Translations under genes and position numbers: made by a program
NCBI RefSeq assembly: GCF_003217235.1
Contig: NZ_QJTF01000021.1
Location: 1-64,000, forward strand
Length of the DNA stretch: 64,000 nucleotides
Direction of reading: 5' to 3'
Source of the DNA: Paramesorhizobium leguminum
GTDB taxonomy: Bacteria > Pseudomonadota > Alphaproteobacteria > Rhizobiales > Rhizobiaceae
Part shown: piece after piece, positions 1-64,000 of the stretch
Layout: every line of letters starts with the position of its first letter
Position numbering within the stretch: position 1 is the first letter of the stretch
Notes under the pieces: generated by a model
What the model was told of the DNA's origin: nothing
The model's database searches: none
The model's input: the letters and a program-made list of their open reading frames with translations, nothing else

Positions 1-2
1 GC

Positions 3-206
3 GGGCGCCGTCACATCAGGCCGATGCTCTTCATCGCAGCCCTGACCGCCATCCGCGGCAAAAATGATCTGGCCGCGGCATACAAGGCATTCCTCAAAGC
101 CGGGAAGCCAAAGCGCCTCGCTCTTGCAGCCATCATGCGAAAGATCATCATCCGCGCAAACGCCCGCATCCGTGACCAAATCGCTCCCAAGCCGCAACTG
201 ACTTGA
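3..206 (+). CDS. IS110-family transposase, C-terminal end only (cut by window edge)
   Basis: The frame is open from the left edge and stops at 204-206, giving about 67 residues. The tail reads ...RRHIRPMLFIAALTAIR, then a GKPKRLAL / AAIMRKIIIRANA stretch. This is the typical C-terminal end of IS110/IS116/IS902 transposases (Transposase_20 region), where a short Arg-rich stretch precedes an 'AALTAIR' helix and the 'GKP..LALxAxMRK' helix. The catalytic parts lie outside the window, so it cannot be said whether the element is intact. It fits a mobile element bordering the PhoR region. Confidence 0.75.
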   Translation, partial: GRRHIRPMLFIAALTAIRGKNDLAAAYKAFLKAGKPKRLALAAIMRKIIIRANARIRDQIAPKPQLT

Positions 207-290
207 TGACGGCAATATGGCTTTTGACACCAGCCCAAACATTTCTGCCTGCAAGACGATGAAGTTTCAGGCGAAGAACCCTCTCCTTCC

Positions 291-324
291 GTCATTCCTG
301 TGCTTGTCATAGGAATCCATGCCT
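291..324. repeat. Dispersed palindromic repeat, diverged copy
   Basis: This stretch resembles, in reverse orientation, the 39-bp arm found twice at 29274-29432: both have a GAATGGATCC-like start, a GTGACAAGCAC-like centre and a GGGATGACG-like end. Here several positions differ. The rest of 207-452 shows no convincing gene. Confidence 0.45.
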
Positions 325-452
325 CAACCTATCCATTCACGACAACGGCGCAAAAGGACACCAAGCGATTCCATCAAAAGAGGAAGCTATCAAAGGCAAA
401 TCCAGGAAAGGGCGGGAAGCGGCTTCCGTTTGGATTGCGTAAAAACCGGAAA

Positions 453-863
453 TTAGAGCTTGCGGAAGCGAACCCGGGCGCTTCGTTCTATAGCGGCCAC
501 GGTAAGCTCATCGAGGGTCCAGCGGTCTCGCAGCATTTGCAGGAAAAGCAATTCTTCCTGCTCTACATGCAGATCGGCCGCCGCAATCTCGACCGCCAGC
601 GCATAGGCGGTATCATATAGCCGTTCGGGCAGTGCTCCATGGGCGATGTCGAGGATGCGATCAAGTCCGTCCTCATCTTCCAGCAGCGCATAGCAGCGGG
701 CGGCAAGTTCCGGGAGCCGGCTCGAATCGAAGCCACGGAATACGGGAAGGCGGGTGACGATATTACCGATGGAGGAAAGCTCGGCATCGGTCATTCGGGT
801 ATCGGCCGCCGAAGTCGTGACCATGATATAAACAAGCGCATCCTGCGGCGAAATCTTCGACAT
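453..863 (-). CDS. TerB-like (tellurite-resistance TerB fold) protein
   Basis: A 136-residue protein that is all-helical by composition, with acidic repeated helices (AADTRMTDAEL, AAADLHVEQEELLFL) typical of the TerB/DjlA-N fold, in which two EF-hand-like acidic loops may bind metal. The start is placed at the third possible Met because GAGGAAA lies just upstream of it; two further in-frame ATGs lie 15 and 24 bases upstream. Members occur singly in many rhizobial genomes with no proven tellurite role. No transmembrane segment or signal peptide is visible. It is transcribed alone, divergent from the downstream sensor kinase. The family call is fairly safe and the function unknown. Confidence 0.7.
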   Translation of the reverse strand: MSKISPQDALVYIMVTTSAADTRMTDAELSSIGNIVTRLPVFRGFDSSRLPELAARCYALLEDEDGLDRILDIAHGALPERLYDTAYALAVEIAAADLHVEQEELLFLQMLRDRWTLDELTVAAIERSARVRFRKL

Positions 864-914
864 GCCTTTTCCTCGCATCTTTGGCACGGTCCTCGGCCGA
901 AGGTCAGCGCCGGC

Positions 915-965
915 AAAAAATTGCGGGCTTTCCGGATAAGACCATGCGGCTACAATAGTTTAAAG
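915..965. repeat. Degenerate copy of the 'AAAAGT...CTTTTCGG / GATCATGCGGCTACAA' repeat
   Basis: The segment CTTTCCGGATAAGACCATG followed by CGGCTACAATAG matches, with a few changes, the right half of the repeat at 18006-18075 and its inverted copy at 24890-24961. It sits in the roughly 250-bp intergenic space between terB and the PhoR-like gene, where no gene is visible. Confidence 0.5.
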
Positions 966-1113
966 CCGACGCGAACCTAGAAGGACCACCGCCCAGGCGC
1001 AAGGAATTTTCCTTGCGGCCGCACGGTCTCAGCCGGCATTCCTGTGCTTTGTCGTCAAACTGTCATTCAAGGCGCCTCACTGTCATGTACAGCATGAAAC
1101 CGGAATTCATGCT

Positions 1114-2445
1114 ATGAAGCATGATCAGGCGTTTGGGTATCCTTGGGGCAGGATGAGCGAAATCTATAAGCATCTAACGAAATCAGGGGTTCTGGCACGG
1201 GTTAGCGGGCGCATCGTTCGCGCCCGCCATATTCTAGGTATCGCGTTTTTGGCACTGCTTCTGGTGCTCGTATCGGGGGCCTCCCTGCCGGTCATGGCGG
1301 TTTGCAGCATTGTCCTGCTGTTGGCGGTAGCGGCTTTCATGCCTGCTCCGCGCGTGGAAGAAGCCCTTGCAAGCTCTGGCGGAGGGCCGGAAAGCGGCCT
1401 GTCGCGCATTTCCGGCGAACATCTGGCCGAGCAACTACCCGATCCGATGATCATCTTCGATGCCGGCGGCATGGTGCTCTATGCCAACAAGGTAGCCCGG
1501 GAGGCGTTTCAGCCTCTCACCGAGGATACCACGCTTTATCTGCGCTTTCGCGCGCCGGAGATGCACGGACTGATCCAGGGGGTGATCACCGATGGCGAAC
1601 CCCGCGCCATCGATTATTTCGAGCGCCTGCCGCTTGACCGCTGGTACAAGGCCATGGTCATGGCGCTCGATGCCGGCGAGGGCCATCCGGCATCCTTCGT
1701 GCTGCTTTTTCGCGACCAGACCGAGATGCGCAGGATCGACCGGATGCGGTCGGATTTCATTGCCAACGCCAGCCATGAATTGCGCACGCCGCTCGCCTCG
1801 TTGCGCGGCTTCATCGAAACACTTCAAGGGCCTGCCCGCAACGATGCGGCGGCGCGGGAGAAATTTCTCCAGATCATGCAGAAGCAGGCCGAGCGCATGG
1901 CGCGTCTCATCGATGACCTGCTCTCGCTTTCCCGCATCGAAATGAGGGCTCATATTGCGGTAACGCAAAGCATCGATCTCGCCAACGTCATGAACCATGT
2001 GGCGGATTCACTCACCCCGCTTGCCAACGGGCTGGAGATAACGATCGAACGGCAGATCCCGGCTCATCCCGTCAAAGTGCTGGGCGATCGCGACGAGCTG
2101 ATCCAGGTGTTTCAGAACCTGGCTGAAAACGCGTGCAAATACGGTCAGTCGGGCAAGCGCGTCATCATGCGCCTGGAGGAGGAAAACGGGCCGGACGGCA
2201 AGGAAGTCGTGGCCTCGATCGAGGATTTCGGTCCGGGCATTCCATCGGAGCACCTGCCGCGCCTCACCGAACGTTTCTATCGTGTCGATGTGGAAACAAG
2301 CCGCGCGCAGAAGGGGACAGGTTTGGGCCTCGCGATCGTCAAGCACATCCTGACACGCCATCGGGGCCGGCTCGTGATTCGCTCGCAGGCGGGCCAGGGA
2401 TCGACATTCATCGTTCGCTTTACGGCACTGGAAACAAAAGGCTGA
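1114..2445 (+). CDS. phoR: PhoR-like membrane sensor histidine kinase
   Basis: A 443-residue sensor kinase. Two adjacent membrane segments (about residues 38-76) are followed by a PAS domain (about 103-200, starting near EQLPDPMIIFDAGG) and a HisKA dimerisation helix with phospho-acceptor His221 in ASHELRTPLASL. A HATPase domain follows, with N box (QNLAENACKYG), G1 box (EDFGPGIP) and G2 box (KGTGLGLAIVKHI). This order, with no periplasmic loop, matches PhoR, the phosphate-starvation kinase of alphaproteobacteria; PhoB and pst genes are not in this window. The start is uncertain: the ATG at 1114 has no clear ribosome site, and the ATG at 1153 (MSEIYK) has GGGGCAGG directly abutting it. Confidence 0.8.
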   Translation: MKHDQAFGYPWGRMSEIYKHLTKSGVLARVSGRIVRARHILGIAFLALLLVLVSGASLPVMAVCSIVLLLAVAAFMPAPRVEEALASSGGGPESGLSRISGEHLAEQLPDPMIIFDAGGMVLYANKVAREAFQPLTEDTTLYLRFRAPEMHGLIQGVITDGEPRAIDYFERLPLDRWYKAMVMALDAGEGHPASFVLLFRDQTEMRRIDRMRSDFIANASHELRTPLASLRGFIETLQGPARNDAAAREKFLQIMQKQAERMARLIDDLLSLSRIEMRAHIAVTQSIDLANVMNHVADSLTPLANGLEITIERQIPAHPVKVLGDRDELIQVFQNLAENACKYGQSGKRVIMRLEEENGPDGKEVVASIEDFGPGIPSEHLPRLTERFYRVDVETSRAQKGTGLGLAIVKHILTRHRGRLVIRSQAGQGSTFIVRFTALETKG

Positions 2446-2595
2446 GGGGTGCCGTGTGTTCATTCTGCCTCAGGCCGCCACAAAAAGAATTCTCCAGCGA
2501 ATCCGCCTTTTTCAAACAACATTATACCAGTAACCCTTTCTTGAGGGCCGCCCATCGGCGGATCGCGCATCGCTTGGGTTTCACCGGAATCGAAA

Positions 2596-3516
2596 TTGGG
2601 TATCTATCTCCCCATCGCCGAAATCTCTGTCAACATGCTGGTTATTCTGGGCATGGGGGCAGCGGTCGGCTTTCTTTCTGGGATGTTCGGCGTCAGCGGC
2701 GGCTTTCTCATCACCCCCCTACTCATATTTTATAACATCCCGCCGGTGGTCGCGGTGGCGACGGGCGTCAACCAGGTCATCGCTTCTTCCGTGTCCGGCG
2801 CGCTCGCCCATTTCAAGCGGCGCACGCTCGATATCAAACTCGGGCTCCTACTGGTGGCGGGCGGTCTTCTAGGTTCGCTGATCGGCATTTCACTCTTCTC
2901 GCTGCTGCGTGAACTCGGCCAGCTCGACCTGATTGTTTCTCTGCTCTATGTGCTGCTGCTCGGCACGGTCGGCGGTCTGATGCTTATCGAGAGCTTTCGC
3001 GCGCTGCAACGGGTTCGCCGCGGGCAGGCCGTCAACCTGAAGCGGCCCGGGCAGCACAATTGGGTGCACCGCCTGCCGCTGAAGATGCGTTTCCGCGCCT
3101 CGAAAATCTATGTCAGCGTCATACCCGTGCTCGGCATCGGCTTTTTCATCGGCATCCTCGCCGCAATCATGGGTGTGGGCGGCGGCTTCATCATGGTGCC
3201 GGCGCTGATCTACCTCCTGCGCGTGCCGACCAACGTGGTCATCGGCACATCGCTGTTTCAAGTCACCTTCGTCACCGCCTTCGCCACTGTCATGCAGGCG
3301 ATGACCAACCATTCGGTGGACATCGTGCTGGCGCTGCTGCTGATGATCGGCGGGGTGATCGGCGCGCAATATGGCGCGCGCGTCGGGCAGAAATTGCGCG
3401 GCGAGCAGCTTCGGCTGTTGCTGGCGCTTCTGGTGCTTGCGGTTGCGCTTCGCCTTGCCTTCGGACTTTTCATCAGGCCGGATAATCTCTTTTCGATATC
3501 GCTTGCGGACGGATGA
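2596..3516 (+). CDS. TSUP/TauE-SafE family membrane transporter
   Basis: A 306-residue polytopic membrane protein of the sulfite exporter TauE/SafE (TSUP) family. Two homologous halves each begin with a glycine-rich signature: GFLSGMFGVSGGF near the N-terminus and GILAAIMGVGGGF near residue 195. The family moves anions such as sulfite or organosulfonates across the inner membrane, but the substrate here is unknown. A TTG start at 2596 is preferred because the family N-terminus (MGIYLPIAEISVN) is conserved in rhizobial homologues; an ATG at 2635 is the alternative. The next gene starts 3 bases after its stop, so the two probably form an operon. Confidence 0.85.
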   Translation: MGIYLPIAEISVNMLVILGMGAAVGFLSGMFGVSGGFLITPLLIFYNIPPVVAVATGVNQVIASSVSGALAHFKRRTLDIKLGLLLVAGGLLGSLIGISLFSLLRELGQLDLIVSLLYVLLLGTVGGLMLIESFRALQRVRRGQAVNLKRPGQHNWVHRLPLKMRFRASKIYVSVIPVLGIGFFIGILAAIMGVGGGFIMVPALIYLLRVPTNVVIGTSLFQVTFVTAFATVMQAMTNHSVDIVLALLLMIGGVIGAQYGARVGQKLRGEQLRLLLALLVLAVALRLAFGLFIRPDNLFSISLADG

Positions 3517-3519
3517 GCC

Positions 3520-4356
3520 ATGGTTTCCCGGCGCTACCCGCATTCGATATGGCAAATAGTCCTCGCAGGCAGCCTTTTCCTTGGCGCCTCGCCCTCCCTC
3601 GCCCAGACGGCGCCGCCGGGCGAGACAATCGAAGCATCGACTGCCCAAGCAGAAACGATCGAGATCGGGCTTTCTACCGAAACCATCGCCATCACTTCGA
3701 ATTTCCGGGGGACCGACCTCACCATCTTCGGGGCGCTCGACAATGCCGACCCGCTGACCAGACGGCAGGGGCGCTACGACATCGTCGTCGTCCTGCAAGG
3801 GCCGGATCGCGACCTTGTGATGCGCAAGAAGCAGCGCTATCTCGGCGTGTGGGTGAATGCGGAATCGCAGACCTTTCTCGGCGTTCCGCTTTCCTATTCG
3901 CTCGCCTCGACCCGCAGCCTGCAGGATATCACCGATCCGGAGGCATATCGCCAGCTCTCGCTCGGCGTCGACAATTTCCATCTGACGGCGGTGATTTCCG
4001 AAAACTCCCCGCAGGACATCAAGCAATTCGGCCAGGAGTTGCGGGAAATTAAAACACAGGACGGCCTCTACACCCAGCGCATCGGCGGCGTGGAGTTTAT
4101 TTCGCCAACCTTGTTCCGCGCAACGCTGTCGCTGCCAACGAATGTTCCAGTGGGGCGGCATAAAGCAAGGGCGCTGCTGTTTCGTAACGGGACCTTCCTG
4201 CGCGAGGCGAATACCAGCCTGCAGATCGTCAAGGCCGGCCTTGAATACCGCATCTACGACGCGGCGCAGAACCATAGCCTGCTCTACGGCTTGTTCGCCG
4301 TATTGCTCGCCGTCGTTACCGGCTGGTTCGGGAGGCTGTTGTTCCGCAGGGATTAG
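3520..4356 (+). CDS. TIGR02186 family (Alph_Pro_TM) secreted/membrane protein
   Basis: A 278-residue protein with an N-terminal signal peptide ending near SPSLAQ, a periplasmic beta-rich domain (ETIEIGLSTETIAITSNF, then RGTDLTIFGAL), and one C-terminal membrane helix (about 252-272, SLLYGLFAVLLAVVTGWFG). This is the layout of TIGR02186/PF09608, a family of unknown function that in alphaproteobacteria usually lies directly behind a TSUP transporter, as here. It probably works with that transporter at the inner membrane; the role is inferred from context only. Confidence 0.8.
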   Translation: MVSRRYPHSIWQIVLAGSLFLGASPSLAQTAPPGETIEASTAQAETIEIGLSTETIAITSNFRGTDLTIFGALDNADPLTRRQGRYDIVVVLQGPDRDLVMRKKQRYLGVWVNAESQTFLGVPLSYSLASTRSLQDITDPEAYRQLSLGVDNFHLTAVISENSPQDIKQFGQELREIKTQDGLYTQRIGGVEFISPTLFRATLSLPTNVPVGRHKARALLFRNGTFLREANTSLQIVKAGLEYRIYDAAQNHSLLYGLFAVLLAVVTGWFGRLLFRRD

Positions 4357-4390
4357 AGCTTTTCGCATTTTGATGGAATCGATGCGTACG

Positions 4391-4525
4391 CCCTCGTCCT
4401 TCGAGGCTCCATTCCGCTTCGCTCCACTACACACCTCAGGATGAGGGCTACTGAGACGCTGCGCCCTTCATCCTCATCCTGAGGTGCGAGCGAAGCGAGC
4501 CTCGAAGGGCGAGGATGAAGGGCTC
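4391..4525. repeat. Large imperfect inverted repeat
   Basis: Two arms of about 55 bases face each other. The left arm contains TCGTCCTTCGAGGCTCC and CACCTCAGGATGAGG. The right arm contains CCTCATCCTGAGGTGCGAG and GCCTCGAAGGGCGAGG. The transcript could fold into a long stem and may end transcripts from both sides (TIGR02186 rightward, pdeM leftward). The CCTCATCCTGAGGTGCGAG motif is a common dispersed repeat in Rhizobiales chromosomes (recalled, not searched). Confidence 0.75.
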
Positions 4526-4571
4526 CGCCGGCGATCAATGCTGTTTCTATTAAACAGTAAGCCGCTCACAT

Positions 4572-5279
4572 CTAACCCGAAAACAGCGCCGAGCGCCCGA
4601 CGGGATAGACGCGGTCAGCGCCAAGCATGAAGGCCAAAAGCCGCGCTTCATCGAAGAGCCCGCGAAATGCCCGGTCCAGCACGTTGAGCGCGCCGGTATA
4701 GGCGCCGAAGGCGGGCATGATCAGCCGGTTGCCATCGCTGGCGAAACAGGAACGGCGCACCGAGCGCCCGCGGCGGACGATGCGCGCAGCCGGGTGCAGA
4801 TGCCCGGCGATTTCGCCCGGCACGCAGCCTGATTGCGGCTCGTGACGTAAGATGAGCGGGCCGATGGCCAGTTCGCTTGCCACATCGCCCGGCAAGTCGA
4901 CCGGGTTTTCCGGATCGTGGTTGCCGGTGATCCATACCCACTCGCGCCCCGCTATCAGGGCTTTGAGTCGCAACGCATAGAGCGTGGGCAGGCGGGCGGA
5001 GGCTTTGGCATCATGGAAACTGTCGCCGAGGCTGACCACCGTGGCGGGGTTATAACGGGTGATGACGGCGGCGAGGAGATCAAGCGTTGCGGCGGTATCA
5101 TAGGGCGGCAGCATCATGCCGCGCCGGGCAAAAGAGGAGCCCTTCTCCATATGCAGGTCGGAGACCACAAGCAGCCGCATTTCGGGCAAATAGAGCGCGC
5201 CGGTGGAATCGCAGAGGGCCTCTACTCCGGCGATGGCCGCGTTTGCCATGCCGCTATTCGCGTGTAACGCTATAGTCAT
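4572..5279 (-). CDS. pdeM: Ligase-associated DNA damage response endonuclease PdeM
   Basis: A 235-residue calcineurin-like metallophosphoesterase. Metal-binding motifs appear in the standard order: DLH (residues 41-43), GDSFHD (85-90), GNHD (about 118-121) and a late GHLHP. This length and motif set match PdeM, the nuclease that accompanies bacterial ATP-dependent ligase, exonuclease and Lhr-like helicase in a DNA-repair cluster. Its ATG overlaps the helicase stop (ATGA), so the two are translationally coupled. The ligase and exonuclease genes lie about 4 kb away on the other strand. Confidence 0.9.
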   Translation of the reverse strand: MTIALHANSGMANAAIAGVEALCDSTGALYLPEMRLLVVSDLHMEKGSSFARRGMMLPPYDTAATLDLLAAVITRYNPATVVSLGDSFHDAKASARLPTLYALRLKALIAGREWVWITGNHDPENPVDLPGDVASELAIGPLILRHEPQSGCVPGEIAGHLHPAARIVRRGRSVRRSCFASDGNRLIMPAFGAYTGALNVLDRAFRGLFDEARLLAFMLGADRVYPVGRSALFSG

Positions 5280-7801
5280 TTCTCTCCCATTACTTCACGG
5301 ATCAATTCATCGGCGGCTTCCGCCAGAAGCACATCATTGGCCTCGCCTGCCACCGATTCCCTGCCGATATCGAGCATCACCGGAAGGGCCAGCGGCGAGA
5401 CCTGCGTGAGACTGCGATGCACGATTCGTCCCTTGATGCGCGAGAGCATATCGCCCAGGCGGCGAATGTCGAGAAGGCCGGTGGCGGCATCGGCGCGGGT
5501 GGCCTTGAGCAGGATATGGTCCGGCTCGTGGGTGCGCAGCACGTCATAGATCAGGTCGGTCGAAACCGTCACCTGGCGGCCGGTCTTCTCCTGGCCCGGA
5601 TGACGTCGTTCGATCAGCCCGGAAATCACGGCGCAATTGCGGAACGTGCGTTTCAGGAGATAGCTTTCATCAAGCCATGCCTCCAGATCGTCGCCCAGCA
5701 TGTCCTCATCGAACAATGCCCCGAGCGGCAGTTCGCCACTGCGGAACATCGCGCCCAGATCGCGCAAGGCCCAGACGCCGATGGAATAATCGGTGGCGAC
5801 GAAGCCTAATGGCCGAGCCTTCGCCCGCTCCAGCCGCCGCGTCAGCAGCATGCCGAGGGTCTGATGGGCGAGCCTGCCCTCGAAGGGGTAGGCCACCATG
5901 TAATAGCGGCTGCCACGCGGAAAGGTCTCGACCAGAAGCTCGCCCGCCTTGGGCAGGACGGATTTCCGTCGCTGGATTTCCAGCCATTCATGAACCTGAT
6001 CGGGCAGCGCATCCCAGCGCTCAGGATCGGCCAGCATGGCGCGGACCTCGCCTGCGAGGTAGGTGGAAAGCGGGAACCTGCCACCGGCATAGACCGGGAT
6101 CTTGGCATCCTGTCCCGCCGCATTGGAGGCGATGCATTCATTGTCGCGGATGCCTTCGAAGCGCAGCACCTTGCCGGCGAACAGGAATGTATCGCCCGGC
6201 GCCATGGTTTCGAGGAAATATTCCTCGATCTTGCCCAGCACCCGCCCGCCATAGGCCTTGCCGCGCCCGCTTCTGGTAAGCCGCACGTTCAGTTCCGGCG
6301 CCTCGACGATGGTGCCGATATTGAGCCTGTATGCTTGAGCGATGCGCGGATGGCTGACGCGCCATGTGCCGTCGGCGGTCTTGCGGATCTTGGCGAAGCG
6401 CTCATAGCTCTTCAGCGCATAGCCGCCGGTCGCGACGAATTCGAGGATATGGTCGAAGGTTTCGCGCGGCAGATCGGCATAGGGCGCGGCGGAGCGGATT
6501 TCGCGGTAGAGCAGGTCGGCGTTGAACGGCGCGGCGCAGGCCATGCCCAGCACGTGCTGGGCGAGCACATCGAGTGCGCCTTCGACAAGCGGCGGCGTGT
6601 CCTGTGCGCCCAGATAATTGGCATCGAGCGCGGCCTGGCATTCCATCACCTCGAAGCGGTTGGCCGGAACCAGGATGGCGTGGCTTGGCTCGTCCATGCG
6701 GTGATTGGCGCGGCCGATGCGCTGGGCAAGGCGGCTTGCGCCCTTCGGCGCGCCGACATGGATCACCAGATCGACATCGCCCCAGTCGATGCCGAGATCG
6801 AGCGTGGAGGTGGCGACCACGGCGCGCAAGCTGTTTCCCGCCATCGCCTGCTCGACCTTGCGGCGCTGGCCGGCATCGAGCGAGCCATGGTGGAGCGCAA
6901 TCGGCAACGTATCCTCGTTGATGCGCCATAGCTCCTGGAACAGCATTTCCGCCTGGCTGCGCGTATTGACGAAGAGCAGCGTGGTGCGGTGGCGGCGGAT
7001 CGCCTCGTAGATATCGGGCAGCGCATAGCGCGCGGAATGCCCGGCCCAAGGGATGTGCTCGGCGGATTTGAGAATGGAAATCTCCGGCTTCGCCCCGCCC
7101 TCGACCGTGATCAGACCTGCCATCGGCTGCGTCTCGTCCTGCCCGACCAGCCAGCGCCGCAATTCATCCGGTTCCGCCACCGTCGCCGACAAGCCGATGG
7201 TCTGCATGTCGGGCTTCAATTGTCTCAAGCGCGCCAGCCCCAGCGAGAGGAGATGGCCACGCTTGGAAATGACCAGCGAGTGGAGTTCGTCGAGCACAAC
7301 ATAGCGCAGTCCGGCGAAAAACCGCTCCGCATCCTTGGAGGCGATGAGCAGGGCGAGCTGTTCGGGCGTCGTCAGGAGGATATCGGGCGGCGCGAGCTTC
7401 TGGCGCTGGCGCTTGTGCGCAGGCGTATCGCCGGTGCGCGTCTCGACAGTGATGGGCAGTTGCATCTCTTCGACGGGAATACCGAGATTGCGATGGATAT
7501 CGACGGCAAGCGCCTTCAGCGGCGAGATATAGAGCGTGTGGATGCCTTGCCTCGCGACACCCGGCCTGTTGCGGCGGCCCACGCGTCCTGCCAGATCGAC
7601 CAGCGAGGGCAGGAAGCCGGCGAGCGTCTTGCCGGCGCCGGTGGGGGCGATCAGCAGCATCGAGCGACCCCGTTCGGCCTCGGCCAGAAGCTCCAGTTGA
7701 TGCGGACGCGGCTGCCAGCCCTTCGCGCGGAACCATTCAAGGAATGGCTCCGGCAGGGGGAAGGGCTTTTCGGCAGGCGCAGGCTTCGCGTTCAGGGTCA
7801 C
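5276..7801 (-). CDS. Ligase-associated DEXH-box DNA helicase (Lhr-like)
   Basis: An 841-residue superfamily 2 helicase. Motif I is APTGAGKTLAGFLP (near residue 55) and motif II is DELH. Motif III is LSATV. Motif VI is QRIGRANHRMDEP. Domains of the Lhr core follow: a winged helix and the DUF4145-like C-terminal region. This length and the Lhr-core arrangement match the 'ligase-associated DNA damage response DEXH box helicase' family, a 3'-5' translocase thought to remodel damaged DNA. It is the first gene of a leftward pair with pdeM. Confidence 0.9.
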   Translation of the reverse strand: MTLNAKPAPAEKPFPLPEPFLEWFRAKGWQPRPHQLELLAEAERGRSMLLIAPTGAGKTLAGFLPSLVDLAGRVGRRNRPGVARQGIHTLYISPLKALAVDIHRNLGIPVEEMQLPITVETRTGDTPAHKRQRQKLAPPDILLTTPEQLALLIASKDAERFFAGLRYVVLDELHSLVISKRGHLLSLGLARLRQLKPDMQTIGLSATVAEPDELRRWLVGQDETQPMAGLITVEGGAKPEISILKSAEHIPWAGHSARYALPDIYEAIRRHRTTLLFVNTRSQAEMLFQELWRINEDTLPIALHHGSLDAGQRRKVEQAMAGNSLRAVVATSTLDLGIDWGDVDLVIHVGAPKGASRLAQRIGRANHRMDEPSHAILVPANRFEVMECQAALDANYLGAQDTPPLVEGALDVLAQHVLGMACAAPFNADLLYREIRSAAPYADLPRETFDHILEFVATGGYALKSYERFAKIRKTADGTWRVSHPRIAQAYRLNIGTIVEAPELNVRLTRSGRGKAYGGRVLGKIEEYFLETMAPGDTFLFAGKVLRFEGIRDNECIASNAAGQDAKIPVYAGGRFPLSTYLAGEVRAMLADPERWDALPDQVHEWLEIQRRKSVLPKAGELLVETFPRGSRYYMVAYPFEGRLAHQTLGMLLTRRLERAKARPLGFVATDYSIGVWALRDLGAMFRSGELPLGALFDEDMLGDDLEAWLDESYLLKRTFRNCAVISGLIERRHPGQEKTGRQVTVSTDLIYDVLRTHEPDHILLKATRADAATGLLDIRRLGDMLSRIKGRIVHRSLTQVSPLALPVMLDIGRESVAGEANDVLLAEAADELIREVMGEK

Positions 7802-7863
7802 GCGGGGGAAGTTAATGCGTCACCGCGCCGCCGCCAAGGATTTTGTTCACTTTTGTTCTTGTT

Positions 7864-8781
7864 TTAGATTCGCCGCGCGACGGTGATGATGCCGGTGAGT
7901 GGCTCGCCGCGGTCATGGCGGATCGTGGCCTTGTTCATTTCGAGCGGCTCGAAGCCGTGCTGGTCCAGAAGGCGGCGGACATAGACCACCGAATGAGTGA
8001 AGCGCAGCGAGGGTTGCAGGACGAGTTCTTCCTGCGACGCGTCTTCATGCGTCTCGACGGAAAACGCGAACAGGCCGCCCGGCTCCATTATGGTTGCGAT
8101 ATTGGCGAAAGCGCGGTCGAGAGCTCCGACATAGACGAACACATCCGCAGCAACCACGAGATCGACCGGGTTATCGGGCTTTTTCAATTCATTGACGTCG
8201 CCTTTTGCGAGGCGGTCGTAGAAGCCTTTTTCTTCCGCCTTGCGCAGCATGGCGTCCGAGAGATCGATGCCTTCCAGAAAATCCGCCGAAGCGCGCAGCC
8301 GCTCACCCATCAGGCCGGTTCCGCAGCCTAGATCGATCACGCGGCGATAGCGGCGGTTTACCCCTACCCGAGCGATGGCCTCAGCAAGAAGTTCAGGAAC
8401 GCGATAGTCGAGCTTGTCGAGAAGGGCCGTTTCGAAAGTGGGCGCATAGGCGTCGAACAAGGTTTCTACGTAAGCAACCGGCGGCGTATCAGGCTGGGCC
8501 GTCAGGCCAAGGCTTGCCAGCTTCAGGCTCGCGCCGAACCGGTCGTTCGCATCGGCGGCGAGCACTCCGCGCCATGCCTTGGCAGCGGCTTCCAGATGAC
8601 CGGCCTTTTCCTCCATCTCGCCCAGGCGGAAAAGACCCGCCACCCAATCCGGCGTGATTTCCAGCGCCTGCCGCATGAGGTCCGCCGCACCCGCATGATC
8701 GCCCGCCTCGAACATCATCTCGGCATAATGGGCACGGCGGTCGGCGATGAGATCGCCCGAGGAAAGGAATGCGCGTGTCAT
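7864..8781 (-). CDS. Class I SAM-dependent methyltransferase with N-terminal TPR-like repeats
   Basis: A 305-residue protein. Residues 1-95 form TPR-like helical pairs (GDHAGAADLMRQALEITPDW, then AGHLEAAAKAWRGVL). Residues about 130-290 form a methyltransferase fold with motif I VIDLGCGTGLMGE and the acidic strand EGIDLSDAMLRKA. Such fusions are annotated as putative methyltransferases of unknown substrate in rhizobia. The gene lies between the two diverging halves of the ligase-associated repair cluster, but nothing in the sequence ties it to repair chemistry. Confidence 0.8.
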   Translation of the reverse strand: MTRAFLSSGDLIADRRAHYAEMMFEAGDHAGAADLMRQALEITPDWVAGLFRLGEMEEKAGHLEAAAKAWRGVLAADANDRFGASLKLASLGLTAQPDTPPVAYVETLFDAYAPTFETALLDKLDYRVPELLAEAIARVGVNRRYRRVIDLGCGTGLMGERLRASADFLEGIDLSDAMLRKAEEKGFYDRLAKGDVNELKKPDNPVDLVVAADVFVYVGALDRAFANIATIMEPGGLFAFSVETHEDASQEELVLQPSLRFTHSVVYVRRLLDQHGFEPLEMNKATIRHDRGEPLTGIITVARRI

Positions 8782-8880
8782 GAAAACCGGATTTTTATGA
8801 TTGAGGTGCGCGGCATATGATCTTCAACCCGAGCTTTGGCAAGGCTTTTCTCCCGTCACGTTCCTCCCTATCTTGCATAA

Positions 8881-9891
8881 ATGCGCCCAGAGGAACTTCT
8901 TCGCCCCATGCCGCAAGGCCTTTGCTGCCCGCCGGGCGATTTCCATATCGACCCGGTGCGGCCCGTGGCGCGTGCCCTCATCACCCACGGCCATGCCGAC
9001 CACGCCCGTGCCGGGCACGGGCATGTGCTCGCCACGCAGGAAACGCTCGATATCATGCGGCTGCGCTACGGTGAGGGTTTTGCGGGATCGACGCAGGCCG
9101 TCAGTTTTGGCGAAACTGTTACTATCAACGGCGTCACGGTGCGCTTTCACTCGGCGGGGCACGTGCTGGGTTCGGCCCAGATCGCCGTGGAGCAAAACGG
9201 AATGCGGATCGTCGCGTCGGGCGATTACAAGCGCCAAAGAGACCCGACCTGCCGGGGCTTCGAGCCGGTCGCCTGCGATGTCTTCATCACCGAGGCGACC
9301 TTCGCCCTGCCGATCTTCCGCCATCCCGATGCCAGCCATGAGATCGCCCTGCTGCTCAAATCGGTGGCGCAGTTTCCGGAGCGAAGCCATCTCGTCGGCG
9401 CCTATGCGCTGGGCAAGGCGCAGCGCGTCATCAGCCTCATCCGGCAAGCAGGCTACGACAGGCCGATCTATATCCACGGCGCGCTGCAGAAGCTTTGCGA
9501 GTACTATCAGTTCCAAGGTATCGACCTTGGCGATTTGCAGCCGGCGACGCTTGAAGATGGGAGCCCGAACGATTTTGCGGGGGCAATCGTCATCGGTCCG
9601 CCTTCGGCCTTCGTCGACCGCTGGGCGCGGCGCTTTCCCGATCCGCTCGCCTGCTTCGCCTCGGGCTGGATGCGTATTCGCCAGAGGGCAAAGCAGCGCG
9701 GCGTGGAGTTGCCGCTCATCATCTCCGATCATTGCGACTGGGACGAACTGACCGCCACGATCGGCGAGGTTGCGCCTGGCGAGGTCTGGGTGACGCATGG
9801 GCGCGAGGAAGCGCTGGTGCGGTGGTGCGCGCTTGCTGGCATTCCGGCGCGCCCGCTGCATCTTGTCGGCTATGAGGACGAGGGAGATTAA
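8881..9891 (+). CDS. Ligase-associated DNA exonuclease (metallo-beta-lactamase / beta-CASP-like)
   Basis: A 336-residue metallo-beta-lactamase-fold nuclease. The zinc motif HGHADHA lies at residues 36-42. Further conserved elements are HSAGHVLGSAQI (about 92-103), SGDYK, EATFALP and a late HCDWDEL. These match TIGR04122, the exonuclease partner of bacterial ATP-dependent ligases, related to Artemis/SNM1 and CPSF73 enzymes that trim DNA ends. It ends 2 bases before the ligase start, so the two form an operon, and it diverges from the methyltransferase upstream. Confidence 0.9.
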   Translation: MRPEELLRPMPQGLCCPPGDFHIDPVRPVARALITHGHADHARAGHGHVLATQETLDIMRLRYGEGFAGSTQAVSFGETVTINGVTVRFHSAGHVLGSAQIAVEQNGMRIVASGDYKRQRDPTCRGFEPVACDVFITEATFALPIFRHPDASHEIALLLKSVAQFPERSHLVGAYALGKAQRVISLIRQAGYDRPIYIHGALQKLCEYYQFQGIDLGDLQPATLEDGSPNDFAGAIVIGPPSAFVDRWARRFPDPLACFASGWMRIRQRAKQRGVELPLIISDHCDWDELTATIGEVAPGEVWVTHGREEALVRWCALAGIPARPLHLVGYEDEGD

Positions 9892-9893
9892 GG

Positions 9894-11519
9894 GTGGAAG
9901 CCTTCGCCGAACTGCTCGACCGGCTGGTGCTGACGCCGCAGCGCAACGGCAAGATCAGGCTGCTTGTCGATTATTTCCGCGCGACTCCCGACCCGGAGCG
10001 CGGGTTTGCGCTTGCCGCCATCACGCGCGACCTGGATCTCGCAAGCGTAAAGCCCGCCATGCTGCGCGCGCTGATCATCGAGAGGGTCGATCCTGAGCTC
10101 TTCGCCTATTCCTATGATTATGTCGGCGATCTCGCCGAAACCATATCGCTGATCTGGCCGGCCCCCGAACAGAGGCGCGCGAACCGCCCTCCCCTGCTTT
10201 CCGAGATCGTCGAAGCCTTGTCGCAGGCGTCGCGGCGGGAGGGGCCGTTGCTGGTTGCGCGGTGGCTGGATGACCTCGACGCGTCGGGACGCTACGCGCT
10301 TCTGAAGCTCGTCACCGGCGGCCTGCGCATCGGCGTTTCCGCGAGGCTCGCCAAGCAGGCGCTGGCGGATTTCGGCCAGGTGGACGTGACCGAAATCGAG
10401 GAACTCTGGCATGGGCTGGCCCCGCCTTATGAAAACCTGTTCGCCTGGCTCGAAGGGCGCGGACCGCGCCCCGCCAGCCTTGCGGCAGCGCCTTTTCGCC
10501 CCGTCATGCTGGCGACAGCGCTGGACGAGGCGGATTTTGCCAAGCTCGATGCGAGCGACTATGCGGCGGAGTGGAAATGGGACGGCATCCGCGTACAAGC
10601 CGTGGCGGAGGATGGCGTCCGGCGCATCTATTCGCGCATCGGTGACGATATTTCCCACGCCTTTCCCGACATTCTGGAGGCCATGGATTTTGAAGGCGCC
10701 ATCGACGGCGAACTTCTGGTTGGACGCCTTGGCGAAAACGGCATTGCCGCCGGGACGTTCGGCGATTTGCAGCAGCGGCTGAATCGCAAGATAGTGACCG
10801 CTAAACAACTGTCGGATTTTCCCGCCTTTGTGCGCGCATATGATTTGTTGCAGGAAGGCAGCCAGGCCGGCGGAGCGGATCTCCGACCCCTGCCCTTCCG
10901 CGAGCGGCGGATGCGCCTCGAAGCCTTCATCGCCGGGCTTGATCCGCAGCGCTTCGATCTTTCGCCGCTGATCGTGTTTAACGACTTCGAGGAACTGGCG
11001 GCATTTCGCGGTGCGCCGCCGCATCCGATAATAGAAGGCGTCATGCTGAAACGCCATGACAGCCCCTATCTGCCGGGACGTCCCAAGGGGCCGTGGTTCA
11101 AATGGAAGCGTGATCCGTTTACCGTGGATGCGGTCGTGGTCTATGCCCAGCGCGGCCATGGCAAAAGGTCGAGCTATTATTCGGATTTCACCTTCGCTGT
11201 CTGGACCGGGCCGGAGGATGCTCCCATGCTCGTGCCGGTCGGCAAAGCGTATTTTGGCTTCACGGACGAGGAATTGCTGCTGCTCGACCGCTTCGTTCGC
11301 GAGAACACGACTGAGCGCTTCGGACCCGTGCGCGCGGTGCGGGCTGAGCCGGATCACGGTTTGGTTGTGGAGGTGGCGTTCGAAGGCCTCAACCGCTCTA
11401 CCCGGCATAAATCCGGCGTGGCTATGCGGTTTCCCCGGTTTTCAAGGCTGCGCTGGGACAAGCCACCGAGAGAGGCGGACCGGCTGGAGGCGCTGGAGAA
11501 ACTGCTGGAACAAGCTTGA
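9894..11519 (+). CDS. ATP-dependent DNA ligase (repair cluster type)
   Basis: A 541-residue ligase starting with GTG two bases after the exonuclease stop. The N-terminal DNA-binding domain (1-200) is followed by a nucleotidyltransferase domain whose motif I is EWKWDGIR, with Lys228 as the residue that accepts AMP. Further motifs include YSRIGDDISH (motif Ia), DGELLVG (III) and EGVMLKRHDSPY (IV). The OB-fold C-terminus has KWKRDPFTVDAVVVYA (motif V). The size and the neighbouring helicase, PdeM and exonuclease identify the 'ligase-associated DNA damage response' ligase rather than LigD of the Ku end-joining pathway. Confidence 0.92.
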   Translation: MEAFAELLDRLVLTPQRNGKIRLLVDYFRATPDPERGFALAAITRDLDLASVKPAMLRALIIERVDPELFAYSYDYVGDLAETISLIWPAPEQRRANRPPLLSEIVEALSQASRREGPLLVARWLDDLDASGRYALLKLVTGGLRIGVSARLAKQALADFGQVDVTEIEELWHGLAPPYENLFAWLEGRGPRPASLAAAPFRPVMLATALDEADFAKLDASDYAAEWKWDGIRVQAVAEDGVRRIYSRIGDDISHAFPDILEAMDFEGAIDGELLVGRLGENGIAAGTFGDLQQRLNRKIVTAKQLSDFPAFVRAYDLLQEGSQAGGADLRPLPFRERRMRLEAFIAGLDPQRFDLSPLIVFNDFEELAAFRGAPPHPIIEGVMLKRHDSPYLPGRPKGPWFKWKRDPFTVDAVVVYAQRGHGKRSSYYSDFTFAVWTGPEDAPMLVPVGKAYFGFTDEELLLLDRFVRENTTERFGPVRAVRAEPDHGLVVEVAFEGLNRSTRHKSGVAMRFPRFSRLRWDKPPREADRLEALEKLLEQA

Positions 11520-11678
11520 ATTTTCGCAATTTTGCTATCTACCAGAGCGCGAAAACCCTGCTACAAATTGCAAATTCGAAAGCGGAAGCAGCACGCGTCG
11601 GGACCAGCCGGCGCACCGGTGAAGACGGGCTACACCGGCATAGGCGAGTGCCTCGCTTTCGAAATAATGGAGGTGAGA

Positions 11679-11777
11679 ATGATGTGGTATCCAATACTAC
11701 CAATCAGGATCACGCTGCAGGTAAGGAAAACCCGGACGGGCTGGATAATCACCGTCCGGGTTGGACTTAACAACTAG
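11679..11777 (+). CDS. Possible 32-residue basic small protein
   Basis: A strong Shine-Dalgarno GGAGGTGA stands five bases before tandem ATGs at 11679 and 11682. The frame encodes a 32-residue peptide starting MMWYPILPIR and ending VRVGLNN, rich in Ile, Val, Arg and Thr. The last third of the coding region forms an 11-bp hairpin and another hairpin follows the stop. No family is recognised. It could be a real small protein, a leader peptide, or part of a structured RNA. The surrounding 11520-11865 holds no other gene. Confidence 0.4.
   Translation: MMWYPILPIRITLQVRKTRTGWIITVRVGLNN
11729..11762. other. 11-bp hairpin inside the small ORF
   Basis: The arms AACCCGGACGG (11729-11739) and CCGTCCGGGTT (11752-11762) are perfect complements around a 12-base loop. 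There is no T-run after it, so it is not a standard terminator. It could occlude or pause translation of the small ORF, or be part of a small RNA. Confidence 0.6.
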
Positions 11778-11788
11778 CAGCAAAGCGG

Positions 11789-11812
11789 CCTTGGGAGTTA
11801 GCCCTCCCAAGG
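11789..11812. terminator. Perfect 9-bp hairpin, possible two-way terminator
   Basis: CCTTGGGAG and CTCCCAAGG pair around a six-base loop between the small ORF and the convergent gene ending at 11866. No clear U-tract follows on either strand, so termination is uncertain; it may protect 3' ends. Confidence 0.4.
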
Positions 11813-11865
11813 TCACTCCAATAATATAAAGGGAAAGCCCGCGCCTTTCAAGGATGTGCACGGAG

Positions 11866-12903
11866 CTACTCCGCGACGCTAACCCTTATCGCATAGATAT
11901 CAACGGCCTTGCCCGTGCCGCTGACATCGCTGTTGATGGTGATGGTGCCGGGGGCATTTGGCGTCTTGCCGCCGGAGAAATCCGCGTCGAACAGGAAGTC
12001 GCTTCGGGCATCGGCGACATCGTAGCGCTTGCGGCCGCAATCGCCCAATGCGCCGAAATCGCAACTAACCGCCATCTGGGTCGGCTTGCCGTCGTCGCTG
12101 CGAGCGACGATGTCGAAGGTCGCCTTCTTGCCGGCGATCTGCTTGAGGATCCCCTCGCCCACATCAAATACGACTTCATCGTCGCTGCCGAGGGTTTTCA
12201 CCCGCGCGACGCTGACCGAACCCTGGTTTGCGATTTCCGCTGTCGCACTGCCCCGCACCGCGATACGCGTCGGCTCGGAAGGGCTGAAAATATTGATCCA
12301 CTTGCCATCCAGGACATCCTCCCCCTCCCGGGCAGGTGCGCCATTCAGCAGCGCCGTCGTGCGCGACGGCCCCATGACGTCGGTGAAGCTGTTATAAAGC
12401 GACCAGCCCATCAAAGCGAACACCAGAAGGATGAGCGCGGGCAGCACATAGGAAAGAAAGGCCGAGCGCGGCTTTTTTTCCACATCACGACGCGGCGCGC
12501 CGCCTTCGAAGCCAAAATCAGCATCGCGCTGCTTCTTCTTGGCCGTAGGGCGCATATCGTCCCGGTCGAGCGATGGTCCATCGGCAAGCGAAGCGCCCTT
12601 TGCCGACATAGACCCATTGCGCCCTTCCTGGCGATGCTCGGCGGGCCGCAAAGATGGCTCAACGCGCGCGCCTGAAGCGGGGGCAGCGGGCATCGCCGGG
12701 CGAAACTCCGTCTCGATATGCGAGATCGTCGCCTTGAGGCGGTCGCGGCGCTGCGTCTTCTGCGCCTCGCTCAGCGACGCGTTGGCGGCAAGCGCATGCT
12801 CATGCGCGCTCCAGGCCGATTCGTAAATCCGCTGACGCGTGGCGGGATTGGCGGCATCGCCCTTGGCGAATGCATTGCGTATCGCGCGTTCTATGCCTTC
12901 CAA
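11866..12903 (-). CDS. Single-pass membrane protein of unknown function
   Basis: About 345 residues from a TTG start at 12903 (LEGIERAIRNAFAKG), chosen because AGAGGA lies about 8 bases upstream; an ATG at 12960 would add 19 unlikely residues. A helical N-terminal domain (about 1-70) is followed by a disordered basic/Pro-Ala linker. One membrane helix (SFLSYVLPALILLVFALMGW) follows, then a beta-rich C-terminal domain of about 170 residues likely outside the membrane. The pattern is that of conserved hypothetical proteins in Brucellaceae; no enzymatic motif is visible. Confidence 0.7.
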   Translation of the reverse strand: MEGIERAIRNAFAKGDAANPATRQRIYESAWSAHEHALAANASLSEAQKTQRRDRLKATISHIETEFRPAMPAAPASGARVEPSLRPAEHRQEGRNGSMSAKGASLADGPSLDRDDMRPTAKKKQRDADFGFEGGAPRRDVEKKPRSAFLSYVLPALILLVFALMGWSLYNSFTDVMGPSRTTALLNGAPAREGEDVLDGKWINIFSPSEPTRIAVRGSATAEIANQGSVSVARVKTLGSDDEVVFDVGEGILKQIAGKKATFDIVARSDDGKPTQMAVSCDFGALGDCGRKRYDVADARSDFLFDADFSGGKTPNAPGTITINSDVSGTGKAVDIYAIRVSVAE

Positions 12904-13097
12904 CTCGGATTTCCTCTTACAACGCCAGAACGAAGGCAAATTAGAGCATGATGGCTCCATGCTCTAGAGGATATGGGCGGTTAATCAAGCATTTACACTT
13001 TTTCTTAAAGTACGCGCGTCTCGCCACCAAACTTCCGTTTACGGAAACGTCAAAATCCGGCATATAATTTTCCAAACGCGTGAGTGGGAGAAAACAC

Positions 13098-14060
13098 ATG
13101 GCATTGCCCGAAATTTTGAAAAGCAAGCTGCGCATTCCTGTTGTCGGCGCGCCGCTCTTCATCATCTCCCATCCCGCGCTCGTTCTGGCGCAATGCAAGG
13201 CCGGAATCGTCGGCTCCTTCCCGGCGCTCAACGCGCGGCCTGAATCCCAGTTGGACGAATGGCTGGCTGAAATCACCGAGACGCTGCGCGACCATGACGC
13301 GAAGCATCCGGAAAGCCCCGCCGCGCCTTTTGCTGTCAACCAGATCGTCCATCACTCCAACAAGCGGCTGGAGCATGATCTGGGACTTTGCGTGAAATAC
13401 AAGGTGCCGATCGTCATTTCCTCGCTAGGCGCGGTTCCCGAAGTCAATGCCGCGATCCATTCCTATGGCGGCATCGTGCTGCACGATGTCATAAACAACC
13501 GCCATGCCAATTCCGCCATCCGCAAGGGCGCCGATGGGTTGATCGCGGTAGCGGCGGGCGCGGGCGGACATGCCGGTACACTCTCGCCTTTCGCCCTCAT
13601 TCAGGAAATCCGCGAATGGTTCGATGGACCGCTGCTCCTGTCGGGAGCGATCGCCAACGGGCGCTCGATTCTCGCTGCCCAGGCGATGGGGGCTGATCTG
13701 GCCTATATCGGCTCGCCCTTCATCGCCACGCATGAGGCGCGCGCCGCGGATGAATACAAGCAGGCGATCGTCGAATCGGCTGCTTCAGACATTGTCTATT
13801 CCAATTATTTCACCGGCGTTCATGGCAATTACCTGAAACCCTCCATAGCGGCAGCGGGCATGGACCCGGACAATCTGCCGGAAGCCGATGCTTCCAAGAT
13901 GGATTTCGACAAGGCGACAGCGGGCCCCAAGGCCTGGAAGGAAATATGGGGCTGCGGACAGGGTATCGCCGCGGTCAAGGAAATCGCGCCAGTGGCGGAG
14001 CTGGTCGCGCGGCTGGAAAAAGAATACACCGTGGCAAAGGCCGCTCTCATCAGAGGATAG
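13098..14060 (+). CDS. Nitronate monooxygenase / FMN-dependent 2-nitropropane dioxygenase family
   Basis: A 320-residue TIM-barrel flavoenzyme. It begins ALPEILKSKLRIPVVGAPLF and contains the FMN-binding stretches VAAGAGGHAGTLSPFALIQEI and ALLLSGAIANGRSILAAQ-like elements, followed by MGADLAYIGSPFIAT. These are standard for NAD(P)H-dependent/nitronate monooxygenase (PF03060) proteins that oxidise nitronates with FMN. The start at 13098 is preferred because GGGAGAAA precedes it; a GTG at 13080 is in frame. It stands alone upstream of a tRNA gene. Confidence 0.88.
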   Translation: MALPEILKSKLRIPVVGAPLFIISHPALVLAQCKAGIVGSFPALNARPESQLDEWLAEITETLRDHDAKHPESPAAPFAVNQIVHHSNKRLEHDLGLCVKYKVPIVISSLGAVPEVNAAIHSYGGIVLHDVINNRHANSAIRKGADGLIAVAAGAGGHAGTLSPFALIQEIREWFDGPLLLSGAIANGRSILAAQAMGADLAYIGSPFIATHEARAADEYKQAIVESAASDIVYSNYFTGVHGNYLKPSIAAAGMDPDNLPEADASKMDFDKATAGPKAWKEIWGCGQGIAAVKEIAPVAELVARLEKEYTVAKAALIRG

Positions 14061-14193
14061 GTAATACGCTCTCGTTGAAGCTCCATTCTTTGCAAATCAT
14101 CCGATTTGCACCCTTGCATTTCAGTCGCGAGTTAGGTATCAGCGCAAACAGTCGGTCCGGGATGATTTTTCGGACGCTCGGGGTATTCCCCTT

Positions 14194-14269
14194 GCCGCTT
14201 TAGCTCAGTTGGTAGAGCACATCATTCGTAATGATGGGGTCAGGTGTTCGAGTCACCTAAGCGGCACCA
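14194..14269 (+). tRNA. tRNA-Thr (anticodon CGT)
   Basis: A complete cloverleaf can be read: acceptor arms GCCGCTT and AAGCGGC, D-arm AGCTCAGTTGGTAGAGC, and an anticodon stem CATCA/TGATG around loop TTCGTAA with anticodon CGT. The T-arm is AGGTG TTCGAGT CACCT, and CCA is encoded at 14267-14269. It reads Thr ACG codons. The lower-GC orphan gene downstream may be foreign, but no integrase is present here. Confidence 0.95.
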
Positions 14270-14425
14270 TTTTTCCCAATGAAATTGTTGATATTAGTTT
14301 GGTGTGGTGCCCGCACTGCATTTCAATTGTGTTTTTAAAAACCATCCTCTGTAGCGGTTTATTGTTGTGGTCTGGTGTTACCTTTGGCACAAACCGACGA
14401 CGGCTTTTGGGCAAACGGGGGGCAC

Positions 14426-15307
14426 ATGGACAAAAAACCTGCAGGGAATTTTTCAGCCATTGCATCGGTTGATGAAGAGGCATTTGAATTCTTCAATATG
14501 TTTGATGCATTTGGAATCGAAGACCGTGACCGGGCGTTGGCTTTGGTGGGGGAAGCGACCAAAATGGGTCTCCTGCACCCTGGCTTCGGCGGTCGTGCAA
14601 TTTCGGAAATGCAGCCTCCTCCCCTCGGAGAACCCAAAGGCGCGCTACTCGGCCATCCGAACATTTTTCGCAGTGGAATCGTAGTATCGCTAGTGAACGT
14701 GAATAATCAAATGACCGTGGATGGCGCATCCGTCTACTTCAGCGAAGGTGTGCAACATCGGTTTGCACTGGAATCAATAACACTATCGAAAAATCGCGGG
14801 ATGGGGATTCTCCATGGCACCATTGCCGATGACGTGGCAATTTCTGTTTTCGAACCGTCCTTTATCTCTGACCGGCAATGGCACGGCGAAGGCAGTATCC
14901 ACGAGATCGCGTTATACGGAGTCCCATATTGGTTAGAAATCGGCACTCCGCCGCCCATTGAGGTTCCCGATCGTTTTTCTGGAGATGGCACAGAGACCAA
15001 GCTCCTATATTTCAACAAAGCTGCGATGATCCTAGCCTTGAAGGACGCACCGCCGAGTTTCTATTCAATTCTTGGGCCTGTAAAAGCTGTACGGCCATAC
15101 AGCTTGGAGGTGCTGGGACAGCGCATCACGGAAATTACGGTAACTGTCGCTCGCGTGGGTGAAGATTATGAAAAGGATGTCGACATTAAGCTCTTTGTCC
15201 CCGACTCAATCATGAGCGCCGGGACGATCCCAGACGTAGGCCACCAGATACAAGCAACAATCCGGCTTTGTTCACGCCTATGGATTGCTAATGTGGGACG
15301 TAATTAA
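14426..15307 (+). CDS. Hypothetical protein, orphan next to tRNA-Thr
   Basis: About 293 residues from the ATG at 14426 (MDKKPAGNFSAIASVDEEAF), which has a G-rich upstream stretch; a longer frame from 14375 is less likely. I recognise no domain. An N-terminal helical part (DEEAFEFFNMFDAFGIEDRD) is followed by a beta-rich body with repeated EISxxxLYG/VPYWLEIG-like strands. No signal peptide, membrane helix or catalytic motif is evident. Base composition is visibly lower in GC than the housekeeping genes around it, and it lies directly behind a tRNA, both hints of horizontal acquisition. Confidence 0.6.
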   Translation: MDKKPAGNFSAIASVDEEAFEFFNMFDAFGIEDRDRALALVGEATKMGLLHPGFGGRAISEMQPPPLGEPKGALLGHPNIFRSGIVVSLVNVNNQMTVDGASVYFSEGVQHRFALESITLSKNRGMGILHGTIADDVAISVFEPSFISDRQWHGEGSIHEIALYGVPYWLEIGTPPPIEVPDRFSGDGTETKLLYFNKAAMILALKDAPPSFYSILGPVKAVRPYSLEVLGQRITEITVTVARVGEDYEKDVDIKLFVPDSIMSAGTIPDVGHQIQATIRLCSRLWIANVGRN

Positions 15308-15435
15308 ACGGAAGCGATTGAATAAATCAAAGCAAATACAAATTATTATTAAATTATCACTCAATTTACATTTTTCATTTTAAATGAGCCCTTGATTTAT
15401 ACTTGATTTTTCGCGAATACTCAGGAGATCAAGCC

Positions 15436-15684
15436 ATGATGGCCGCCGTTTTTACATTGCTGGCGCTAGCGTTGCTGTTTGGCTGGTTCGGCCGGCGTGA
15501 CATCGCACTGGTCTTCATCATTTTCTTTCTTGTCGTGGCATTGAAGGAGTTCCTGTGGGAAATCCATAGCTCCTCCTATGGGTATCGCATGCCGTGGCTC
15601 CAGACCCGGTTCATGAAGGCTCCACCCGTAGCGCCCCACCTCACAGCTGACCATCGCTTGATAATCCAGGGAGCATTGGCATGA
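15436..15684 (+). CDS. DUF5993 family small membrane protein
   Basis: An 82-residue protein with two membrane helices (MMAAVFTLLALALLFGWFG and IALVFIIFFLVVALKEFLW) and a C-terminal soluble tail. AGGAG lies a few bases before the tandem ATGs at 15436/15439. Proteins of this family usually stand directly upstream of a DsbB-type gene, as here: the stop overlaps the next ATG (ATGA). A role in assisting the disulfide oxidase is an inference from that pairing. Confidence 0.75.
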   Translation: MMAAVFTLLALALLFGWFGRRDIALVFIIFFLVVALKEFLWEIHSSSYGYRMPWLQTRFMKAPPVAPHLTADHRLIIQGALA

Positions 15685-16346
15685 GTCCTCATCGCACCAA
15701 TTCCCCTCGTACGGCTCCCCGTCGGACCAGCCCCAAACAAACCCCGGCGACGCTTGCGACCAGCCCTGAGCCGGTGCCTGCAGAGCCGCGCCTTGCCACG
15801 TTGCATTACCTTTATCTACTGGCCATGCTGGCGGTCATCGCCGCCATCCTCACCGCGGCGATGGTGATGCAATATGTTCGGGGCGAACTGCCCTGCCCGC
15901 TCTGCCTGTTGCAGCGGGCGGCGCTCTTCGGCGTCGCCTTCGGCATCATGCAACAGTTCCATAGCGGCTTTTCCTTCCGGAACACGGGGCTTAGCCTGCT
16001 TTTCGCAATCTTCCTTCTGGTCGTATCGGTGCGGCAGACGCTGCTCGATATCTATCCGCGTCCCGGACACGAATATATCGGCAGCGCCATATTGGGCCTG
16101 CATATGCCGGTATGGTCGATCCTGATCGCGATTGCCCTGCTCATCGCCTATGCGTTCAAACTCATTATCTTCGGAAATGCCGATGAGGTGCGCAATGCGC
16201 GCCTTGCGGATCACCCGCTGATACGCGCGCTGGCGCTCGTGCTCGGCCTCTATATGGTCGCCATCGTCCTGATCAATTTCGGCTCAGTGATACTGCAGTG
16301 CGGCCTCGATGAATGCCACACCTTCAGCTACAAGCTGCTGCAATAG
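15681..16346 (+). CDS. dsbB: Disulfide bond formation protein B (DsbB family)
   Basis: A 221-residue inner-membrane protein with a disordered Pro/Thr-rich N-terminus (1-35), then four membrane segments. The first periplasmic cysteine pair lies in LPCPLCLLQRAALF and the second pair near the C-terminus in LQCGLDECHTFSYK. These two pairs are the electron-transfer cysteines of DsbB, which reoxidises the periplasmic thiol oxidase DsbA and passes electrons to quinone. It is translationally coupled to the upstream DUF5993 gene. The long N-terminal extension is unusual for E. coli DsbB but is seen in alphaproteobacterial members. Confidence 0.85.
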   Translation: MSPHRTNSPRTAPRRTSPKQTPATLATSPEPVPAEPRLATLHYLYLLAMLAVIAAILTAAMVMQYVRGELPCPLCLLQRAALFGVAFGIMQQFHSGFSFRNTGLSLLFAIFLLVVSVRQTLLDIYPRPGHEYIGSAILGLHMPVWSILIAIALLIAYAFKLIIFGNADEVRNARLADHPLIRALALVLGLYMVAIVLINFGSVILQCGLDECHTFSYKLLQ

Positions 16347-16353
16347 TAGTGTC

Positions 16354-16950
16354 TTAGGGTCGGCAGGAAGCCAGCGCCTCGATGTCTTCCGCCGGTTTGT
16401 CCTTCCAGAACCGGGCGTAGTTTTCCATCGTGGTGAAGCTTTGACCGAGCATACGGTCGGTATAGAGCGTTCCGTTGATGTGGTCGATCTCATGCTGCAA
16501 TATGCGGGCGTGCCAGCCCTCAGCCTTGATGTGGATAGGCTCGCCATTCTGGTCGAGGCAATCTACCTCGACGCGCGTCGCGCGCGGCACGAGCGCCGAG
16601 AACCCCGGAAGGCTCAAACAGCCCTCGAAGAAGACCGCTTCCGGTCCGGGCAGAAGCCGTATCCTGGGATTGATGACGACGTGGAACGGTACGGGAGCTC
16701 GTCCGCGCCGGGCAAGATCTTCCTCGGATATCCCCTTATGATATTCAGCCCGATCCTCAATGACGGCGAGTTGCAGTGACTGGCCGACCTGCGGCGCCGC
16801 CAACCCCACCCCTGCGTTGCGGATGGTTTCTCGCATCAGTTCGATCAAGCGCTGTATGTCCGATGACCTGATTTCGTCTACCGTAAGGTCTCGCCCGACC
16901 TGACGGAGGACAGGATCGCCAACCGTGGTTACTTGAAGACGCAAAGACAT
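16354..16950 (-). CDS. def: Peptide deformylase (second-copy type)
   Basis: A 198-residue metalloenzyme with all three deformylase motifs: GVGLAAPQVG (motif I), EGCLSLPG (motif II, Cys metal ligand) and QHEIDHINGTLY (motif III, HExxH). It removes the formyl group from new N-termini. The start at 16950 (MSLRLQVTTVGDP) has GAGGAG a few bases upstream; an upstream Met adds 13 unlikely residues. It is not next to fmt, so it is probably an additional def-like paralogue. Confidence 0.88.
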   Translation of the reverse strand: MSLRLQVTTVGDPVLRQVGRDLTVDEIRSSDIQRLIELMRETIRNAGVGLAAPQVGQSLQLAVIEDRAEYHKGISEEDLARRGRAPVPFHVVINPRIRLLPGPEAVFFEGCLSLPGFSALVPRATRVEVDCLDQNGEPIHIKAEGWHARILQHEIDHINGTLYTDRMLGQSFTTMENYARFWKDKPAEDIEALASCRP

Positions 16951-17368
16951 GGCATTCTCCTCAGTTTTCGGGAGTGCAGTATATGCCATCTACAGCGCAG
17001 CGAAAAGTTTCGCTTGTTTTACCTCTTTATTGGGATCGATCAGGCCGCCCGACTCGTACAGTATAGCAATGCGGCTGGACCTGTGCGCCCGGCTGGGGGC
17101 CTGGCGCGGACGCCCCCTTTCCGCGCCGGGCCTCCTCTTCTTCTCGTATCAATCCTCGAGAAGTGCCGCTGGCCACGCTCCTGCCGAAATCGATTCAGGG
17201 ATAAAATCATACAGCATTCAAAAGTTTTGGAGCGTGTTTTGCGCGTCCAATTGGAGGCGCCGCGCTCCAAGCGGGATAGCAACTTATTGGAGTAGCGCTC
17301 CGCCCGCCGCTCATCCATGATTGCCCGCAATCGGCCGGATGCCGCCGTTCCAGATCGAGGAGAATAAA
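16951..17368. other. Intergenic region without a recognisable gene
   Basis: Between the deformylase start and the next rightward gene are about 420 bases in which short frames on both strands look random (Arg/Ser/Pro-rich, no ribosome sites). The region must hold the promoters for both flanking genes, but none could be assigned with confidence. Confidence 0.5.
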
Positions 17369-17662
17369 ATGCCTGAAAGAGAAAGCCGGCCGGACCCCGC
17401 CGACATCATTTTCCCGCAATATGCGGGCGACGGCCCGGCACTGCTTGAAGATGAAAAGAAGCACGTACTGGGCTTTCGCTTCGTCTACGGACTGGCGCCG
17501 CAGGAGCCGATGATCGAGATCCGCCTACAGGACGGCAGCTCCGCAATCCAGACATTCCACATTCCCCTGCCGGATGCGATGTATCTGCTCGGCGCGCTAC
17601 AGCATGTCCAGCAAGAGACGGAAGCAGAAATTCCAGTGGAGCCGCCTATTCTAGCAAAATAG
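17369..17662 (+). CDS. Conserved hypothetical protein
   Basis: A 97-residue acidic protein starting MPERESRPDPADIIFPQYAG, with GAGGAG nicely spaced upstream. It looks like a small alpha/beta protein (VLGFRFVYGLAPQEPMIEIRL, then FHIPLPDAMYLLGALQHVQ). I recognise no named family. No signal or membrane segment is present. It is monocistronic. Confidence 0.65.
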   Translation: MPERESRPDPADIIFPQYAGDGPALLEDEKKHVLGFRFVYGLAPQEPMIEIRLQDGSSAIQTFHIPLPDAMYLLGALQHVQQETEAEIPVEPPILAK

Positions 17663-17804
17663 GCGGATAACAATGGTCGGATTGCAGGCAAACCCGTCTA
17701 TTCCTTGATTTTCTGGCGCGGCGCGCTAAATATACTTTCATTCAGACAATGAAATGCTGGCCTCCTTGTTCGGCGGACAGCATCATCGTTTGAGGGAGGT
17801 AACA

Positions 17805-17996
17805 ATGAGTGAGATTTCAATGGGCTGGCCCAAAGAGCGCCGCCCGGCTCCGTCGCATATAATCCAGAAAATCCGTACGGAAATGCCCAAGCCGTCGGCA
17901 GATCGAACGCGCATTTCCGATGTATTACGGCTGGCGAAAGGCGGTTATTCCCGCTGCCGGCGCCGGTATCCACCGGCAAAAAGCCCGCAGAAATAG
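17805..17996 (+). CDS. Small basic hypothetical protein
   Basis: A 63-residue, Arg/Lys/Pro-rich protein starting MSEISMGWPKERRPAPSH, with GGGAGGT just upstream of the ATG at 17805. No domain is recognised. The C-terminal end (YSRCRRRYPPAKSPQK) runs up to a dispersed repeat that begins at 18006. It could be a genuine small protein, supported mainly by its ribosome site. Confidence 0.45.
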   Translation: MSEISMGWPKERRPAPSHIIQKIRTEMPKPSADRTRISDVLRLAKGGYSRCRRRYPPAKSPQK

Positions 17997-18005
17997 TGAC
18001 CAGCT

Positions 18006-18075
18006 AGAGCATGATCCCGAAAAGTTGCAGACTTTTCGGATAAGATCATGCGGCTACAACAAAGACTTAGAGCGG
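18006..18075. repeat. Dispersed repeat, direct copy
   Basis: AGAGCATGATCCCGAAAAGT, then TGCAGACTTTTCGGATAAG, then ATCATGCGGCTACAACAAAG. The core GAAAAGTTGCAGACTTTTC is itself palindromic. An almost identical copy lies inverted at 24890-24961 and a degenerate one at 915-965. It is part of the dispersed intergenic repeats of this genome type. Confidence 0.75.
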
Positions 18076-18106
18076 GGCACTCGATTCAACTTAATCGCAT
18101 CCCGCT

Positions 18107-19411
18107 CTAATGGCGCCGCCGCTTCTCTGGACGCGGGGCGGATATCATGCTGGTCTCCTCGCGAGCCTGTCCCTGTGTGATGAGGCGGGCGCTGCGATGG
18201 CCGGTCACATAGATCCATAGCCAGCTCAAGCCAACAGCAATGCGGTTGCGCGTGCCGATGAGAAAAAAGATATGGGCGACGCACCATATCCACCAGGCAA
18301 GCCAGCCGCGCAGCTTGATCCAGCCGAAATCGATAACCGCGGCGCGCTTGCCGATAGTCGCCAAGCTACCGGTGTGCTTGTAGCGGAAAGGCCCTGGCTC
18401 CGGCCTCCCCGCCAGCCGCGCCTTGATGACGGTTGCGACATAGCTGCCCTGCTGCTTGGCGGCGGGAGCGATGCCCGGAACTGGACTGCCATCCGGCGCG
18501 AGGACGGCAGCGGTGTCGCCGATGACGAATATCTCCGGGTGATCAGGAACAGTCAGGTCCGGCTCGACCTCGACCCTGCCCGCGCGGTCAGCCGGTGCGT
18601 TAAGCCATTGCGCGGCAGGGGATGCCTTGACGCCGGCTGCCCACAAGACAGTTGCCGTCGCCAACTTTTCCTTGCCGAAGACCACATAGCCGTCCGCGCA
18701 CTCCGTCACCGGCGCGCCGGTGCGAACCTCGACGCCAAGCCGCTCCAGCGCCTTCTGGGCATAGGCGGAAAGATCCTCGCTAAAGGCGAGCAGGATGCGC
18801 GGGGCCGCCTCGATCAACACCACCTTGGTCAGATGCGGATCAATATTGCGAAACTCCTTGACGAGCGTCACATGGGCTAGTTCGGCGATGGCGCCGGCTA
18901 GCTCCACGCCCGTCGGGCCGCCGCCGATGATCACGAAGGTTAAAAACGCCTGCCGCCGCGCCGGATCGGTTTCGCGCTCGGCGCGTTCGAAAGCCACAAG
19001 CATCCGGCGGCGGATCGTGGTGGCATCCTCGAGATTCTTCAGGCCTGGAGCGAATTTTTCCCATTCGTCGTGGCCGAAATAGGCGTGGGTCGCCCCCGTG
19101 GCGAGAACCAGCGTATCATAGGGTACAAGATGGCCATCGTGTAAAAGCACCTCGCGCTTTTTCGAATCCACGCCTCTTACCGTGGCAAGGAGTGTTTCCA
19201 CCTCCGGACGGTTGCGAAAGAGATGGCGGATCGGCCAGGCGATTTCCGAAGTCGCGAGCATCGCTGTCGCCACCTGATAGAGCAGCGGCTGAAACAGATG
19301 ATGGTTGCGCTGATCGATAATCGTGATGCGAACCGGAGCCCCCGCCAGCGAGCGAACGGTTTCGATACCGCCGAATCCCCCGCCGACCACGACGACATGC
19401 TGCTCAGCCAA
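18107..19411 (-). CDS. ndh: Type II NADH:quinone oxidoreductase (Ndh-like flavoprotein)
   Basis: About 434 residues from a TTG start at 19411 (LAEQHVVVVGGGFGGIET), supported by GCGGGAG upstream. The longest frame would add an unlikely 23 residues. Two dinucleotide-binding folds are visible: FAD (VVVVGGGFGGIE) and NADH (TFVIIGGGPTGVELAGAIAE). A late FAD motif, VFVIGDTAAV-like (IFVIGDTAAVL), is followed by the C-terminal membrane-anchoring region (IDFGWIKLRGWLAWWIWCVA). This matches non-proton-pumping NADH dehydrogenases that feed electrons into quinone at the inner membrane. Confidence 0.88.
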   Translation of the reverse strand: MAEQHVVVVGGGFGGIETVRSLAGAPVRITIIDQRNHHLFQPLLYQVATAMLATSEIAWPIRHLFRNRPEVETLLATVRGVDSKKREVLLHDGHLVPYDTLVLATGATHAYFGHDEWEKFAPGLKNLEDATTIRRRMLVAFERAERETDPARRQAFLTFVIIGGGPTGVELAGAIAELAHVTLVKEFRNIDPHLTKVVLIEAAPRILLAFSEDLSAYAQKALERLGVEVRTGAPVTECADGYVVFGKEKLATATVLWAAGVKASPAAQWLNAPADRAGRVEVEPDLTVPDHPEIFVIGDTAAVLAPDGSPVPGIAPAAKQQGSYVATVIKARLAGRPEPGPFRYKHTGSLATIGKRAAVIDFGWIKLRGWLAWWIWCVAHIFFLIGTRNRIAVGLSWLWIYVTGHRSARLITQGQAREETSMISAPRPEKRRRH

Positions 19412-19704
19412 GGAATACTCCCGCTTTTTGCCCGTTACTTTCAATAAATACCAATGTAGATTAATAAAATCACGGATCAATGAAAGATAATTATTTCGGT
19501 CAGCGTGGCGGAAAGGTTGAGAACCTTGACTCCGTCGAGGATTTTTACGCTTACGTCAATGTCACTCTTGCGTGAGAGCGTGAACTGGCCGTAGATAAGG
19601 ATGGAGGAAGAGAACCGACCGCGATATCCCGTTTGAGGCCAAGGCCGAGGAATGGGTGAACCGCGAGACGGTCGACGCACTTAACAGAATCAAGGGAGGC
19701 AGAT

Positions 19705-21462
19705 TTGGCACAGGAAGAGACATCCGCGGACATGTCCGCGTCGAAGACCGTCGCAGTGCAGGCAAGCGAGACGGCGGAACAGACGCCTTCCATTGCCGCC
19801 GAGCGCATCTGGCTCAAATCCTACGCCCCCGGCGTGGAGCCACAGATTGTTACGCCCGCCTATTCCTCCATCGGCGATCTCATCGTCTCGTCCTGCCGCA
19901 AATTCGCGGACCGGCCTTCCTTCACCAGCATGGGCAAATCGCTGACCTATGCGGAACTGGAGAAGCATTCGGCATCGCTCGCCGCCTTCCTGCAATCGAG
20001 CGGGCTTGCCAAGGGCGACCGCGTGGCGCTGATGATGCCGAACGTATTGCAATATCCGGTCGCCATTGCCGCCGTGCTGCGGGCGGGGCTGGTCGTGGTC
20101 AACGTCAACCCGCTCTATACGCCGCGCGAGCTTGAGCACCAGTTGAACGATGCCGGCGCCAAGGCGATCATCATCCTGGAAAATTTCGCCACAACGCTGG
20201 AGAAGGTGCTGCCCAAAACGCAGGTCAAGCATGTCATCGTTGCCGCCATGGGCGACATGCTGGGCCTCAAGGGGCATCTGGTCAATCTGGTCGTGCGCAA
20301 GGTCAAGAAGATGGTCCCAGTCTGGAGCCTGCCGGGCCATGTGCCGTTCAAGGCAGCGCTGGCACAAGGCGCGGCAAAGGGCTTTTCACCGGTCGATGTG
20401 GCGCCGTCCGATGTCGCCTTCCTGCAATATACGGGCGGTACGACGGGCATTTCCAAGGGCGCGACACTGCTTCACAGCAACATCCTCGCCAATGTCGAGC
20501 AGATGCGCGTGTGGATCGATGTCGCCTATCGGCTCAAGGGCAAGCCGAAGGAGACGAACTTCATCTGCGCGCTGCCGCTCTACCATATCTTCGCGCTCAC
20601 CGTGAACGCGATGATGGGCATCCAACAGGGCGCGCGCAACGTGCTGATCCCCAATCCCCGCGATATTCCGGCTTTCGTAAAGGAATTGCAGAAATATCCG
20701 GCCCATATCTTCCCCGGCCTCAACACGCTGTTCAACGCGCTCCTCAACAATGAGGATTTCCGCAAGCTCGATTTCAAGCCGATGATCCTGACACTTGGCG
20801 GCGGCATGGCCGTGCAGCGTCCCGTCGCGGACCGCTGGCGGGAATTGACCGGTTGCCACATTACCGAAGGGTACGGCCTTTCCGAGACGGCGCCGGTGGC
20901 GACCGCCAATAGCCTCGACGCGACCGAATATACCGGCACCATCGGCCTGCCGCTCCCCTCGACCGATCTGGCGATCCGCGACGAGGAAGGCCATGACCTT
21001 CCGCTGGGCGAAGTGGGCGAGATCTGCATTCGCGGCCCGCAGGTGATGCGCGGCTACTGGAACAGGGCGGACGAGACGCAATCGGCCTTTTACGGCGACG
21101 GCTTCTTCCGCACCGGCGACATGGGCTTCATGGACGAGCGCGGGCTGACCAAGATCGTCGACCGCAAGAAGGATATGATCCTCGTTTCCGGCTTCAACGT
21201 CTATCCCAACGAGATCGAGGAAGTGGCGGCAGGTCACCCCGGCATCGTCGAGGCGGCGGCTGTCGGCATACCCAACGAGCATTCCGGCGAGGTGGTGAAG
21301 CTATTCGTCGTGCGCCGCGATCCGAACCTGACCGAAGAAGAGGTCAAAGCCTTCTGCGCCGAGCGGCTGACCAACTACAAGCGCCCGCGCATGGTGGAAT
21401 TTCGCACTGAACTGCCGAAGACGAATGTGGGGAAGATTTTGCGGCGGGAGCTGCGGGGGTAG
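19705..21462 (+). CDS. fadD: Long-chain fatty-acid--CoA ligase
   Basis: A 585-residue adenylate-forming enzyme with a TTG start, GGGAGG upstream. The ATP/AMP signature is YTGGTTGISKGATL (about residue 235). Further motifs are GYGLSETAPV, the acyl-activating FRTGDMGFMDERG stretch and the C-terminal catalytic lysine region (KRPRMVEFRTELPKTNVGKIL). These match FadD, which activates fatty acids to acyl-CoA for beta-oxidation or lipid synthesis. The upstream 290 bases contain no gene and presumably its promoter. Downstream is a large inverted repeat. Confidence 0.92.
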   Translation: MAQEETSADMSASKTVAVQASETAEQTPSIAAERIWLKSYAPGVEPQIVTPAYSSIGDLIVSSCRKFADRPSFTSMGKSLTYAELEKHSASLAAFLQSSGLAKGDRVALMMPNVLQYPVAIAAVLRAGLVVVNVNPLYTPRELEHQLNDAGAKAIIILENFATTLEKVLPKTQVKHVIVAAMGDMLGLKGHLVNLVVRKVKKMVPVWSLPGHVPFKAALAQGAAKGFSPVDVAPSDVAFLQYTGGTTGISKGATLLHSNILANVEQMRVWIDVAYRLKGKPKETNFICALPLYHIFALTVNAMMGIQQGARNVLIPNPRDIPAFVKELQKYPAHIFPGLNTLFNALLNNEDFRKLDFKPMILTLGGGMAVQRPVADRWRELTGCHITEGYGLSETAPVATANSLDATEYTGTIGLPLPSTDLAIRDEEGHDLPLGEVGEICIRGPQVMRGYWNRADETQSAFYGDGFFRTGDMGFMDERGLTKIVDRKKDMILVSGFNVYPNEIEEVAAGHPGIVEAAAVGIPNEHSGEVVKLFVVRRDPNLTEEEVKAFCAERLTNYKRPRMVEFRTELPKTNVGKILRRELRG

Positions 21463-21481
21463 ATTCTTTGTTTTGCAGCCT

Positions 21482-21657
21482 CGCGGAGCCACCCCCCTCT
21501 GCCCTGCCGGGCATCTCCCCCTCAAGGGGGGAGATTGGCTGAGAGTTCCTCTTTCGCCAATCGCCAACGTTGCAGGATTGGGTGCCATCATCGATGAAGG
21601 CCAATCTCCCCCCTTGAGGGGGAGATGCCCGGCAGGGCAGAGGGGGGTGACTCCGCG
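21482..21657. repeat. Near-perfect 58-bp inverted repeat around a 60-base centre
   Basis: The left arm (21482-21539) includes CCACCCCCCTCTGCCCTGCC and GGGCATCTCCCCCTCAAGGG. The right arm (21600-21657) is its reverse complement with about two differences. It can form a very long stem behind fadD and may act as terminator or as a mobile miniature repeat. Similar CTGCCCTGCCGGGCATCTCC elements are common in Rhizobiales (recalled). The right arm also encodes the C-terminus of the small convergent gene. Confidence 0.8.
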
Positions 21658-21890
21658 TGCCCCTCATGGCTCACGCTATAGAGACGAACTTTATCGTCCT
21701 GGTAAATCAAATAAACCAATTCACCATGCGTTTTTGGATTTATAAGCTCGCGATCCGTTTTCAAGCGAGCGATTAATCCAACCAGTCCCAGAATGAAAGC
21801 GGGCGGGATAATCAGCCATAGCGCCTTCAGCCAGTCCGGCAGTGATTGGTATGTATCGAAGAAATCCTGCCAGAAATTATAAGATTCCAT
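21588..21890 (-). CDS. Small membrane protein whose C-terminus is repeat-encoded
   Basis: A 100-residue protein starting MESYNFWQDFFDTYQSLPDW with one membrane helix (LKALWLIIPPAFILGLVGLI) and a soluble tail (GELVYLIYQDDKVRLYSVSH). The last about 20 residues (SPPSALPGISPSRGEIGLHR) come from the right arm of the inverted repeat, so the original C-terminus was probably replaced when the repeat inserted. Function unknown. No strong ribosome site was found. Confidence 0.5.
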   Translation of the reverse strand: MESYNFWQDFFDTYQSLPDWLKALWLIIPPAFILGLVGLIARLKTDRELINPKTHGELVYLIYQDDKVRLYSVSHEGHAESPPSALPGISPSRGEIGLHR

Positions 21891-21988
21891 ATCCCAACGG
21901 ACCGCGTTCCTCTTGTCGGATAGATATCCTATTCTGGGATAATCCGAAAGTGAAATTAGTCGTTGTGCTCCGGTTTTGGCAGGGGCAC

Positions 21989-22240
21989 ATGACGAATTCC
22001 TTTCATTCTGAATCCTATGCCATCTTGCTCACGGTGTTAATTGAGGCGCGCCGTGACAAAGGACTTACACAGCAAATTGTCGCGGAGAGGTTACGGAAGC
22101 CTCAGTCGTATGTTGCAAAGATTGAGGGCGGTGAACGGCGTCTAGATATGGTGGAGTTCATAGCGCTTTCCCAGGCATTGGAAATCAAACCCGATGCGCT
22201 TTTTGCACGTATTTTGGAAGCCATTGAACATCTCGACTGA
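21989..22240 (+). CDS. XRE-family helix-turn-helix protein
   Basis: An 83-residue DNA-binding protein. The HTH is readable as GLTQQIVAERLRKPQSYVAK followed by IEGGERRLDMVEFIALSQAL, the standard Cro/cI-type five-helix domain. The start at 21989 (MTNSFHSESYAIL) follows a GGCAGGGG stretch. There is no adjacent toxin gene of its own; the MazEF pair begins 120 bases further right, so it could be a free-standing regulator. Confidence 0.8.
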   Translation: MTNSFHSESYAILLTVLIEARRDKGLTQQIVAERLRKPQSYVAKIEGGERRLDMVEFIALSQALEIKPDALFARILEAIEHLD

Positions 22241-22362
22241 GTGAGGGGCTTCCTTGATGCGCCTTCGGACGCATCGATAGATTGCAGATCGAGAACTTTG
22301 GGATACACCTTGTCTCGCGCGAAAAATGTGCTATTTATGTAGCACAAATTAGAGGCACTCAG

Positions 22363-22626
22363 ATGACTAACACAGCGAAGATTCGTCGTCAGGGCGGCGC
22401 AACCGTTTTTAGCATTCCTCCCGCACTTTTGAAAATGCTCGGCGCTGAAGTCGGCACGGAGTTGACCTTGGTTGTCGATAATGGGTCTCTTGTGGCGACG
22501 CCGAAGCAGGCGAGGAAAAGATATACACTGGCGGAGCTGCTCGAAGGAGCAGATGAAATGGCTGATTTGAACAAGCAGGCCGCCGCTTGGAATGCTGGCT
22601 CGCCTGTCGGTAACGAAGTGTTCTGA
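22363..22626 (+). CDS. mazE: AbrB/MazE-type antitoxin
   Basis: An 87-residue protein starting MTNTAKIRRQGGATVFSIPP. The N-terminal half is the swapped-hairpin AbrB/MazE DNA-binding fold (IPPALLKMLGAEVGTELTLV). The acidic C-terminal tail (LAELLEGADEMADLN) is where such antitoxins grip the toxin. Its TGA overlaps the toxin ATG by one base (TGATG), the classic coupling of toxin-antitoxin pairs. Confidence 0.85.
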   Translation: MTNTAKIRRQGGATVFSIPPALLKMLGAEVGTELTLVVDNGSLVATPKQARKRYTLAELLEGADEMADLNKQAAAWNAGSPVGNEVF

Positions 22627-22985
22627 TGGTCCGGAGCAACGTTCCGAAGCGTGGCGACGTCTTTCTGGTCGATCTAAATCCCGTCGTTGGAAACGAAATG
22701 AGGGATGATCATCGATGTGTTGTGATCACCCCTCGCGAAATTAATCTTGTCGGAATGTGCCTCACCGTGCCGATTACGACGGGGGGCGGGTTCACGCGCA
22801 AAGCCGGGCTTGCCGTCAACATCTCAGGTCATAAAACGACCGGGGTCGCTTTGTGCAATCAGGTGAGAGCGCTCGATCTTATGGAACGGGTGAAACGCAA
22901 GACGGCCAAGCTTGTCGATACGCTAGACACCTCCACAACTGACGAAATTGTCGCCAGAGTGGTCAGCATGATCGACCCCGCTTAA
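22626..22985 (+). CDS. mazF: MazF/PemK-type mRNA interferase toxin
   Basis: A 119-residue toxin of the PemK/MazF/ChpB family. The early motif RGDVFLVDLNPVVGNEM (the family's 'RGDIWxVDLxPxxGxE') is followed by RCVVITPREIN and a C-terminal ALCNQVRALDLMERVKRK. MazF enzymes cut single-stranded mRNA at short sequence-specific sites, and the upstream MazE neutralises it and represses the operon. All expected core residues appear present, so the toxin is probably active. Confidence 0.88.
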   Translation: MVRSNVPKRGDVFLVDLNPVVGNEMRDDHRCVVITPREINLVGMCLTVPITTGGGFTRKAGLAVNISGHKTTGVALCNQVRALDLMERVKRKTAKLVDTLDTSTTDEIVARVVSMIDPA

Positions 22986-23035
22986 CCTGCCTTCAGAATT
23001 CGCCGGAAGCACCGCTTCTGCAAAGCCATGGGCCT

Positions 23036-23761
23036 CTAACCTGCCGCAAACAACCCCGGCAAATCCGCCACCGAATCCAGCACCACATCCGCATGCGGCT
23101 CCAGCGCGTCGCGCGGGCTGTTTCCCGATAATACGCCGACGGCGAGGCCGGCGCCTGCCGCGTGGGCCGTCTCCAGATCATGCAGATTGTCGCCCACCAT
23201 GGCGATTTGGCGGGGTTCCAGCCCTAGCTTCTCAGCAAAAAACAAGAGCGGATCTGGATGCGGTTTGGGGCGCGGGACCGTGTCGTAGCCGATGAAGCTA
23301 TGAAACAGCGCGGTCAGCCCCAGCGCTTCCGCCGTCGCCCGTGCGCCGGCTTCGGAATCGTTGGTGGCGATGCCGAGGGAATAGCCCTGGTCGCGCAAGG
23401 CTTCCAGCGTCTCGCGCAATCCATCGACCGCCACTGCGGCCCGCGCGCCTTCATGGACGCAGTAGTCGTTATATTCGCGGATCAGCGCCGCCCTGTCGTC
23501 GCGGCTCACATCCGGATGCCAGAGATCGACGATATCCTCGACCGTGCCCGCCGCGATTACCGAATTGGCGCGGAAATGCCGTGCGGCCCAATCGTAGCCG
23601 CCCTTGTCGAGAAGAGCGCGGGCCTTCGCCTCGTCGCCACCAGAAGAACGGCGCGCGAGTTCCTTCGATATGCCGAACCATGTGCGGTCGAAATCGACGA
23701 GCGTGCCGTCCTTGTCGAAGAGAATGGCCTTGATAGCGCCAAGAGACCTTAGCGCCATCAT
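23036..23761 (-). CDS. HAD-superfamily phosphatase (phosphoglycolate phosphatase-like)
   Basis: A 241-residue HAD hydrolase. Motif I is ILFDKDGTLVDFDRTW (nucleophile Asp in DKDGT), motif II lies in GIATNDSEAG, motif III around PKPHPDPLLFFAEKLG and motif IV is MVGDNLHDLETA. An alpha-helical cap lies between motifs I and II, so it is a subclass I enzyme acting on small phosphorylated metabolites. Substrate unknown. The stop of the next upstream gene overlaps its ATG (ATGA at 23758-23761), so the two are coupled. Confidence 0.82.
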   Translation of the reverse strand: MMALRSLGAIKAILFDKDGTLVDFDRTWFGISKELARRSSGGDEAKARALLDKGGYDWAARHFRANSVIAAGTVEDIVDLWHPDVSRDDRAALIREYNDYCVHEGARAAVAVDGLRETLEALRDQGYSLGIATNDSEAGARATAEALGLTALFHSFIGYDTVPRPKPHPDPLLFFAEKLGLEPRQIAMVGDNLHDLETAHAAGAGLAVGVLSGNSPRDALEPHADVVLDSVADLPGLFAAG

Positions 23762-24819
23762 GCCTCCAGCGTGCCGGGGCGTTTGGCGACAGCCGAGGGT
23801 CGCGACCCCAAAAGTTTCAACAGATCGTCGCCGCGCCTGACATAGCGCAGGCTGCGCCGGGTCAGGATGTGGCCCGCTTGGGGTGCGGTCAGGGTGATAT
23901 CGCCGGAGGGGTCTCCCGGACGCGTCACGACCGTGACGAGGCTATCGCCCTCCCCCACCTCGTCGCCCGGAGCGACATGATAAAGCACCATGCCGCCGGT
24001 CGGCGCGCGCACCATCTCGACATTCTCAAGCGGCGTCACCGGGCCGTCGAAGACAGCCGAAAGCACCTCGCCATCGTCTTTCACCACGCCGCGATGGACG
24101 AGGAAGCGGTAAAGGCCTTGCGCATCCGCTTGCCCCGTATCGAAACCGACATCGGTTTGCCCGCGAAACTCCACCGTGGTGACGGCGCGGCGCTTCATGT
24201 CGCGCTTTTCGCGCGGCAATTGCAGCACGGGATGGGCGCACGCTTCCTCGAAGGCGGCGTCGGCGGTGGAATCCCAGGCGAGGATCGCTTTCGAGCCCAG
24301 CGCGGCGGCGAGATCATGCATATCGGGGAGGAAATCCTTGTGGACGTAAAGATAGTTCTCGCTCTGGTCGTCGCAGTGCAGGTCGAGCACGATTTCATGC
24401 GGAAGCGCGAGGCGCAGCAGCGCAGCCTTCAGCCGTTGCGCGAGTGATATCGGCGCGTCGGTTGCGGGCAAATCCGATGTATCGAAATCCGGCAGAAGCG
24501 GAAAAGCGCGGTTGAAGTTGACCTGGCTGAAGGATTCGAAACGGCCCAGATGCTGATAGGCCTGCCACTGGTTCGAACCGATGGGGTTGGCCTGCGGGAC
24601 AATGGTGATATCGCCGGCGATGCGGCCTTCGCCTTCCGCTTTTTGCAAGAGTGGCACGAGGAAATGCAACGCCGCCTGTCCGGGAAGCTCCGCGCCGTGC
24701 AGCGCCGCTTGCAGATAGGCCGTGGGCGCATTTGCATCGCTGCCTTCGAAACGCAGGACGCGCAATTCGATTGTATTTCCCGGCACATCGCCGGGAAGAG
24801 TGATTATTTCAGTTTTCAT
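23758..24819 (-). CDS. Succinylglutamate desuccinylase / aspartoacylase family protein
   Basis: About 353 residues from ATG at 24819 (MKTEIITLPGDVPGNTIELR), with GAAGAAATAAGA upstream; a longer start adds 17 doubtful residues. It is a zinc carboxypeptidase-like fold: LQAALHGAELPGQAALHFL gives the first HxxE zinc site, and VLDLHCDDQSENYLYVH gives the later His ligand. The family cleaves N-acyl amino acids. The C-terminal beta domain (LYHVAPGDEVGEGDSLVTVV) resembles the barrel seen in AstE/AspA relatives. Exact substrate unknown. Confidence 0.82.
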   Translation of the reverse strand: MKTEIITLPGDVPGNTIELRVLRFEGSDANAPTAYLQAALHGAELPGQAALHFLVPLLQKAEGEGRIAGDITIVPQANPIGSNQWQAYQHLGRFESFSQVNFNRAFPLLPDFDTSDLPATDAPISLAQRLKAALLRLALPHEIVLDLHCDDQSENYLYVHKDFLPDMHDLAAALGSKAILAWDSTADAAFEEACAHPVLQLPREKRDMKRRAVTTVEFRGQTDVGFDTGQADAQGLYRFLVHRGVVKDDGEVLSAVFDGPVTPLENVEMVRAPTGGMVLYHVAPGDEVGEGDSLVTVVTRPGDPSGDITLTAPQAGHILTRRSLRYVRRGDDLLKLLGSRPSAVAKRPGTLEA

Positions 24820-24889
24820 TCTTATTTCTTCGAATTCGCATTCCAGACCAGCCTTTAGAGCTGTATGCAATTAAGCGGAATCAGGCATC

Positions 24890-24961
24890 CCGCTCTAAAT
24901 CTTTGTTTTAGCCGCATGATCTAATCCGAAAAGTCTGCAACTTTTCGGGATCATGCTCTAG
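24890..24961. repeat. Dispersed repeat, inverted copy
   Basis: This is the reverse complement of the repeat at 18006-18075, almost base for base: CCGCATGATCTAATCCGAA, then AAGTCTGCAACTTTTCGGG, then ATCATGCTCTAG. It lies between the pgi stop and the desuccinylase gene. Its central palindrome could fold into a hairpin after pgi. Confidence 0.75.
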
Positions 24962-24966
24962 CCAGC

Positions 24967-26622
24967 TTATCCGATTGCCTGGCGTCGCTCCAGCAAATGC
25001 GCGACAAGTCCTTGCGTGGAGGCGTCGCGGCCTTCGGCGGATTTTTCGCCCTCGACGACGGGCAAAAGCTCCGTCGCCAGTTCCTTGCCCAGTTCCACGC
25101 CCCATTGGTCGAAGGCATTGATGCCGAAAAGCTGCGCCTCGACGAAGACGCGGTGCTCATAAAGCGCCACGAGCCGGCCGAGCGCATAGGGGTCAAGCAG
25201 ATCGTCGATGATGGTGATCGACGGCCGATTGCCGGAGAAGACGCGGTGCGGCGCGATGCGGTCGGCCTCCGTCTCATCCATTCCCTTGGCGATCAGTTGC
25301 GCCTTAGCTTCAGCCAGCGTGCGGCCTTTCATCAGCGCCTCAGACTGCGCCAGGCAATTGGCGAGCAGCATCTCATGCTGGTTGACGAGGTGCGGCTCGT
25401 GGCCCTTCACCGCCGCGATGAACTCCACCGGGATAACGTCGGTTCCCTGATGCAGAAGCTGGAAAAAAGCGTGCTGGCCATTGGTGCCCGGCTCGCCCCA
25501 CACCACCGGCCCGGTTGGGCCTGACACGGGCTTGCCATCGAGCGTGACGCTCTTGCCGTTCGATTCCATGTCGAGCTGCTGGAGATAGGCGGGAAGCCGG
25601 GCAAGGCGCTGCTCATAGGGGATGACGGCATGGCTGCCATAGTCGCAAATGGCGCGGTGCCAATAGCCGATGAGGCCCAGCGTCACGGCCAAGTTCTGTT
25701 CCACAGGCGCATCGCGGAAATGCACATCCATCGCATGGGCGCCTTCGAGGAAGCGGCGGAAATTCTCCGGCCCGACGGCGATCATCAGCGGCAGGCCGAT
25801 GGCTGACCATATGGAATAGCGCCCGCCGACCCAATCCCAGAAACCGAACACCCGGTCCGGCGCGATGCCGAAGGCGGCGACCTTTTCGAGCGCGGTGGAA
25901 ACGGCGGCGAAATGCGCCCCCACCGCCGCCTCGCCCAGCGCCTCGGCCACCCATCTGCGCGCGGTCTGCGCATTGGTCATGGTCTCGATGGTGGTGAAGG
26001 TCTTGGACGCGACGATGACAAGCGTCGTCGCCGGATCGAGGGGCTTCAGCGTATCAGCGATATGGGCGCCGTCGATATTGGAGACGAAATGGGTGCGCGG
26101 GCCGTCATGATATGGCGAGAGCGCCAGCGTCGCCATGACGGGACCGAGATCGGAGCCGCCGATGCCGATATTGACGATGTCGGCGATCGGCTTGCCCGTC
26201 GCCCCCTTGATCGAGCCATCGCGCAGCCCACCCGAGAATGCGGCCATGCGGTCCAGAACCTCGCGGACGGCGGGCAGGACATTCTCGCCATCGACCAGGA
26301 TTTCCTTCGATGTGCTATCGCGCAGCGCGACATGCAGCACCGCGCGGTTTTCCGAATTGTTGATCGGCTTGCCAGCGAACATGGCGGCACGGCGGCCTTC
26401 CACATCGGCGGCCAGGCTCAAGTTTTTCAAAAGGCGCATCGTCTCGTCATTGACGAGGCATTTCGACCAGTCGAGCAGCAGATCGTCGAGCGAGAGGGAA
26501 AAGCGTGAGAAACGGGCGGGGTCAGAGACGAAGGCGGCGCGCATGTCCTTCGGCGCGCCATCCAGCCAATGGCTTTTCAATGCGGCGACGGCCTTGGCGA
26601 CTTCAATCTCGTTCCTGCTCAT
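24967..26622 (-). CDS. pgi: Glucose-6-phosphate isomerase
   Basis: A 551-residue PGI. Family signatures are clear: [19 protein letters not shown] (phosphate-binding), the [19 protein letters not shown] stretch, [16 protein letters not shown], and the C-terminal active-site segment with [14 protein letters not shown]. It interconverts glucose-6-phosphate and fructose-6-phosphate. It is monocistronic, with about 120 bases before the IlvD-like gene. Length is typical of proteobacterial PGI. Confidence 0.95.
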
Positions 26623-26743
26623 GACGCATACTCCCGAATCGAAAAGGGTTTTGCGAGACTAGAGCGGGAAGACGAAAAGTGTAAGGCGGGAGCAAGGAAA
26701 TCTCCCCGCCCCCGCCTTGCATTAGCGATCAATCGATACGCGA

Positions 26744-28543
26744 TTAGTGGTTATCGCGCGGCAGGCCCATGGTCTGGGCGATGCGCTGGTATTTCACCGC
26801 CGGCTTCAGCACCATGCCATCCGAGAGCTGATCGACCATGCTGCGCTGGATTTCCTGCCATGGGGTCTGGTCGGCGGGGTATGGATAGCCGCCGGCAGCT
26901 TCCAGTTCGGCGCGGCGCTCTGCCAGTTCCTCGCTGGAGATGAGGATGTCGGCCGTGCCCTTCTTCAGGTCGATGCGCAGGCGGTCGCCTGTCTTCACCA
27001 GCGCCAGCCCGCCATTGGCGGCGGCTTCGGGCGAAGCGTTGAGGATGGACGGCGAGCCCGACGTGCCGGACTGGCGGCCGTCGCCGACGCATGGCAGCGC
27101 GTGAATGCCCTTCTTGATGAGGTAGGCGGGCGGCTGCATGTTGACCACTTCCGCCGCGCCCGGATAGCCGATCGGACCGGCGCCACGCATGATCAGAATG
27201 GTGTTTTCATCGATGCCGAGCGCCGGATCGTCGATGCGGGCGTGATAATCCTCCGGCCCGTCGAAGACGCGCGCGGTGCCTTCGAAGGCGTCCGGATCAG
27301 CAGGGTTCGACAGATAGCGGTCGCGGAACTCCGGCGAGATGACGCTGGTCTTCATGATGGCGCTATCGAAGAGATTGCCCTTCAGATTGATGAAGCCGGC
27401 CTTCTCCTTCAGCGGATCGCCGAACGGGCGGATGACCTTGGTGTCGAGGTTTTCCGCGTTCTTGCAATTCTCGCCGATGCTCTTGCCGTTGACGGTGAGC
27501 GCATCCGGATGCGGCAGTCTGCCGGCCTTCATCAACTCGTTGACGACCGCGGGCACGCCGCCGGCGTGGTGGTAGTCCTCGCCCAGATACTCGCCCGCCG
27601 GCTGCAGATTGACCAGCAGCGGGATATCGTGGCCGACCGCCTGCCAATCGTCATTGTCGAGCTTGATGCCGAGATGACGGGCAATGGCGTTCAAATGGAT
27701 CGGCGCGTTGGTCGAGCCGCCAATGGCCGAATTGACGACGATGGCGTTCTCGAAAGCTTCGCGCGTCATGATATCGGACGGACGCAAATTCTCGCGCACC
27801 ATCTCGACGGCGCGGACGCCCGTCTCATAGGCGATCTGGCCGCGCTCGCGGTAAGGCGCCGGGATGGCCGCGCCGCCCGGAAGCTCCATGCCAAGCGCTT
27901 CGGCCAGCGAGTTCATTGTTGTGGCCGTGCCCATCGTGTTGCAATAGCCGACGGAGGGGGCGGAAGAGGCGACGATATCGATGAACTCTTCGTAATCGAT
28001 CTCACCGGCGGCAAGCCGCTCGCGCGATTTCCACACGATGGTGCCGGAACCGGTGCGCTCGCCGCGATGCCAGCCATTGAGCATCGGGCCGACGGAAAGG
28101 GCGATGGCCGGGAGGTTGACGGTGGCCGCGCCCATCAGCATGGCGGGCGTCGTCTTGTCGCAGCCGATCGTCAGCACAACGCCGTCAAGCGGATAGCCGA
28201 AGAGCACCTCGACGAGACCGAGATAAGCGAGATTGCGATCAAGCCCGGCGGTGGGGCGCTTGCCGGTCTCCTGGATGGGATGGACCGGAAACTCCAGCGC
28301 CACGCCGCCCGCCGCCGCGATGCCGTCGCGCACGCGCTTGGCAAGCTCGACATGGTGGCGGTTGCAGGGGGAGAGGTCCGAGCCCGTCTGTGCGATGCCG
28401 ATGATCGGCTTGCCCGAACGCAATTCGCGGCTCGTCAACCCGAAATTTAAATAGCGCTCCAGATAGAGCGCGGTCATGCCCGGATTTTCGGGATTGTCGA
28501 ACCATTCCTGAGAACGGAGTGTTCTGGTCTTCTTTTCGCTCAT
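26744..28543 (-). CDS. IlvD/Edd-family sugar-acid dehydratase (L-arabonate dehydratase-like)
   Basis: A 599-residue Fe-S dehydratase. Conserved cysteine-bearing segments are visible: [26 protein letters not shown] and [15 protein letters not shown]. The C-terminal domain carries [20 protein letters not shown] and [18 protein letters not shown]. The YPGAAEV variation and the length resemble the pentonate/arabonate dehydratase branch rather than biosynthetic IlvD, which fits GguC (AraD1-type) about 6 kb away; the exact substrate is inferred. The enzyme removes water from sugar acids to give 2-keto-3-deoxy acids. Confidence 0.82.
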
Positions 28544-28743
28544 GATTTTGCTTTCCTCACCGGTTCCCCAGCCTTTTCCTTTGCCTCATGGCATAGGCGA
28601 AACAGGGGGAATCGGCAACAAGTATTACTAAATGACTTTTGGATCGTCGCGCGCCATTTGGACGCGGAAAAGGCCGTTTCGGTGACGCATGGCAAAATCC
28701 GGCGATAAAATCTACATTACCTGACATGAATAAAGGAGCGGAC

Positions 28744-29205
28744 ATGGACCTGACCGGAGAGGAGCGTATCGCCGCGCCGCGCGAGGCGGTATGGCGGGCG
28801 CTGAACGATATCGAGACGCTGAAGGCGGCGATTCCCGGATGCGAGGCGCTGGAATGGCGTAACGCAACCCAGCTGGAGGCGGCTCTCGCCATGCGGTTCG
28901 GCCCGATAAAAGTCAGGTTCCACGGCGAATTGGAACTCTCCAATCTCAATCCGCCGGTCTCCTATACGATTTCGGGCGCAGGCAAGGGCAGCATCGCCGG
29001 CTTCGTGCATGGCAGCACCGACGTGGTGCTGACCGAAAGCGGTAACGAAACCGTGCTGACTTATATCGTCAGGGGAGACGCGGGCGGCGGAATCGCGCAG
29101 ATCGGAACGAGGCTTCTCAGCTCAAGCGCGCGCAAGCTGGCGGACCGGTTTTTCGCGAATATTGGCGAGGCGGCGAGCGGTGGAGGCAAGCCCGCCGCAT
29201 CTTGA
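28744..29205 (+). CDS. CoxG-like SRPBCC family protein
   Basis: A 153-residue protein starting MDLTGEERIAAPREAVWRAL, with AAGGAG upstream of the ATG at 28744. The sequence follows the CO-dehydrogenase subunit G family (PF06240): early DPEALKAAIPGCE-like stretch (ETLKAAIPGCEALEW), then the strands FHGELELSNLNPPVSYTISG and a C-terminal helix (SSSARKLADRFFANI). CoxG anchors or delivers molybdenum hydroxylases at the membrane; no cox structural genes lie here, so the partner is unknown. Confidence 0.82.
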   Translation: MDLTGEERIAAPREAVWRALNDIETLKAAIPGCEALEWRNATQLEAALAMRFGPIKVRFHGELELSNLNPPVSYTISGAGKGSIAGFVHGSTDVVLTESGNETVLTYIVRGDAGGGIAQIGTRLLSSSARKLADRFFANIGEAASGGGKPAAS

Positions 29206-29273
29206 ATTGGAGCGGTTCATATTTTGACGGAATCGCCTGAACTCTGTTTTGGGACCGTTGCTGTCATGGAGGG

Positions 29274-29432
29274 GTAGAGGAATGGATCCCAGTGACAAGC
29301 ACTGGGATGACGGGGTGGAGATGTCTTTTCACTACCGGATATGCTTCTGCCAAGCGGAGAGGTTGGAGTTTGGCGTGCTAACAGTAAAGCAATCGTCATC
29401 CCAGTGCTTGTCACTGGGATCCATTCCTCTAC
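29274..29432. repeat. Perfect 39-bp inverted repeat pair
   Basis: The arms at 29274-29312 and 29394-29432 are exact reverse complements (GTAGAGGAATGGATCCCAG, then TGACAAGCACTGGGATGACG). Each arm itself contains the small palindrome CCCAGTGACAAGCACTGGG. An older copy lies at 291-324. It is probably a bacterial miniature or REP-like family. The rest of 29206-29494 shows no gene. Confidence 0.85.
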
Positions 29433-29494
29433 AATGGTGCGGCCGCAACGGTAAAAGAATGAGCCAACCGTTTCTATCTAAAAGGTGAAATGCT

Positions 29495-29887
29495 TTAGCT
29501 TTTGCGCGGTTGCCCGCCATAACGCGCGGCAAATATCCGCTCTGCCTCAGCAAAAATTTCATCGACCGACTGAGTGCTTATGCCACTCTTTCTGGATTCA
29601 TCAATGAGTTGGCCTAACTCTTCGAGAGTATACTCCCGGTCATGTCTACGCTCGGTAGGGAACCCAGCGCCTTCGGCTTGGTCCTTTAGCGTCCGAAGCG
29701 CGGCATCGGTGACAGCCATATCGTCGCCGACAAGCACACCGTCATCGCCATGATCGGGATAATAACCGGGGAGTTGGACGGTTACGCTCCTGCCTTTGTA
29801 GCTCACCGCAAAGGGACGCACGCCGCGCCGCAGCGTTTCGCCGGTTACCGGAGAAACCATCGTATCGGGAAGAGTCTTTATCGGCAT
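29495..29887 (-). CDS. MqsA-like antitoxin with ParD/CC2985-like tail, no toxin nearby
   Basis: A 130-residue protein. The N-terminal two thirds (VSPVTGETLRRGVRPFAVSY, then KGRSVTVQLPGYYPD, VTDAALRTLKDQAE) match the zinc-binding/dimer half of MqsA-type antitoxins, but the usual Cys pair is missing (position reads VSPVTGE). The C-terminal 45 residues (EELGQLIDESRKSGISTQSV, then DEIFAEAERIFAARYG) read like the toxin-wrapping helix of ParD/Phd-like antitoxins. The start at 29887 has GAGGGAG upstream. No toxin gene is adjacent, so it looks like an orphan antitoxin or regulator. Confidence 0.6.
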   Translation of the reverse strand: MPIKTLPDTMVSPVTGETLRRGVRPFAVSYKGRSVTVQLPGYYPDHGDDGVLVGDDMAVTDAALRTLKDQAEGAGFPTERRHDREYTLEELGQLIDESRKSGISTQSVDEIFAEAERIFAARYGGQPRKS

Positions 29888-29957
29888 GACCAACTCCCTC
29901 GGACAATATCGCCCAAGGACTTCATCACCTTAATGGTGGCAAATCAAGCCTCCCACC

Positions 29958-32900
29958 TCAAGGCTTCCGCAGCGCATCCGCCAGTTCACGCTTCAGGCGG
30001 TTGTGCTCCTCCACCTTCGGCTTGGTGAAGCGCCCGAGCAGGAGATAGGCGACGGGGGTGATGTAGAGCGTCGCGATGGTGGCAAGGCCGAGGCCGCCGA
30101 CGATGACCCAGCCAAGCGCGACGCGGGCCTCGGCGCCGGCGCCTTGTGCCAGAACCAGCGGCACGCCGCCCAGAACGGCGCAGATCATGGTCATCGTCAC
30201 CGGACGTAGGCGGATATTCGCCGCCTCTTCCACCGCCTCGCGCACGCTCATGCCCTTGTCGCGTAGCTGGTCAGCGAATTCCACGATCAGAATGCCGTTC
30301 TTGGCCATGATGCCGACAAGCAGGACAAGACCGATCTGGCTATAGACGTTGAGGCTCGTTCCGCTGATCAGCATCGCGAACACGGCGCAACCCAGGCCGA
30401 GCGGCACGGTTGCCATGACGATGAACGCGCTGACGAAGCTTTCGAACTGCGCTGCGAGCACCAGAAGAATGATGATAATGGCAAAGCCGAAGGTGATTGC
30501 GAGGCCCCTGGAGGTGTCGCCCAGCGTCTGTGCTTCCGCCAGCGGAATGATGCGCGCGCCGGCGGGCAGAAAGGGCGCGGCGATTGTGAGTGCTTCCGTG
30601 TAAGCATTGCCGAGGGCGAAATCCGGGCTGAGACCTGCGGTGATCGCGACGGAGCGCATCCGCTGCTCGCGGTCGAGTTCCGGCGGCACCGCCTGTTCGG
30701 TAACGGTGGCGATGGACGACATGGGGACGTAGCGACCATCGCTCGTCTTCATGAAGATATTTTCAAGATCGGTCGGATCGTTGATCGGATTGGTGGTTGA
30801 AACCAGTTTCACATCATAACTGCGGTCGCCGATATAGACGGAGCCGATCTTGCGTCCGTCGAGGACGGACTGGATGGCATTCGCGAGGCCGGTGATGTCG
30901 ATACCAAGATCGGAAGCGCGTTCGCGATCGATATTGACGGCAAGCTGCGGCTGTGTCGGATCGATGGTCAGGCGCGGCTGCTGATAACGCGGATCCTTCG
31001 CCAGCGCCTCGACGATATTCTGCGCCGCAGTCCGGAGCTGATCATAATCATTGCCGAGCACCGCGAATTGCAGCCCGTTGCCCGCTCCGCGTATCCCTAA
31101 ACTGTTCGGCTGGGACGCGAATACCCGCACGCCGGTAACAACCTTCAACCGCTGCAACACATCGGCCATGATCTCCTGCTGGCTGCGGGCGCGCTCACCC
31201 CAGGGAGCCAGTGTCATCACGATGACGCCGGTGTTCGGGGCGCCCCCGGTGCCGGCAATGGCGAGCGTGCTCCGAACTTCGCCGGAATCGCGCAAGGGCT
31301 GCAACAGCGCCTCGATCCTGTCGATCTGACTTTCCATGAATTCCAGGCTGATGCCCTGCGGCCCGCTGAGGCGCAAGATCGCCTGGGCGCGGTCCTCCGT
31401 GGGCGTCAATTCCTGGCGCAGCGTTCCATAGCCCACATAGGACGCGGCGGCGAAGAGCACCGCCACGGCAACCACGATCAGCGGCGCGGCAAGGCAGGCA
31501 TGAAGGCTACGGCGATAGAGAGTGGCCAAAAAGCCGCCGAAGCGGCGTATGCCACCCGGCGAATGATTGATATCCTGATGATGCGCCGCCGCCTCGGATA
31601 GAAAGCGCGAAGCGAGCATGGGGCAGAACGTGAGCGCGACGATAGACGAGAGCAGAACCGAAATCGCCAGCACGAAGCCGAATTCGCGGAACAGGCCGCC
31701 CATCTGCCCCGGCAGGAACGAGATGGGGACGAACACGGCGGCGAGCGTCAGCGTGGTGGCGATGACGGCGAAGAACACTTCCTGCGTACCGAGCACGGCC
31801 GCCGCGCGCGGCCCCATGCCCTGGTTGCGCCGGCGCACGATGTTTTCGAGCACGACGATGGCGTCATCAACGACGAGGCCGGTCGCGAGCACCAGCGCCA
31901 GCAATGTCAGGATATTGACCGAAAAGCCCGCCAGATAGATGGCCGCGATGGTGCCGATCAGCGCCACCGGCATGGAAATAGCCGGAATGAGCGTTGCGCG
32001 AATGTCCCACAGGAACATAAAGATGATCAACACGACGATTGCGACCGAGGCAATGAGCGCGATTTCCACCTCATGGATGGCGCCGTCGATAAAATTGGCA
32101 TCGTCGCTCGTGACATGGATGGAAACGCCCGGCGGCACATTCTTCTGCAATTGCTCGATTGCCGCGCGCACGCCCTTGGAAATGTCGAGCGTATTGGACT
32201 GCGCCTGACGGATAATGCCGAGCCCGATGGCCGTCTTGCCGTTTGAGCTCACCGAGGAGGTTTCGATATCCGGCCCCAGCGTCACATTGGCGACGTCGCC
32301 GATCTTGGTGCGGCCCTTGATGACGATATCCTCGAAGGCCTGCGGCGTCGTCACAGTCGCCGTCGCGCGTACGACGATGGACTGGTCGTTGCTGCGGAGC
32401 GAACCGGCCGGCGCATCGAGCGCCATATCGGAAAGCGCGTTGGCGACATCAGCTATCGTCAGGCCATAGCTTGCAAGCTTCGTCTGGTCGATATCGATGC
32501 GGAAAATCTTGTCGCGATCGCCATAGACCTGCACATCGGCGACGCCCGGAACTGCTGCCAGCACATCCTCGATATGATCCTCGACCAGAACGGTCATGTC
32601 CTGGATCGACATGGAATTCGATGTCACTGCAAGGCGCATCACCGGATCGGCATTCGCATCGGCCTTGATGATTTGCGGCGCGTCCGCTTCATCGGGGAGA
32701 CTGTTGGTCACGCGCGAAATGGCGTCGCGCATGTCGGCGGCGGCGACGTTCAAATCGACGCCATCGTCAAATTCCACCGTGACGCGGCTGCGCCCGAAGG
32801 AAGAGGCCGAAGAGATCGACTTGACGCCCGGAACACGCGCCACCGCGTTTTCCAGAACCTGCGTCAGCTCACGATCGATGGTTTCAGCCGACGCGCCGTC

Positions 32901-33092
32901 GAAATCGGTGCGGATGGTGATGATGGGGCGATCCACATCGGGAAGCTCGCGAATATCTACGCCCGTAAAGGCGGCGAGGCCCGCAACGACGATGAGAACA
33001 TTGAGAACGAAAGCGAAGACCGGCCGGCGGATGAAAAGCGCGGTGAAGCCGCCTTCATCGGACGCGCTGGGTGAGGAAGAGTGATCGCTCAT
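29958..33092 (-). CDS. RND multidrug efflux transporter, inner-membrane pump subunit
   Basis: A 1044-residue RND permease with the standard layout: TM1 (VFAFVLNVLIVVAGLAAFTG), a large periplasmic domain, TM2-6, a second periplasmic domain and TM7-12. The proton-relay pair is in TM4 (VLATGLVVDDAIVVLENI). The sequence follows the HAE1 drug-exporter group. It starts 7 bases after the adaptor stop, so the two make one operon. No TolC-type gene is adjacent; such pumps usually use a shared outer-membrane channel. Confidence 0.92.
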   Translation of the reverse strand: MSDHSSSPSASDEGGFTALFIRRPVFAFVLNVLIVVAGLAAFTGVDIRELPDVDRPIITIRTDFDGASAETIDRELTQVLENAVARVPGVKSISSASSFGRSRVTVEFDDGVDLNVAAADMRDAISRVTNSLPDEADAPQIIKADANADPVMRLAVTSNSMSIQDMTVLVEDHIEDVLAAVPGVADVQVYGDRDKIFRIDIDQTKLASYGLTIADVANALSDMALDAPAGSLRSNDQSIVVRATATVTTPQAFEDIVIKGRTKIGDVANVTLGPDIETSSVSSNGKTAIGLGIIRQAQSNTLDISKGVRAAIEQLQKNVPPGVSIHVTSDDANFIDGAIHEVEIALIASVAIVVLIIFMFLWDIRATLIPAISMPVALIGTIAAIYLAGFSVNILTLLALVLATGLVVDDAIVVLENIVRRRNQGMGPRAAAVLGTQEVFFAVIATTLTLAAVFVPISFLPGQMGGLFREFGFVLAISVLLSSIVALTFCPMLASRFLSEAAAHHQDINHSPGGIRRFGGFLATLYRRSLHACLAAPLIVVAVAVLFAAASYVGYGTLRQELTPTEDRAQAILRLSGPQGISLEFMESQIDRIEALLQPLRDSGEVRSTLAIAGTGGAPNTGVIVMTLAPWGERARSQQEIMADVLQRLKVVTGVRVFASQPNSLGIRGAGNGLQFAVLGNDYDQLRTAAQNIVEALAKDPRYQQPRLTIDPTQPQLAVNIDRERASDLGIDITGLANAIQSVLDGRKIGSVYIGDRSYDVKLVSTTNPINDPTDLENIFMKTSDGRYVPMSSIATVTEQAVPPELDREQRMRSVAITAGLSPDFALGNAYTEALTIAAPFLPAGARIIPLAEAQTLGDTSRGLAITFGFAIIIILLVLAAQFESFVSAFIVMATVPLGLGCAVFAMLISGTSLNVYSQIGLVLLVGIMAKNGILIVEFADQLRDKGMSVREAVEEAANIRLRPVTMTMICAVLGGVPLVLAQGAGAEARVALGWVIVGGLGLATIATLYITPVAYLLLGRFTKPKVEEHNRLKRELADALRKP

Positions 33093-33099
33093 AGCAGGC

Positions 33100-34245
33100 T
33101 CATCCAGCGTTCGGCGTGGCGGCGGGCTGCGAACCGACGGGCGCGCCGTCGCTGTTCACGATGGTAACCGGAGCGCCGGGACGCACGGTCTGCACGCCTT
33201 GCGTGACGATGGTATCGCCGGGCTTCAGCGGCGCATCGACCAGAATGCTCGTGGTGTTGCGCTGAATGATGCGTACGGGCACCCTCTCCGCCTTTCCATC
33301 GACAATACGCCAGACGAACGCGCCATCCGCGCCCCACTGGATCGCCAGCGGATCGACCGAAGGATAGCTATCGCCCGGGAACAGCAACGTCACCTCGAAG
33401 GACATGCCGGGACGCAAGGCATCGTCCGGATTAGGGATGCGCGCGCGTACCCGCAAGGTCCGGCTCGCCTCGTCGATGGCATTGTCGACGGCGCTGATCT
33501 TGCCCTCGAATTCCCGGCCCGGCAGCGCTACCGCCGTCGCGGTGACCGGCTGGCCGACCTTGACCTGCGGGGCGTAGCGTTCCGGCACCCAGATATCGAT
33601 GAGAACCTGCGACCGGTCGTCGATGGTCGCGATAGACGTATCAGAGGTGACGAAATTGCCGGCATTCACTGGCAGAATGCCGATGACCCCCGCGATAGGC
33701 GCGGTGACCGTGCGGCGTTGAAGCGCAAGGGCCGCCTCCTCCGACGCGAGCTTGGCATTGGCGACGGCGAGCTGGGCATCGACCACCTGCACCTCGGTCA
33801 CCGTATTGGTCGCGCGCAGCGTAGTGATGCGGCGCAATGTATTTTGCGCATTCTGCAAAGCGATTGACGCCTTGTCGTTGGCAATCTGTTCATTGGCGGC
33901 ATCGAGTTCGGCAATCGGCTGTCCAGCCTTTACCAGCGCTCCCGCCTGCACCAGAAGCTTGGTCATCATCCCGCCGGTATAGGGCGTGACAGAAACGGAC
34001 TCCAGCGCGCGACCCGTGCCGATGGCCGTAAGCCGGGTATTGATCGTCTCGGTTTGAGCAGGCGCGGTAACAACCAATGTCGGCCCTTGGCCACCGCCAC
34101 GGCCGCCACCGCCTTGACCGCTCGCCGCGTTCCGAGGCGCGGGCTCTCCTCCGCCATCGCTTGCGTCATGATAAAAATACATCCAGGCGGCGAAAATCGC
34201 CAGCAGGAGAAGCGCAACGAGGATGATCTGCTTCCAGACTTTCAT
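33100..34245 (-). CDS. RND efflux adaptor (membrane fusion protein)
   Basis: A 381-residue periplasmic adaptor. The start at 34245 (MKVWKQIILVALLLLAIFAA) gives a signal anchor and has GGAG upstream; a much longer frame from 34482 is an artefact. A Gly-rich linker is followed by a lipoyl/hairpin domain (VQAGALVKAGQPIAELDAAN, then VVDAQLAVANAKLASEEAAL) and the beta-barrel and membrane-proximal domains (VPERYAPQVKVGQPVTATAV, LKPGDTIVTQGVQTVRPG). It links the inner-membrane pump to an outer-membrane channel. Confidence 0.9.
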   Translation of the reverse strand: MKVWKQIILVALLLLAIFAAWMYFYHDASDGGGEPAPRNAASGQGGGGRGGGQGPTLVVTAPAQTETINTRLTAIGTGRALESVSVTPYTGGMMTKLLVQAGALVKAGQPIAELDAANEQIANDKASIALQNAQNTLRRITTLRATNTVTEVQVVDAQLAVANAKLASEEAALALQRRTVTAPIAGVIGILPVNAGNFVTSDTSIATIDDRSQVLIDIWVPERYAPQVKVGQPVTATAVALPGREFEGKISAVDNAIDEASRTLRVRARIPNPDDALRPGMSFEVTLLFPGDSYPSVDPLAIQWGADGAFVWRIVDGKAERVPVRIIQRNTTSILVDAPLKPGDTIVTQGVQTVRPGAPVTIVNSDGAPVGSQPAATPNAG

Positions 34246-34565
34246 CCATAACTCCAGTTGAGGAAACACATCATACCCTCGACGGGCCGGAGGGCATATG
34301 GGGCATCTGACAAAGCGATTAACAGTTTCGATCCACGCGCTCGCGACCGAAGTCCGGCGAGACAGTCGAGCCGCCCAGGCGCAAATCACTTGGGCGTGAT
34401 GGCAATTTGTCCGCAGCCGCGTGGCACGTCCAATTAAATTTATGTAATCAACATCCTTAGCGAACAAGAAGCCTCTTGTCATTGCTCATACAGTATGACT
34501 TTTAAACCGCGAGCTTCAACGACCATCCCGTCCATGGGATGAAAACCTGTCGAATTGGGAGGGTT
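34246..34565. promoter_or_regulatory. Divergent intergenic region (efflux operon / gguC)
   Basis: About 320 bases separate the leftward efflux operon from the rightward gguC gene. It must hold both promoters. No TetR/MarR regulator gene lies here and no clear operator palindrome could be read. Confidence 0.45.
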
Positions 34566-35561
34566 ATGATGAATCTGGTTCAGCTGATCAGCGAAAAAGG
34601 CAAACGGCAGGTCGCGGCCCGCACGGAAGATGGCTTCCGCATCGTGCGCGGCACCCGTTCGGTGCTGGAAATCGCGCATGAGGCTATCGAGGACGAAACG
34701 TCGATCGACGCCATCATTGAAGAGCGTGGACTGGGCAAGCCGGCCGATGTGGAAGCCGCCTATGCGGATGGGCGCCTGCTGCCGCCGATCGATGCACCGG
34801 ACCCGGCGCATATCCACCTGACCGGAACGGGTCTCACCCATCTTGGCTCGGCTGCGACGCGCGACGCCATGCATAAAAAGGCTTCCGCCGAAAAGGACGA
34901 GAGCCTCACCGATTCCATGAAGATGTTCCAGATGGGCCTTAAGGACGGCAAGCCCGCGAAGGGCGAAACCGGCGTGCAGCCCGAATGGTTCTACAAGGGC
35001 AACGGCACGATGCTGGTAGCCCCCGGCGCAGCGCTCGTTTCGCCATCCTTCGCGGATGACGGCGGCGAAGAGCCTGAAATCGCCGGCATCTATGTCATCG
35101 GCCCCGACGGCACGCCCTTCCGCCTCGGCTTCGCGCTCGCGAATGAATTTTCCGACCATGTGATGGAGCGGGTCAACTATCTTTACCTCGCCCATTCGAA
35201 GTTGCGCCCTTGCGCGATCGGACCGGAATTGCGCATTGGCAAACTGCCTGATCACATCGACGGCGCATCGCGCATTCTGCGAGATGGCAAGACGCTCTGG
35301 GAAAAGCCGTTCCTCTCGGGCGAGGACAACATGTCCCACACCATCGCCAATCTGGAGTATCACCACTTCAAATACGAAGTGTTCCGCCAGCCGGGCGATA
35401 TCCACATCCACATGTTCGGCACGGCGACGCTCTCCTTCGCCGACGGCATCCGCGCCGAGCCGGGCGATGTCTTCGAGATCGAAGCCAAGGATTTCGGCCT
35501 GGCCCTGCGCACCCCCTTGCGCGCTTCGAAGGCGGAGAAGGTGAAGATCAAGGCGCTTTAG
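34566..35561 (+). CDS. gguC: GguC / AraD1 family protein (FAH-fold)
   Basis: A 331-residue protein starting MMNLVQLISEKGKRQVAART (GGGAGG upstream; the second Met is the alternative). The C-terminal half carries the fumarylacetoacetate-hydrolase fold (TYVIGPDGTPFRLGFALANE-like: IAGIYVIGPDGTPFRLGF, then FSDHVMERVNYLYLAHSKLR). It matches the GguC family named for the Agrobacterium multiple-sugar gguABC system, also called AraD1 in L-arabinose degradation. Together with the IlvD/Edd dehydratase upstream it hints at non-phosphorylative pentose catabolism. Confidence 0.82.
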   Translation: MMNLVQLISEKGKRQVAARTEDGFRIVRGTRSVLEIAHEAIEDETSIDAIIEERGLGKPADVEAAYADGRLLPPIDAPDPAHIHLTGTGLTHLGSAATRDAMHKKASAEKDESLTDSMKMFQMGLKDGKPAKGETGVQPEWFYKGNGTMLVAPGAALVSPSFADDGGEEPEIAGIYVIGPDGTPFRLGFALANEFSDHVMERVNYLYLAHSKLRPCAIGPELRIGKLPDHIDGASRILRDGKTLWEKPFLSGEDNMSHTIANLEYHHFKYEVFRQPGDIHIHMFGTATLSFADGIRAEPGDVFEIEAKDFGLALRTPLRASKAEKVKIKAL

Positions 35562-35587
35562 GCCTACGTGGCTTCAAGCTGGAACGA

Positions 35588-35621
35588 GGCGTGCGCCCTG
35601 TGGAGGCCGCACGCCTTTTTT
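35588..35621 (+). terminator. Rho-independent terminator of gguC
   Basis: GGCGTGCG (35588-35595) pairs with CGCACGCC (35608-35615) and is followed by six T residues. It sits 26 bases after the gguC stop and has all parts of an intrinsic terminator. Confidence 0.9.
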
Positions 35622-35648
35622 CTGTAAGGTTACAATACGGAATATCTT

Positions 35649-35659
35649 GGGGGGGGGGG
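35649..35659 (+). repeat. Eleven-G homopolymer tract just before a gene start
   Basis: A run of 11 G residues ends about 10 bases before the ATG of the hypothetical gene at 35670 and overlaps its ribosome-binding region. Such tracts are prone to slipped-strand length change and could alter translation. Sequencing error is also possible. Confidence 0.6.
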
Positions 35660-35669
35660 CGGTGGCAAT

Positions 35670-36089
35670 ATGGAAAACGGGGAGGACGATTGTCTCGCGC
35701 GGGAAAAATGGGTCCGCGTCATGTGCGACTATGGCGCCGAAGGCGTATGGGACAAGGATGGCGTTAGTCGTGAGCCGGAAGAACTCGCCATTTCGCGCGA
35801 ACTCATGGACCGCATTTACAAATGGCAGGAATGGCACGATCGTATTGTCGATCGGTATTATGACGAGGAGCTTTCCGACGACGACGAAAGCCTCATCCGG
35901 GACTATATCGCTAACTCCGCGGAGGGGTACGATATCGCGCTAGCGGTCAAGTCCGCTCTTCCTGACTGGACGGTCGTTTATTTTGACGAAGCCAAATCGC
36001 GGGACAAAACCTCGCGCCGCCTGACTTCCGCCAGATCATATTTTGAATATGAACTACATCTTGATCAGGAGGACCGGCCAGAGGCGTGA
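35670..36089 (+). CDS. Acidic hypothetical protein next to the ICE attachment site
   Basis: A 139-residue, strongly acidic protein (MENGEDDCLAREKWVRVMCD). It is mostly helical (SRELMDRIYKWQEWHDRIVD, then YYDEELSDDDESLIRDYIAN) with no recognised domain. The ribosome-binding region contains the 11-G tract. It is the last chromosomal gene before the tRNA-Arg fragment; its codon use resembles the chromosome rather than the island. Confidence 0.6.
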   Translation: MENGEDDCLAREKWVRVMCDYGAEGVWDKDGVSREPEELAISRELMDRIYKWQEWHDRIVDRYYDEELSDDDESLIRDYIANSAEGYDIALAVKSALPDWTVVYFDEAKSRDKTSRRLTSARSYFEYELHLDQEDRPEA

Positions 36090-36241
36090 ATAGGCCTCGC
36101 CAGCTTCATGCATTGCGATCCGGGATTTCGATGGTGGGACATGCAGATTGGAACCACTTCCAAACCCGTTCGGGCCAAAAAGGTTACCTATATCTCAGGA
36201 ATAAACCGTAACCCATGTGTCCGGTATGGACCGGAATGGTA

Positions 36242-36287
36242 TGGCGCGCCCGAAAGGATTCGAACCTCTGACCCCCAGATTCGTAGT
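36242..36287 (-). other. 3' fragment of tRNA-Arg(ACG): left attachment site (att) of an ICE
   Basis: On the minus strand the sequence runs from the anticodon loop (CTACGAA, anticodon ACG) through the T-arm (AGAGGTTCGAATCCTTT) to the acceptor end GGGCGCGCCA. Everything 5' of the anticodon loop is absent: upstream bases are AT-rich and unrelated. This is the duplicated 3' tRNA half left by site-specific integration. A complete tRNA-Arg(ACG) should mark the far end of the element beyond 64000. The gap 36090-36477 holds no other gene. Confidence 0.85.
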
Positions 36288-36477
36288 TTATCTTTATCTT
36301 CCGCCATCTGTATCCAAGTGTTTCCTCCTATAGAATATTTTTGTTATTTTTCAATCATATGGCATAAGGGTCGCAATTTGGCGTAGACATACCGCTTAAT
36401 TCTATGCGAGTCTATTACCGGCTGAAAAACCGGCTGAATTTTTCATTTTTTGCCGCCAGACTTACAGGAAATGCGCT

Positions 36478-37836
36478 ATGGCCGACATCCGTATCCTCCT
36501 TAACGATAGATCAATCAGTGAGCTGGGACGGCCCATTTCTGGGCAGTACCGCGCCCGTGATACCCAACTTAAAGGATTCCACGTCGTAGTGGGTAAGCGG
36601 ACCAAGGTATTCGTGGTTCAGGGAGACTTGAGGAAGGATGGCAAGCGTGCCGCGTCGATTTCCGTTCGGATCGGAGATGCCGAAGCAATGTCTACGCGTG
36701 AGGCGCGCGCGATCGCTAAGAAATACCTCGCGCAGATATCAAAGGGTGAGCATCCCAATCCGAAACCTACCGAGAACTCTAGGAAAAATGAAGACGAGAC
36801 AATGCCGCGTAACGCGGACGCCTTCCCGAAAGGGGTTACTTTACGTGAAGCATGGGAACGATATCGCGATTCACACCTCGTTCGAAAGGGCCGGAGTGAA
36901 GGAACAATTGAAGGATATAAAGACCACGTCGAACGTCTCTTCAAGGGCTGGCTCGATACATCTTTGCTGGAATTGGCCAACGATCCCGGCCAAATAATCG
37001 CCAAACATGACGAGATTACCACGGAGCATGGTCCATACATTGCCAATGGTAGTATGCGGACCCTGCGCGCCATCTATAATCATGCCCGCAAGGCGCACCG
37101 TCATCTCCCGACTGACAATCCGGCCAGCATGGTTGATTGGAACTCAGAAAAACGTCGAAACACCGCGATGGGATTGGATGATCTGCCCAGTTGGTTTCAG
37201 CAAGTCGCAGCACTGCCAAACCCGATCCGGCGAGAATTCCATCTATTTTCTCTGCTCTCAGGATGCCGCCCGACAGCCTTGATGGAGGCTAAGCCACAGC
37301 ATCTTGACCTGCGTCGCCGCGTATTGCACATCCCACGTCCAAAGGGCGGTGCCGACCGAGCATTCGATATTCCACTATCGCGCCAGATGATTTTGTGCCT
37401 TGCGCGAGCGATCCGCTTTGCGCGTCGCCTCTACCCTTCCGGAGCCCCTGACTGGCTGTTCCCTGCGGATAGCGATAGTGGACATCTAGCTGAACAGAAG
37501 GAGGATCGAGCCATTTTGGCCAAATGGGGTAACGACCTGCGTCAGACGTTTCGAACTCTTGCAACCCCAGCCGGCGTCTCGGAATTCGACGCGCGCTTGT
37601 TGATGAACCATGCCATTCCCGGTGTCAACGCCGGCTATATATCGCGCCACAAACTCCTTGAAAATCATCTTCGGGCTCAGCAGCAATCAATCAGTGATAC
37701 GATATTCGGTGCCCTGGGTGATTTGATCGCGGAGGATAACGCTGTTCGCTTCTGGCTCGGCCGGAATGTTACAAAACACGCAATAGAGGCCGCTAAGCAG
37801 GGAAATGAAAGCAAGGCACCTGGGAACGTCGCATAG
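36478..37836 (+). CDS. int: Tyrosine-type site-specific integrase of the ICE
   Basis: A 452-residue integrase with an N-terminal arm-binding domain (about 1-90, DUF4102-like), a SAM-like core-binding domain (about 120-220) and a C-terminal catalytic domain. Catalytic residues are Arg264 (SGCRPTAL), Lys289 (RPKGG hairpin), Arg355 (NDLRQTFRT), His378 (LLMNHAIPG) and Tyr387 (NAGYISRH). The usual first His of box II is Asn352, a change tolerated in several ICE integrases. It lies about 190 bases from the tRNA-Arg fragment, so it almost certainly recombines at that tRNA. Its 3' end was copied twice downstream. Confidence 0.9.
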   Translation: MADIRILLNDRSISELGRPISGQYRARDTQLKGFHVVVGKRTKVFVVQGDLRKDGKRAASISVRIGDAEAMSTREARAIAKKYLAQISKGEHPNPKPTENSRKNEDETMPRNADAFPKGVTLREAWERYRDSHLVRKGRSEGTIEGYKDHVERLFKGWLDTSLLELANDPGQIIAKHDEITTEHGPYIANGSMRTLRAIYNHARKAHRHLPTDNPASMVDWNSEKRRNTAMGLDDLPSWFQQVAALPNPIRREFHLFSLLSGCRPTALMEAKPQHLDLRRRVLHIPRPKGGADRAFDIPLSRQMILCLARAIRFARRLYPSGAPDWLFPADSDSGHLAEQKEDRAILAKWGNDLRQTFRTLATPAGVSEFDARLLMNHAIPGVNAGYISRHKLLENHLRAQQQSISDTIFGALGDLIAEDNAVRFWLGRNVTKHAIEAAKQGNESKAPGNVA

Positions 37837-38035
37837 AAGATCTCAAGCGACAAGCCAGTTGCCGCTGCCAATTCCGGTAACAAAATGTGAGCGTACAGCA
37901 ACAAATAGTCCATTGTTGTTCACATCGCCTCATGGTTGGCTAGCTGAGGGCGCTTGCAAGGTATACGCTAATAGGGCATTCTGGTGTAGTGCCTATCGGC
38001 ACAATCATGAGCACCTCAATATTTGGAGAAACAAG

Positions 38036-38197
38036 ATGAATTTGCAGATTCTGAAAAAGACCGACCGCGATGCCCGGACTGAAACCAACGTCCGCTCGTC
38101 ACTGGATAAAAACCTGATTCGTGAGTTGACTGCTGAAGAGATGGTACTAATTTCGGGTGGACAGCGTGGCGGCTGTGGTGGCTGTGGGGTACACTAA
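38036..38197 (+). CDS. Putative RiPP precursor 1 (double-glycine leader)
   Basis: A 53-residue precursor: a 42-residue leader ending ELTAEEMVLISGG and an 11-residue core QRGGCGGCGVH with two Cys. GGAGA lies about 6 bases before the ATG. The conserved leader core (ELTxEEMxxISGG) is the double-glycine type cut by C39-peptidase exporters, and a C39 ABC exporter lies in the cluster. Two tandem paralogues share the leader almost completely while the core differs, the usual precursor pattern. The cores are too short and Gly-rich to be ordinary folded bacteriocins. Confidence 0.85.
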   Translation: MNLQILKKTDRDARTETNVRSSLDKNLIRELTAEEMVLISGGQRGGCGGCGVH

Positions 38198-38216
38198 GAA
38201 TTCATTCGATTCCGAT

Positions 38217-38241
38217 CAATGGGCAGCTGAGCTGCCCATTG
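38217..38241 (+). terminator. Near-perfect palindrome after precursor 1
   Basis: CAATGGGCAGCT and AGCTGCCCATTG are separated by one base, giving a long stem 20 bases after the stop. Equivalent stems follow precursors 2 and 3. The U-tract is weak, so it may trim or stabilise the transcript as much as end it. Confidence 0.6.
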
Positions 38242-38404
38242 AGATCAATTTGTAATTTAAAAGATAAGTTCCAGAATAGGTTTTCGGCCCCAACTTTAAA
38301 TTATCGCCTACCGAACGTCTCACAAGTAAGACAGACAATTTACTTAATGATATATAAATCTTTATGTCTGGCTGCTGTTTACAGCGTTCTATACTTTACA
38401 AGCA

Positions 38405-38697
38405 AATGCGTTTTTTTCGCGTTCCTTGTATCCGCCTGTGGCTCTGATGCTGCCCCCCTCGCGGACGGCGAGAGTGGGCATTTAGCTGAGCAGAAAGAGG
38501 ACCGAGCCATTTTGGCGAAATGGGGTAACGACCTGCGTCAGACGTTTCGAACTCTTGCAACCCCTGCCGGCGTCTCGGAGTTCGACGCGTGCTTGCTGAC
38601 GAACCATGCCATTCCCGGTGTCAACGCCGGCTATATTGCGCGACACAAACTCCTTGAAAATCGCCTTCGGGCTCAGCGGCAGTCGGTCAGTCAGTGA
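38405..38697 (+). pseudogene. Copy of integrase 3' end (duplication unit 2)
   Basis: The sequence from SGHLAEQKEDRAILAKWG to the frame end matches integrase residues about 335-403 with high identity, and more diverged similarity reaches back to about 38405. It is joined to an unrelated upstream stretch and lacks the rest of the gene. It is part of the tandem copy that carries precursor 2. Confidence 0.85.
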
Positions 38698-38853
38698 TAC
38701 GAAATGTCAGCGTACAGCAACAAATAGTCCATTGTTGTTCACATCGCCTCATGGTTGGCTCGTTGAAGGCGCTTGCAAGGTATACACTAATCGGGCATTC
38801 TGGTGTAGTGCCATCGGCACAATCATGAGCACCTCAATATTTGGAGAAACAAA

Positions 38854-39021
38854 ATGAATTTGCAGATTCTTAAAAAAACCGACAGCCATACCAGGACTGA
38901 AGCTAACGTCCGCTCGTCACTGGATAAAAACTTGATTCGTGAGTTGACTGCTGAAGAGATGGTCCTAATTTCCGGTGGAAAACGCGGCGGCGGTTGTGGC
39001 TGCGGCGGCGGATATGCTTAA
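38854..39021 (+). CDS. Putative RiPP precursor 2 (double-glycine leader)
   Basis: A 55-residue precursor with the leader MNLQILKKTDSHTRTEANVR...ISGG (42 residues) and a 13-residue core KRGGGCGCGGGYA containing two Cys. The 150 bases upstream match the region before precursor 1 almost base for base, including the GGAGA ribosome site and a GTGCC/GGCAC hairpin. It lies 818 bases downstream of precursor 1 within a duplicated unit. A stem (39041-39065) follows it. Confidence 0.85.
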   Translation: MNLQILKKTDSHTRTEANVRSSLDKNLIRELTAEEMVLISGGKRGGGCGCGGGYA

Positions 39022-39040
39022 GAGTTCATTCGATTCTGAT

Positions 39041-39065
39041 CAATGGGCAGCTTAGCTGCCCATTG
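39041..39065 (+). terminator. Near-perfect palindrome after precursor 2
   Basis: CAATGGGCAGCT and AGCTGCCCATTG around a single base, the same element as after precursor 1 with a different centre base. Its conservation between units suggests function in RNA 3'-end formation. Confidence 0.6.
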
Positions 39066-39269
39066 AGATCGATGTGAAAGTTGACAAGTAAGTTCCAGTA
39101 TATGTCGTCCACCTCAATTCTGGATTGGTACGTCGCCAAATGCCTTACAATTCGGGCGGACAATTTACTCAATGATCTTTGCCGTCCCTCCTAAGCTTTC
39201 GCGTCTCCCTGATGTTTTCACGCATTCTATACTTTACACGCAAAGCGCTTTGGGCATTCCTTGTATCCG

Positions 39270-39380
39270 TCTATGGCTTCCGACCGGCTGTTTCCTGCGG
39301 ACAGCGAGAGGGGGCATGCTGAACAGGAAGGAAGATTTGGGCCTTCTGGCGAAATGGGCAATACGCGATGTTACACCGCC
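39270..39380 (+). pseudogene. Older, degraded copy of integrase 3' segment (unit 3)
   Basis: The bases GACCGGCTGTTTCCTGCGGA, then CAGCGAGAGGGGGCATG and AAATGGGCAATACGCG, align with the integrase stretch encoding DWLFPADSDSGHLAEQ...KWGNDLR but with deletions and frame changes. It lies just before precursor 3 and shows that the third unit arose from the same duplication at an earlier time. Confidence 0.65.
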
Positions 39381-39517
39381 CGGATCAACAATGGAATGTT
39401 GTCTACATGCCTCCAGATAGAAGTTGAAAATCCTTGAGAGGCACACGTTTATAGGGCATACTTGTGACGTGCCAGTAGGCACTATCATAAGCACATCATG
39501 CAATTTGGAGAAATGAA

Positions 39518-39685
39518 ATGAATTTGCAGATTCTCAGAAAGACGGACCGCCATGTTGAAGCCAAGGACAGCGCTTGCTCTTCGTTGGATAAAAACCTAAT
39601 TCGCGAACTAACTCCGGAAGAGATGGTTTTGATCTCCGGCGGCCAGCGCAGTGGCGGCGGCGTGGGCGGCGGCAGACTCGGTTGA
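39518..39685 (+). CDS. Putative RiPP precursor 3 (double-glycine leader)
   Basis: A 55-residue precursor. The leader is more diverged in its first half (MNLQILRKTDRHVEAKDSAC) but the second half, SSLDKNLIRELTPEEMVLIS, is nearly identical. The 13-residue core QRSGGGVGGGRLG has no Cys, so its product would differ chemically from those of copies 1 and 2. GGAGA precedes the ATG; a looser stem (39715-39737) follows. Together the three copies suggest precursor expansion with core diversification. Confidence 0.82.
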   Translation: MNLQILRKTDRHVEAKDSACSSLDKNLIRELTPEEMVLISGGQRSGGGVGGGRLG

Positions 39686-39714
39686 TAGGCAGAGGCTTAT
39701 CCAAGCTTGAGTTG

Positions 39715-39737
39715 ATGGGCAGCTTGATGCTGCCCAT
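39715..39737 (+). terminator. Stem-loop after precursor 3
   Basis: ATGGGCAGC and GCTGCCCAT pair around a five-base loop. It is the third instance of the stem found behind precursors 1 and 2, here with a larger loop. Confidence 0.5.
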
Positions 39738-39932
39738 TGAAATAAAATGCAAAAGCAACAATTCCATATTAGATATTAGACAAAAGTTTCAAAGGCAATT
39801 CACCGATGAGATTACTAGTCACGATCTCTATAGGAGGAGGGTTATTTTTCATATGCGATAACGTCCTCCTGCTAGTTCTCAAAGCACATGGAATGGTGCG
39901 CATATTGTTAGCTTGTAGGTTTAAGAAAGCCG

Positions 39933-41891
39933 ATGCAATACGATAAAGACGTTATTTCGCCAGCTACACGACGTGAAAATTCAGAAGATATCGGCCGGAA
40001 CGCAAGCGCCAATCCGACGATGGGAGATGTTATTGCTCGTCGTTATTCAAGACGCAGCGTGATACGCGGGTCGTTAGCCGTCGCTGCTATCGGCGCAATT
40101 ATCGATCCCTTGGCACTCATTGCACGGAATACCGCGCAGACAAAGGAGGCCTCAAGTTTTGAATTCGAAGAATTGGGAGCTGGGTCTGACGAAACACACC
40201 ATGTCGCAAACGGCTATCGTGCAGATATTTTGTTACGCTGGGGTGATAAAATCTTTCCTGGCTCGCCTAGTTTCAATTCGGCTAGTCAATCTGCAACGGC
40301 TCAAGCAAAACAGTTTGGCTATAACAATGATTTCGTTGGCTTTATTCCAATAGACGGCGCAAATGATCGCGGCCTCTTGGTAGTAAATCATGAATATACA
40401 AATCCTGAACTGATGTTCCCGAATTTCGCCAAGATAGAAAATGGAGAAGTATCGCTGGGACGATATACCAAAGATCTTGTTGACATTGAAATAGCTGCGC
40501 ACGGCGGCACAATAATTGAGATACGCAAAATCAAAAGCAACTGGCATCCCGTTCTAGATAGTTATTATAATCGCAGGATCACAGCGGCAACAGAGATGGA
40601 ACTCTCGGGGCCGGTAGCCGGTCACGATCGAGTTAAGACATACGCTGACCCTTCCGGGAAAAAGGTTTTTGGTACGCTTAATAATTGTGCTGGCGGTCTA
40701 ACGCCATGGGGCACCTATCTGATGGCAGAGGAAAATATCAATGGTTATTTCAACGGTAGACTAGCCGACGGCCACGTGGAATTTCAAAATCATAGTCGTA
40801 TGGGCATACCCGACGCTTGGTACGATTGGGGGAGTTTTTATGATCGCTTTGATGTTTCAAAGGAGCCTCTCGAACCGAACCGGTTTGGCTGGATCGTGGA
40901 AGTTGATCCTTTCGAGCCAACCTCTATACCTAAGAAAAGGACTGCTCTTGGGCGATTTAAACACGAAGGATGTGAAACCGTTGTGAGCCCAAGTGGCCGT
41001 GTCGTGGCCTATTCGGGAGATGACGAAAGATTCGAGTATGTGTATAAATTTGTAAGTAAGGGCGTTTACGATTCAAGCGACCGAATGTCGAACAAAGATC
41101 TCTTAGATGAAGGGACACTCTATGTTGCTAGATTTGACGTGGATGGCACCGTTGATTGGTTGCCACTTGTGTATGGCAGAGGGCCTCTAAAATCCGAGAA
41201 CGGATTTATGAGCCAAGCTGACGTGTTGATTGAAACTCGGCGAGCTGCGGACCTTCTAGGCGCAACAAAAATGGATCGCCCTGAGGATATCGTACCAAAT
41301 CCCGCCACTGGCAAAGTGTATGTTATGCTAACAAACAACACCAGACGGACTGCCGACAATTTGGATGCCGCGAATCCACGTTCCGAAAATGCCTTCGGCC
41401 ACATCATAGAAATCTCTGAGCCAGATGGTGATTTTACATCAAAGACGTCACGCTGGGAAATTTTGCTCAAATGCGGCGACCCGTCGATAGCCCATGTGGG
41501 CGCAACCTTTTCACCGTCAACCAGCGAGAACGGCTGGTTCGGTATGCCGGATAACGGCACCATTGATACAGATGGACGGCTTTGGGTTGCAACCGACGGA
41601 AACAGTAAGGAGAAGACTGGTCGTACTGACGGGTTGTGGGCGGTCGAGACGGAGGGCCCTGAACGAGGCCGTTCAATGTTGTTCTTTCGTGTACCTATAG
41701 GAGCCGAAATGTGCGGCCCGTGCTTTACGCCGGATGGAGAAGCACTATTTCTTTCCGTTCAACACCCAGCCGAAGGCGGTTCATCGACATATGAATATCC
41801 ATCCACTCGCTGGCCTGATTTTGATCCAAATATTCCAGCTCGGCCGGCCGTTGTCGTTGTTACAAAGTTAGGCGGGGGGAAATTAGCTTAG
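39933..41891 (+). CDS. phoX: PhoX-family (DUF839) phosphatase with Tat signal
   Basis: A 652-residue protein of the PhoX/DUF839 family: calcium/iron-dependent periplasmic alkaline phosphatases with a beta-propeller fold. A twin-arginine export signal lies at about residues 36-60 (ARRYSRRSVIRGSLAVAAIG), so it is exported folded. Family segments include LLVVNHEYTNPELMFPNF, LNNCAGGLTPWGTYLMAEEN, KHEGCETVVSPSGRVVAYSG, DRPEDIVPNPATGKVYVML and FTPDGEALFLSVQHPAEG. It lies between the precursors and the exporter genes, but a direct role in peptide maturation is unproven. Confidence 0.88.
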   Translation: MQYDKDVISPATRRENSEDIGRNASANPTMGDVIARRYSRRSVIRGSLAVAAIGAIIDPLALIARNTAQTKEASSFEFEELGAGSDETHHVANGYRADILLRWGDKIFPGSPSFNSASQSATAQAKQFGYNNDFVGFIPIDGANDRGLLVVNHEYTNPELMFPNFAKIENGEVSLGRYTKDLVDIEIAAHGGTIIEIRKIKSNWHPVLDSYYNRRITAATEMELSGPVAGHDRVKTYADPSGKKVFGTLNNCAGGLTPWGTYLMAEENINGYFNGRLADGHVEFQNHSRMGIPDAWYDWGSFYDRFDVSKEPLEPNRFGWIVEVDPFEPTSIPKKRTALGRFKHEGCETVVSPSGRVVAYSGDDERFEYVYKFVSKGVYDSSDRMSNKDLLDEGTLYVARFDVDGTVDWLPLVYGRGPLKSENGFMSQADVLIETRRAADLLGATKMDRPEDIVPNPATGKVYVMLTNNTRRTADNLDAANPRSENAFGHIIEISEPDGDFTSKTSRWEILLKCGDPSIAHVGATFSPSTSENGWFGMPDNGTIDTDGRLWVATDGNSKEKTGRTDGLWAVETEGPERGRSMLFFRVPIGAEMCGPCFTPDGEALFLSVQHPAEGGSSTYEYPSTRWPDFDPNIPARPAVVVVTKLGGGKLA

Positions 41892-41927
41892 GGCTCCATA
41901 TCCGCTCCGCCCGCTCATCAGGCCCGA

Positions 41928-42189
41928 TCAGCGCCACTGGCAGAAGCATCCACTTAGCGCAGTCGGCCGCACGCTCCTACCGAGCTTCTTGCGGCACGAA
42001 TAAATCTGTCGCGAAACAACATCGTGCCGGCGCGTAATATCGGCCACGCCTGAGCCGCTCGCCGCCGCCGCCTTCCAAATTCCGAAGCTTCTCTTCCTCG
42101 CCCCACGCGCGCCGGCGCTCAATCCGCGCCAACATCTCAACCAGTCCAATAAGTCCCCCCTTCACTACGTCAATAAGTCCAAAATTCAA
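41928..42189 (-). pseudogene. Frameshifted remnant of an IS66/IS3-type transposase helper (orfA)
   Basis: Two overlapping leftward frames together restore a TnpA/orfA-like HTH protein: VEMLARIERRRAWGEEEKLR in one frame, then AAAASGSGVADITRRHDV and SRQIYSCRKKLG in the next. The family consensus is RRRWSxEEKLRILEEAxxxG...VARRHGVSxxQIYxWRRKL. The frame change in the middle and the lack of the rest of the element mark it as a dead remnant. The span 41892-42201 holds nothing else. Confidence 0.65.
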
Positions 42190-42201
42190 CCTCCAAATGG
42201 C

Positions 42202-43377
42202 CTAAATGGATGGGAGCACGTCACTTATGTCTGGACCAAAGAATATTCTTAGAGTATCTACATCTATATTATTATGACGCACCGGGAGAATATCTAGTTC
42301 GTTTATTCCAGAGTTAACTAATCCAAACGCTCTTGAAATTTCTTCAGCAAAATCTCTCCAAACTGCATAATTAATTCTTACCTCAACGGGATTTTTACTA
42401 ACTAACGGATATGTTGATCCAACTATCTTATTCACCTCATCAATTACCCCCCGCGTGCGCTCTGTATGCCAAATTTTTTTATTGTACGTCATAAATGATG
42501 TATCAATATATCTAATGTTGCTCTTAACAATACCATAAATATTTAGCGAATTAGGAAAGCTAACGCGAAGATCGGACCGAATGTCTACTTCACCTGCTAA
42601 CCCCATAAGGGAGGATAGTCTCACATAATTGTAGATTAAAGCTAAAAGGTCGGCCGCCCATGCGAGCGATGAATAATCAATCAAAGCGCGCATATCAAAA
42701 TCAGTGGAAATAAACGCCTCTTTTTGATGATCATCCGGATTGAGCACCGACGCAAGAAAGTGCTTGATCATATTAGGCGGTCCTGCGCAAACCTCTTTCT
42801 GGCCAATTAATTTCCCGTGTGAGTCAACATATGCATAGAGAATCTCGGGAGTTTGCACATCTGGCGGATTCGCATCTCCTTGATTGGCAAAAAAGCCAAG
42901 ATCTATAAATCCCTGAGAAAGCTTTGCTGCGACAGCTACTTCCTGGGGAAGCGACTTTGGCAGACCATGCAACTCTGTAAGAAGCCAAGGCTGCGGCGCC
43001 TTATAACCCACATATCCAAGTCTGAGCAAATGACTGATCGAGTCGTTATTCTGCGGAAAAGTTTCTTTCTGTATGAGCGCTGATATATGTGAAAGGTACA
43101 TTTTGACGCTACCCGCATTCTCTGTTAAATACCGAAGAGCGCCAAAATTCATGGGCTTTTCGTGATGATGTCTAGAATCTCGAAAAGGACATATTTTATA
43201 GTCCGCCTGATCGGTCGGGTATAAAATAGATCTCCCTTCTAAGAGCGTTCGACCACCTTCGTCCCGCGCTTCCATGGGCAAGAACGTTCTAAAAACCGGA
43301 TATCCCAAAACAAATGGAATGTGAATTGGATAAGGAATTTGAATATCATTCTCAGACTTGTATTGTTCTTTTGACAT
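42202..43377 (-). CDS. Unknown 391-residue protein in the RiPP exporter operon
   Basis: No family is recognised. It begins MSKEQYKSENDIQIPYPIHI and has no signal peptide or membrane helix. Notable features are a His-rich stretch (CPFRDSRHHHEKPMNFGALR), a central PDVQTPEILYAYVDSHG segment, and helical parts (AWAADLLALIYNYVRLSSLM, then WRDFAEEISRAFGLVNSG). Its start is one base after the stop of the C39 ABC exporter, with GAAGTGAG inside that gene as ribosome site, so it is coupled to adaptor and exporter. It is a prime candidate for a maturation, immunity or leader-binding protein. Confidence 0.7.
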   Translation of the reverse strand: MSKEQYKSENDIQIPYPIHIPFVLGYPVFRTFLPMEARDEGGRTLLEGRSILYPTDQADYKICPFRDSRHHHEKPMNFGALRYLTENAGSVKMYLSHISALIQKETFPQNNDSISHLLRLGYVGYKAPQPWLLTELHGLPKSLPQEVAVAAKLSQGFIDLGFFANQGDANPPDVQTPEILYAYVDSHGKLIGQKEVCAGPPNMIKHFLASVLNPDDHQKEAFISTDFDMRALIDYSSLAWAADLLALIYNYVRLSSLMGLAGEVDIRSDLRVSFPNSLNIYGIVKSNIRYIDTSFMTYNKKIWHTERTRGVIDEVNKIVGSTYPLVSKNPVEVRINYAVWRDFAEEISRAFGLVNSGINELDILPVRHNNIDVDTLRIFFGPDISDVLPSI

Positions 43378-43378
43378 T

Positions 43379-45553
43379 TTAATGGCTCACTTCAACTAAA
43401 GTCCCGTGGTCGCGATCAAGATTATATACTCGATCCGCCTGCTGAATGGTCGATTCTCTGTGCGCCGTCATTATGATAGTTTTCTTGAGGCGACGAAGCG
43501 ATTCGAATATTTGTGCTTCTGTTTCCATATCTAAGTTCCCAGTAAACTCATCCAGCAATAGGACCTCCGCGCGCGTATAAAATGCGCGAGCTAGGAAAAT
43601 ACGTTGCTTCTCGCCCACGGAGAGAACTGCAGAGTTTGACGCAACTGGCGTATACAGCCCCATCGGCAATCGATCTAAAAAAACCGATACACATGCATCA
43701 GAGCAAGATTCCTTTACACGCTCCATGTCCGGATCGGAGCTAAAATGGGCAATGTTCTGAAGAAGTGTACCGCTAAAAATCTGGTCTTCCTGCATGACCG
43801 TGGCGACATGCCGAACGAGATTTTGTCTCGACCATGACTGAAGCTCTTTCCCAAGCCAAGTGATGTTCCCTTCCTCCGTGGGCAATAAACCTGTAAGGAC
43901 GCGAAGCAAAGTGCTTTTCCCAGCACCTGTCCGCCCGGTGATAGCTATAATTTCATGCCGACGCACTTCTATATTGACTTTTTTTAAAAGCCGACGAGAA
44001 GCTGGGTCAAATCTGAAATCGACGTCTCTGCACAGTAGAATTTCGGAGCCCTCCCCACGGAGGTGCGACAGGTCTCCTACAGTTTGATTCTTCCGATCAC
44101 GATTAGGTTCGATCAACATAGGGTCGCGTTCCGCAGCAATTAACGTACTCATATCGGACAACATATATTGGATATCTAGCAATCCGGTAAGCCGACGGGC
44201 GAGATTCGCCAGGCTCATAGTCAAGAATGCTTGAAACAGCGACAAAGATAAAAAATTCTCAATGGTCATTTTATCATGCAAAACCTCAAAAGCGGCGAGC
44301 GCGACAAGTCCGCACCTTCCTACTCCCAGCCACGTATTTCCAACGAGGTCCGTTTTAGCGGAAAGTCCATTGAGAGCGTCATGAGCTGAAGCCGCTCTAC
44401 GGTATGCAACTTGCCAAATAGCCGAGCGTACGCCTTCGAGCCCATTTAATTTAATGGCTTGAATATTTCTAAGATTATCCATCAACGTGAGATTTTCATG
44501 ATTATCCGCTGCCGCAGTACGTTTAAACATCTCCATTCGGTTACGCTGAAGTCTATATATAATCGTGAAATACAGTAACGTAATAAATACAAGTGCCAAC
44601 CCAAATGTCGTATCAAATGCAAATGTTGCAATCATGAGAACTAGCAATATTATTAAATCAACAATTGAATCAATAATTCCCTCAGATATTATTTGCCGAA
44701 CCCGCCTTAGATTCTGATAATACCTAGCGATCATGCTTGGTGTTTTTCTGACAAAAAAAGCAAATGAAGTATTAAATATCGCATCATTCAATATGGTTGC
44801 TATCGAATGTTCAATGTCCTTCGATAAGTCTCTGGTCAACCTATGCTTTACATAACTAAATACGAATACCATAAACAATATAACACAGGTGATGGCCAGA
44901 ATTATATATATTGATATGATGTTCTTTGGCCCAACGGCAGCTTCAATTATAGCTCTAAAATATACTGGAAAAATAAACACGCTTATCGACGTTATAAGTG
45001 CTACCGCCAAAATTAGAATTATGCGGCACTGCGCATGTGGAGCGCTTAAGAAAAGATCCTTCAACTGAATCTTATGGAGCTGCGAGAGATTTAACAAAGC
45101 AGAGTTTGAAGAAAACTCGACCGCAATACCTGTAAAGAATCGTGATAATTCATTTTCTCTCAATCGGAAACGACCTTGCGCGGGATCTAAGATCGTGTAC
45201 AGGCCGTTTTTTAGTCCGGAAAGAACCACATAATGGTTAAATCCCCAATGCAATAATGCTGGCAACTTTATATTCTTGAGAGCCTCCATTTCGACTCGGA
45301 TTGCGCGAGCGCTAAAACCGAGTCGATCAGCTATTCCGAGTAGCTGCGCTAGGCTCATCCCTTCTGCCGAAGTGGGAAATCGATGCTTCAATGCGCTAAG
45401 TTCATAGCTCCTATTGTGCCTTTTGGCGATCATCGCAAGGCAAGCCAAGCCACAGTCAGCGGCGTCTTCTTGAAATACAAGCTCAGGATCCAAGAGTCTT
45501 TTTTCCCAACAATAGATCGATAAGCCGCAGCCGGCGGATCGTAAAGAAAGCAT
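43379..45553 (-). CDS. Peptidase-containing ABC transporter (C39, double-glycine cleaving)
   Basis: A 724-residue exporter. The C39 papain-like peptidase carries Gln28, Cys34 (AADCGLACLAM), His107 (LHWGFNHYVVL) and Asp123 (ILDPAQGRF). Then come six membrane segments and a nucleotide-binding domain with Walker A ITGRTGAGKSTLL, signature LSVGEKQRI (LSGGQ variant) and Walker B VLLLDEFTGNLD. Such enzymes cleave after GG leaders and export the core peptide, fitting the three precursors. The ATG at 45553 overlaps the adaptor by 70 bases; a TTG at 45493 (LDPELVFQEDAADCG) is a likely alternative start. Confidence 0.92.
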   Translation of the reverse strand: MLSLRSAGCGLSIYCWEKRLLDPELVFQEDAADCGLACLAMIAKRHNRSYELSALKHRFPTSAEGMSLAQLLGIADRLGFSARAIRVEMEALKNIKLPALLHWGFNHYVVLSGLKNGLYTILDPAQGRFRLRENELSRFFTGIAVEFSSNSALLNLSQLHKIQLKDLFLSAPHAQCRIILILAVALITSISVFIFPVYFRAIIEAAVGPKNIISIYIILAITCVILFMVFVFSYVKHRLTRDLSKDIEHSIATILNDAIFNTSFAFFVRKTPSMIARYYQNLRRVRQIISEGIIDSIVDLIILLVLMIATFAFDTTFGLALVFITLLYFTIIYRLQRNRMEMFKRTAAADNHENLTLMDNLRNIQAIKLNGLEGVRSAIWQVAYRRAASAHDALNGLSAKTDLVGNTWLGVGRCGLVALAAFEVLHDKMTIENFLSLSLFQAFLTMSLANLARRLTGLLDIQYMLSDMSTLIAAERDPMLIEPNRDRKNQTVGDLSHLRGEGSEILLCRDVDFRFDPASRRLLKKVNIEVRRHEIIAITGRTGAGKSTLLRVLTGLLPTEEGNITWLGKELQSWSRQNLVRHVATVMQEDQIFSGTLLQNIAHFSSDPDMERVKESCSDACVSVFLDRLPMGLYTPVASNSAVLSVGEKQRIFLARAFYTRAEVLLLDEFTGNLDMETEAQIFESLRRLKKTIIMTAHRESTIQQADRVYNLDRDHGTLVEVSH

Positions 45554-46040
45554 GGGCTTGGCCGGATACTGGATGTTCTCCTAGAGAGCGTATCGGCATG
45601 CAGATAAAAGCAAGAGAGAAGCTGCTGGCTACCTGTGGAGACTGTATCGCGGCTATAGTAGCGTCAGCTAAATTTATCTTCCAAACCGGCGAGAATTGGA
45701 CAGTTACTCGATCCCCGACACGGATCGTGGTTGCGAACTCAGGCGGGACGCGACTCTCCCACACTTGCAAAGGATTCAGTTCGCCATCATTACAACGCCC
45801 TGCGACTGGCGGCGTAACCGAACTTACAAATAGCTCCGACCGGAAACTAATAGGAACTGTTGTGCGGAATAGAATGATGAGGGAAGCGATAGTTGCGAAT
45901 ATGACAGGCATTAACAGCCAGGGCGACAAGAGAGCTTTTTGTCTAGAGGCACGGACAATATCAACGTATGGCGCTTCATTTGCTCCCTGGATCGCGGCTT
46001 TATGAAATAGGGATGACGTTCGACCTCTTATTGCGTCCAT
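45483..46040 (-). CDS. Minimal HlyD-like adaptor of the peptide exporter
   Basis: A 185-residue protein with one membrane anchor (LSPWLLMPVIFATIASLIIL), then a short periplasmic part and a C-terminal segment, IRVGDRVTVQFSPVWKINLA and SGQAHAFFTIRRLRLIDLLL, like the end of HlyD/CvaA-type adaptors. The long coiled-coil hairpin and lipoyl domain of normal adaptors (380-480 residues) are absent. It overlaps the exporter gene and shares its operon. It may be a genuinely reduced adaptor rather than a fragment, as the frame is open and conserved at both ends. Confidence 0.75.
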   Translation of the reverse strand: MDAIRGRTSSLFHKAAIQGANEAPYVDIVRASRQKALLSPWLLMPVIFATIASLIILFRTTVPISFRSELFVSSVTPPVAGRCNDGELNPLQVWESRVPPEFATTIRVGDRVTVQFSPVWKINLADATIAAIQSPQVASSFSLAFICMPIRSLGEHPVSGQAHAFFTIRRLRLIDLLLGKKTLGS

Positions 46041-46251
46041 GTTTATATCGGAAATACCCCCCTTAGCGGATGATAATTAACGTGATTCAAATGCCAAACG
46101 AGTGCTTCGTCAAGTCCATCTTTATAAAAGCTAGGCATAATATAAGATCAGATATCGACCCTTCGAGCGAAATGCCAAAATCAAGCGCCGATCAACAACA
46201 ACCAGGAATGTGATTTCCCGGTCACCTCGTAATTTTAACCATTAGCGCAGA
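46041..46251. promoter_or_regulatory. Divergent promoter region of the two RiPP operons
   Basis: About 210 AT-rich bases lie between the start of the adaptor gene and the phosphotransferase gene, which are read in opposite directions. Both operon promoters must be here or close by; no operator palindrome or regulator gene was identified. Confidence 0.5.
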
Positions 46252-47307
46252 ATGCACGACGCACAATCACCTTATAGTCTAGGTTACGCAAACGTACCGC
46301 TTAAAGGCTGGACGATTAGCGCAAACATTCTTGGAGCGGACACGCAAAGATGGCTTGACGAACCGCCTCACTCCATTAAAACTTGCATAATGAATCGAAC
46401 GCAGTTTGACAATAGCCTTGAGCGTATTTTGGATGGGTTGAACCGACACGTCACAGGCGCAATTCCGATTGCACATGAACACGGACAACGCAATCGCATT
46501 ATTCTCTTGGAATCTCGGACAGGGCCGCTAGTGTTAAAAATTTATCATAACGCTAAAACATGGACCACAGAGGTTCGCGCCTTAGAGATTCTCGGCGGAA
46601 ATGGCGTCCCTGTGTTGGAAGAAAAGAGTGGTGCTGATGAGCGGACACTATGGATTGCCATGTCCTATCTACCGCATTCTCCGTGGGGGCCACCGTGTAA
46701 TATTCCCTCCGATGTATTTATTGATTTCGGAAGGCATCTTCGGAAGATCCACGATCACCAAAACCATAAATTTGGCTCGATTTCAGAAGATGGCGCGCAG
46801 TATCTTCATTGGGAACAATATCTGGAAGAAAGCTTTTTTAACTATTATTTATATATCTCACAGAGAAACGTCTTATCTCTTGAAGAGCTACGTCTCATAA
46901 TGGTTTTTTATGAAGATATGGTGAGGACAGTTGCTCATATCTCTCGAGCTTCGTTGATCCATCGAGACCTTCGACCCGCAAATATCGCCCTCTCCGCCCG
47001 GGATAGCTGGGCATATATTGGGTTATTTGACTTCGAGCACGCAATCTTTGGAGATCCATTATTCGATATCGTGAGGCTGTTGGATGATACCATATCTGGC
47101 AAACAGGATTGGGAGGAGGCGTTTTGGACTGGCTATGGTACCGACGAGGCCGGGCGGCTGATCTTTCATCAACGCCACCAATTCTACGCGTTTCTTCGTC
47201 ACCTTGGTGCACTACGATTTGCGTTGGAAAACAACGATATTCCATTCGCTAGGGCTAGTAAGGCATCCTTGAATAACATTCTTTCAGCAAACTTATGCAC
47301 ATCATGA
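46252..47307 (+). CDS. APH-like phosphotransferase
   Basis: A 351-residue kinase of the aminoglycoside/choline phosphotransferase superfamily. The catalytic loop is LIHRDLRPANIAL (His-Arg-Asp plus Asn), followed by the metal-binding FDFEHAIFGDPLFDIVR. An N-lobe Lys is in PLVLKIYHN. Family members phosphorylate small molecules, and in some RiPP clusters (class V lanthipeptides, kintamdin) relatives act on the precursor. Start uncertain: ATG at 46390 (MNRTQFDNSLERIL) also possible. It opens a ten-gene operon with gaps of 57 bases or less. Confidence 0.82.
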   Translation: MHDAQSPYSLGYANVPLKGWTISANILGADTQRWLDEPPHSIKTCIMNRTQFDNSLERILDGLNRHVTGAIPIAHEHGQRNRIILLESRTGPLVLKIYHNAKTWTTEVRALEILGGNGVPVLEEKSGADERTLWIAMSYLPHSPWGPPCNIPSDVFIDFGRHLRKIHDHQNHKFGSISEDGAQYLHWEQYLEESFFNYYLYISQRNVLSLEELRLIMVFYEDMVRTVAHISRASLIHRDLRPANIALSARDSWAYIGLFDFEHAIFGDPLFDIVRLLDDTISGKQDWEEAFWTGYGTDEAGRLIFHQRHQFYAFLRHLGALRFALENNDIPFARASKASLNNILSANLCTS

Positions 47308-47350
47308 GTTATCGAAGGATGCTTACGCATTTAGAGTAAGGGTTAATTTA

Positions 47351-47791
47351 ATGTCCGCAAATGAGAAACCAATTCGCGTTCGAGTAGCCGGCATCGTCTT
47401 TTATGAAGACGAAATATTGATAGTCGAACACAAGAGCGGATCAGAGATTTGGGCATGCTATCCTGGGGGCAGAATGGAAAGTGGAGAAAAGCCTGAAGAT
47501 TGCCTCAAACGAGAATTGTTTGAAGAACTTCAACTTACCTGCAACATTGATTACTTGGCTGGAATCGGTGATTTCATTGACAATACATCACATAATGTCG
47601 AGATGTTTTTTAAATGCACTGCATTGTCAAAAAATATAATCAGGGACGACCGGGAATTATATAGTGCGCAATTTGTAAAAATATCCTCACTTGATAAATG
47701 GACAGTATATCCCATTGAAGTTACGCAAACTATACCAGAAATCAAAAGCGCCGGAACACCAACAACATTTTACTATGGGCGGTTCTCGTAG
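47351..47791 (+). CDS. NUDIX hydrolase
   Basis: A 146-residue enzyme with a complete Nudix box, GGRMESGEKPEDCLKRELFE followed by EL (G-x5-E-x7-REUxEExGU pattern, with Gln-Leu at the end). It hydrolyses nucleoside-diphosphate-linked compounds. In this operon, with a nucleotidyltransferase and kinases, it may control a nucleotide-containing donor or intermediate; that is inferred. Its TAG stop overlaps the GTG start of the glycosyltransferase by one base. Confidence 0.88.
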   Translation: MSANEKPIRVRVAGIVFYEDEILIVEHKSGSEIWACYPGGRMESGEKPEDCLKRELFEELQLTCNIDYLAGIGDFIDNTSHNVEMFFKCTALSKNIIRDDRELYSAQFVKISSLDKWTVYPIEVTQTIPEIKSAGTPTTFYYGRFS

Positions 47792-49137
47792 TGATAGCGT
47801 TTTCCTTAATTAGTATCTTCATGTGCAGTGCCGTACTTGGGGGGATGCGAATCTGGCATTCAGCCAAGCAAATTAGGGCGTCAGAAACCCGCGCCTCATG
47901 CTCGGTCACCGATGCTTCAACGACAACCGAGCCAGCAAAAATTTGGCTCTTCCTCCCGATGTTAAATGAGTACGATGCTGCAGCTGAGTCTATTCGGTAC
48001 TTTGCAAAGATAGCTCAAGCTGCACCGAGGGAGATTAACGTCCGGATCATTGTAGTAACGACCGCTAAGGAGCAAATTAGCGGTTATAAATCAACGAATG
48101 TTATAGCGCGGGAGACAATTGTTGAAGTTAACAACGTTGCTGGGCGGGATCTGGTATTCCACGAGCATTATCCGAACCAGGTCGGGTGGAAGCCCCACCA
48201 GCTAAATTGGGCGATACGCCGGATGATCGAGCGCGACTGCCCGGATGATTGGAAACGAGTACTCATTGCGGTCTATGATGTTGATGCGCGACCAAATGAA
48301 ATGACTCTGACTGCGCTTATGGCGTTTATGTCCGCAAATCGCCCTTGGCCCGAGGTAGTGCAACAGTTGTCAACTTACTTCCCTACCAGTGGTCGTGTTG
48401 CGCGTTTCACAATATGGGGTGCTATGGGGGCGTTATGGCAGACACGATTTACCTTGGCAATTGAACGTACAATGATTGAAAGATCAGGACGTTCCAGTCC
48501 ACGTTGTTTGTTGTGGTCTATCGCTAATGGGTTTTTTATCAGGCTTGATACATGGAAGCGGATTGGTTTTTTTACAGAAAAGTTTCAGACTGAGGATATC
48601 GAGCTTGGCTACCGGCTATCCGCCGCTGGCGTGCCCATAGAACTCCTCAATCCGCCACTGGAAACCGGTAATCCGTGCGACTTTATTACGGATGTTAAGC
48701 AAAAATCTAGATGGTTCAGCGGCTTATTCGACTATCTTCGCTATCCTGGTTCCTGCGGATTTGGCTCTCCGCTTTCTCGTTTGTTTCTCGCCTTCCAGGG
48801 ACTTCTCCGGGGTGTTCTTTGGATTTCATCTGGCCCAGTTCTTGCCGTCTCGATACTAGCGCCATTCCTCTTTGGGATTTCATCCGTGACGCTGCTTTTG
48901 TCGATAAGCGCATACCTTCTTCCAGTAGTGCTAATGTACATAACTATGTTGGCGCTGGCTGATTTTGCTTCCTCCGAACGGACAAAAAGTGCATTGGTTC
49001 GCCCCTCGGTAGCACTCGCAATACCATTTTTGGCGCCTCTATACGCAGTAAATTACTGTTTCGGTCCGTTCCTGTACCTCGCAAAATTTGTATTTTCTCG
49101 CACACGTTATCCTAGGGAGAGATGGACTAATGCTTAG
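47791..49137 (+). CDS. Membrane GT2-family glycosyltransferase (cellulose-synthase-like motifs)
   Basis: A 448-residue protein with a GTG start overlapping the NUDIX stop. An N-terminal anchor is followed by a GT-A domain whose motifs are DVDARP (DxD-like), FQTEDIELGYRL (catalytic ED) and QKSRWFSG (QxxRW). Four C-terminal membrane segments follow. This D,D,D,QxxRW set marks processive or lipid-linked GT2 enzymes such as chitin- and cellulose-synthase relatives. The acceptor is unknown: it could glycosylate a lipid, a surface polymer or the peptide itself. Confidence 0.82.
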   Translation: MIAFSLISIFMCSAVLGGMRIWHSAKQIRASETRASCSVTDASTTTEPAKIWLFLPMLNEYDAAAESIRYFAKIAQAAPREINVRIIVVTTAKEQISGYKSTNVIARETIVEVNNVAGRDLVFHEHYPNQVGWKPHQLNWAIRRMIERDCPDDWKRVLIAVYDVDARPNEMTLTALMAFMSANRPWPEVVQQLSTYFPTSGRVARFTIWGAMGALWQTRFTLAIERTMIERSGRSSPRCLLWSIANGFFIRLDTWKRIGFFTEKFQTEDIELGYRLSAAGVPIELLNPPLETGNPCDFITDVKQKSRWFSGLFDYLRYPGSCGFGSPLSRLFLAFQGLLRGVLWISSGPVLAVSILAPFLFGISSVTLLLSISAYLLPVVLMYITMLALADFASSERTKSALVRPSVALAIPFLAPLYAVNYCFGPFLYLAKFVFSRTRYPRERWTNA

Positions 49138-50302
49138 CATCCTAGATAAACTTTACAGCATTCAGTTAGAATACGCTGACAATTTTTCACTTCCATCAAC
49201 CTCTGCTAGACTTGAGAGCAATAAATCTGAGCAAATTAATATCGCTTCGGAATATTTCCTTCCATACCGTTATTCAATTATAGAAAAAGTTACACCGACT
49301 ATACAAGCAATTCATCGAGCAGATATCGCAGATGGATTATATAATGCGATCAATAAACTTCCACTCGGGACACAGATTACACATCACCCTGATACGAGTT
49401 ACGATCTGCGATGCGTTGATTCATTTAAAATTTTCTCTTCCAAGAAGGGAAGCCCGCACTGCATTGTTGTCAGTGACGGCAAATTCGTCGTGGTCACCGA
49501 CGGCACTGATGCTCCGGAATCTTACAAACCTTCGTTACGCCTAGTTCGCGAGATGTTCGTGAGAAATCTAGAGCTGCAAGGTGGCTTCTCTCTTCATGCC
49601 AGTGCGGCGGCAATCGATGGTCGAGGTTACTTGTTTGTTGGGGATTCCGGTGCCGGCAAAACGTCTATTGCGACAGCGGTTGCTCGATGTTTGGGCGGTC
49701 GATTTCTATCCAGCGACCGAGCAATTTTGAAGCCCACCAATGGAACCTATGAGATCATTCCTTGGCCAATGGTAATTAACATCGGCCTAGGCGCTTGCCG
49801 CGCAATTAATTCAAGCGACGGTTTTTGGGAGCAGCACCTTCCGGAAACGGCAAATGCATACTTTCAGCACTACGGTAAGACATTTTCTGAGCAGCTCTCT
49901 TTTTTGGATAGTGACAAATACGCCCTTACGCCGGGAGAGGCCCAAAATCTACTGTCTGTAAAAATATCGGCGAAAGAAGAACTTTTTGCTGTGATTTTTC
50001 CGGAGCTGGCAGAAGGCCCAGATAGCTTTTGTGAGTTTACCGAAGAACCATTTACCGCAACTATGTCGGCATTTCAGCGACAGTTGCGGTGCCCCGAAGA
50101 TCGAACCTATCCATTTGGAATTGTGGAGTGTGCATGGCGCGATCCAGAAAAATTGCAGGTTCATTGCGACGAAGTGCTGACCAGAGTTGCCAAGACAGTT
50201 AGGTGCCTTCGTTTACGTATATCGAAGCCGGCTTTAACGAAAATACTGCGTAGCCGTTCTGTATTTGATTTGGATGTAGCTCTGAGGGCACAATATGCTT
50301 GA
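49130..50302 (+). CDS. HprK-like serine kinase
   Basis: A 390-residue protein from ATG at 49130, overlapping the glycosyltransferase by 8 bases. Residues 150-300 form an HPr-kinase-like domain: GGFSLHASAAAIDGRGYLFV, Walker A GDSGAGKTSIA (171-181) and the LSSDRAIL (SDRA, equivalent of DDR) segment. HprK-related kinases occur in lasso-peptide and other RiPP clusters, where some phosphorylate a Ser of the product (paeninodin type). The target here is unknown; cores 1 and 2 contain no Ser, but core 3 has one. Confidence 0.8.
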   Translation: MLSILDKLYSIQLEYADNFSLPSTSARLESNKSEQINIASEYFLPYRYSIIEKVTPTIQAIHRADIADGLYNAINKLPLGTQITHHPDTSYDLRCVDSFKIFSSKKGSPHCIVVSDGKFVVVTDGTDAPESYKPSLRLVREMFVRNLELQGGFSLHASAAAIDGRGYLFVGDSGAGKTSIATAVARCLGGRFLSSDRAILKPTNGTYEIIPWPMVINIGLGACRAINSSDGFWEQHLPETANAYFQHYGKTFSEQLSFLDSDKYALTPGEAQNLLSVKISAKEELFAVIFPELAEGPDSFCEFTEEPFTATMSAFQRQLRCPEDRTYPFGIVECAWRDPEKLQVHCDEVLTRVAKTVRCLRLRISKPALTKILRSRSVFDLDVALRAQYA

Positions 50303-50915
50303 TGGGAAAATTTCGGTAGTCTTTGAAGGTCTCCCATGCGGCGGGAAAACCACCTTGATCAATGAATTGGCAAAGCATATCCCAGGCAGCGAGGCGGTTA
50401 GAGAGTGGGTCAGACCACAACATGAACTATGCCCGACCGATGGGACGATCGCCGCTGTTCGTAACGATTATCTGAAGTCTTCTGCAATGAAGACGGCTAA
50501 GAGCGTCGTGTTCATCGATAGATTCATTTATAGCACTTTGCCATACGACATCGCGCGTACGCAGAGATTCATCACGCCCACCATATATGAATACCAGCAT
50601 AGGACTCTGTTTACAGAGGAAATAGAATGCCCAACGCACTTGATTATTATTCCTTCCGATGTGGCTACAAGTCGTAGAGAAAGCAGAAAACGGGGGTGGC
50701 CGGCTGAAGGAAACCCTTGGTTTGATGAGTCATTTTTGGCGATTTATGAACGATACTATGAGGATCTCCTTCGTCCAGAACTGACCTGGTTTGGGGAACG
50801 CAAGGAAATTAAAAAACTCCGCTTAGCGAGCAGCGATATCAAGTCAAGAGTAGACGAAGTGTGTAAATTTCTCAATTTAAGCGAGAAAGTCGCAGCTAAA
50901 CGTGCCGTAAATTAG
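50295..50915 (+). CDS. Thymidylate-kinase-like P-loop kinase
   Basis: A 206-residue kinase of the deoxynucleoside/thymidylate kinase fold. The P-loop is FEGLPCGGKTTL (residues 10-21). FIDRFIYSTLPYD corresponds to the DR(Y/F)xxS motif of dNK/TMK enzymes, and a lid region RRESRKRGWPAEGNPW follows. It overlaps the HprK-like gene by 8 bases. Its substrate need not be dTMP; in this operon it may make a special nucleotide or phosphorylate a metabolite. Confidence 0.75.
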   Translation: MLDGKISVVFEGLPCGGKTTLINELAKHIPGSEAVREWVRPQHELCPTDGTIAAVRNDYLKSSAMKTAKSVVFIDRFIYSTLPYDIARTQRFITPTIYEYQHRTLFTEEIECPTHLIIIPSDVATSRRESRKRGWPAEGNPWFDESFLAIYERYYEDLLRPELTWFGERKEIKKLRLASSDIKSRVDEVCKFLNLSEKVAAKRAVN

Positions 50916-50940
50916 AGTCTATCCAAGTAGGAGGAGTAGG

Positions 50941-51357
50941 ATGAAATTTGTTAATGAAGGAGAGTTTCGTGTCCGACAGCTCTTCGTCGACGCTTATGGA
51001 TGTAACATGGATCTTTCCGATGTCGACAAAATCGCAGCAGTCGCCGAGCGGGGAATCTTGAGCGTCGGCGCTCAAATCCGAAATAGGGCAACAGAGTATT
51101 TTCAGCCGCATGGCGCCACGATAGTTTATATTTTGGCAGAATCGCATGTCATAATAACGACGTGGCCCGAATACAAGTATGCCGCGATTGATGTCTTATT
51201 ATGTAACTTATCTATGGACCCGCGACGCGTATCGGAGGAGGTGATAAAACTGCTTTCGCCCTCTGATATTAATGAGCAACTAATTGATAGGTTAATTTAT
51301 ACAGAAGGTCAAAATCTAGAATCGTCACAGAAGATGTTCGAGGGAGCGGCAGAATGA
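50941..51357 (+). CDS. speD: S-adenosylmethionine decarboxylase (SpeD-like) with altered processing residues
   Basis: A 138-residue prokaryotic-type AdoMetDC, an enzyme that makes decarboxylated SAM, the donor of aminopropyl groups. The self-cleavage site AESHV (Ser68) and the segment TWPEYKYAAIDVLLCN with the proton-donor Cys88 are present. Compared with Thermotoga AdoMetDC, the residues aligned with Ser55 and His68, both needed for self-processing there, are Thr60 and Thr73. GGAGGAG precedes the ATG. Its stop overlaps the next start (ATGA), so it is coupled to the aminopropyltransferase-like gene. Confidence 0.88.
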   Translation: MKFVNEGEFRVRQLFVDAYGCNMDLSDVDKIAAVAERGILSVGAQIRNRATEYFQPHGATIVYILAESHVIITTWPEYKYAAIDVLLCNLSMDPRRVSEEVIKLLSPSDINEQLIDRLIYTEGQNLESSQKMFEGAAE

Positions 51358-52448
51358 TGCAGATTAAAATTGGAACGGACGAGGTATTCGTCGCTATTGT
51401 AAAAGCATTGTCGATGTTCGGCCCTTTGGATTTAGATGGATTAGTAAAAATTGTGCCCGCCTATGACAAATCACTTTTCAGCGCAATCTCTGTAGGACTG
51501 AGCAGTGGAAAGTTTGAGCGCATAGGGAATAAAATTTCGCTAGTTGCGGCACCCCACGGAACGGCACCCGTCGTTCCTGAATGTCCGTGTTGCAGAGGTC
51601 GCCTCGCAGTGCCGGTTGCTCATGCAGATGCTCTTAAAGAACGCTATCTCGAGGCCTGTTCATCAGCACCTACGCTTACATATCTTTTAAATCAACGGCC
51701 AGTTACACGCGAAACGTCTTGGTATAGAGCGCTCTATATGGCGTTGAGGGGAGATCTCATAGGAAAGCGAATTGCGCTTCTCGGAGATGATGATCTAACA
51801 AGCTTGGCAATTGGACTTCTCGGACAAGATTGTGAGATCGTAGTTTTCGAGGCCGACGATCGGCTGGTTTCATTCCTAGCGCGGCAAGCCGATCAGCTGG
51901 CGATCTCGCATTTCTCTACCGTGGAGTACAACTGCAGAGAGGACGTTCCCGAACCGTTTAAGGGTACCTTCGACGTAGCTCTATGCGATCCGTCCTCATC
52001 TCTTTTTCAAATATTCCTATCACGTTGTGTTACGCTACTAAAGCCTGGTTCCGGTCAAATAATCTACACCTTCGCCGGACCAACTTATTTGGCATCAACC
52101 TTGGAATTCCAGCGTCTTGCAACGGATTTAAAACTACAAATTTTTGATATGATACCAGCATTTAACCGTTACGCGTTGGTACATTCCGAACTCGTTGGGG
52201 GACAAGATACTCTTATTCGAGAGATCGGGGGAAGTGAAGATGTGAGCTTTGTAGAGGCACTTGTTCGGTTAGGCACTACTGGCGATACACATCCTTTGAC
52301 GGTCGGCGACAGCAATGCCTCGGTAAAAGACCTTTATGGAGATCGCGCCTTCCAGCGCCTCCAGAACTTGGAGAACGACCCTGCATCGAAGACAGAGCCA
52401 ACTGAAGTCTGGAACCGCCTGTATGAGAAGTTTAGTCCAAAAGATTGA
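51354..52448 (+). CDS. BpsA/DUF43-like branched-polyamine (aminopropyl) transferase
   Basis: A 364-residue protein similar to N4-bis(aminopropyl)spermidine synthase (BpsA) of thermophiles. It shows an N-terminal winged-helix part, a CPCCRGRL (CxxCxGR-like) motif, the SAM-fold motif ALLGDDDLTSLAIGLLG (GDDD at 144-147) and the acidic segment FEADDR. Where BpsA has DPPY, this protein has DPSSS (212-216), so its acceptor site differs. With SpeD immediately upstream it very probably transfers aminopropyl groups from decarboxylated SAM; the acceptor is unknown. Confidence 0.82.
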   Translation: MMQIKIGTDEVFVAIVKALSMFGPLDLDGLVKIVPAYDKSLFSAISVGLSSGKFERIGNKISLVAAPHGTAPVVPECPCCRGRLAVPVAHADALKERYLEACSSAPTLTYLLNQRPVTRETSWYRALYMALRGDLIGKRIALLGDDDLTSLAIGLLGQDCEIVVFEADDRLVSFLARQADQLAISHFSTVEYNCREDVPEPFKGTFDVALCDPSSSLFQIFLSRCVTLLKPGSGQIIYTFAGPTYLASTLEFQRLATDLKLQIFDMIPAFNRYALVHSELVGGQDTLIREIGGSEDVSFVEALVRLGTTGDTHPLTVGDSNASVKDLYGDRAFQRLQNLENDPASKTEPTEVWNRLYEKFSPKD

Positions 52449-52500
52449 TGAACACTCCCAGTCACGACTGGCTGCGAGCCGTTCCTACGAGGGGGGCAAA

Positions 52501-53562
52501 ATGTTAAATTCCAATCCACCATTCGCGGAAGAAATTCGTCGTTTTTTTTATGAACAGTTTTCCGAGGAGGGCGAGGCAATCGCCCTCGCCGGCTCTCAAG
52601 CTCTTGGATATGCCACATCTCGATCTGATATAGATCTTGTTCTGCTTATTAAGCCATCTTCGGGGTTATCGCAGAGCGATATGAGTTTCCTTACACAATT
52701 AATTTCTGGTCGGAGAACAGAAATTCTTATCTTAACGCCTGGAACTATAGAGGAGAGATTTGCTCGCACAAAAGCGGAGAAGTACAATAATCTAGGTTAT
52801 TCAGACCGTAGATTCATCGAAAGGATTTCCACAGCAATTCCCATCGTTGGGGAGCAGCGATGGAACGCCATCCTTACATCGTTCGATAGGGATACGTACG
52901 TTGCGCAGATGTTGCGGGATAATTTAACTCTTGCATCCAAGTCTTTTGACGATCTCGTCGGACTTTATGTAGATGGCGATTATATCAACGCAGTAGACGC
53001 TGTCCGGTTTCTCCTGCAGGTTGAATTGGAGGCACTACTATGCACATTTGGCGATACTGGGGACCGAAGACGTTGGTTATTACGCCGTGCGGGCTTGATA
53101 AAGGATTTAGATCCGAAAGTCACGTCCGGATTTACTGAATATAATTTCAATATGATAAACAATAAATTTTCTACAAATTTTGAATGGATCGAGAACGCCA
53201 TGCGATTCCATCAGTATATTCAATGTCAAATTCTAATAAAGAAATATCATGCCGATATTGGAAATCTAATTTGCTCCGACTATAACACTCATAGCTCGGC
53301 CTTTATTACGCCAAGTCTGTTATTTTTGGATTGTGTAAATGAGACATGGTACGTGAAAACCGCTAAAGAAAGCAGAGTTATAGACGAGACATCGTCGTTT
53401 ATACTTATGATTTGTCATCTCGGCCAAAATATTAATAATATTGCATACTACTTCTCGCTGATTTCTCCCGCTCTTGCTACATCTAGCGATACTATAAAGT
53501 TTCTATCCTCTCGTATCGATCAGCTGGTTGATTTAGGGCTGCTAACTAAAAATGCGAGCTAG
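52501..53562 (+). CDS. Nucleotidyltransferase with C-terminal PqqD-like (RRE-type) domain
   Basis: A 353-residue protein from ATG at 52501 (GAGGGGGGC upstream). The N-terminal MNT/pol-beta-type nucleotidyltransferase motif is AGSQALGYATSRSDIDLVLL (GS 31-32, DxD 43-45). A helical middle is followed by about 70 residues, SRVIDETSSFILMICHLGQ ... IKFLSSRIDQLVDLGLL, which read like a PqqD-type winged helix, the RiPP recognition element that binds leaders. If correct, the enzyme would be guided to the precursors and attach a nucleotidyl group. The RRE call rests on pattern, not a search. Confidence 0.72.
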   Translation: MLNSNPPFAEEIRRFFYEQFSEEGEAIALAGSQALGYATSRSDIDLVLLIKPSSGLSQSDMSFLTQLISGRRTEILILTPGTIEERFARTKAEKYNNLGYSDRRFIERISTAIPIVGEQRWNAILTSFDRDTYVAQMLRDNLTLASKSFDDLVGLYVDGDYINAVDAVRFLLQVELEALLCTFGDTGDRRRWLLRRAGLIKDLDPKVTSGFTEYNFNMINNKFSTNFEWIENAMRFHQYIQCQILIKKYHADIGNLICSDYNTHSSAFITPSLLFLDCVNETWYVKTAKESRVIDETSSFILMICHLGQNINNIAYYFSLISPALATSSDTIKFLSSRIDQLVDLGLLTKNAS

Positions 53563-53618
53563 CCTCTGATAGAATTCGCTGCGAATATTTCGTTGCTATA
53601 TATAGGGAGATCAAAGCA

Positions 53619-53912
53619 ATGAGACGTCTTGTAGGCTTGATGTGCGTATTCTGTTATACATTAATATTGCCGTTGAATGCGCAGGAATTATATTCATTAT
53701 TTCGGCAACGCCATTCTGAATTCTGTAAAATGGTCAATACAATAGTCACTCATCCCCCATTGCATCCTTACCTGAATGTTGGAAGTGCTATCTGGCAAAC
53801 ATTGCCCGAGAACGAGAAAAATAAACGAATCGCAAAGTACGAGGCAACGCTAAATGAGGTGATGTATTGGGAGAAGCAGAAGAAAAACTGCGCACCAATT
53901 CTATTACAGTAA
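53619..53912 (+). CDS. Small secreted protein, possible immunity or partner
   Basis: A 97-residue protein with a signal peptide (MRRLVGLMCVFCYTLILPLN, cut near AQE), then a helical mature part of about 75 residues with two Cys (SEFCKMV, KKNCAPI) that could form a disulfide. I recognise no family. GGGAGA stands upstream. Within the RiPP operon a periplasmic protein of this kind could be immunity protein, chaperone or scaffold; this is speculation from position. Confidence 0.55.
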   Translation: MRRLVGLMCVFCYTLILPLNAQELYSLFRQRHSEFCKMVNTIVTHPPLHPYLNVGSAIWQTLPENEKNKRIAKYEATLNEVMYWEKQKKNCAPILLQ

Positions 53913-53943
53913 AGTGACTACAGATTAACACAGGCCAGTTATA

Positions 53944-54651
53944 ATGCTTTCAAAAATTAAAAGTTCATATACATCTCGTTTTGGCGTATTTATTTTTGAT
54001 TATGATGGAACTTTAGCTGCTACGAGAACAGCAGTCATTAAATGTTTTTCTCAAACGCTTCGCGAACGGTTTGCTACTATCCCCATGGAAACAATCGAAG
54101 CGGTAATCGCAAGTGGAGGGTTACTGGAAGACGCATTTGCGAGATTAATGCCGGGATTCACGAATACAGATATTCGGAATTGTGTCTCTCGATATCGCGA
54201 AATTTATATCGAAATTGATCAAGAAACGACGGTCTTATTCGAGGGCGTGAAAGAGACCCTTACTGCGCTCCATCGCGAGGGCCGTAAAATTGTGGTGTTG
54301 AGCAATAAGGGGCGTGTCTCTCTGGAGACAGGGCTCGAAAGGTTTAATCTAACGCACCTTATTACCGCAATTTTACCAGCCGATCAGAATGAACCCACCA
54401 AGCCGAACCCCGAAGTTTTTTTTCGGCGTGTACGCCCGTTATTTGGGGGGATACCGCTTTCAAGTTTTATAATGATTGGCGATACATTCGCTGATATCGC
54501 ATTTGCGCGAGCTTCTAATATCGCAAGTTGTTGGGTAAGCTACGGATATGGCGATGCTATTCAGTGCTTGTCCATGCGCCCCGATTTCGTTATTGGTTCA
54601 CTTCGAGAACTCCTTCCTTCTGGAAGACACGCTTCGACACTCAATTGTTGA
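53944..54651 (+). CDS. HAD-superfamily phosphatase (last gene of the RiPP operon)
   Basis: A 235-residue HAD hydrolase of the phosphoglycolate-phosphatase group. Motif I is FIFDYDGTLAATRTA, motif II lies in VVLSNKGRVS, motif III around KPNPEVFFRRV and motif IV is MIGDTFADIAFARA. It can dephosphorylate small molecules. Together with the kinases and NUDIX gene in the operon it suggests that a phosphorylated intermediate is formed and later released. Start codon without strong ribosome site. Confidence 0.8.
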   Translation: MLSKIKSSYTSRFGVFIFDYDGTLAATRTAVIKCFSQTLRERFATIPMETIEAVIASGGLLEDAFARLMPGFTNTDIRNCVSRYREIYIEIDQETTVLFEGVKETLTALHREGRKIVVLSNKGRVSLETGLERFNLTHLITAILPADQNEPTKPNPEVFFRRVRPLFGGIPLSSFIMIGDTFADIAFARASNIASCWVSYGYGDAIQCLSMRPDFVIGSLRELLPSGRHASTLNC

Positions 54652-54715
54652 CGAACCAAGCGTTTAACTTGGCAACATCACCCCTATAAAGTGATTGCCG
54701 CAACCGCCAACATTA

Positions 54716-55921
54716 TCACAATAAGCTCCTATAGGGTTCGAGGACAAGATCGCGCGTAACGACAACGAGAATGGGAAACCCCGGACGGATCGTCAGGGTC
54801 GGCGCGACCTGCAATTGGCGGCGAATAATCTGCTGGCCAGCGTCGTTGAAGGTGTCCTGCGCACCATTGCGGATGGCCTGCACCAATCGATCTTCGTCGT
54901 CCATGGCGAGCTCGGCACCGACAGCGAGCAGCGTCGAGAGACCGGCGGCCTTCGCCAGATCCCACCAATGATAATCGACGCCATCCTCAAGACCGGCATA
55001 GCCCTGTGTGTCGGCGCCTGGCTGGCGTTCGAGGACGATGGAACGGCCGTTCGGGAATATGAGCCGGTTCCAGACTAAAAGGACACGACGCTGCCCGAAG
55101 CTGACATTGTTGTCATACTGGCCGATGACGCGGGTGCCCTGCGGCACGAGCAGGATGCGGCCGGTCGGGCTGTCGTAGATGTGCTGCGTGACCTGCGCGG
55201 TGATCTGCCCAGGCAGATCGGAGCGAATGCCGGTGATGAGCGCGGCCGGGATGACGGAGCCGGCCTGAAGCACATAAGGAGACGCGGGCGGCATGACGCG
55301 ATCGGGCGCGACGGTTCGGCGGTCAGCGGCGGCATTGAGAAACGCGAGTTGACGATCCTGCGCCGACGGGATAGCGGCCAGTTGGCCGGTGAGATCGAGG
55401 TCTGCGAGGTTGGACGATGGGGTGGCGGTGTCCGGTGCGGTCCCGCCGGATGCGAGCGGGGTTTCAGTCTGAAAAAAGACGCGGGAGGTTCTGGCCGCTT
55501 CCTCCTCCGCCAGTCTGCGCTGCTCGGCCGGATCTACGGCGGGCGTCGTCACGGGAGACGGCGGCACGGGCTGACCACGGTTCTGTGCGTTGAGAATAGG
55601 CCGTCCTAAATCTCCTGGCAGCGGTGGTCCGAGTACCGGACCGGTGTAGTCGCGTGGCAGAGCTGCAAGCCCGTCCGCCGTTTGCCTGTTCTCGGTGGAA
55701 TACAGTTCTTCACCGCCGGACCCCGAGTTGCGTGTCTGAAGAGCGTAGATCAATGCCCCGCCTATGCCGAGACCAGCGATAACACCAACGCCGGTCAGCA
55801 CTTTGCGGGATAGTCGGGTGACGCGCGGCGTCTCGGCCCGCAGCCTCATAGGAGCGGCGGGGTCCGCGACTGAACCGGTTGGCGTCGGTACGGCTTCCCT
55901 TTCAATATCATTGCCGGTCAT
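54716..55921 (-). CDS. trbI: TrbI / VirB10-like conjugation protein
   Basis: A 401-residue protein: cytoplasmic N-terminus, one membrane helix (KVLTGVGVIAGLGIGGALIYA), a Pro-rich periplasmic linker and the conserved C-terminal domain (LQAGSVIPAALITGIRSDLP, then QGTRVIGQYDNNVSFGQRRV, LPGADTQGYAGLEDGVDYHW-like segment). VirB10/TrbI spans both membranes and senses energy in type IV secretion. Its ATG overlaps the trbG stop. It is the last trb gene; the RiPP operon ends 64 bases away, convergent. Confidence 0.92.
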   Translation of the reverse strand: MTGNDIEREAVPTPTGSVADPAAPMRLRAETPRVTRLSRKVLTGVGVIAGLGIGGALIYALQTRNSGSGGEELYSTENRQTADGLAALPRDYTGPVLGPPLPGDLGRPILNAQNRGQPVPPSPVTTPAVDPAEQRRLAEEEAARTSRVFFQTETPLASGGTAPDTATPSSNLADLDLTGQLAAIPSAQDRQLAFLNAAADRRTVAPDRVMPPASPYVLQAGSVIPAALITGIRSDLPGQITAQVTQHIYDSPTGRILLVPQGTRVIGQYDNNVSFGQRRVLLVWNRLIFPNGRSIVLERQPGADTQGYAGLEDGVDYHWWDLAKAAGLSTLLAVGAELAMDDEDRLVQAIRNGAQDTFNDAGQQIIRRQLQVAPTLTIRPGFPILVVVTRDLVLEPYRSLL

Positions 55922-56979
55922 CTGCCCTGCCCTCCCCTATGATGCCAAGCGTTCGCCGGTTTCGAAACTCCGCTGGAGCTTTGCAGCCAAGAGAGTGGAC
56001 CGCCTCTCACCGTCCCATCGGTGCGCACGATCCTCACGGTCTGCTGCCGCTTGCCGCCCAGGCGCAGCTCAGCGGCACCGAACAGACGGTCGACGATCAA
56101 GACATTCTGATGGATGCGGCTGTTGACGATTTCGGCCTCGCCTTCCGGTCCGATGACGAACAGCGGCGGAAGCTCGCCTTGCACGATGCCGCGCGGAAAC
56201 TCGACATAGACGCGGCGCCCGTCATCATAGACGGAAACGGGCCTCCACGGCGGATTGTCGCCAGTCAGGCCGTAGCGATAGTTCCTTGCTGCGACGGTCG
56301 GGATAACCGGTGTGGCGGGGACGGCCCGGCGCTGGCTGGCGGGCGGCTGCGGATAGGCCCAGGCAACCGACGGCATATAGGGCTTCTCGCCTGAGCGCAG
56401 CTCGATCATGTAGACGCGCCGGTCCGTCGTCACGACAAGGTTGGTGGAGATGTCCGGCCGCGTCGGCTTCACAAGGATGTGGACGCGCCGCGTCGTGCCG
56501 CCGCCGCTCTCGGTGTCGCCGATGATCCAGCGAGCGGTATCTCCGGCAGCGATCGGTCCCGCGCCGGTCAGGCTTTCGCCCGGTTCGAGCGCGATATCGG
56601 TGATCTGCCCCGGCGCGGCATAGACCTGATAAAGCGCGCCTTCGCTCCAGGGATAGATCTGGATCGCGTTGTAGTATCCTTCGCGGCGCGGCTCGACGCG
56701 GGCCGCCGCGTTAGCATTCTCGACACGGCCTGTCGCCGTGCCGGACGCGGCCCCTCCCCGCGCCACCTTCCAGGCCGGAGGAACGTGCAACGGGCGCGGC
56801 CGGTGCTCGACGGCTGGTGTGGGCACCGCCGGCAAGGGCGGGACGTTGGCGTCATAGCTGATCTGCGGCGGCTTTTGCGGCGTGGCGCAGCCGGCCAGAG
56901 TAGTCGCAGAAAGAAGGATAAGCGCGAAGGCGGATTTACGGAAAGGCGGGATTGCGGAGATGCGGGTCATAGCGATCAT
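55918..56979 (-). CDS. trbG: TrbG / VirB9-like conjugation protein
   Basis: A 353-residue protein with a lipoprotein-like signal (ALILLSATTLAGCATP, lipobox Cys) and two beta domains: an N-terminal VirB9 domain (YPWSEGALYQVYAAPGQITD, then ALEPGESL) and a C-terminal one (WRPVSVYDDGRRVYVEFPRG). VirB9/TrbG forms the outer-membrane core ring of the conjugation pore with VirB7 and VirB10. The ATG overlaps trbF by four bases. Confidence 0.92.
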   Translation of the reverse strand: MIAMTRISAIPPFRKSAFALILLSATTLAGCATPQKPPQISYDANVPPLPAVPTPAVEHRPRPLHVPPAWKVARGGAASGTATGRVENANAAARVEPRREGYYNAIQIYPWSEGALYQVYAAPGQITDIALEPGESLTGAGPIAAGDTARWIIGDTESGGGTTRRVHILVKPTRPDISTNLVVTTDRRVYMIELRSGEKPYMPSVAWAYPQPPASQRRAVPATPVIPTVAARNYRYGLTGDNPPWRPVSVYDDGRRVYVEFPRGIVQGELPPLFVIGPEGEAEIVNSRIHQNVLIVDRLFGAAELRLGGKRQQTVRIVRTDGTVRGGPLSWLQSSSGVSKPANAWHHRGGQGR

Positions 56980-57665
56980 TGGCCCATCTCCCGCGACCAG
57001 TTGATGGCATTGACGTAGATGCCGAGCGGATTGGCCTTGAGCCTGTCGGCGTCGCGGGGCGTCTGGATCACGATGGTCAGGATGGCCGTCCAGCGTTCGG
57101 TGGTGGAGAGTTGGCCATTCTCATAACGGCGCTCGATCCATGCCACACGGAAGGAGTCCGGCGATGCTCGGATGACGGATGAGACTTCGACAGCGATCTG
57201 CTGCTTGCCGACCTTGGTGAAAGGATCATTGCTGCGCGCATAATCGTTAAGCGCCGCCGCGCCCCGGTCGGTCGTCCAGTCATAGGCGCGCAGCCAATTC
57301 TGGCGGACAATGATCGGATCGGCGGGAATGCTCCGGACCTGCTCGACGAACCTCGCCAGATGCCAAGCCACTTGCGGATCGGTTGGCTGATAGCTGGCCG
57401 TGGCAGCGGCCACAGTCTGGGCCTGACCAAGCTTGTCGACCTCCACCACCCAGGGCACGACTGTTCCTCTGCCCGATTGCCATACAAGCGCGGCAGCAAA
57501 ACCCGCCGAAAGAATGAGGCAACCGAATGCCATGTATCGCCAATTGCGGGCCTGGACGCGCGCGGAACCGATGCGCTCGTCCCAAACCTGCGCGGCTCTC
57601 TGATAGGGAGTCTCGGGTTGTGGCGTCTTGCCGTAATGGGCTGCCGGTCGTTTGAAGAAGCTCAT
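56976..57665 (-). CDS. trbF: TrbF / VirB8-like conjugation protein
   Basis: A 229-residue inner-membrane protein: short cytoplasmic tail, one helix (MAFGCLILSAGFAAALVWQS), then a periplasmic NTF2-like domain (QPTDPQVAWHLARFVEQVRS, then WTTDRGAAALNDYARSNDPF). VirB8/TrbF nucleates the assembly of the type IV channel. Overlaps trbL and trbG by four bases each, so the operon is translationally coupled. Confidence 0.92.
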   Translation of the reverse strand: MSFFKRPAAHYGKTPQPETPYQRAAQVWDERIGSARVQARNWRYMAFGCLILSAGFAAALVWQSGRGTVVPWVVEVDKLGQAQTVAAATASYQPTDPQVAWHLARFVEQVRSIPADPIIVRQNWLRAYDWTTDRGAAALNDYARSNDPFTKVGKQQIAVEVSSVIRASPDSFRVAWIERRYENGQLSTTERWTAILTIVIQTPRDADRLKANPLGIYVNAINWSREMGQ

Positions 57666-59032
57666 GATGGATCACTTGACTGAAGGTTGACGGAAGAGCC
57701 GCCGCCATGGCTGTCACCGGAACGGATGGCGTGGGCGGCGGCGGAAACACCGTGGCTGAAGTGCTGGCTGCGTTTCATGCGCTTGGCCCAATCGGGGGCA
57801 CCGTTGCGCGAAGCCGCCGGGGTGCCAGCAAACGAAGCATCCGTGGCGGCGTCATTGCCCACGGTACCGAGCGTGGAAAAACCGCCGGTTACAACGAAGC
57901 CGTCCTTCACGCCTTCCGAGAAGTTGGCTTTGACGCTTTCTGCGGCGCGGGCAGCGGCGCGCCTGACCGGCGAGACAGCGGCTGAACCTGCCGCGCGCCC
58001 AACACCGCCGAGACCGGATACAACGCTGGCTGTTCCAGCCTGCCCCATCGAGCCGAGGCTGTAGGCAGTCGAGGCAGCGCCTGCGGCAGCCGCTCCGCTA
58101 CGTGCAGCGGCGGCTCCACCGGAAAGTGCCGCGGCACCACCACGCAGGACCAGACCAGCCGCCCCGCCGGCTGCCAGCGCCGCACCACCGACGGCAAGGC
58201 CCGTGCCAACGGCCGCACCGGCGCCGAGCTGCGGGCCACCGGAAACAAGGCCATTGGCGATACCCGGTCCGAAGATGCCGAGGCCGACGAGAGAAAGCGC
58301 GGCCAGCACGATCGCCATGGCATCGTCGATTGTCGGGGTAGCGCCCCCGAAGCCGGCGGTGAACTGGCTGAACAGCGTCGAGCCGATACCGATGATGACG
58401 GCGAGAACAAGAACCTTGATGCCGCTGGAGACGACATTCCCTAAAACACGCTCCGCCATGAAGGCGGTCTTGCCCCAGAGACCGAACGGGATGAGGACAA
58501 ATCCAGCCAGGGTCGTCAGCTTGAATTCGATCAGCGTGACGAACAACTGAATGGCCAAGATAAAGAAGGCCAGCAGGACCAGCGCCCAGGCGAAGAGCAG
58601 GCACGCGATCTGGATGAAGTTCTCGAAGAATGCGACCCAGCCCATGAGGTCGGAAATGGATTCGAGCAGCGGCCGGCCCGCATCGAGGCCAACTTGGGCG
58701 ACCTTTCCGGGGCGCAGGAGATCCGCTACCGAAAAGCCGGTGCCCGACCCTTTGAGGCCGAGACCGGCGAAACTTTCGAAGACAATCCTCGCCAGATTGT
58801 TCCAATTGCCGATGAGGTAGGCAAACACGCCGACAAACAGCGTCTTCTTGACTAGGCGCGTGATGATGTCGTCGTCGGCTCCCCAGCTCCAGAACAGGGC
58901 GGCGAGCGTTACATCGATAACGATCAGCGTGGTGGCGATGAAGGCGACCTCGCCGCCGAGAAGACCGAAACCGCTGTCGATATAGGAGGTAAAAACACCG
59001 AGGAAATTGTCGATGACGCCGCTGCCGCCCAT
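57662..59032 (-). CDS. trbL: TrbL / VirB6-like polytopic conjugation protein
   Basis: A 456-residue P-type TrbL: N-terminal GVIDNFLGVFTSYIDSGFGL, several membrane helices up to about residue 240, then an Ala/Gly-rich low-complexity region and a soluble tail. Its start codon is directly adjacent to the group II intron, which separates it from trbK and from the ribosome site that originally preceded it. The intron end supplies an AAGGA about 10 bases upstream of the ATG, which might partly replace it. Confidence 0.9.
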   Translation of the reverse strand: MGGSGVIDNFLGVFTSYIDSGFGLLGGEVAFIATTLIVIDVTLAALFWSWGADDDIITRLVKKTLFVGVFAYLIGNWNNLARIVFESFAGLGLKGSGTGFSVADLLRPGKVAQVGLDAGRPLLESISDLMGWVAFFENFIQIACLLFAWALVLLAFFILAIQLFVTLIEFKLTTLAGFVLIPFGLWGKTAFMAERVLGNVVSSGIKVLVLAVIIGIGSTLFSQFTAGFGGATPTIDDAMAIVLAALSLVGLGIFGPGIANGLVSGGPQLGAGAAVGTGLAVGGAALAAGGAAGLVLRGGAAALSGGAAAARSGAAAAGAASTAYSLGSMGQAGTASVVSGLGGVGRAAGSAAVSPVRRAAARAAESVKANFSEGVKDGFVVTGGFSTLGTVGNDAATDASFAGTPAASRNGAPDWAKRMKRSQHFSHGVSAAAHAIRSGDSHGGGSSVNLQSSDPS

Positions 59033-61329
59033 GTGCGTTAGGTCCTTATCAAAGAAAGGAGTGCTTTGATTTTATTGTCGTTTCTGATCTCGTGGGGTGA
59101 GAGACCCCTCACGCCGTATGACGCAACATGCGGCGATGAGCAGATGGGTGAGGCGAACCGGGTGCTTCCGGGGAGCCATAAATCAGCAGAACCCATCAAA
59201 GTCGGACGGCTGGGAACTTCCGATCCCGCAGCTGGTCCGGCCAGCGAGCTTGCCATGGCGAGGGAAACCGAACCGATGGTGGACGCCCCGGTAGACACTG
59301 GAACTCGCCAACTCGGAAGTGGGCGGGTCGATCTGTGGTGTGAACCAAAGATCGGTGGAGCGTTGGTCTGCGCTATGGGTACGCGGACCGAGGGTGCGCA
59401 GCGTGCTGCGCACCAGCTTCGATATGGGCTTGCGTGGTATCGAGGCCAGATTCCACACGGGGTAAAGTCGGCGCCTAAAGCAGGCGAGAGATCAGTTGCG
59501 GAACCTAAGAACCTTATCGTCGCTTCCGGCAGTTTCCGACCCCGGATGGCTGAAGCGACCAGCGATCGTGACGATAAGGGGCGGAGCCTCCGTAGTAGTC
59601 CGAGGGCGGGAAAGCCGTCCACATGGCGAAGGGAGGCAGTGGATACAGCAAGCAGGCAGGAGGTGGATGTATGTCCGACGAGGTGAATATCTCGTTCGTC
59701 CTCGACATGCAGCGCAAGCTGTATCGGTGGAGCAACGAAGACCCCGATAAGGTCTTTGTTGATCTGTTCAATCTCGTATGTGACCGCAGAACCCTGCACG
59801 AGGCTTGGCGAAGGCTTGCCCGCAACAGCGGCAGCCGGACACCGGGCACGGACGGGATGACGCGGCTCACGGTCGAACAGCGTCCCGGTGGCGCAGCGGC
59901 GTTCCTCGAAGAAATCCGAGAGGCGCTCCGCAACGGAACTTACTGCCCTGAACCTGTCAGGCAACGGCTCATCCCGAAGCCCGGCAAGCCGGGGCAGTTC
60001 CGGCCACTCGGCATTCCCACGCTGATCGACCGCCTGGTACAGATGGCTTTGAAGCTGATCCTGGAACCCATCTTCGAGGCGGACTTCTACCCGACCTCCT
60101 ACGGGTTCCGGAAAGGACGGAGCACCCATGATGCTCTGGAGCGAATCCAGAGGTTCCTTCATTCGACGAAGCGCGGACCTTCGGTCTATCACTACGCCAT
60201 AGAGGGTGACATCAAGGGATGCTTCGACGCCATCGATCACCACGTCATGATGGAGGGCGTGCGGAAACGCATCAGCGACCGCAAGGTGCTGAGGCTGATC
60301 CTCGCATTCCTGAAAGCAGGCGTGATGATCGAGGGGACCGTTCGTCACCCCGTAACAGGCTCGCCGCAAGGCGGGATCATCTCGCCGATGCTGTCGAACA
60401 TCTACCTGACAGCCATCGATGAGCGTTACGGGCGATGGTCTATGCGCCCTCGTGAACCAAGTATAAATGCCGCTGCCCGACGGGTCAGAGACCACAAGAA
60501 AGGCAGGCCGGTGTTCTACATGGTGCGATACGCGGACGACTTCGTCGTCCTCGTTGACGGCACGAGGAAGCAGGCAGAATCGGAAAAGCTCGCGCTGGCG
60601 GAGTTCCTGAAAACGGAGCTTCGCATGGAGCTGTCGATGGAAAAGACCCGGATCACCGACGTCAGGGAAGGCTTCGATTTCCTCGGCTACCGGGTGGTAC
60701 AGACGAAGGCGCTCCGCACGGGGCGTCCAGTCGGCAACCTCTTCATACCGAAGGGCAAGCTGAACGACCTGCGCCACAAGATCAAGGTCATGGTGAAGGG
60801 CATCCCCACGGGATGTTCTCTCGCCCAAGTCATCAGCAACCTCAATCCGGTCATCATGGGATGGAGGAACTACTACCGATACGCCACATGGGCGCATCGC
60901 GAGTTCAGCCACCTTGATCGCTGGATATGGCAGCGCGTGGGGCGCTGGCTGAAAATGAAGCACGGAAAAGCGACGTGGCCGATGCTGCGCCGCCGCTATT
61001 ATCTCAGCGCCCCGGGGAAACGGCGTCAATGGGCCGACGGGTCCAAACGCCTGCGGTTCCTCGGTGAAGGAGGAACCATGCGTTACCCGCATCAGAGCAT
61101 AGAGAAAGAGAACGGATGGAATGCGGTACGGAGATTCCGACAACGCGAAAGCGTGCGCGAATACTGGAACGCGTTCCAACGCCTCAGACACGTCTGAGGC
61201 CCACCCATAGGCGCGCCAGCGCCCATGCATGGAGAGCCGGATGCTTGGAAACTTGCACGTCCGGTTCGGGAAGAGGGATGGAGAAACTTGTCTCCGAAAG
61301 GGGATGGAGCGCTTCATCTCTACTTTCAC
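59033..61329 (+). mobile_element. Group II intron, complete, antisense to the trb operon
   Basis: The 5' end is GTGCG (59033), as in bacterial group II introns, directly after the trbL start codon. The 3' end is ...CTTTCAC (61329) followed by exon CGCTCACCGCCC. Domain V is readable at 61233-61272 (GAGCCGGATGC / GCACGTCCGGTTC) with the catalytic AGC triad; domain VI follows. Deleting the 2297 bases restores a trbK stop, three bases and the trbL ATG. The intron lies opposite to the operon, so it cannot splice from trb mRNA. Confidence 0.85.
59671..61197 (+). CDS. ltrA: Group II intron reverse transcriptase / maturase
   Basis: About 508 residues from ATG at 59671 (MSDEVNISFVLDMQRKLYRW), with GGAGGTGG upstream. 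RT blocks are readable: TPGTDGMTRLT (RT0/1), RLIPKPGKPGQFRPLGIPTL (block 2), YGFRKGRSTHDALERIQ (block 3), IEGDIKGCFDAIDHH (4), GSPQGGIISPMLSNIYL and the catalytic VRYADDFVVL (block 5). The maturase X domain (NPVIMGWRNYYRYATWAHRE) and a basic tail follow. No HNH endonuclease domain was recognised. It promotes intron splicing and retrohoming. Confidence 0.93.
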   Translation: MSDEVNISFVLDMQRKLYRWSNEDPDKVFVDLFNLVCDRRTLHEAWRRLARNSGSRTPGTDGMTRLTVEQRPGGAAAFLEEIREALRNGTYCPEPVRQRLIPKPGKPGQFRPLGIPTLIDRLVQMALKLILEPIFEADFYPTSYGFRKGRSTHDALERIQRFLHSTKRGPSVYHYAIEGDIKGCFDAIDHHVMMEGVRKRISDRKVLRLILAFLKAGVMIEGTVRHPVTGSPQGGIISPMLSNIYLTAIDERYGRWSMRPREPSINAAARRVRDHKKGRPVFYMVRYADDFVVLVDGTRKQAESEKLALAEFLKTELRMELSMEKTRITDVREGFDFLGYRVVQTKALRTGRPVGNLFIPKGKLNDLRHKIKVMVKGIPTGCSLAQVISNLNPVIMGWRNYYRYATWAHREFSHLDRWIWQRVGRWLKMKHGKATWPMLRRRYYLSAPGKRRQWADGSKRLRFLGEGGTMRYPHQSIEKENGWNAVRRFRQRESVREYWNAFQRLRHV

Positions 61330-61332
61330 CGC

Positions 61333-61626
61333 TCACCGCCCTTCGGTGGTCTGCAGGGTTGCCGGCGCGGATGCTCTCCCCAGGAAGCGGTCGCGGGTTT
61401 GCGCCCAGACGCGCAGGCATTCAGCATCGCGCGCGGCGGCCTGCCCAAGCTGCTGGCACCGGCGCTGGCCGAGGCGAAGGGGATCTTCCGGCGCGTCGAC
61501 CGCTGCCTGGGATCGTATCGATGGCGCGGGGTTCTCTCTTTTTCTGAGCATCTCGGTTGCCGTTGCGGTAATCGCGACAGCGACGAAGACGATGGCGCCC
61601 AGCCGGGCCAGCAGTTTGCCGTCCAT
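61333..61626 (-). CDS. trbK: TrbK-like (trbK-alt) small lipoprotein-type protein
   Basis: A 97-residue protein starting MDGKLLARLGAIVFVAVAIT with a membrane/signal segment, then RKRENPAPSIRSQAAVDAPE and the conserved LRLGQRRCQQLGQAAARDAE, CLRVWAQTRDRFLGR. This matches the putative entry-exclusion protein TrbK-alt found between trbJ and trbL. GGGGAAG precedes the ATG. Its stop lies three bases before the intron junction, so its coding region is intact. Confidence 0.85.
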   Translation of the reverse strand: MDGKLLARLGAIVFVAVAITATATEMLRKRENPAPSIRSQAAVDAPEDPLRLGQRRCQQLGQAAARDAECLRVWAQTRDRFLGRASAPATLQTTEGR

Positions 61627-61636
61627 AGTCTTCCCC

Positions 61637-62389
61637 TTAGTTGAACATCTTGGCATTGCCTTGCGTGTAGCCGGAGCCCGGCGTCAGGAAGCGCTGGCGC
61701 TGCACGCGGCCCTGTTCGGCGGCGGCAGCGCGTTCCGCCTCGGTAAGTGCGGCGGCGCGGCCATTGGCGGCAATCAGCGCCGTCAGGTCGGAGAGCTGCT
61801 GCAACTGCAGCGCCAGAAGCTGGTTGCCGGCTTGCGTGGCCTGGAGCGCACCGGTCGCGCTCTGGCTCTGGCCGACCAGTTGCGACATCTCGGTGCGGTT
61901 GGTGTCGATATTGCCGACGACGGTGGCCTGCACGCGCATGGCGTGCTGAAGGCCGCCGACACTGTTCTTCCAGCGGTCCTTGGCATCGGCGATAAGCTGT
62001 GCGTCGGTGGCCGAAAGCGAGACATTGGTATATTTCGACTGGAACGCCCGGTCGATCTGGCCGACGTCGAACGCGATGTTCTGCGCCTGGGACAGAAGCT
62101 GCTGCGTGCGCTGAACGGATTGCTGGATTTGCGGGAGCGAAGAATATGGCAGACTGGCGAGATTGCGCGCCTGATTGATCAGCATCTGCGCTTCGTTTTG
62201 CAGGCTGGTGATCTGGTTATTGATCTGCTCTAGAGCGCGGGCGGCGGATAACAGATTCTGCGCATAGTTTGTCGGATCGTAGACGATCCAGGCAGCGAAG
62301 GCCGGCGGTGCAAGCACCAGCGAAGCGGGACCAGAGAGAGTGAGAAAGGTCGCGGCAAACAGCGCCGTATGGGAATGACGAGTCTTCAT
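61637..62389 (-). CDS. trbJ: TrbJ / VirB5-like conjugation protein
   Basis: A 250-residue periplasmic protein with a signal peptide ending near PPAFAAW, then long Gln/Asn-rich helices (LEQINNQITSLQNEAQMLIN, then QSVQRTQQLLSQAQNIAFD). The start at 62389 overlaps the trbE stop (ATGA) and has AAGGAGG upstream. VirB5/TrbJ proteins form the tip of the conjugative pilus. Confidence 0.9.
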   Translation of the reverse strand: MKTRHSHTALFAATFLTLSGPASLVLAPPAFAAWIVYDPTNYAQNLLSAARALEQINNQITSLQNEAQMLINQARNLASLPYSSLPQIQQSVQRTQQLLSQAQNIAFDVGQIDRAFQSKYTNVSLSATDAQLIADAKDRWKNSVGGLQHAMRVQATVVGNIDTNRTEMSQLVGQSQSATGALQATQAGNQLLALQLQQLSDLTALIAANGRAAALTEAERAAAAEQGRVQRQRFLTPGSGYTQGNAKMFN

Positions 62390-64000
62390 GAGTGAGCCTC
62401 CTTGTCGGGCTGGGGAACGAGATTGCTGAGCTCCGGGATGAGGTCGGCAGCCCAATCGATGCCGCGATGACGAAGCCAGGCGGCGAGGAAGCCGTCACGG
62501 CCGTGCTCGGCGAAGACGCGGGCGATGGCGGATTGATCGGATTTCGAGGATGCGGCCGTGAGCGCCAGGCCGACTTCGGAAAGGCCCAGTTCGAACAGGC
62601 GGTTCCCCCTGCGGGTTTGACAGTAATAGTCCTTTTTCGGCGTGGCGCGGGCGAGGATCTCGATCTGACGGTCGTTCAGCCCAAACCGGCGATAGATGGC
62701 GGTGATCTGCGGTTCGATAGCACGCTCGTTCGGTAGCAGCAGCCGCGTCGGGCAGCTTTCGATGATCGCCGGGGCGATGGGCGAATTATCGATGTCCGAG
62801 AGGCTTTGCGTGGCGAAGATGACGCTGGCGTTCTTCTTGCGGAGCGTCTTCAGCCATTCGCGGAGCTGGCCGGCGAAAGCTTCGTCATCAAGCGCCAACC
62901 AGCCCTCATCAATGATGAGAAGCGTCGGTCTGCCGTCCAGGCGGTCGCCGATGCGATGGAAAAGGTAGGACAGGACCGCTGGGGCGGCCCCGGTGCCGAC
63001 CAACCCCTCGATCTCGAAAGCTTGCACGGATGCGCTACCCAGATGCTCGGTTTCGGCATCAAGCAACCGGCCATAGGGACCACCGACACAATAAGGCCGG
63101 AGAGCCTGCTTCAGATCGTTCGACTGCAGCAACACCGTCAGGCCGGTAATGGTTCGCTCCTCGACGGGTGCCGAGGCGAGCGAGGTCAGCGCCGTCCAGA
63201 TATGCTCCTTGACATCAGGCGTGATCGCGACGCCTTCGCGCGCCAGGATAGCGACCATCCAGTCGGCTGCCCAGGCGCGCTCGGGCACCTCGTGGATGCG
63301 GGCCAGAGGCTGGAGCGAGACGGAAAAGACATCGCCCTCTGTCAGATCACCACCCAGATCATGCCAGTCGCCGCCCATGGCAAGCGCGGCAGCGCGGATC
63401 GAGCCTCCAAAATCGAAGGCGAATATCTGGCTCCGCTCATAGCGCCGGAACTGGAGCGCCATGCAGGCGAGCAAGACGCTCTTGCCAGCGCCGGTCGGGC
63501 CGACCACCAGCGTGTGCCCGACATCGCCGACATGAAGGGAAAACCGGAACGGGGTCGAGCCTTCGGTCTTGCCGTAAAGCAAGGGTGGGGCTTCGAAGTG
63601 CTCGTCCCGTTCCGGCCCCGCCCACACGGCGGAAAGGGGGATCATGTGGGCGAGATTGAGCGTCGAGACGGGAGGTTGCCGCACATTGGCATAAAGATGC
63701 CCCGGCAGCGAGCCCAACCACGCGTCGACCGCATTGATGGTTTCAACCATCGCCGTGAAGTCACGGCCCTGGATGATCTTTTCGACAAGCCTTAGTTTTT
63801 CATCAGCCAAGCGCGGATCTTGGTCCCAGACGGCGATGGTCGCAGTGACGTAGGCCATCCCGGCATAGTCAGCGCCAAGTTCCTGAAGCGCGAGGTCCGC
63901 GTCGGCGGCCTTGTTCGCGGCGTCGGTATCGACGAGGACGGATGCCTCGTTGGTCATCACCTCTTTCAAGATCGCCGCTAAGCTCTTGCGCTTGGCGAAC
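62386..64000 (-). CDS. trbE: TrbE / VirB4-like ATPase, C-terminal part (cut by window edge)
   Basis: The frame stays open to the right edge, so the N-terminal part lies beyond the window; 538 residues are visible. Walker A is VVGPTGAGKSVLLA, Walker B region is LLIIDEGWLALDDEAF, and FATQSLSDIDNSP and the RRFGLNDRQIEIL tail are typical of TrbE/CagE/VirB4 ATPases that power type IV secretion. It overlaps trbJ by four bases. Upstream trbB, C and D should follow outside. Confidence 0.93.
   Translation of the reverse strand, partial: FAKRKSLAAILKEVMTNEASVLVDTDAANKAADADLALQELGADYAGMAYVTATIAVWDQDPRLADEKLRLVEKIIQGRDFTAMVETINAVDAWLGSLPGHLYANVRQPPVSTLNLAHMIPLSAVWAGPERDEHFEAPPLLYGKTEGSTPFRFSLHVGDVGHTLVVGPTGAGKSVLLACMALQFRRYERSQIFAFDFGGSIRAAALAMGGDWHDLGGDLTEGDVFSVSLQPLARIHEVPERAWAADWMVAILAREGVAITPDVKEHIWTALTSLASAPVEERTITGLTVLLQSNDLKQALRPYCVGGPYGRLLDAETEHLGSASVQAFEIEGLVGTGAAPAVLSYLFHRIGDRLDGRPTLLIIDEGWLALDDEAFAGQLREWLKTLRKKNASVIFATQSLSDIDNSPIAPAIIESCPTRLLLPNERAIEPQITAIYRRFGLNDRQIEILARATPKKDYYCQTRRGNRLFELGLSEVGLALTAASSKSDQSAIARVFAEHGRDGFLAAWLRHRGIDWAADLIPELSNLVPQPDKEAHS

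Follow-up and report, generated by a model that had tools for sequence, protein, structure and literature searches.

A putative ribosomal peptide cluster with SpeD- and BpsA-like genes on a trb-type integrative and conjugative element of Paramesorhizobium leguminum

Gene content and layout of the locus

The stretch of DNA analysed in this study (hereafter the window) comprises 64,000 nt of Paramesorhizobium leguminum (GCF_003217235.1, contig NZ_QJTF01000021.1, positions 1-64,000, forward strand). It carries a cluster of three genes for peptides with double-glycine (GG) leaders, a leftward exporter operon on the minus strand and a divergent ten-gene operon on the plus strand. The gene positions given in a preliminary description of this DNA were all recovered, and family searches confirmed most of its gene identities.

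The cluster is flanked by features of an integrative and conjugative element (ICE). A 45-bp attL (36243..36287, plus strand) repeats without mismatch the 3' end of tRNA-Arg(ACG), a gene located elsewhere in the genome on another contig. It is followed by a tyrosine integrase gene (36478..37836, plus strand; Arm-DNA-bind_3, PF13356, 3.3e-8; Phage_integrase at 0.019, below cut-off), and conjugation genes for TrbI, CagX/TrbG, VirB8/TrbF and TrbL occupy 54716..59032 (minus strand). The second end of the element is located on a different contig. Integrase, conjugation genes and an att repeat matching a tRNA gene identify the element as a trb-type ICE inserted at tRNA-Arg, in agreement with the ICE carriage proposed earlier. 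The integrase, which the preliminary description included in the stretch assigned to the peptide system, belongs to the ICE and lies outside that system; the peptide and operon genes of that stretch stand. A gene inside the same stretch that was missing from the earlier reasoning encodes a PhoX alkaline phosphatase with a TAT-like signal and an SRR motif (39933..41891, plus strand; PF05787, 1.1e-174). It is a candidate member whose place in the system is uncertain.

Analysis of base composition in 2-kb rows revealed a low-GC block (42-50%, 38-54 kb) that spans both arms of the cluster, against 57-65% in the flanks (16-36 kb and 54-64 kb) and 52% at 36-38 kb. The divergent arms start from one 211-bp gap. 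The two arms are linked by position, common composition and the divergent gap only. No known RNA family was found in 34-56 kb at E 1, and promoter and terminator scans gave results at the level of shuffled sequence.

Precursor peptides and their exporter

The three precursor genes lie on the plus strand at 38036..38197 (P1, core QRGGCGGCGVH), 38854..39021 (P2, core KRGGGCGCGGGYA) and 39518..39685 (P3, core QRSGGGVGGGRLG). As the preliminary description claimed, they are paralogues (53-55 aa) in which a conserved leader ending in Gly-Gly precedes a variable, Gly-rich core of 11-13 aa, and a search of the organism's own genome found precursor matches at P1, P2 and P3 only. Serine and threonine are absent from two of the three cores (P1 and P2). 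The genes sit in tandemly duplicated segments, and a GGAGAAA Shine-Dalgarno-like sequence precedes each of them. Comparison of P1 and P3, both very short sequences, gave a dN of 0.148 for the leader, where synonymous change is saturated (23 differences at 29 synonymous sites), and of 0.40 for the ungapped core. As far as such very short sequences can indicate, the leaders are under purifying selection and the cores are variable. The tandem duplication, the Shine-Dalgarno-like sites and this leader/core pattern of dN make the precursors more than chance reading frames.

Among 1911 short-ORF starts of the window, a strict GG-leader pattern picked out nine, every one of which lies within the P1-P3 genes; in five comparison loci it picked out none of 2708. 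This result is partly circular because the pattern was written after P1-P3 were known. A precursor profile found one of 174 genomes, the organism's own, and P1 had no tblastn match at E 1 in a plasmid collection. P2 gave a sub-threshold match (0.018) to an rSAM-target peptide family.

The leftward operon (minus strand) consists of genes for a 185-aa protein (45483..46040), a C39 peptidase-ABC exporter (43379..45553; PF03412, 2.3e-36) and, directly downstream of the exporter gene, a 391-aa orphan protein (42202..43377) with no hydrophobic segment over threshold. Family match, motifs (the cysteine, Walker A/B and signature motifs are present) and gene order bear out the earlier report of a C39 exporter in an operon with an unfamiliar partner. 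The leaders end in GG and the exporter keeps its catalytic cysteine; the exporter should, on these features, cut after GG. The 185-aa protein has one hydrophobic segment and no Pfam match. It had been described as a minimal adaptor, of which the small protein in the operon stands; its likeness to HlyD adaptors is weak, seen by alignment and confined to their C-terminal part, and blastp against two HlyD proteins found no match. The 391-aa protein was matched in one of 121 genomes in the family and one of 174 in the class, in both cases the own genome, and tblastn against the plasmid collection found none at E 1e-3.

The rightward ten-gene operon

The plus-strand operon begins with genes for an APH-type kinase (46252..47307; PF01636, 6.7e-22), a NUDIX hydrolase (47351..47791; PF00293, 5.6e-16) and a membrane GT2 glycosyltransferase with DxD, ED and QxxRW motifs and hydrophobic segments (47791..49137; PF13632, 1e-10). 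These are followed by an HprK-like P-loop kinase with relatives on plasmids (49130..50302; TIGR04352, 1.9e-4, below cut-off) and a nucleoside/nucleotide-kinase-like P-loop protein (50295..50915; PF13521, 4.1e-6; nicotinamide riboside kinase, 0.02). The S-adenosylmethionine (SAM) decarboxylase SpeD (50941..51357; PF02675, 2.1e-23) and a BpsA-like aminopropyltransferase (51354..52448; PF01861, 1.1e-32; PDB entry 5xnc, 4.8e-21) come next. The remaining genes encode a nucleotidyltransferase with a C-terminal extension (52501..53562; NTP_transf_2, PF01909, 3.7e-5), a 97-aa protein whose hydropathy gives it a signal-peptide-like N-terminus (53619..53912) and a HAD phosphatase (53944..54651; PF13419, 1.5e-29).

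The nucleotidyltransferase and HprK genes of the preliminary description are present, with revised frames: their ORFs are open from 52336 and 49088, and purine-rich stretches precede ATG codons at 52501 and 49130, which are the more likely starts. With these starts, most gene overlaps vanish. The C39 exporter and nine of the ten operon genes have the motifs tested; the tenth gene encodes the 97-aa protein, which offers no motif for such a test. The two departures are the replaced last glycine of the Nudix box and DPS in place of DPP in the BpsA-like protein, so that most tested catalytic motifs are kept. No exporter was recognised within the operon itself from the gene list and Pfam.

The GT2, with its QxxRW motif and hydrophobic segments, would fit an operon that makes or decorates a surface polysaccharide as ICE cargo, and a polysaccharide pyruvyl transferase gene and ABC transporter genes are found close to a GT2 relative in Gloeothece. 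Such a function is nevertheless very improbable, as no polymerase, flippase or further glycosyltransferase was recognised in the operon, and SpeD, BpsA and NUDIX proteins are unusual in surface-polysaccharide loci.

Nucleotidyltransferase tail and enzyme classes

The tail of the nucleotidyltransferase had been described as resembling a RiPP recognition element (RRE). Sequence profiles do not support this: a 26-sequence PqqD profile gave a score of 15.6 and a probability of 2.4%, three of 200 shuffles and five of 94 tiled window-protein fragments outscored the tail, and no Pfam family matched it. PqqD (PF05402) matched none of the 18 cluster proteins, and the one PF05402 match of the own genome lies on contig C2. 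Lasso, lanthipeptide, YcaO and radical-SAM classes were rejected because no such domain is listed for the cluster proteins, and the earlier statement that YcaO, LanM/LanB, radical SAM and lasso enzymes are missing here thus holds for these domain lists. Among plasmids, tblastn gave one match to the nucleotidyltransferase (2e-6), in Nonomuraea, where nothing else of the cluster was matched.

The SpeD and BpsA-like pair

SpeD of the cluster is the only PF02675 match in the own genome (99.85% complete), in which no PF01564 spermidine synthase (SpeE) match was found. Therefore, for the families searched, this cluster would be the sole site at which decarboxylated SAM is produced and consumed, and the pair noted earlier holds up and looks like a dedicated aminopropyl pair. 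The speD and bpsA genes overlap by 4 bp, and in Xenorhabdus SpeD and BpsA are fused into one protein.

The BpsA-like protein contains a BpsA_C domain with the GDDD motif. Comparison with the spermidine site of 5xnc (residue numbering with an offset of 20 taken from the GDDD position) revealed that the equivalents of Asp225 and Tyr290 are kept, Glu259 aligns with proline and Tyr316 falls outside the alignment. The Glu259 to proline exchange, as aligned, suits a changed acceptor. The BpsA_C match and the PDB match to an N4-bis(aminopropyl)spermidine synthase would also fit another role: as known from thermophiles, the pair may produce a polyamine, branched or longer than usual, that the cell keeps or exports, and no peptide would be its target. 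Xenorhabdus-type fusion genes at four loci, whose neighbours look ordinary chromosomal (though an NRPS-like gene lies about 4 kb away in genome G557), point the same way. Against this, the spermidine-site glutamate and the DPP motif are altered and kinase and nucleotidyltransferase genes share the operon with the pair; we consider a polyamine function unlikely.

The BpsA-like protein was found in two of 297 genomes of the order (the own genome and G106), and PF01861 in four of 398 genomes of the phylum (the own and three others). Four other BpsA loci (G106, G504, G557 and G644) were found without the fusion as query; BpsA lies near a contig end in G504 and G557. SpeD matched at one of the four and is thus no general partner of BpsA at these loci, around which no further window protein was matched except SpeD in G557. 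The plasmid collection held no BpsA match by tblastn at E 1e-5. A contig scan used two patterns from an alignment that included the Xenorhabdus fusion, which biases it towards finding fusions; its silence on other relatives is no evidence because the patterns come from poorly conserved columns.

Partial relatives of the operon on other replicons

Four Streptomyces plasmids (L016, L064, L092 and L093) carry a cluster with genes for an FAD-oxidoreductase and, side by side, HprK, a P-loop kinase, GT4, GT2, NUDIX and APH, so that five gene types of the window operon occur together. By sequence, HprK and GT2 are the main links: in searches of the entire plasmid collection, HprK of the window matched NBC_01454 at 1e-9 and GT2 matched it at 2e-6. 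In Nocardia, genes for an AAA_28 kinase, GT2 and HAD are adjacent, and an APH gene lies close by. No C39 or GG-precursor match was found in the four Streptomyces loci. The preliminary description had named an operon without precursor genes, of known function, as evidence against a peptide role; the Streptomyces row comes close to this, although it is an uncharacterised row whose kinship with the window lies mainly in HprK and GT2.

These rows favour two independent pathways, in which the operon would make an aminopropylated phosphoglycoside- or nucleotide-like molecule and the GG peptides would be a separate bacteriocin or signal secreted through C39, the 391-aa protein serving immunity or maturation. 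This is the main rival to the reading preferred below, at less than even odds. Several results weigh against it. The window NUDIX and APH share only family membership with the Streptomyces genes: tblastn found no match in the four loci at E 1, and values of 7e-10 and 2.5e-5 came from blastp against seven proteins only, within the reach of large families. The P-loop kinases fall into separate Pfam families. The four Streptomyces loci and the Nocardia locus gave no SpeD or NTase match and a chance-level BpsA match only (0.47). The low-GC block and the divergent gap are common to both arms, and cores so short and rich in glycine would probably be inactive without modification.

Elsewhere, a GT2 relative in Vibrio adjoins an NTP_transf_5 family gene, the window enzyme belonging to PF01909 instead. 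HprK-like matches occurred in 25 of 385 genomes in the class, all but the own being short P-loop matches, and the GT2 profile found one of 388 genomes, the own, with up to three candidates scored per listed genome. The P-loop kinase had no tblastn match in the plasmid collection at E 1e-3, and viral scans confirmed no relatives. Even with two separate arms, HprK-like, GT2, NUDIX and APH genes recur together on mobile DNA of two phyla, which points to an uncharacterised pathway.

Proposed pathway and comparison with known systems

Overall, our analysis tentatively favours a RiPP system carried as cargo by the ICE, in which a short core would receive a phosphate-linked, aminopropylated decoration by the logic of microcin C with different enzymes (probability roughly 0.4). 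The kinases, NUDIX and GT2 would build an activated phosphorylated unit, nucleotide- or sugar-phosphate-like, which the nucleotidyltransferase would attach to the short core with the leader still on. SpeD would make decarboxylated SAM, from which the BpsA-like enzyme would add at least one aminopropyl group to the unit or core, and the C39 exporter would then free a product of 11-13 aa. The HAD phosphatase may trim an intermediate; PhoX, should it belong to the system, might act outside the cell to unmask a phosphorylated product, and a part of the 391-aa protein in tailoring or immunity is a guess. That these peptides form a class of their own, in which short Gly/Cys peptides receive a nucleotide or sugar-phosphate from a stand-alone nucleotidyltransferase, are aminopropylated by SpeD/BpsA and are released by C39, with the first BpsA-family peptide tailor known, is doubtful. 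If the operon does act on peptides, a family of branched-polyamine synthases would have taken on the decoration of a ribosomal peptide, and chemistry resembling that of microcin C would have been assembled anew from unrelated enzymes. Searches of open-access literature yielded no report that connects SpeD/BpsA to GG peptides.

Linear polyphosphorylated peptide (LPP) RiPPs combine an HprK kinase, an NTP transferase and an ABC exporter (PMC13381572). With these and with paeninodin-like phosphorylated lasso peptides, the window appears to share an HprK-like kinase, an NTP transferase and an ABC exporter, encoded close to one to three precursor genes whose products have a conserved N-terminus and a variable C-terminus (PMC13381572, PMC9266682). 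The HprK-like match is weak (TIGR04352, as above). No separate PqqD/RRE protein, SpI-type peptidase or lasso cyclase was recognised among the 18 cluster proteins scanned. In contrast to LPP, none of the three aligned leaders has [Y/W]xxP, a GG leader and C39 being present instead, serine is absent from two of the three cores and the nucleotidyltransferase falls in PF01909.

In microcin C the phosphate is aminopropylated (PMC10491745, PMC12250964). A decarboxylated-SAM route is reported for a Bacillus microcin C. In common with them, the pathway proposed here would transfer a nucleotidyl-type group to a ribosomal peptide and add a SAM-derived aminopropyl group. The window, however, has a GG leader and C39 export and no recognised ThiF-like MccB or PLP decarboxylase, which NTP_transf_2 and SpeD/BpsA would replace. 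Compared with the branched-chain polyamine synthase BpsA (5xnc), which also shares an aligned CxxC, the window protein differs further in adjoining speD in a mobile operon.

Plasmid C39 exporters of Asticcacaulis and Sphingomonas (L097 and L098) adjoin an adaptor gene, much as the window exporter adjoins the gene for the 185-aa adaptor-like protein, and show about 29.5% identity to the window exporter, whereas their adaptor is a full-length HlyD and their neighbours match the 391-aa protein at chance level only. On the Sphingomonas plasmid (L098), a GG-leader-like 52-aa ORF product is encoded beside the C39 exporter.

Precursor peptides and mobile element

A total of three precursor peptides of 53, 55 and 55 amino acids (P1, 38036-38197; P2, 38854-39021; P3, 39518-39685; plus strand) share a leader ending in GG in the alignment, and they were the sole matches in the host genome, where no further precursors were found. 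The precursors sit in tandem duplications, two of which are 91% identical over 193 bp and which also contain parts of the integrase gene (36478-37836, plus strand) from its 3' end; the peptide genes and this portion of the integrase gene were amplified together. Decaying copies of this 3' end lie between the precursors (38239-38697 and 39172-39420). Comparison of the leaders gave dN 0.043 and dS 0.285 for P1 and P2, and dN 0.148 with saturated synonymous change for P1 and P3; dN of the ungapped cores was 0.33 to 0.42, a rough value from 11-13 codons only. The substitution pattern is that expected of leader-conserved precursors.

The integrase adjoins a 45-bp stretch (36243-36287) identical to the 3' terminus of a tRNA-Arg(ACG) gene that lies on contig C12 of the host genome, and trb genes follow the cargo. 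Read in 2-kb rows, GC content is 42-50% between 38 and 54 kb, 52% at 36-38 kb, and 57-65% both at 16-36 kb and beyond 54 kb.

Gene content

Genes were found at the positions claimed in the preliminary description, including the rightward operon (46252-54651, plus strand) and the divergent exporter operon (42202-46040, minus strand). Pfam and NCBIfam supported APH, NUDIX, GT2, SpeD, BpsA_C, NTP_transf_2, HAD, PhoX, C39-ABC and the integrase arm domain; family matches were weak for two further proteins, the HprK-like and the small P-loop kinase. Neither the 391-aa protein nor the adaptor-like 185-aa protein had a Pfam match. The latter is alignable with the C-terminal part of HlyD adaptors, a weak likeness because blastp against HlyD gave no match. 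A transposase-like fragment, IS66-like by eye, lies between PhoX and the 391-aa gene (41928-42189).

SpeD and BpsA-like proteins

The speD and bpsA-like genes overlap by 4 bp. SpeD contains the ESH and TWPE motifs, and a match to N4-bis(aminopropyl)spermidine synthase was obtained for the BpsA-like protein. Residue roles in BpsA (GDDD, Asp225, Glu259, Tyr290) are described in PMC12979288; relative to these, the BpsA-like protein keeps GDDD and the equivalents of Asp225 and Tyr290, and proline is aligned at Glu259. The host polyamine search, covering PF02675 and PF01564, revealed no PF02675 match besides the cluster SpeD and no PF01564 match.

BpsA and SpeD matches were adjacent in all of seven loci, six from Xenorhabdus and one from an Enterobacteriaceae MAG (L051-L057), a count biased by the query alignment, which itself included a BpsA-SpeD fusion. 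The two form one ORF of 501-512 aa in five loci read, four of these seven and one in genome G557 (examples of fusion genes, L051:9653-11158 and L011:117-1622); such a fusion is a single protein that could both produce and consume decarboxylated SAM. Among four other BpsA loci found without this query bias, SpeD occurred only in G557, so the pairing occurs elsewhere and is not the rule. A different BpsA-like subfamily, whose 308-322 aa members are encoded just ahead of a protein of 193-199 aa, was observed in two genomes (L006:9443-14195 and L013:9501-14470) with similar surroundings of P-loop, metalloprotease-like and PIN-like genes by eye, and looks like an uncharacterised system.

Relatives of the rightward operon and its possible relation to the precursors

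Our tentative reading, with a probability of about 0.4, is that the precursors, the exporter and the rightward operon constitute a joint RiPP system. Selection on the precursor leaders, the common GC block, the divergence of both arms from one gap and the rightward operon's own lack of a recognised exporter argue for it. Similar logic is published for linear polyphosphorylated peptides (LPP) and microcin C, as in PMC13381572 (sections 6, 7, 12), PMC9266682, PMC10491745 and PMC12250964 and, judging by its title, Kulikovsky 2025. Against the joint system, serine and threonine are absent from two of the three cores, the RRE proposed in the preliminary description is unsupported, and no second genome was found for judging co-occurrence.

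Relatives of the HprK-like kinase were found in 37 plasmid records and of GT2 in five. All four records found with a Streptomyces GT2 query (plasmids L016, L064, L092 and L093) carry FAD-oxidoreductase, HprK, kinase, GT4, GT2, NUDIX and APH in a row, the row of unannotated L093 being read by tblastn and the kinase match of L064 being split in two; this is a conserved gene set. It exists without the precursors, which weighs against a joint system and suits a reading that is only slightly less probable, that the rightward operon and the GG peptides are two independent systems. These four loci gave no C39 match, only chance-level precursor matches (stretches of 6-14 residues) and no GG pattern among 2022 short-ORF starts. 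HprK and GT2 of the window match all four at E 1e-8 or better in a small search set. For NUDIX and APH, tblastn listed no match in these loci at E 1, and blastp against only seven proteins gave 7e-10 and 2.5e-5, respectively; thus they share only family membership with the Streptomyces genes. This weakens the Streptomyces likeness about as much as the generality of the SpeD/BpsA pairing was weakened, and the weighing of the joint system against two independent ones was therefore left unchanged.

A kinase, GT2 and HAD occur in a row in Nocardia, and in a Vibrio halioticoli plasmid (L061:5272-12826) a GT2 relative adjoins an NTP_transf_5 protein. Comparison with the Streptomyces, Nocardia and Vibrio loci indicates that part of the rightward operon is similar to a mobile set of genes, with SpeD, BpsA and the nucleotidyltransferase as the features peculiar to the window; the P-loop kinase of the Streptomyces set also belongs to another Pfam family. 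The Vibrio locus also contains a radical-SAM-like protein, with ABC transporter and NUDIX-like genes nearby by eye. In a Sphingomonas parapaucimobilis plasmid, an ORF (L098:8920-9078) encoding 52 aa with a GG-leader-like motif adjoins a C39 exporter.
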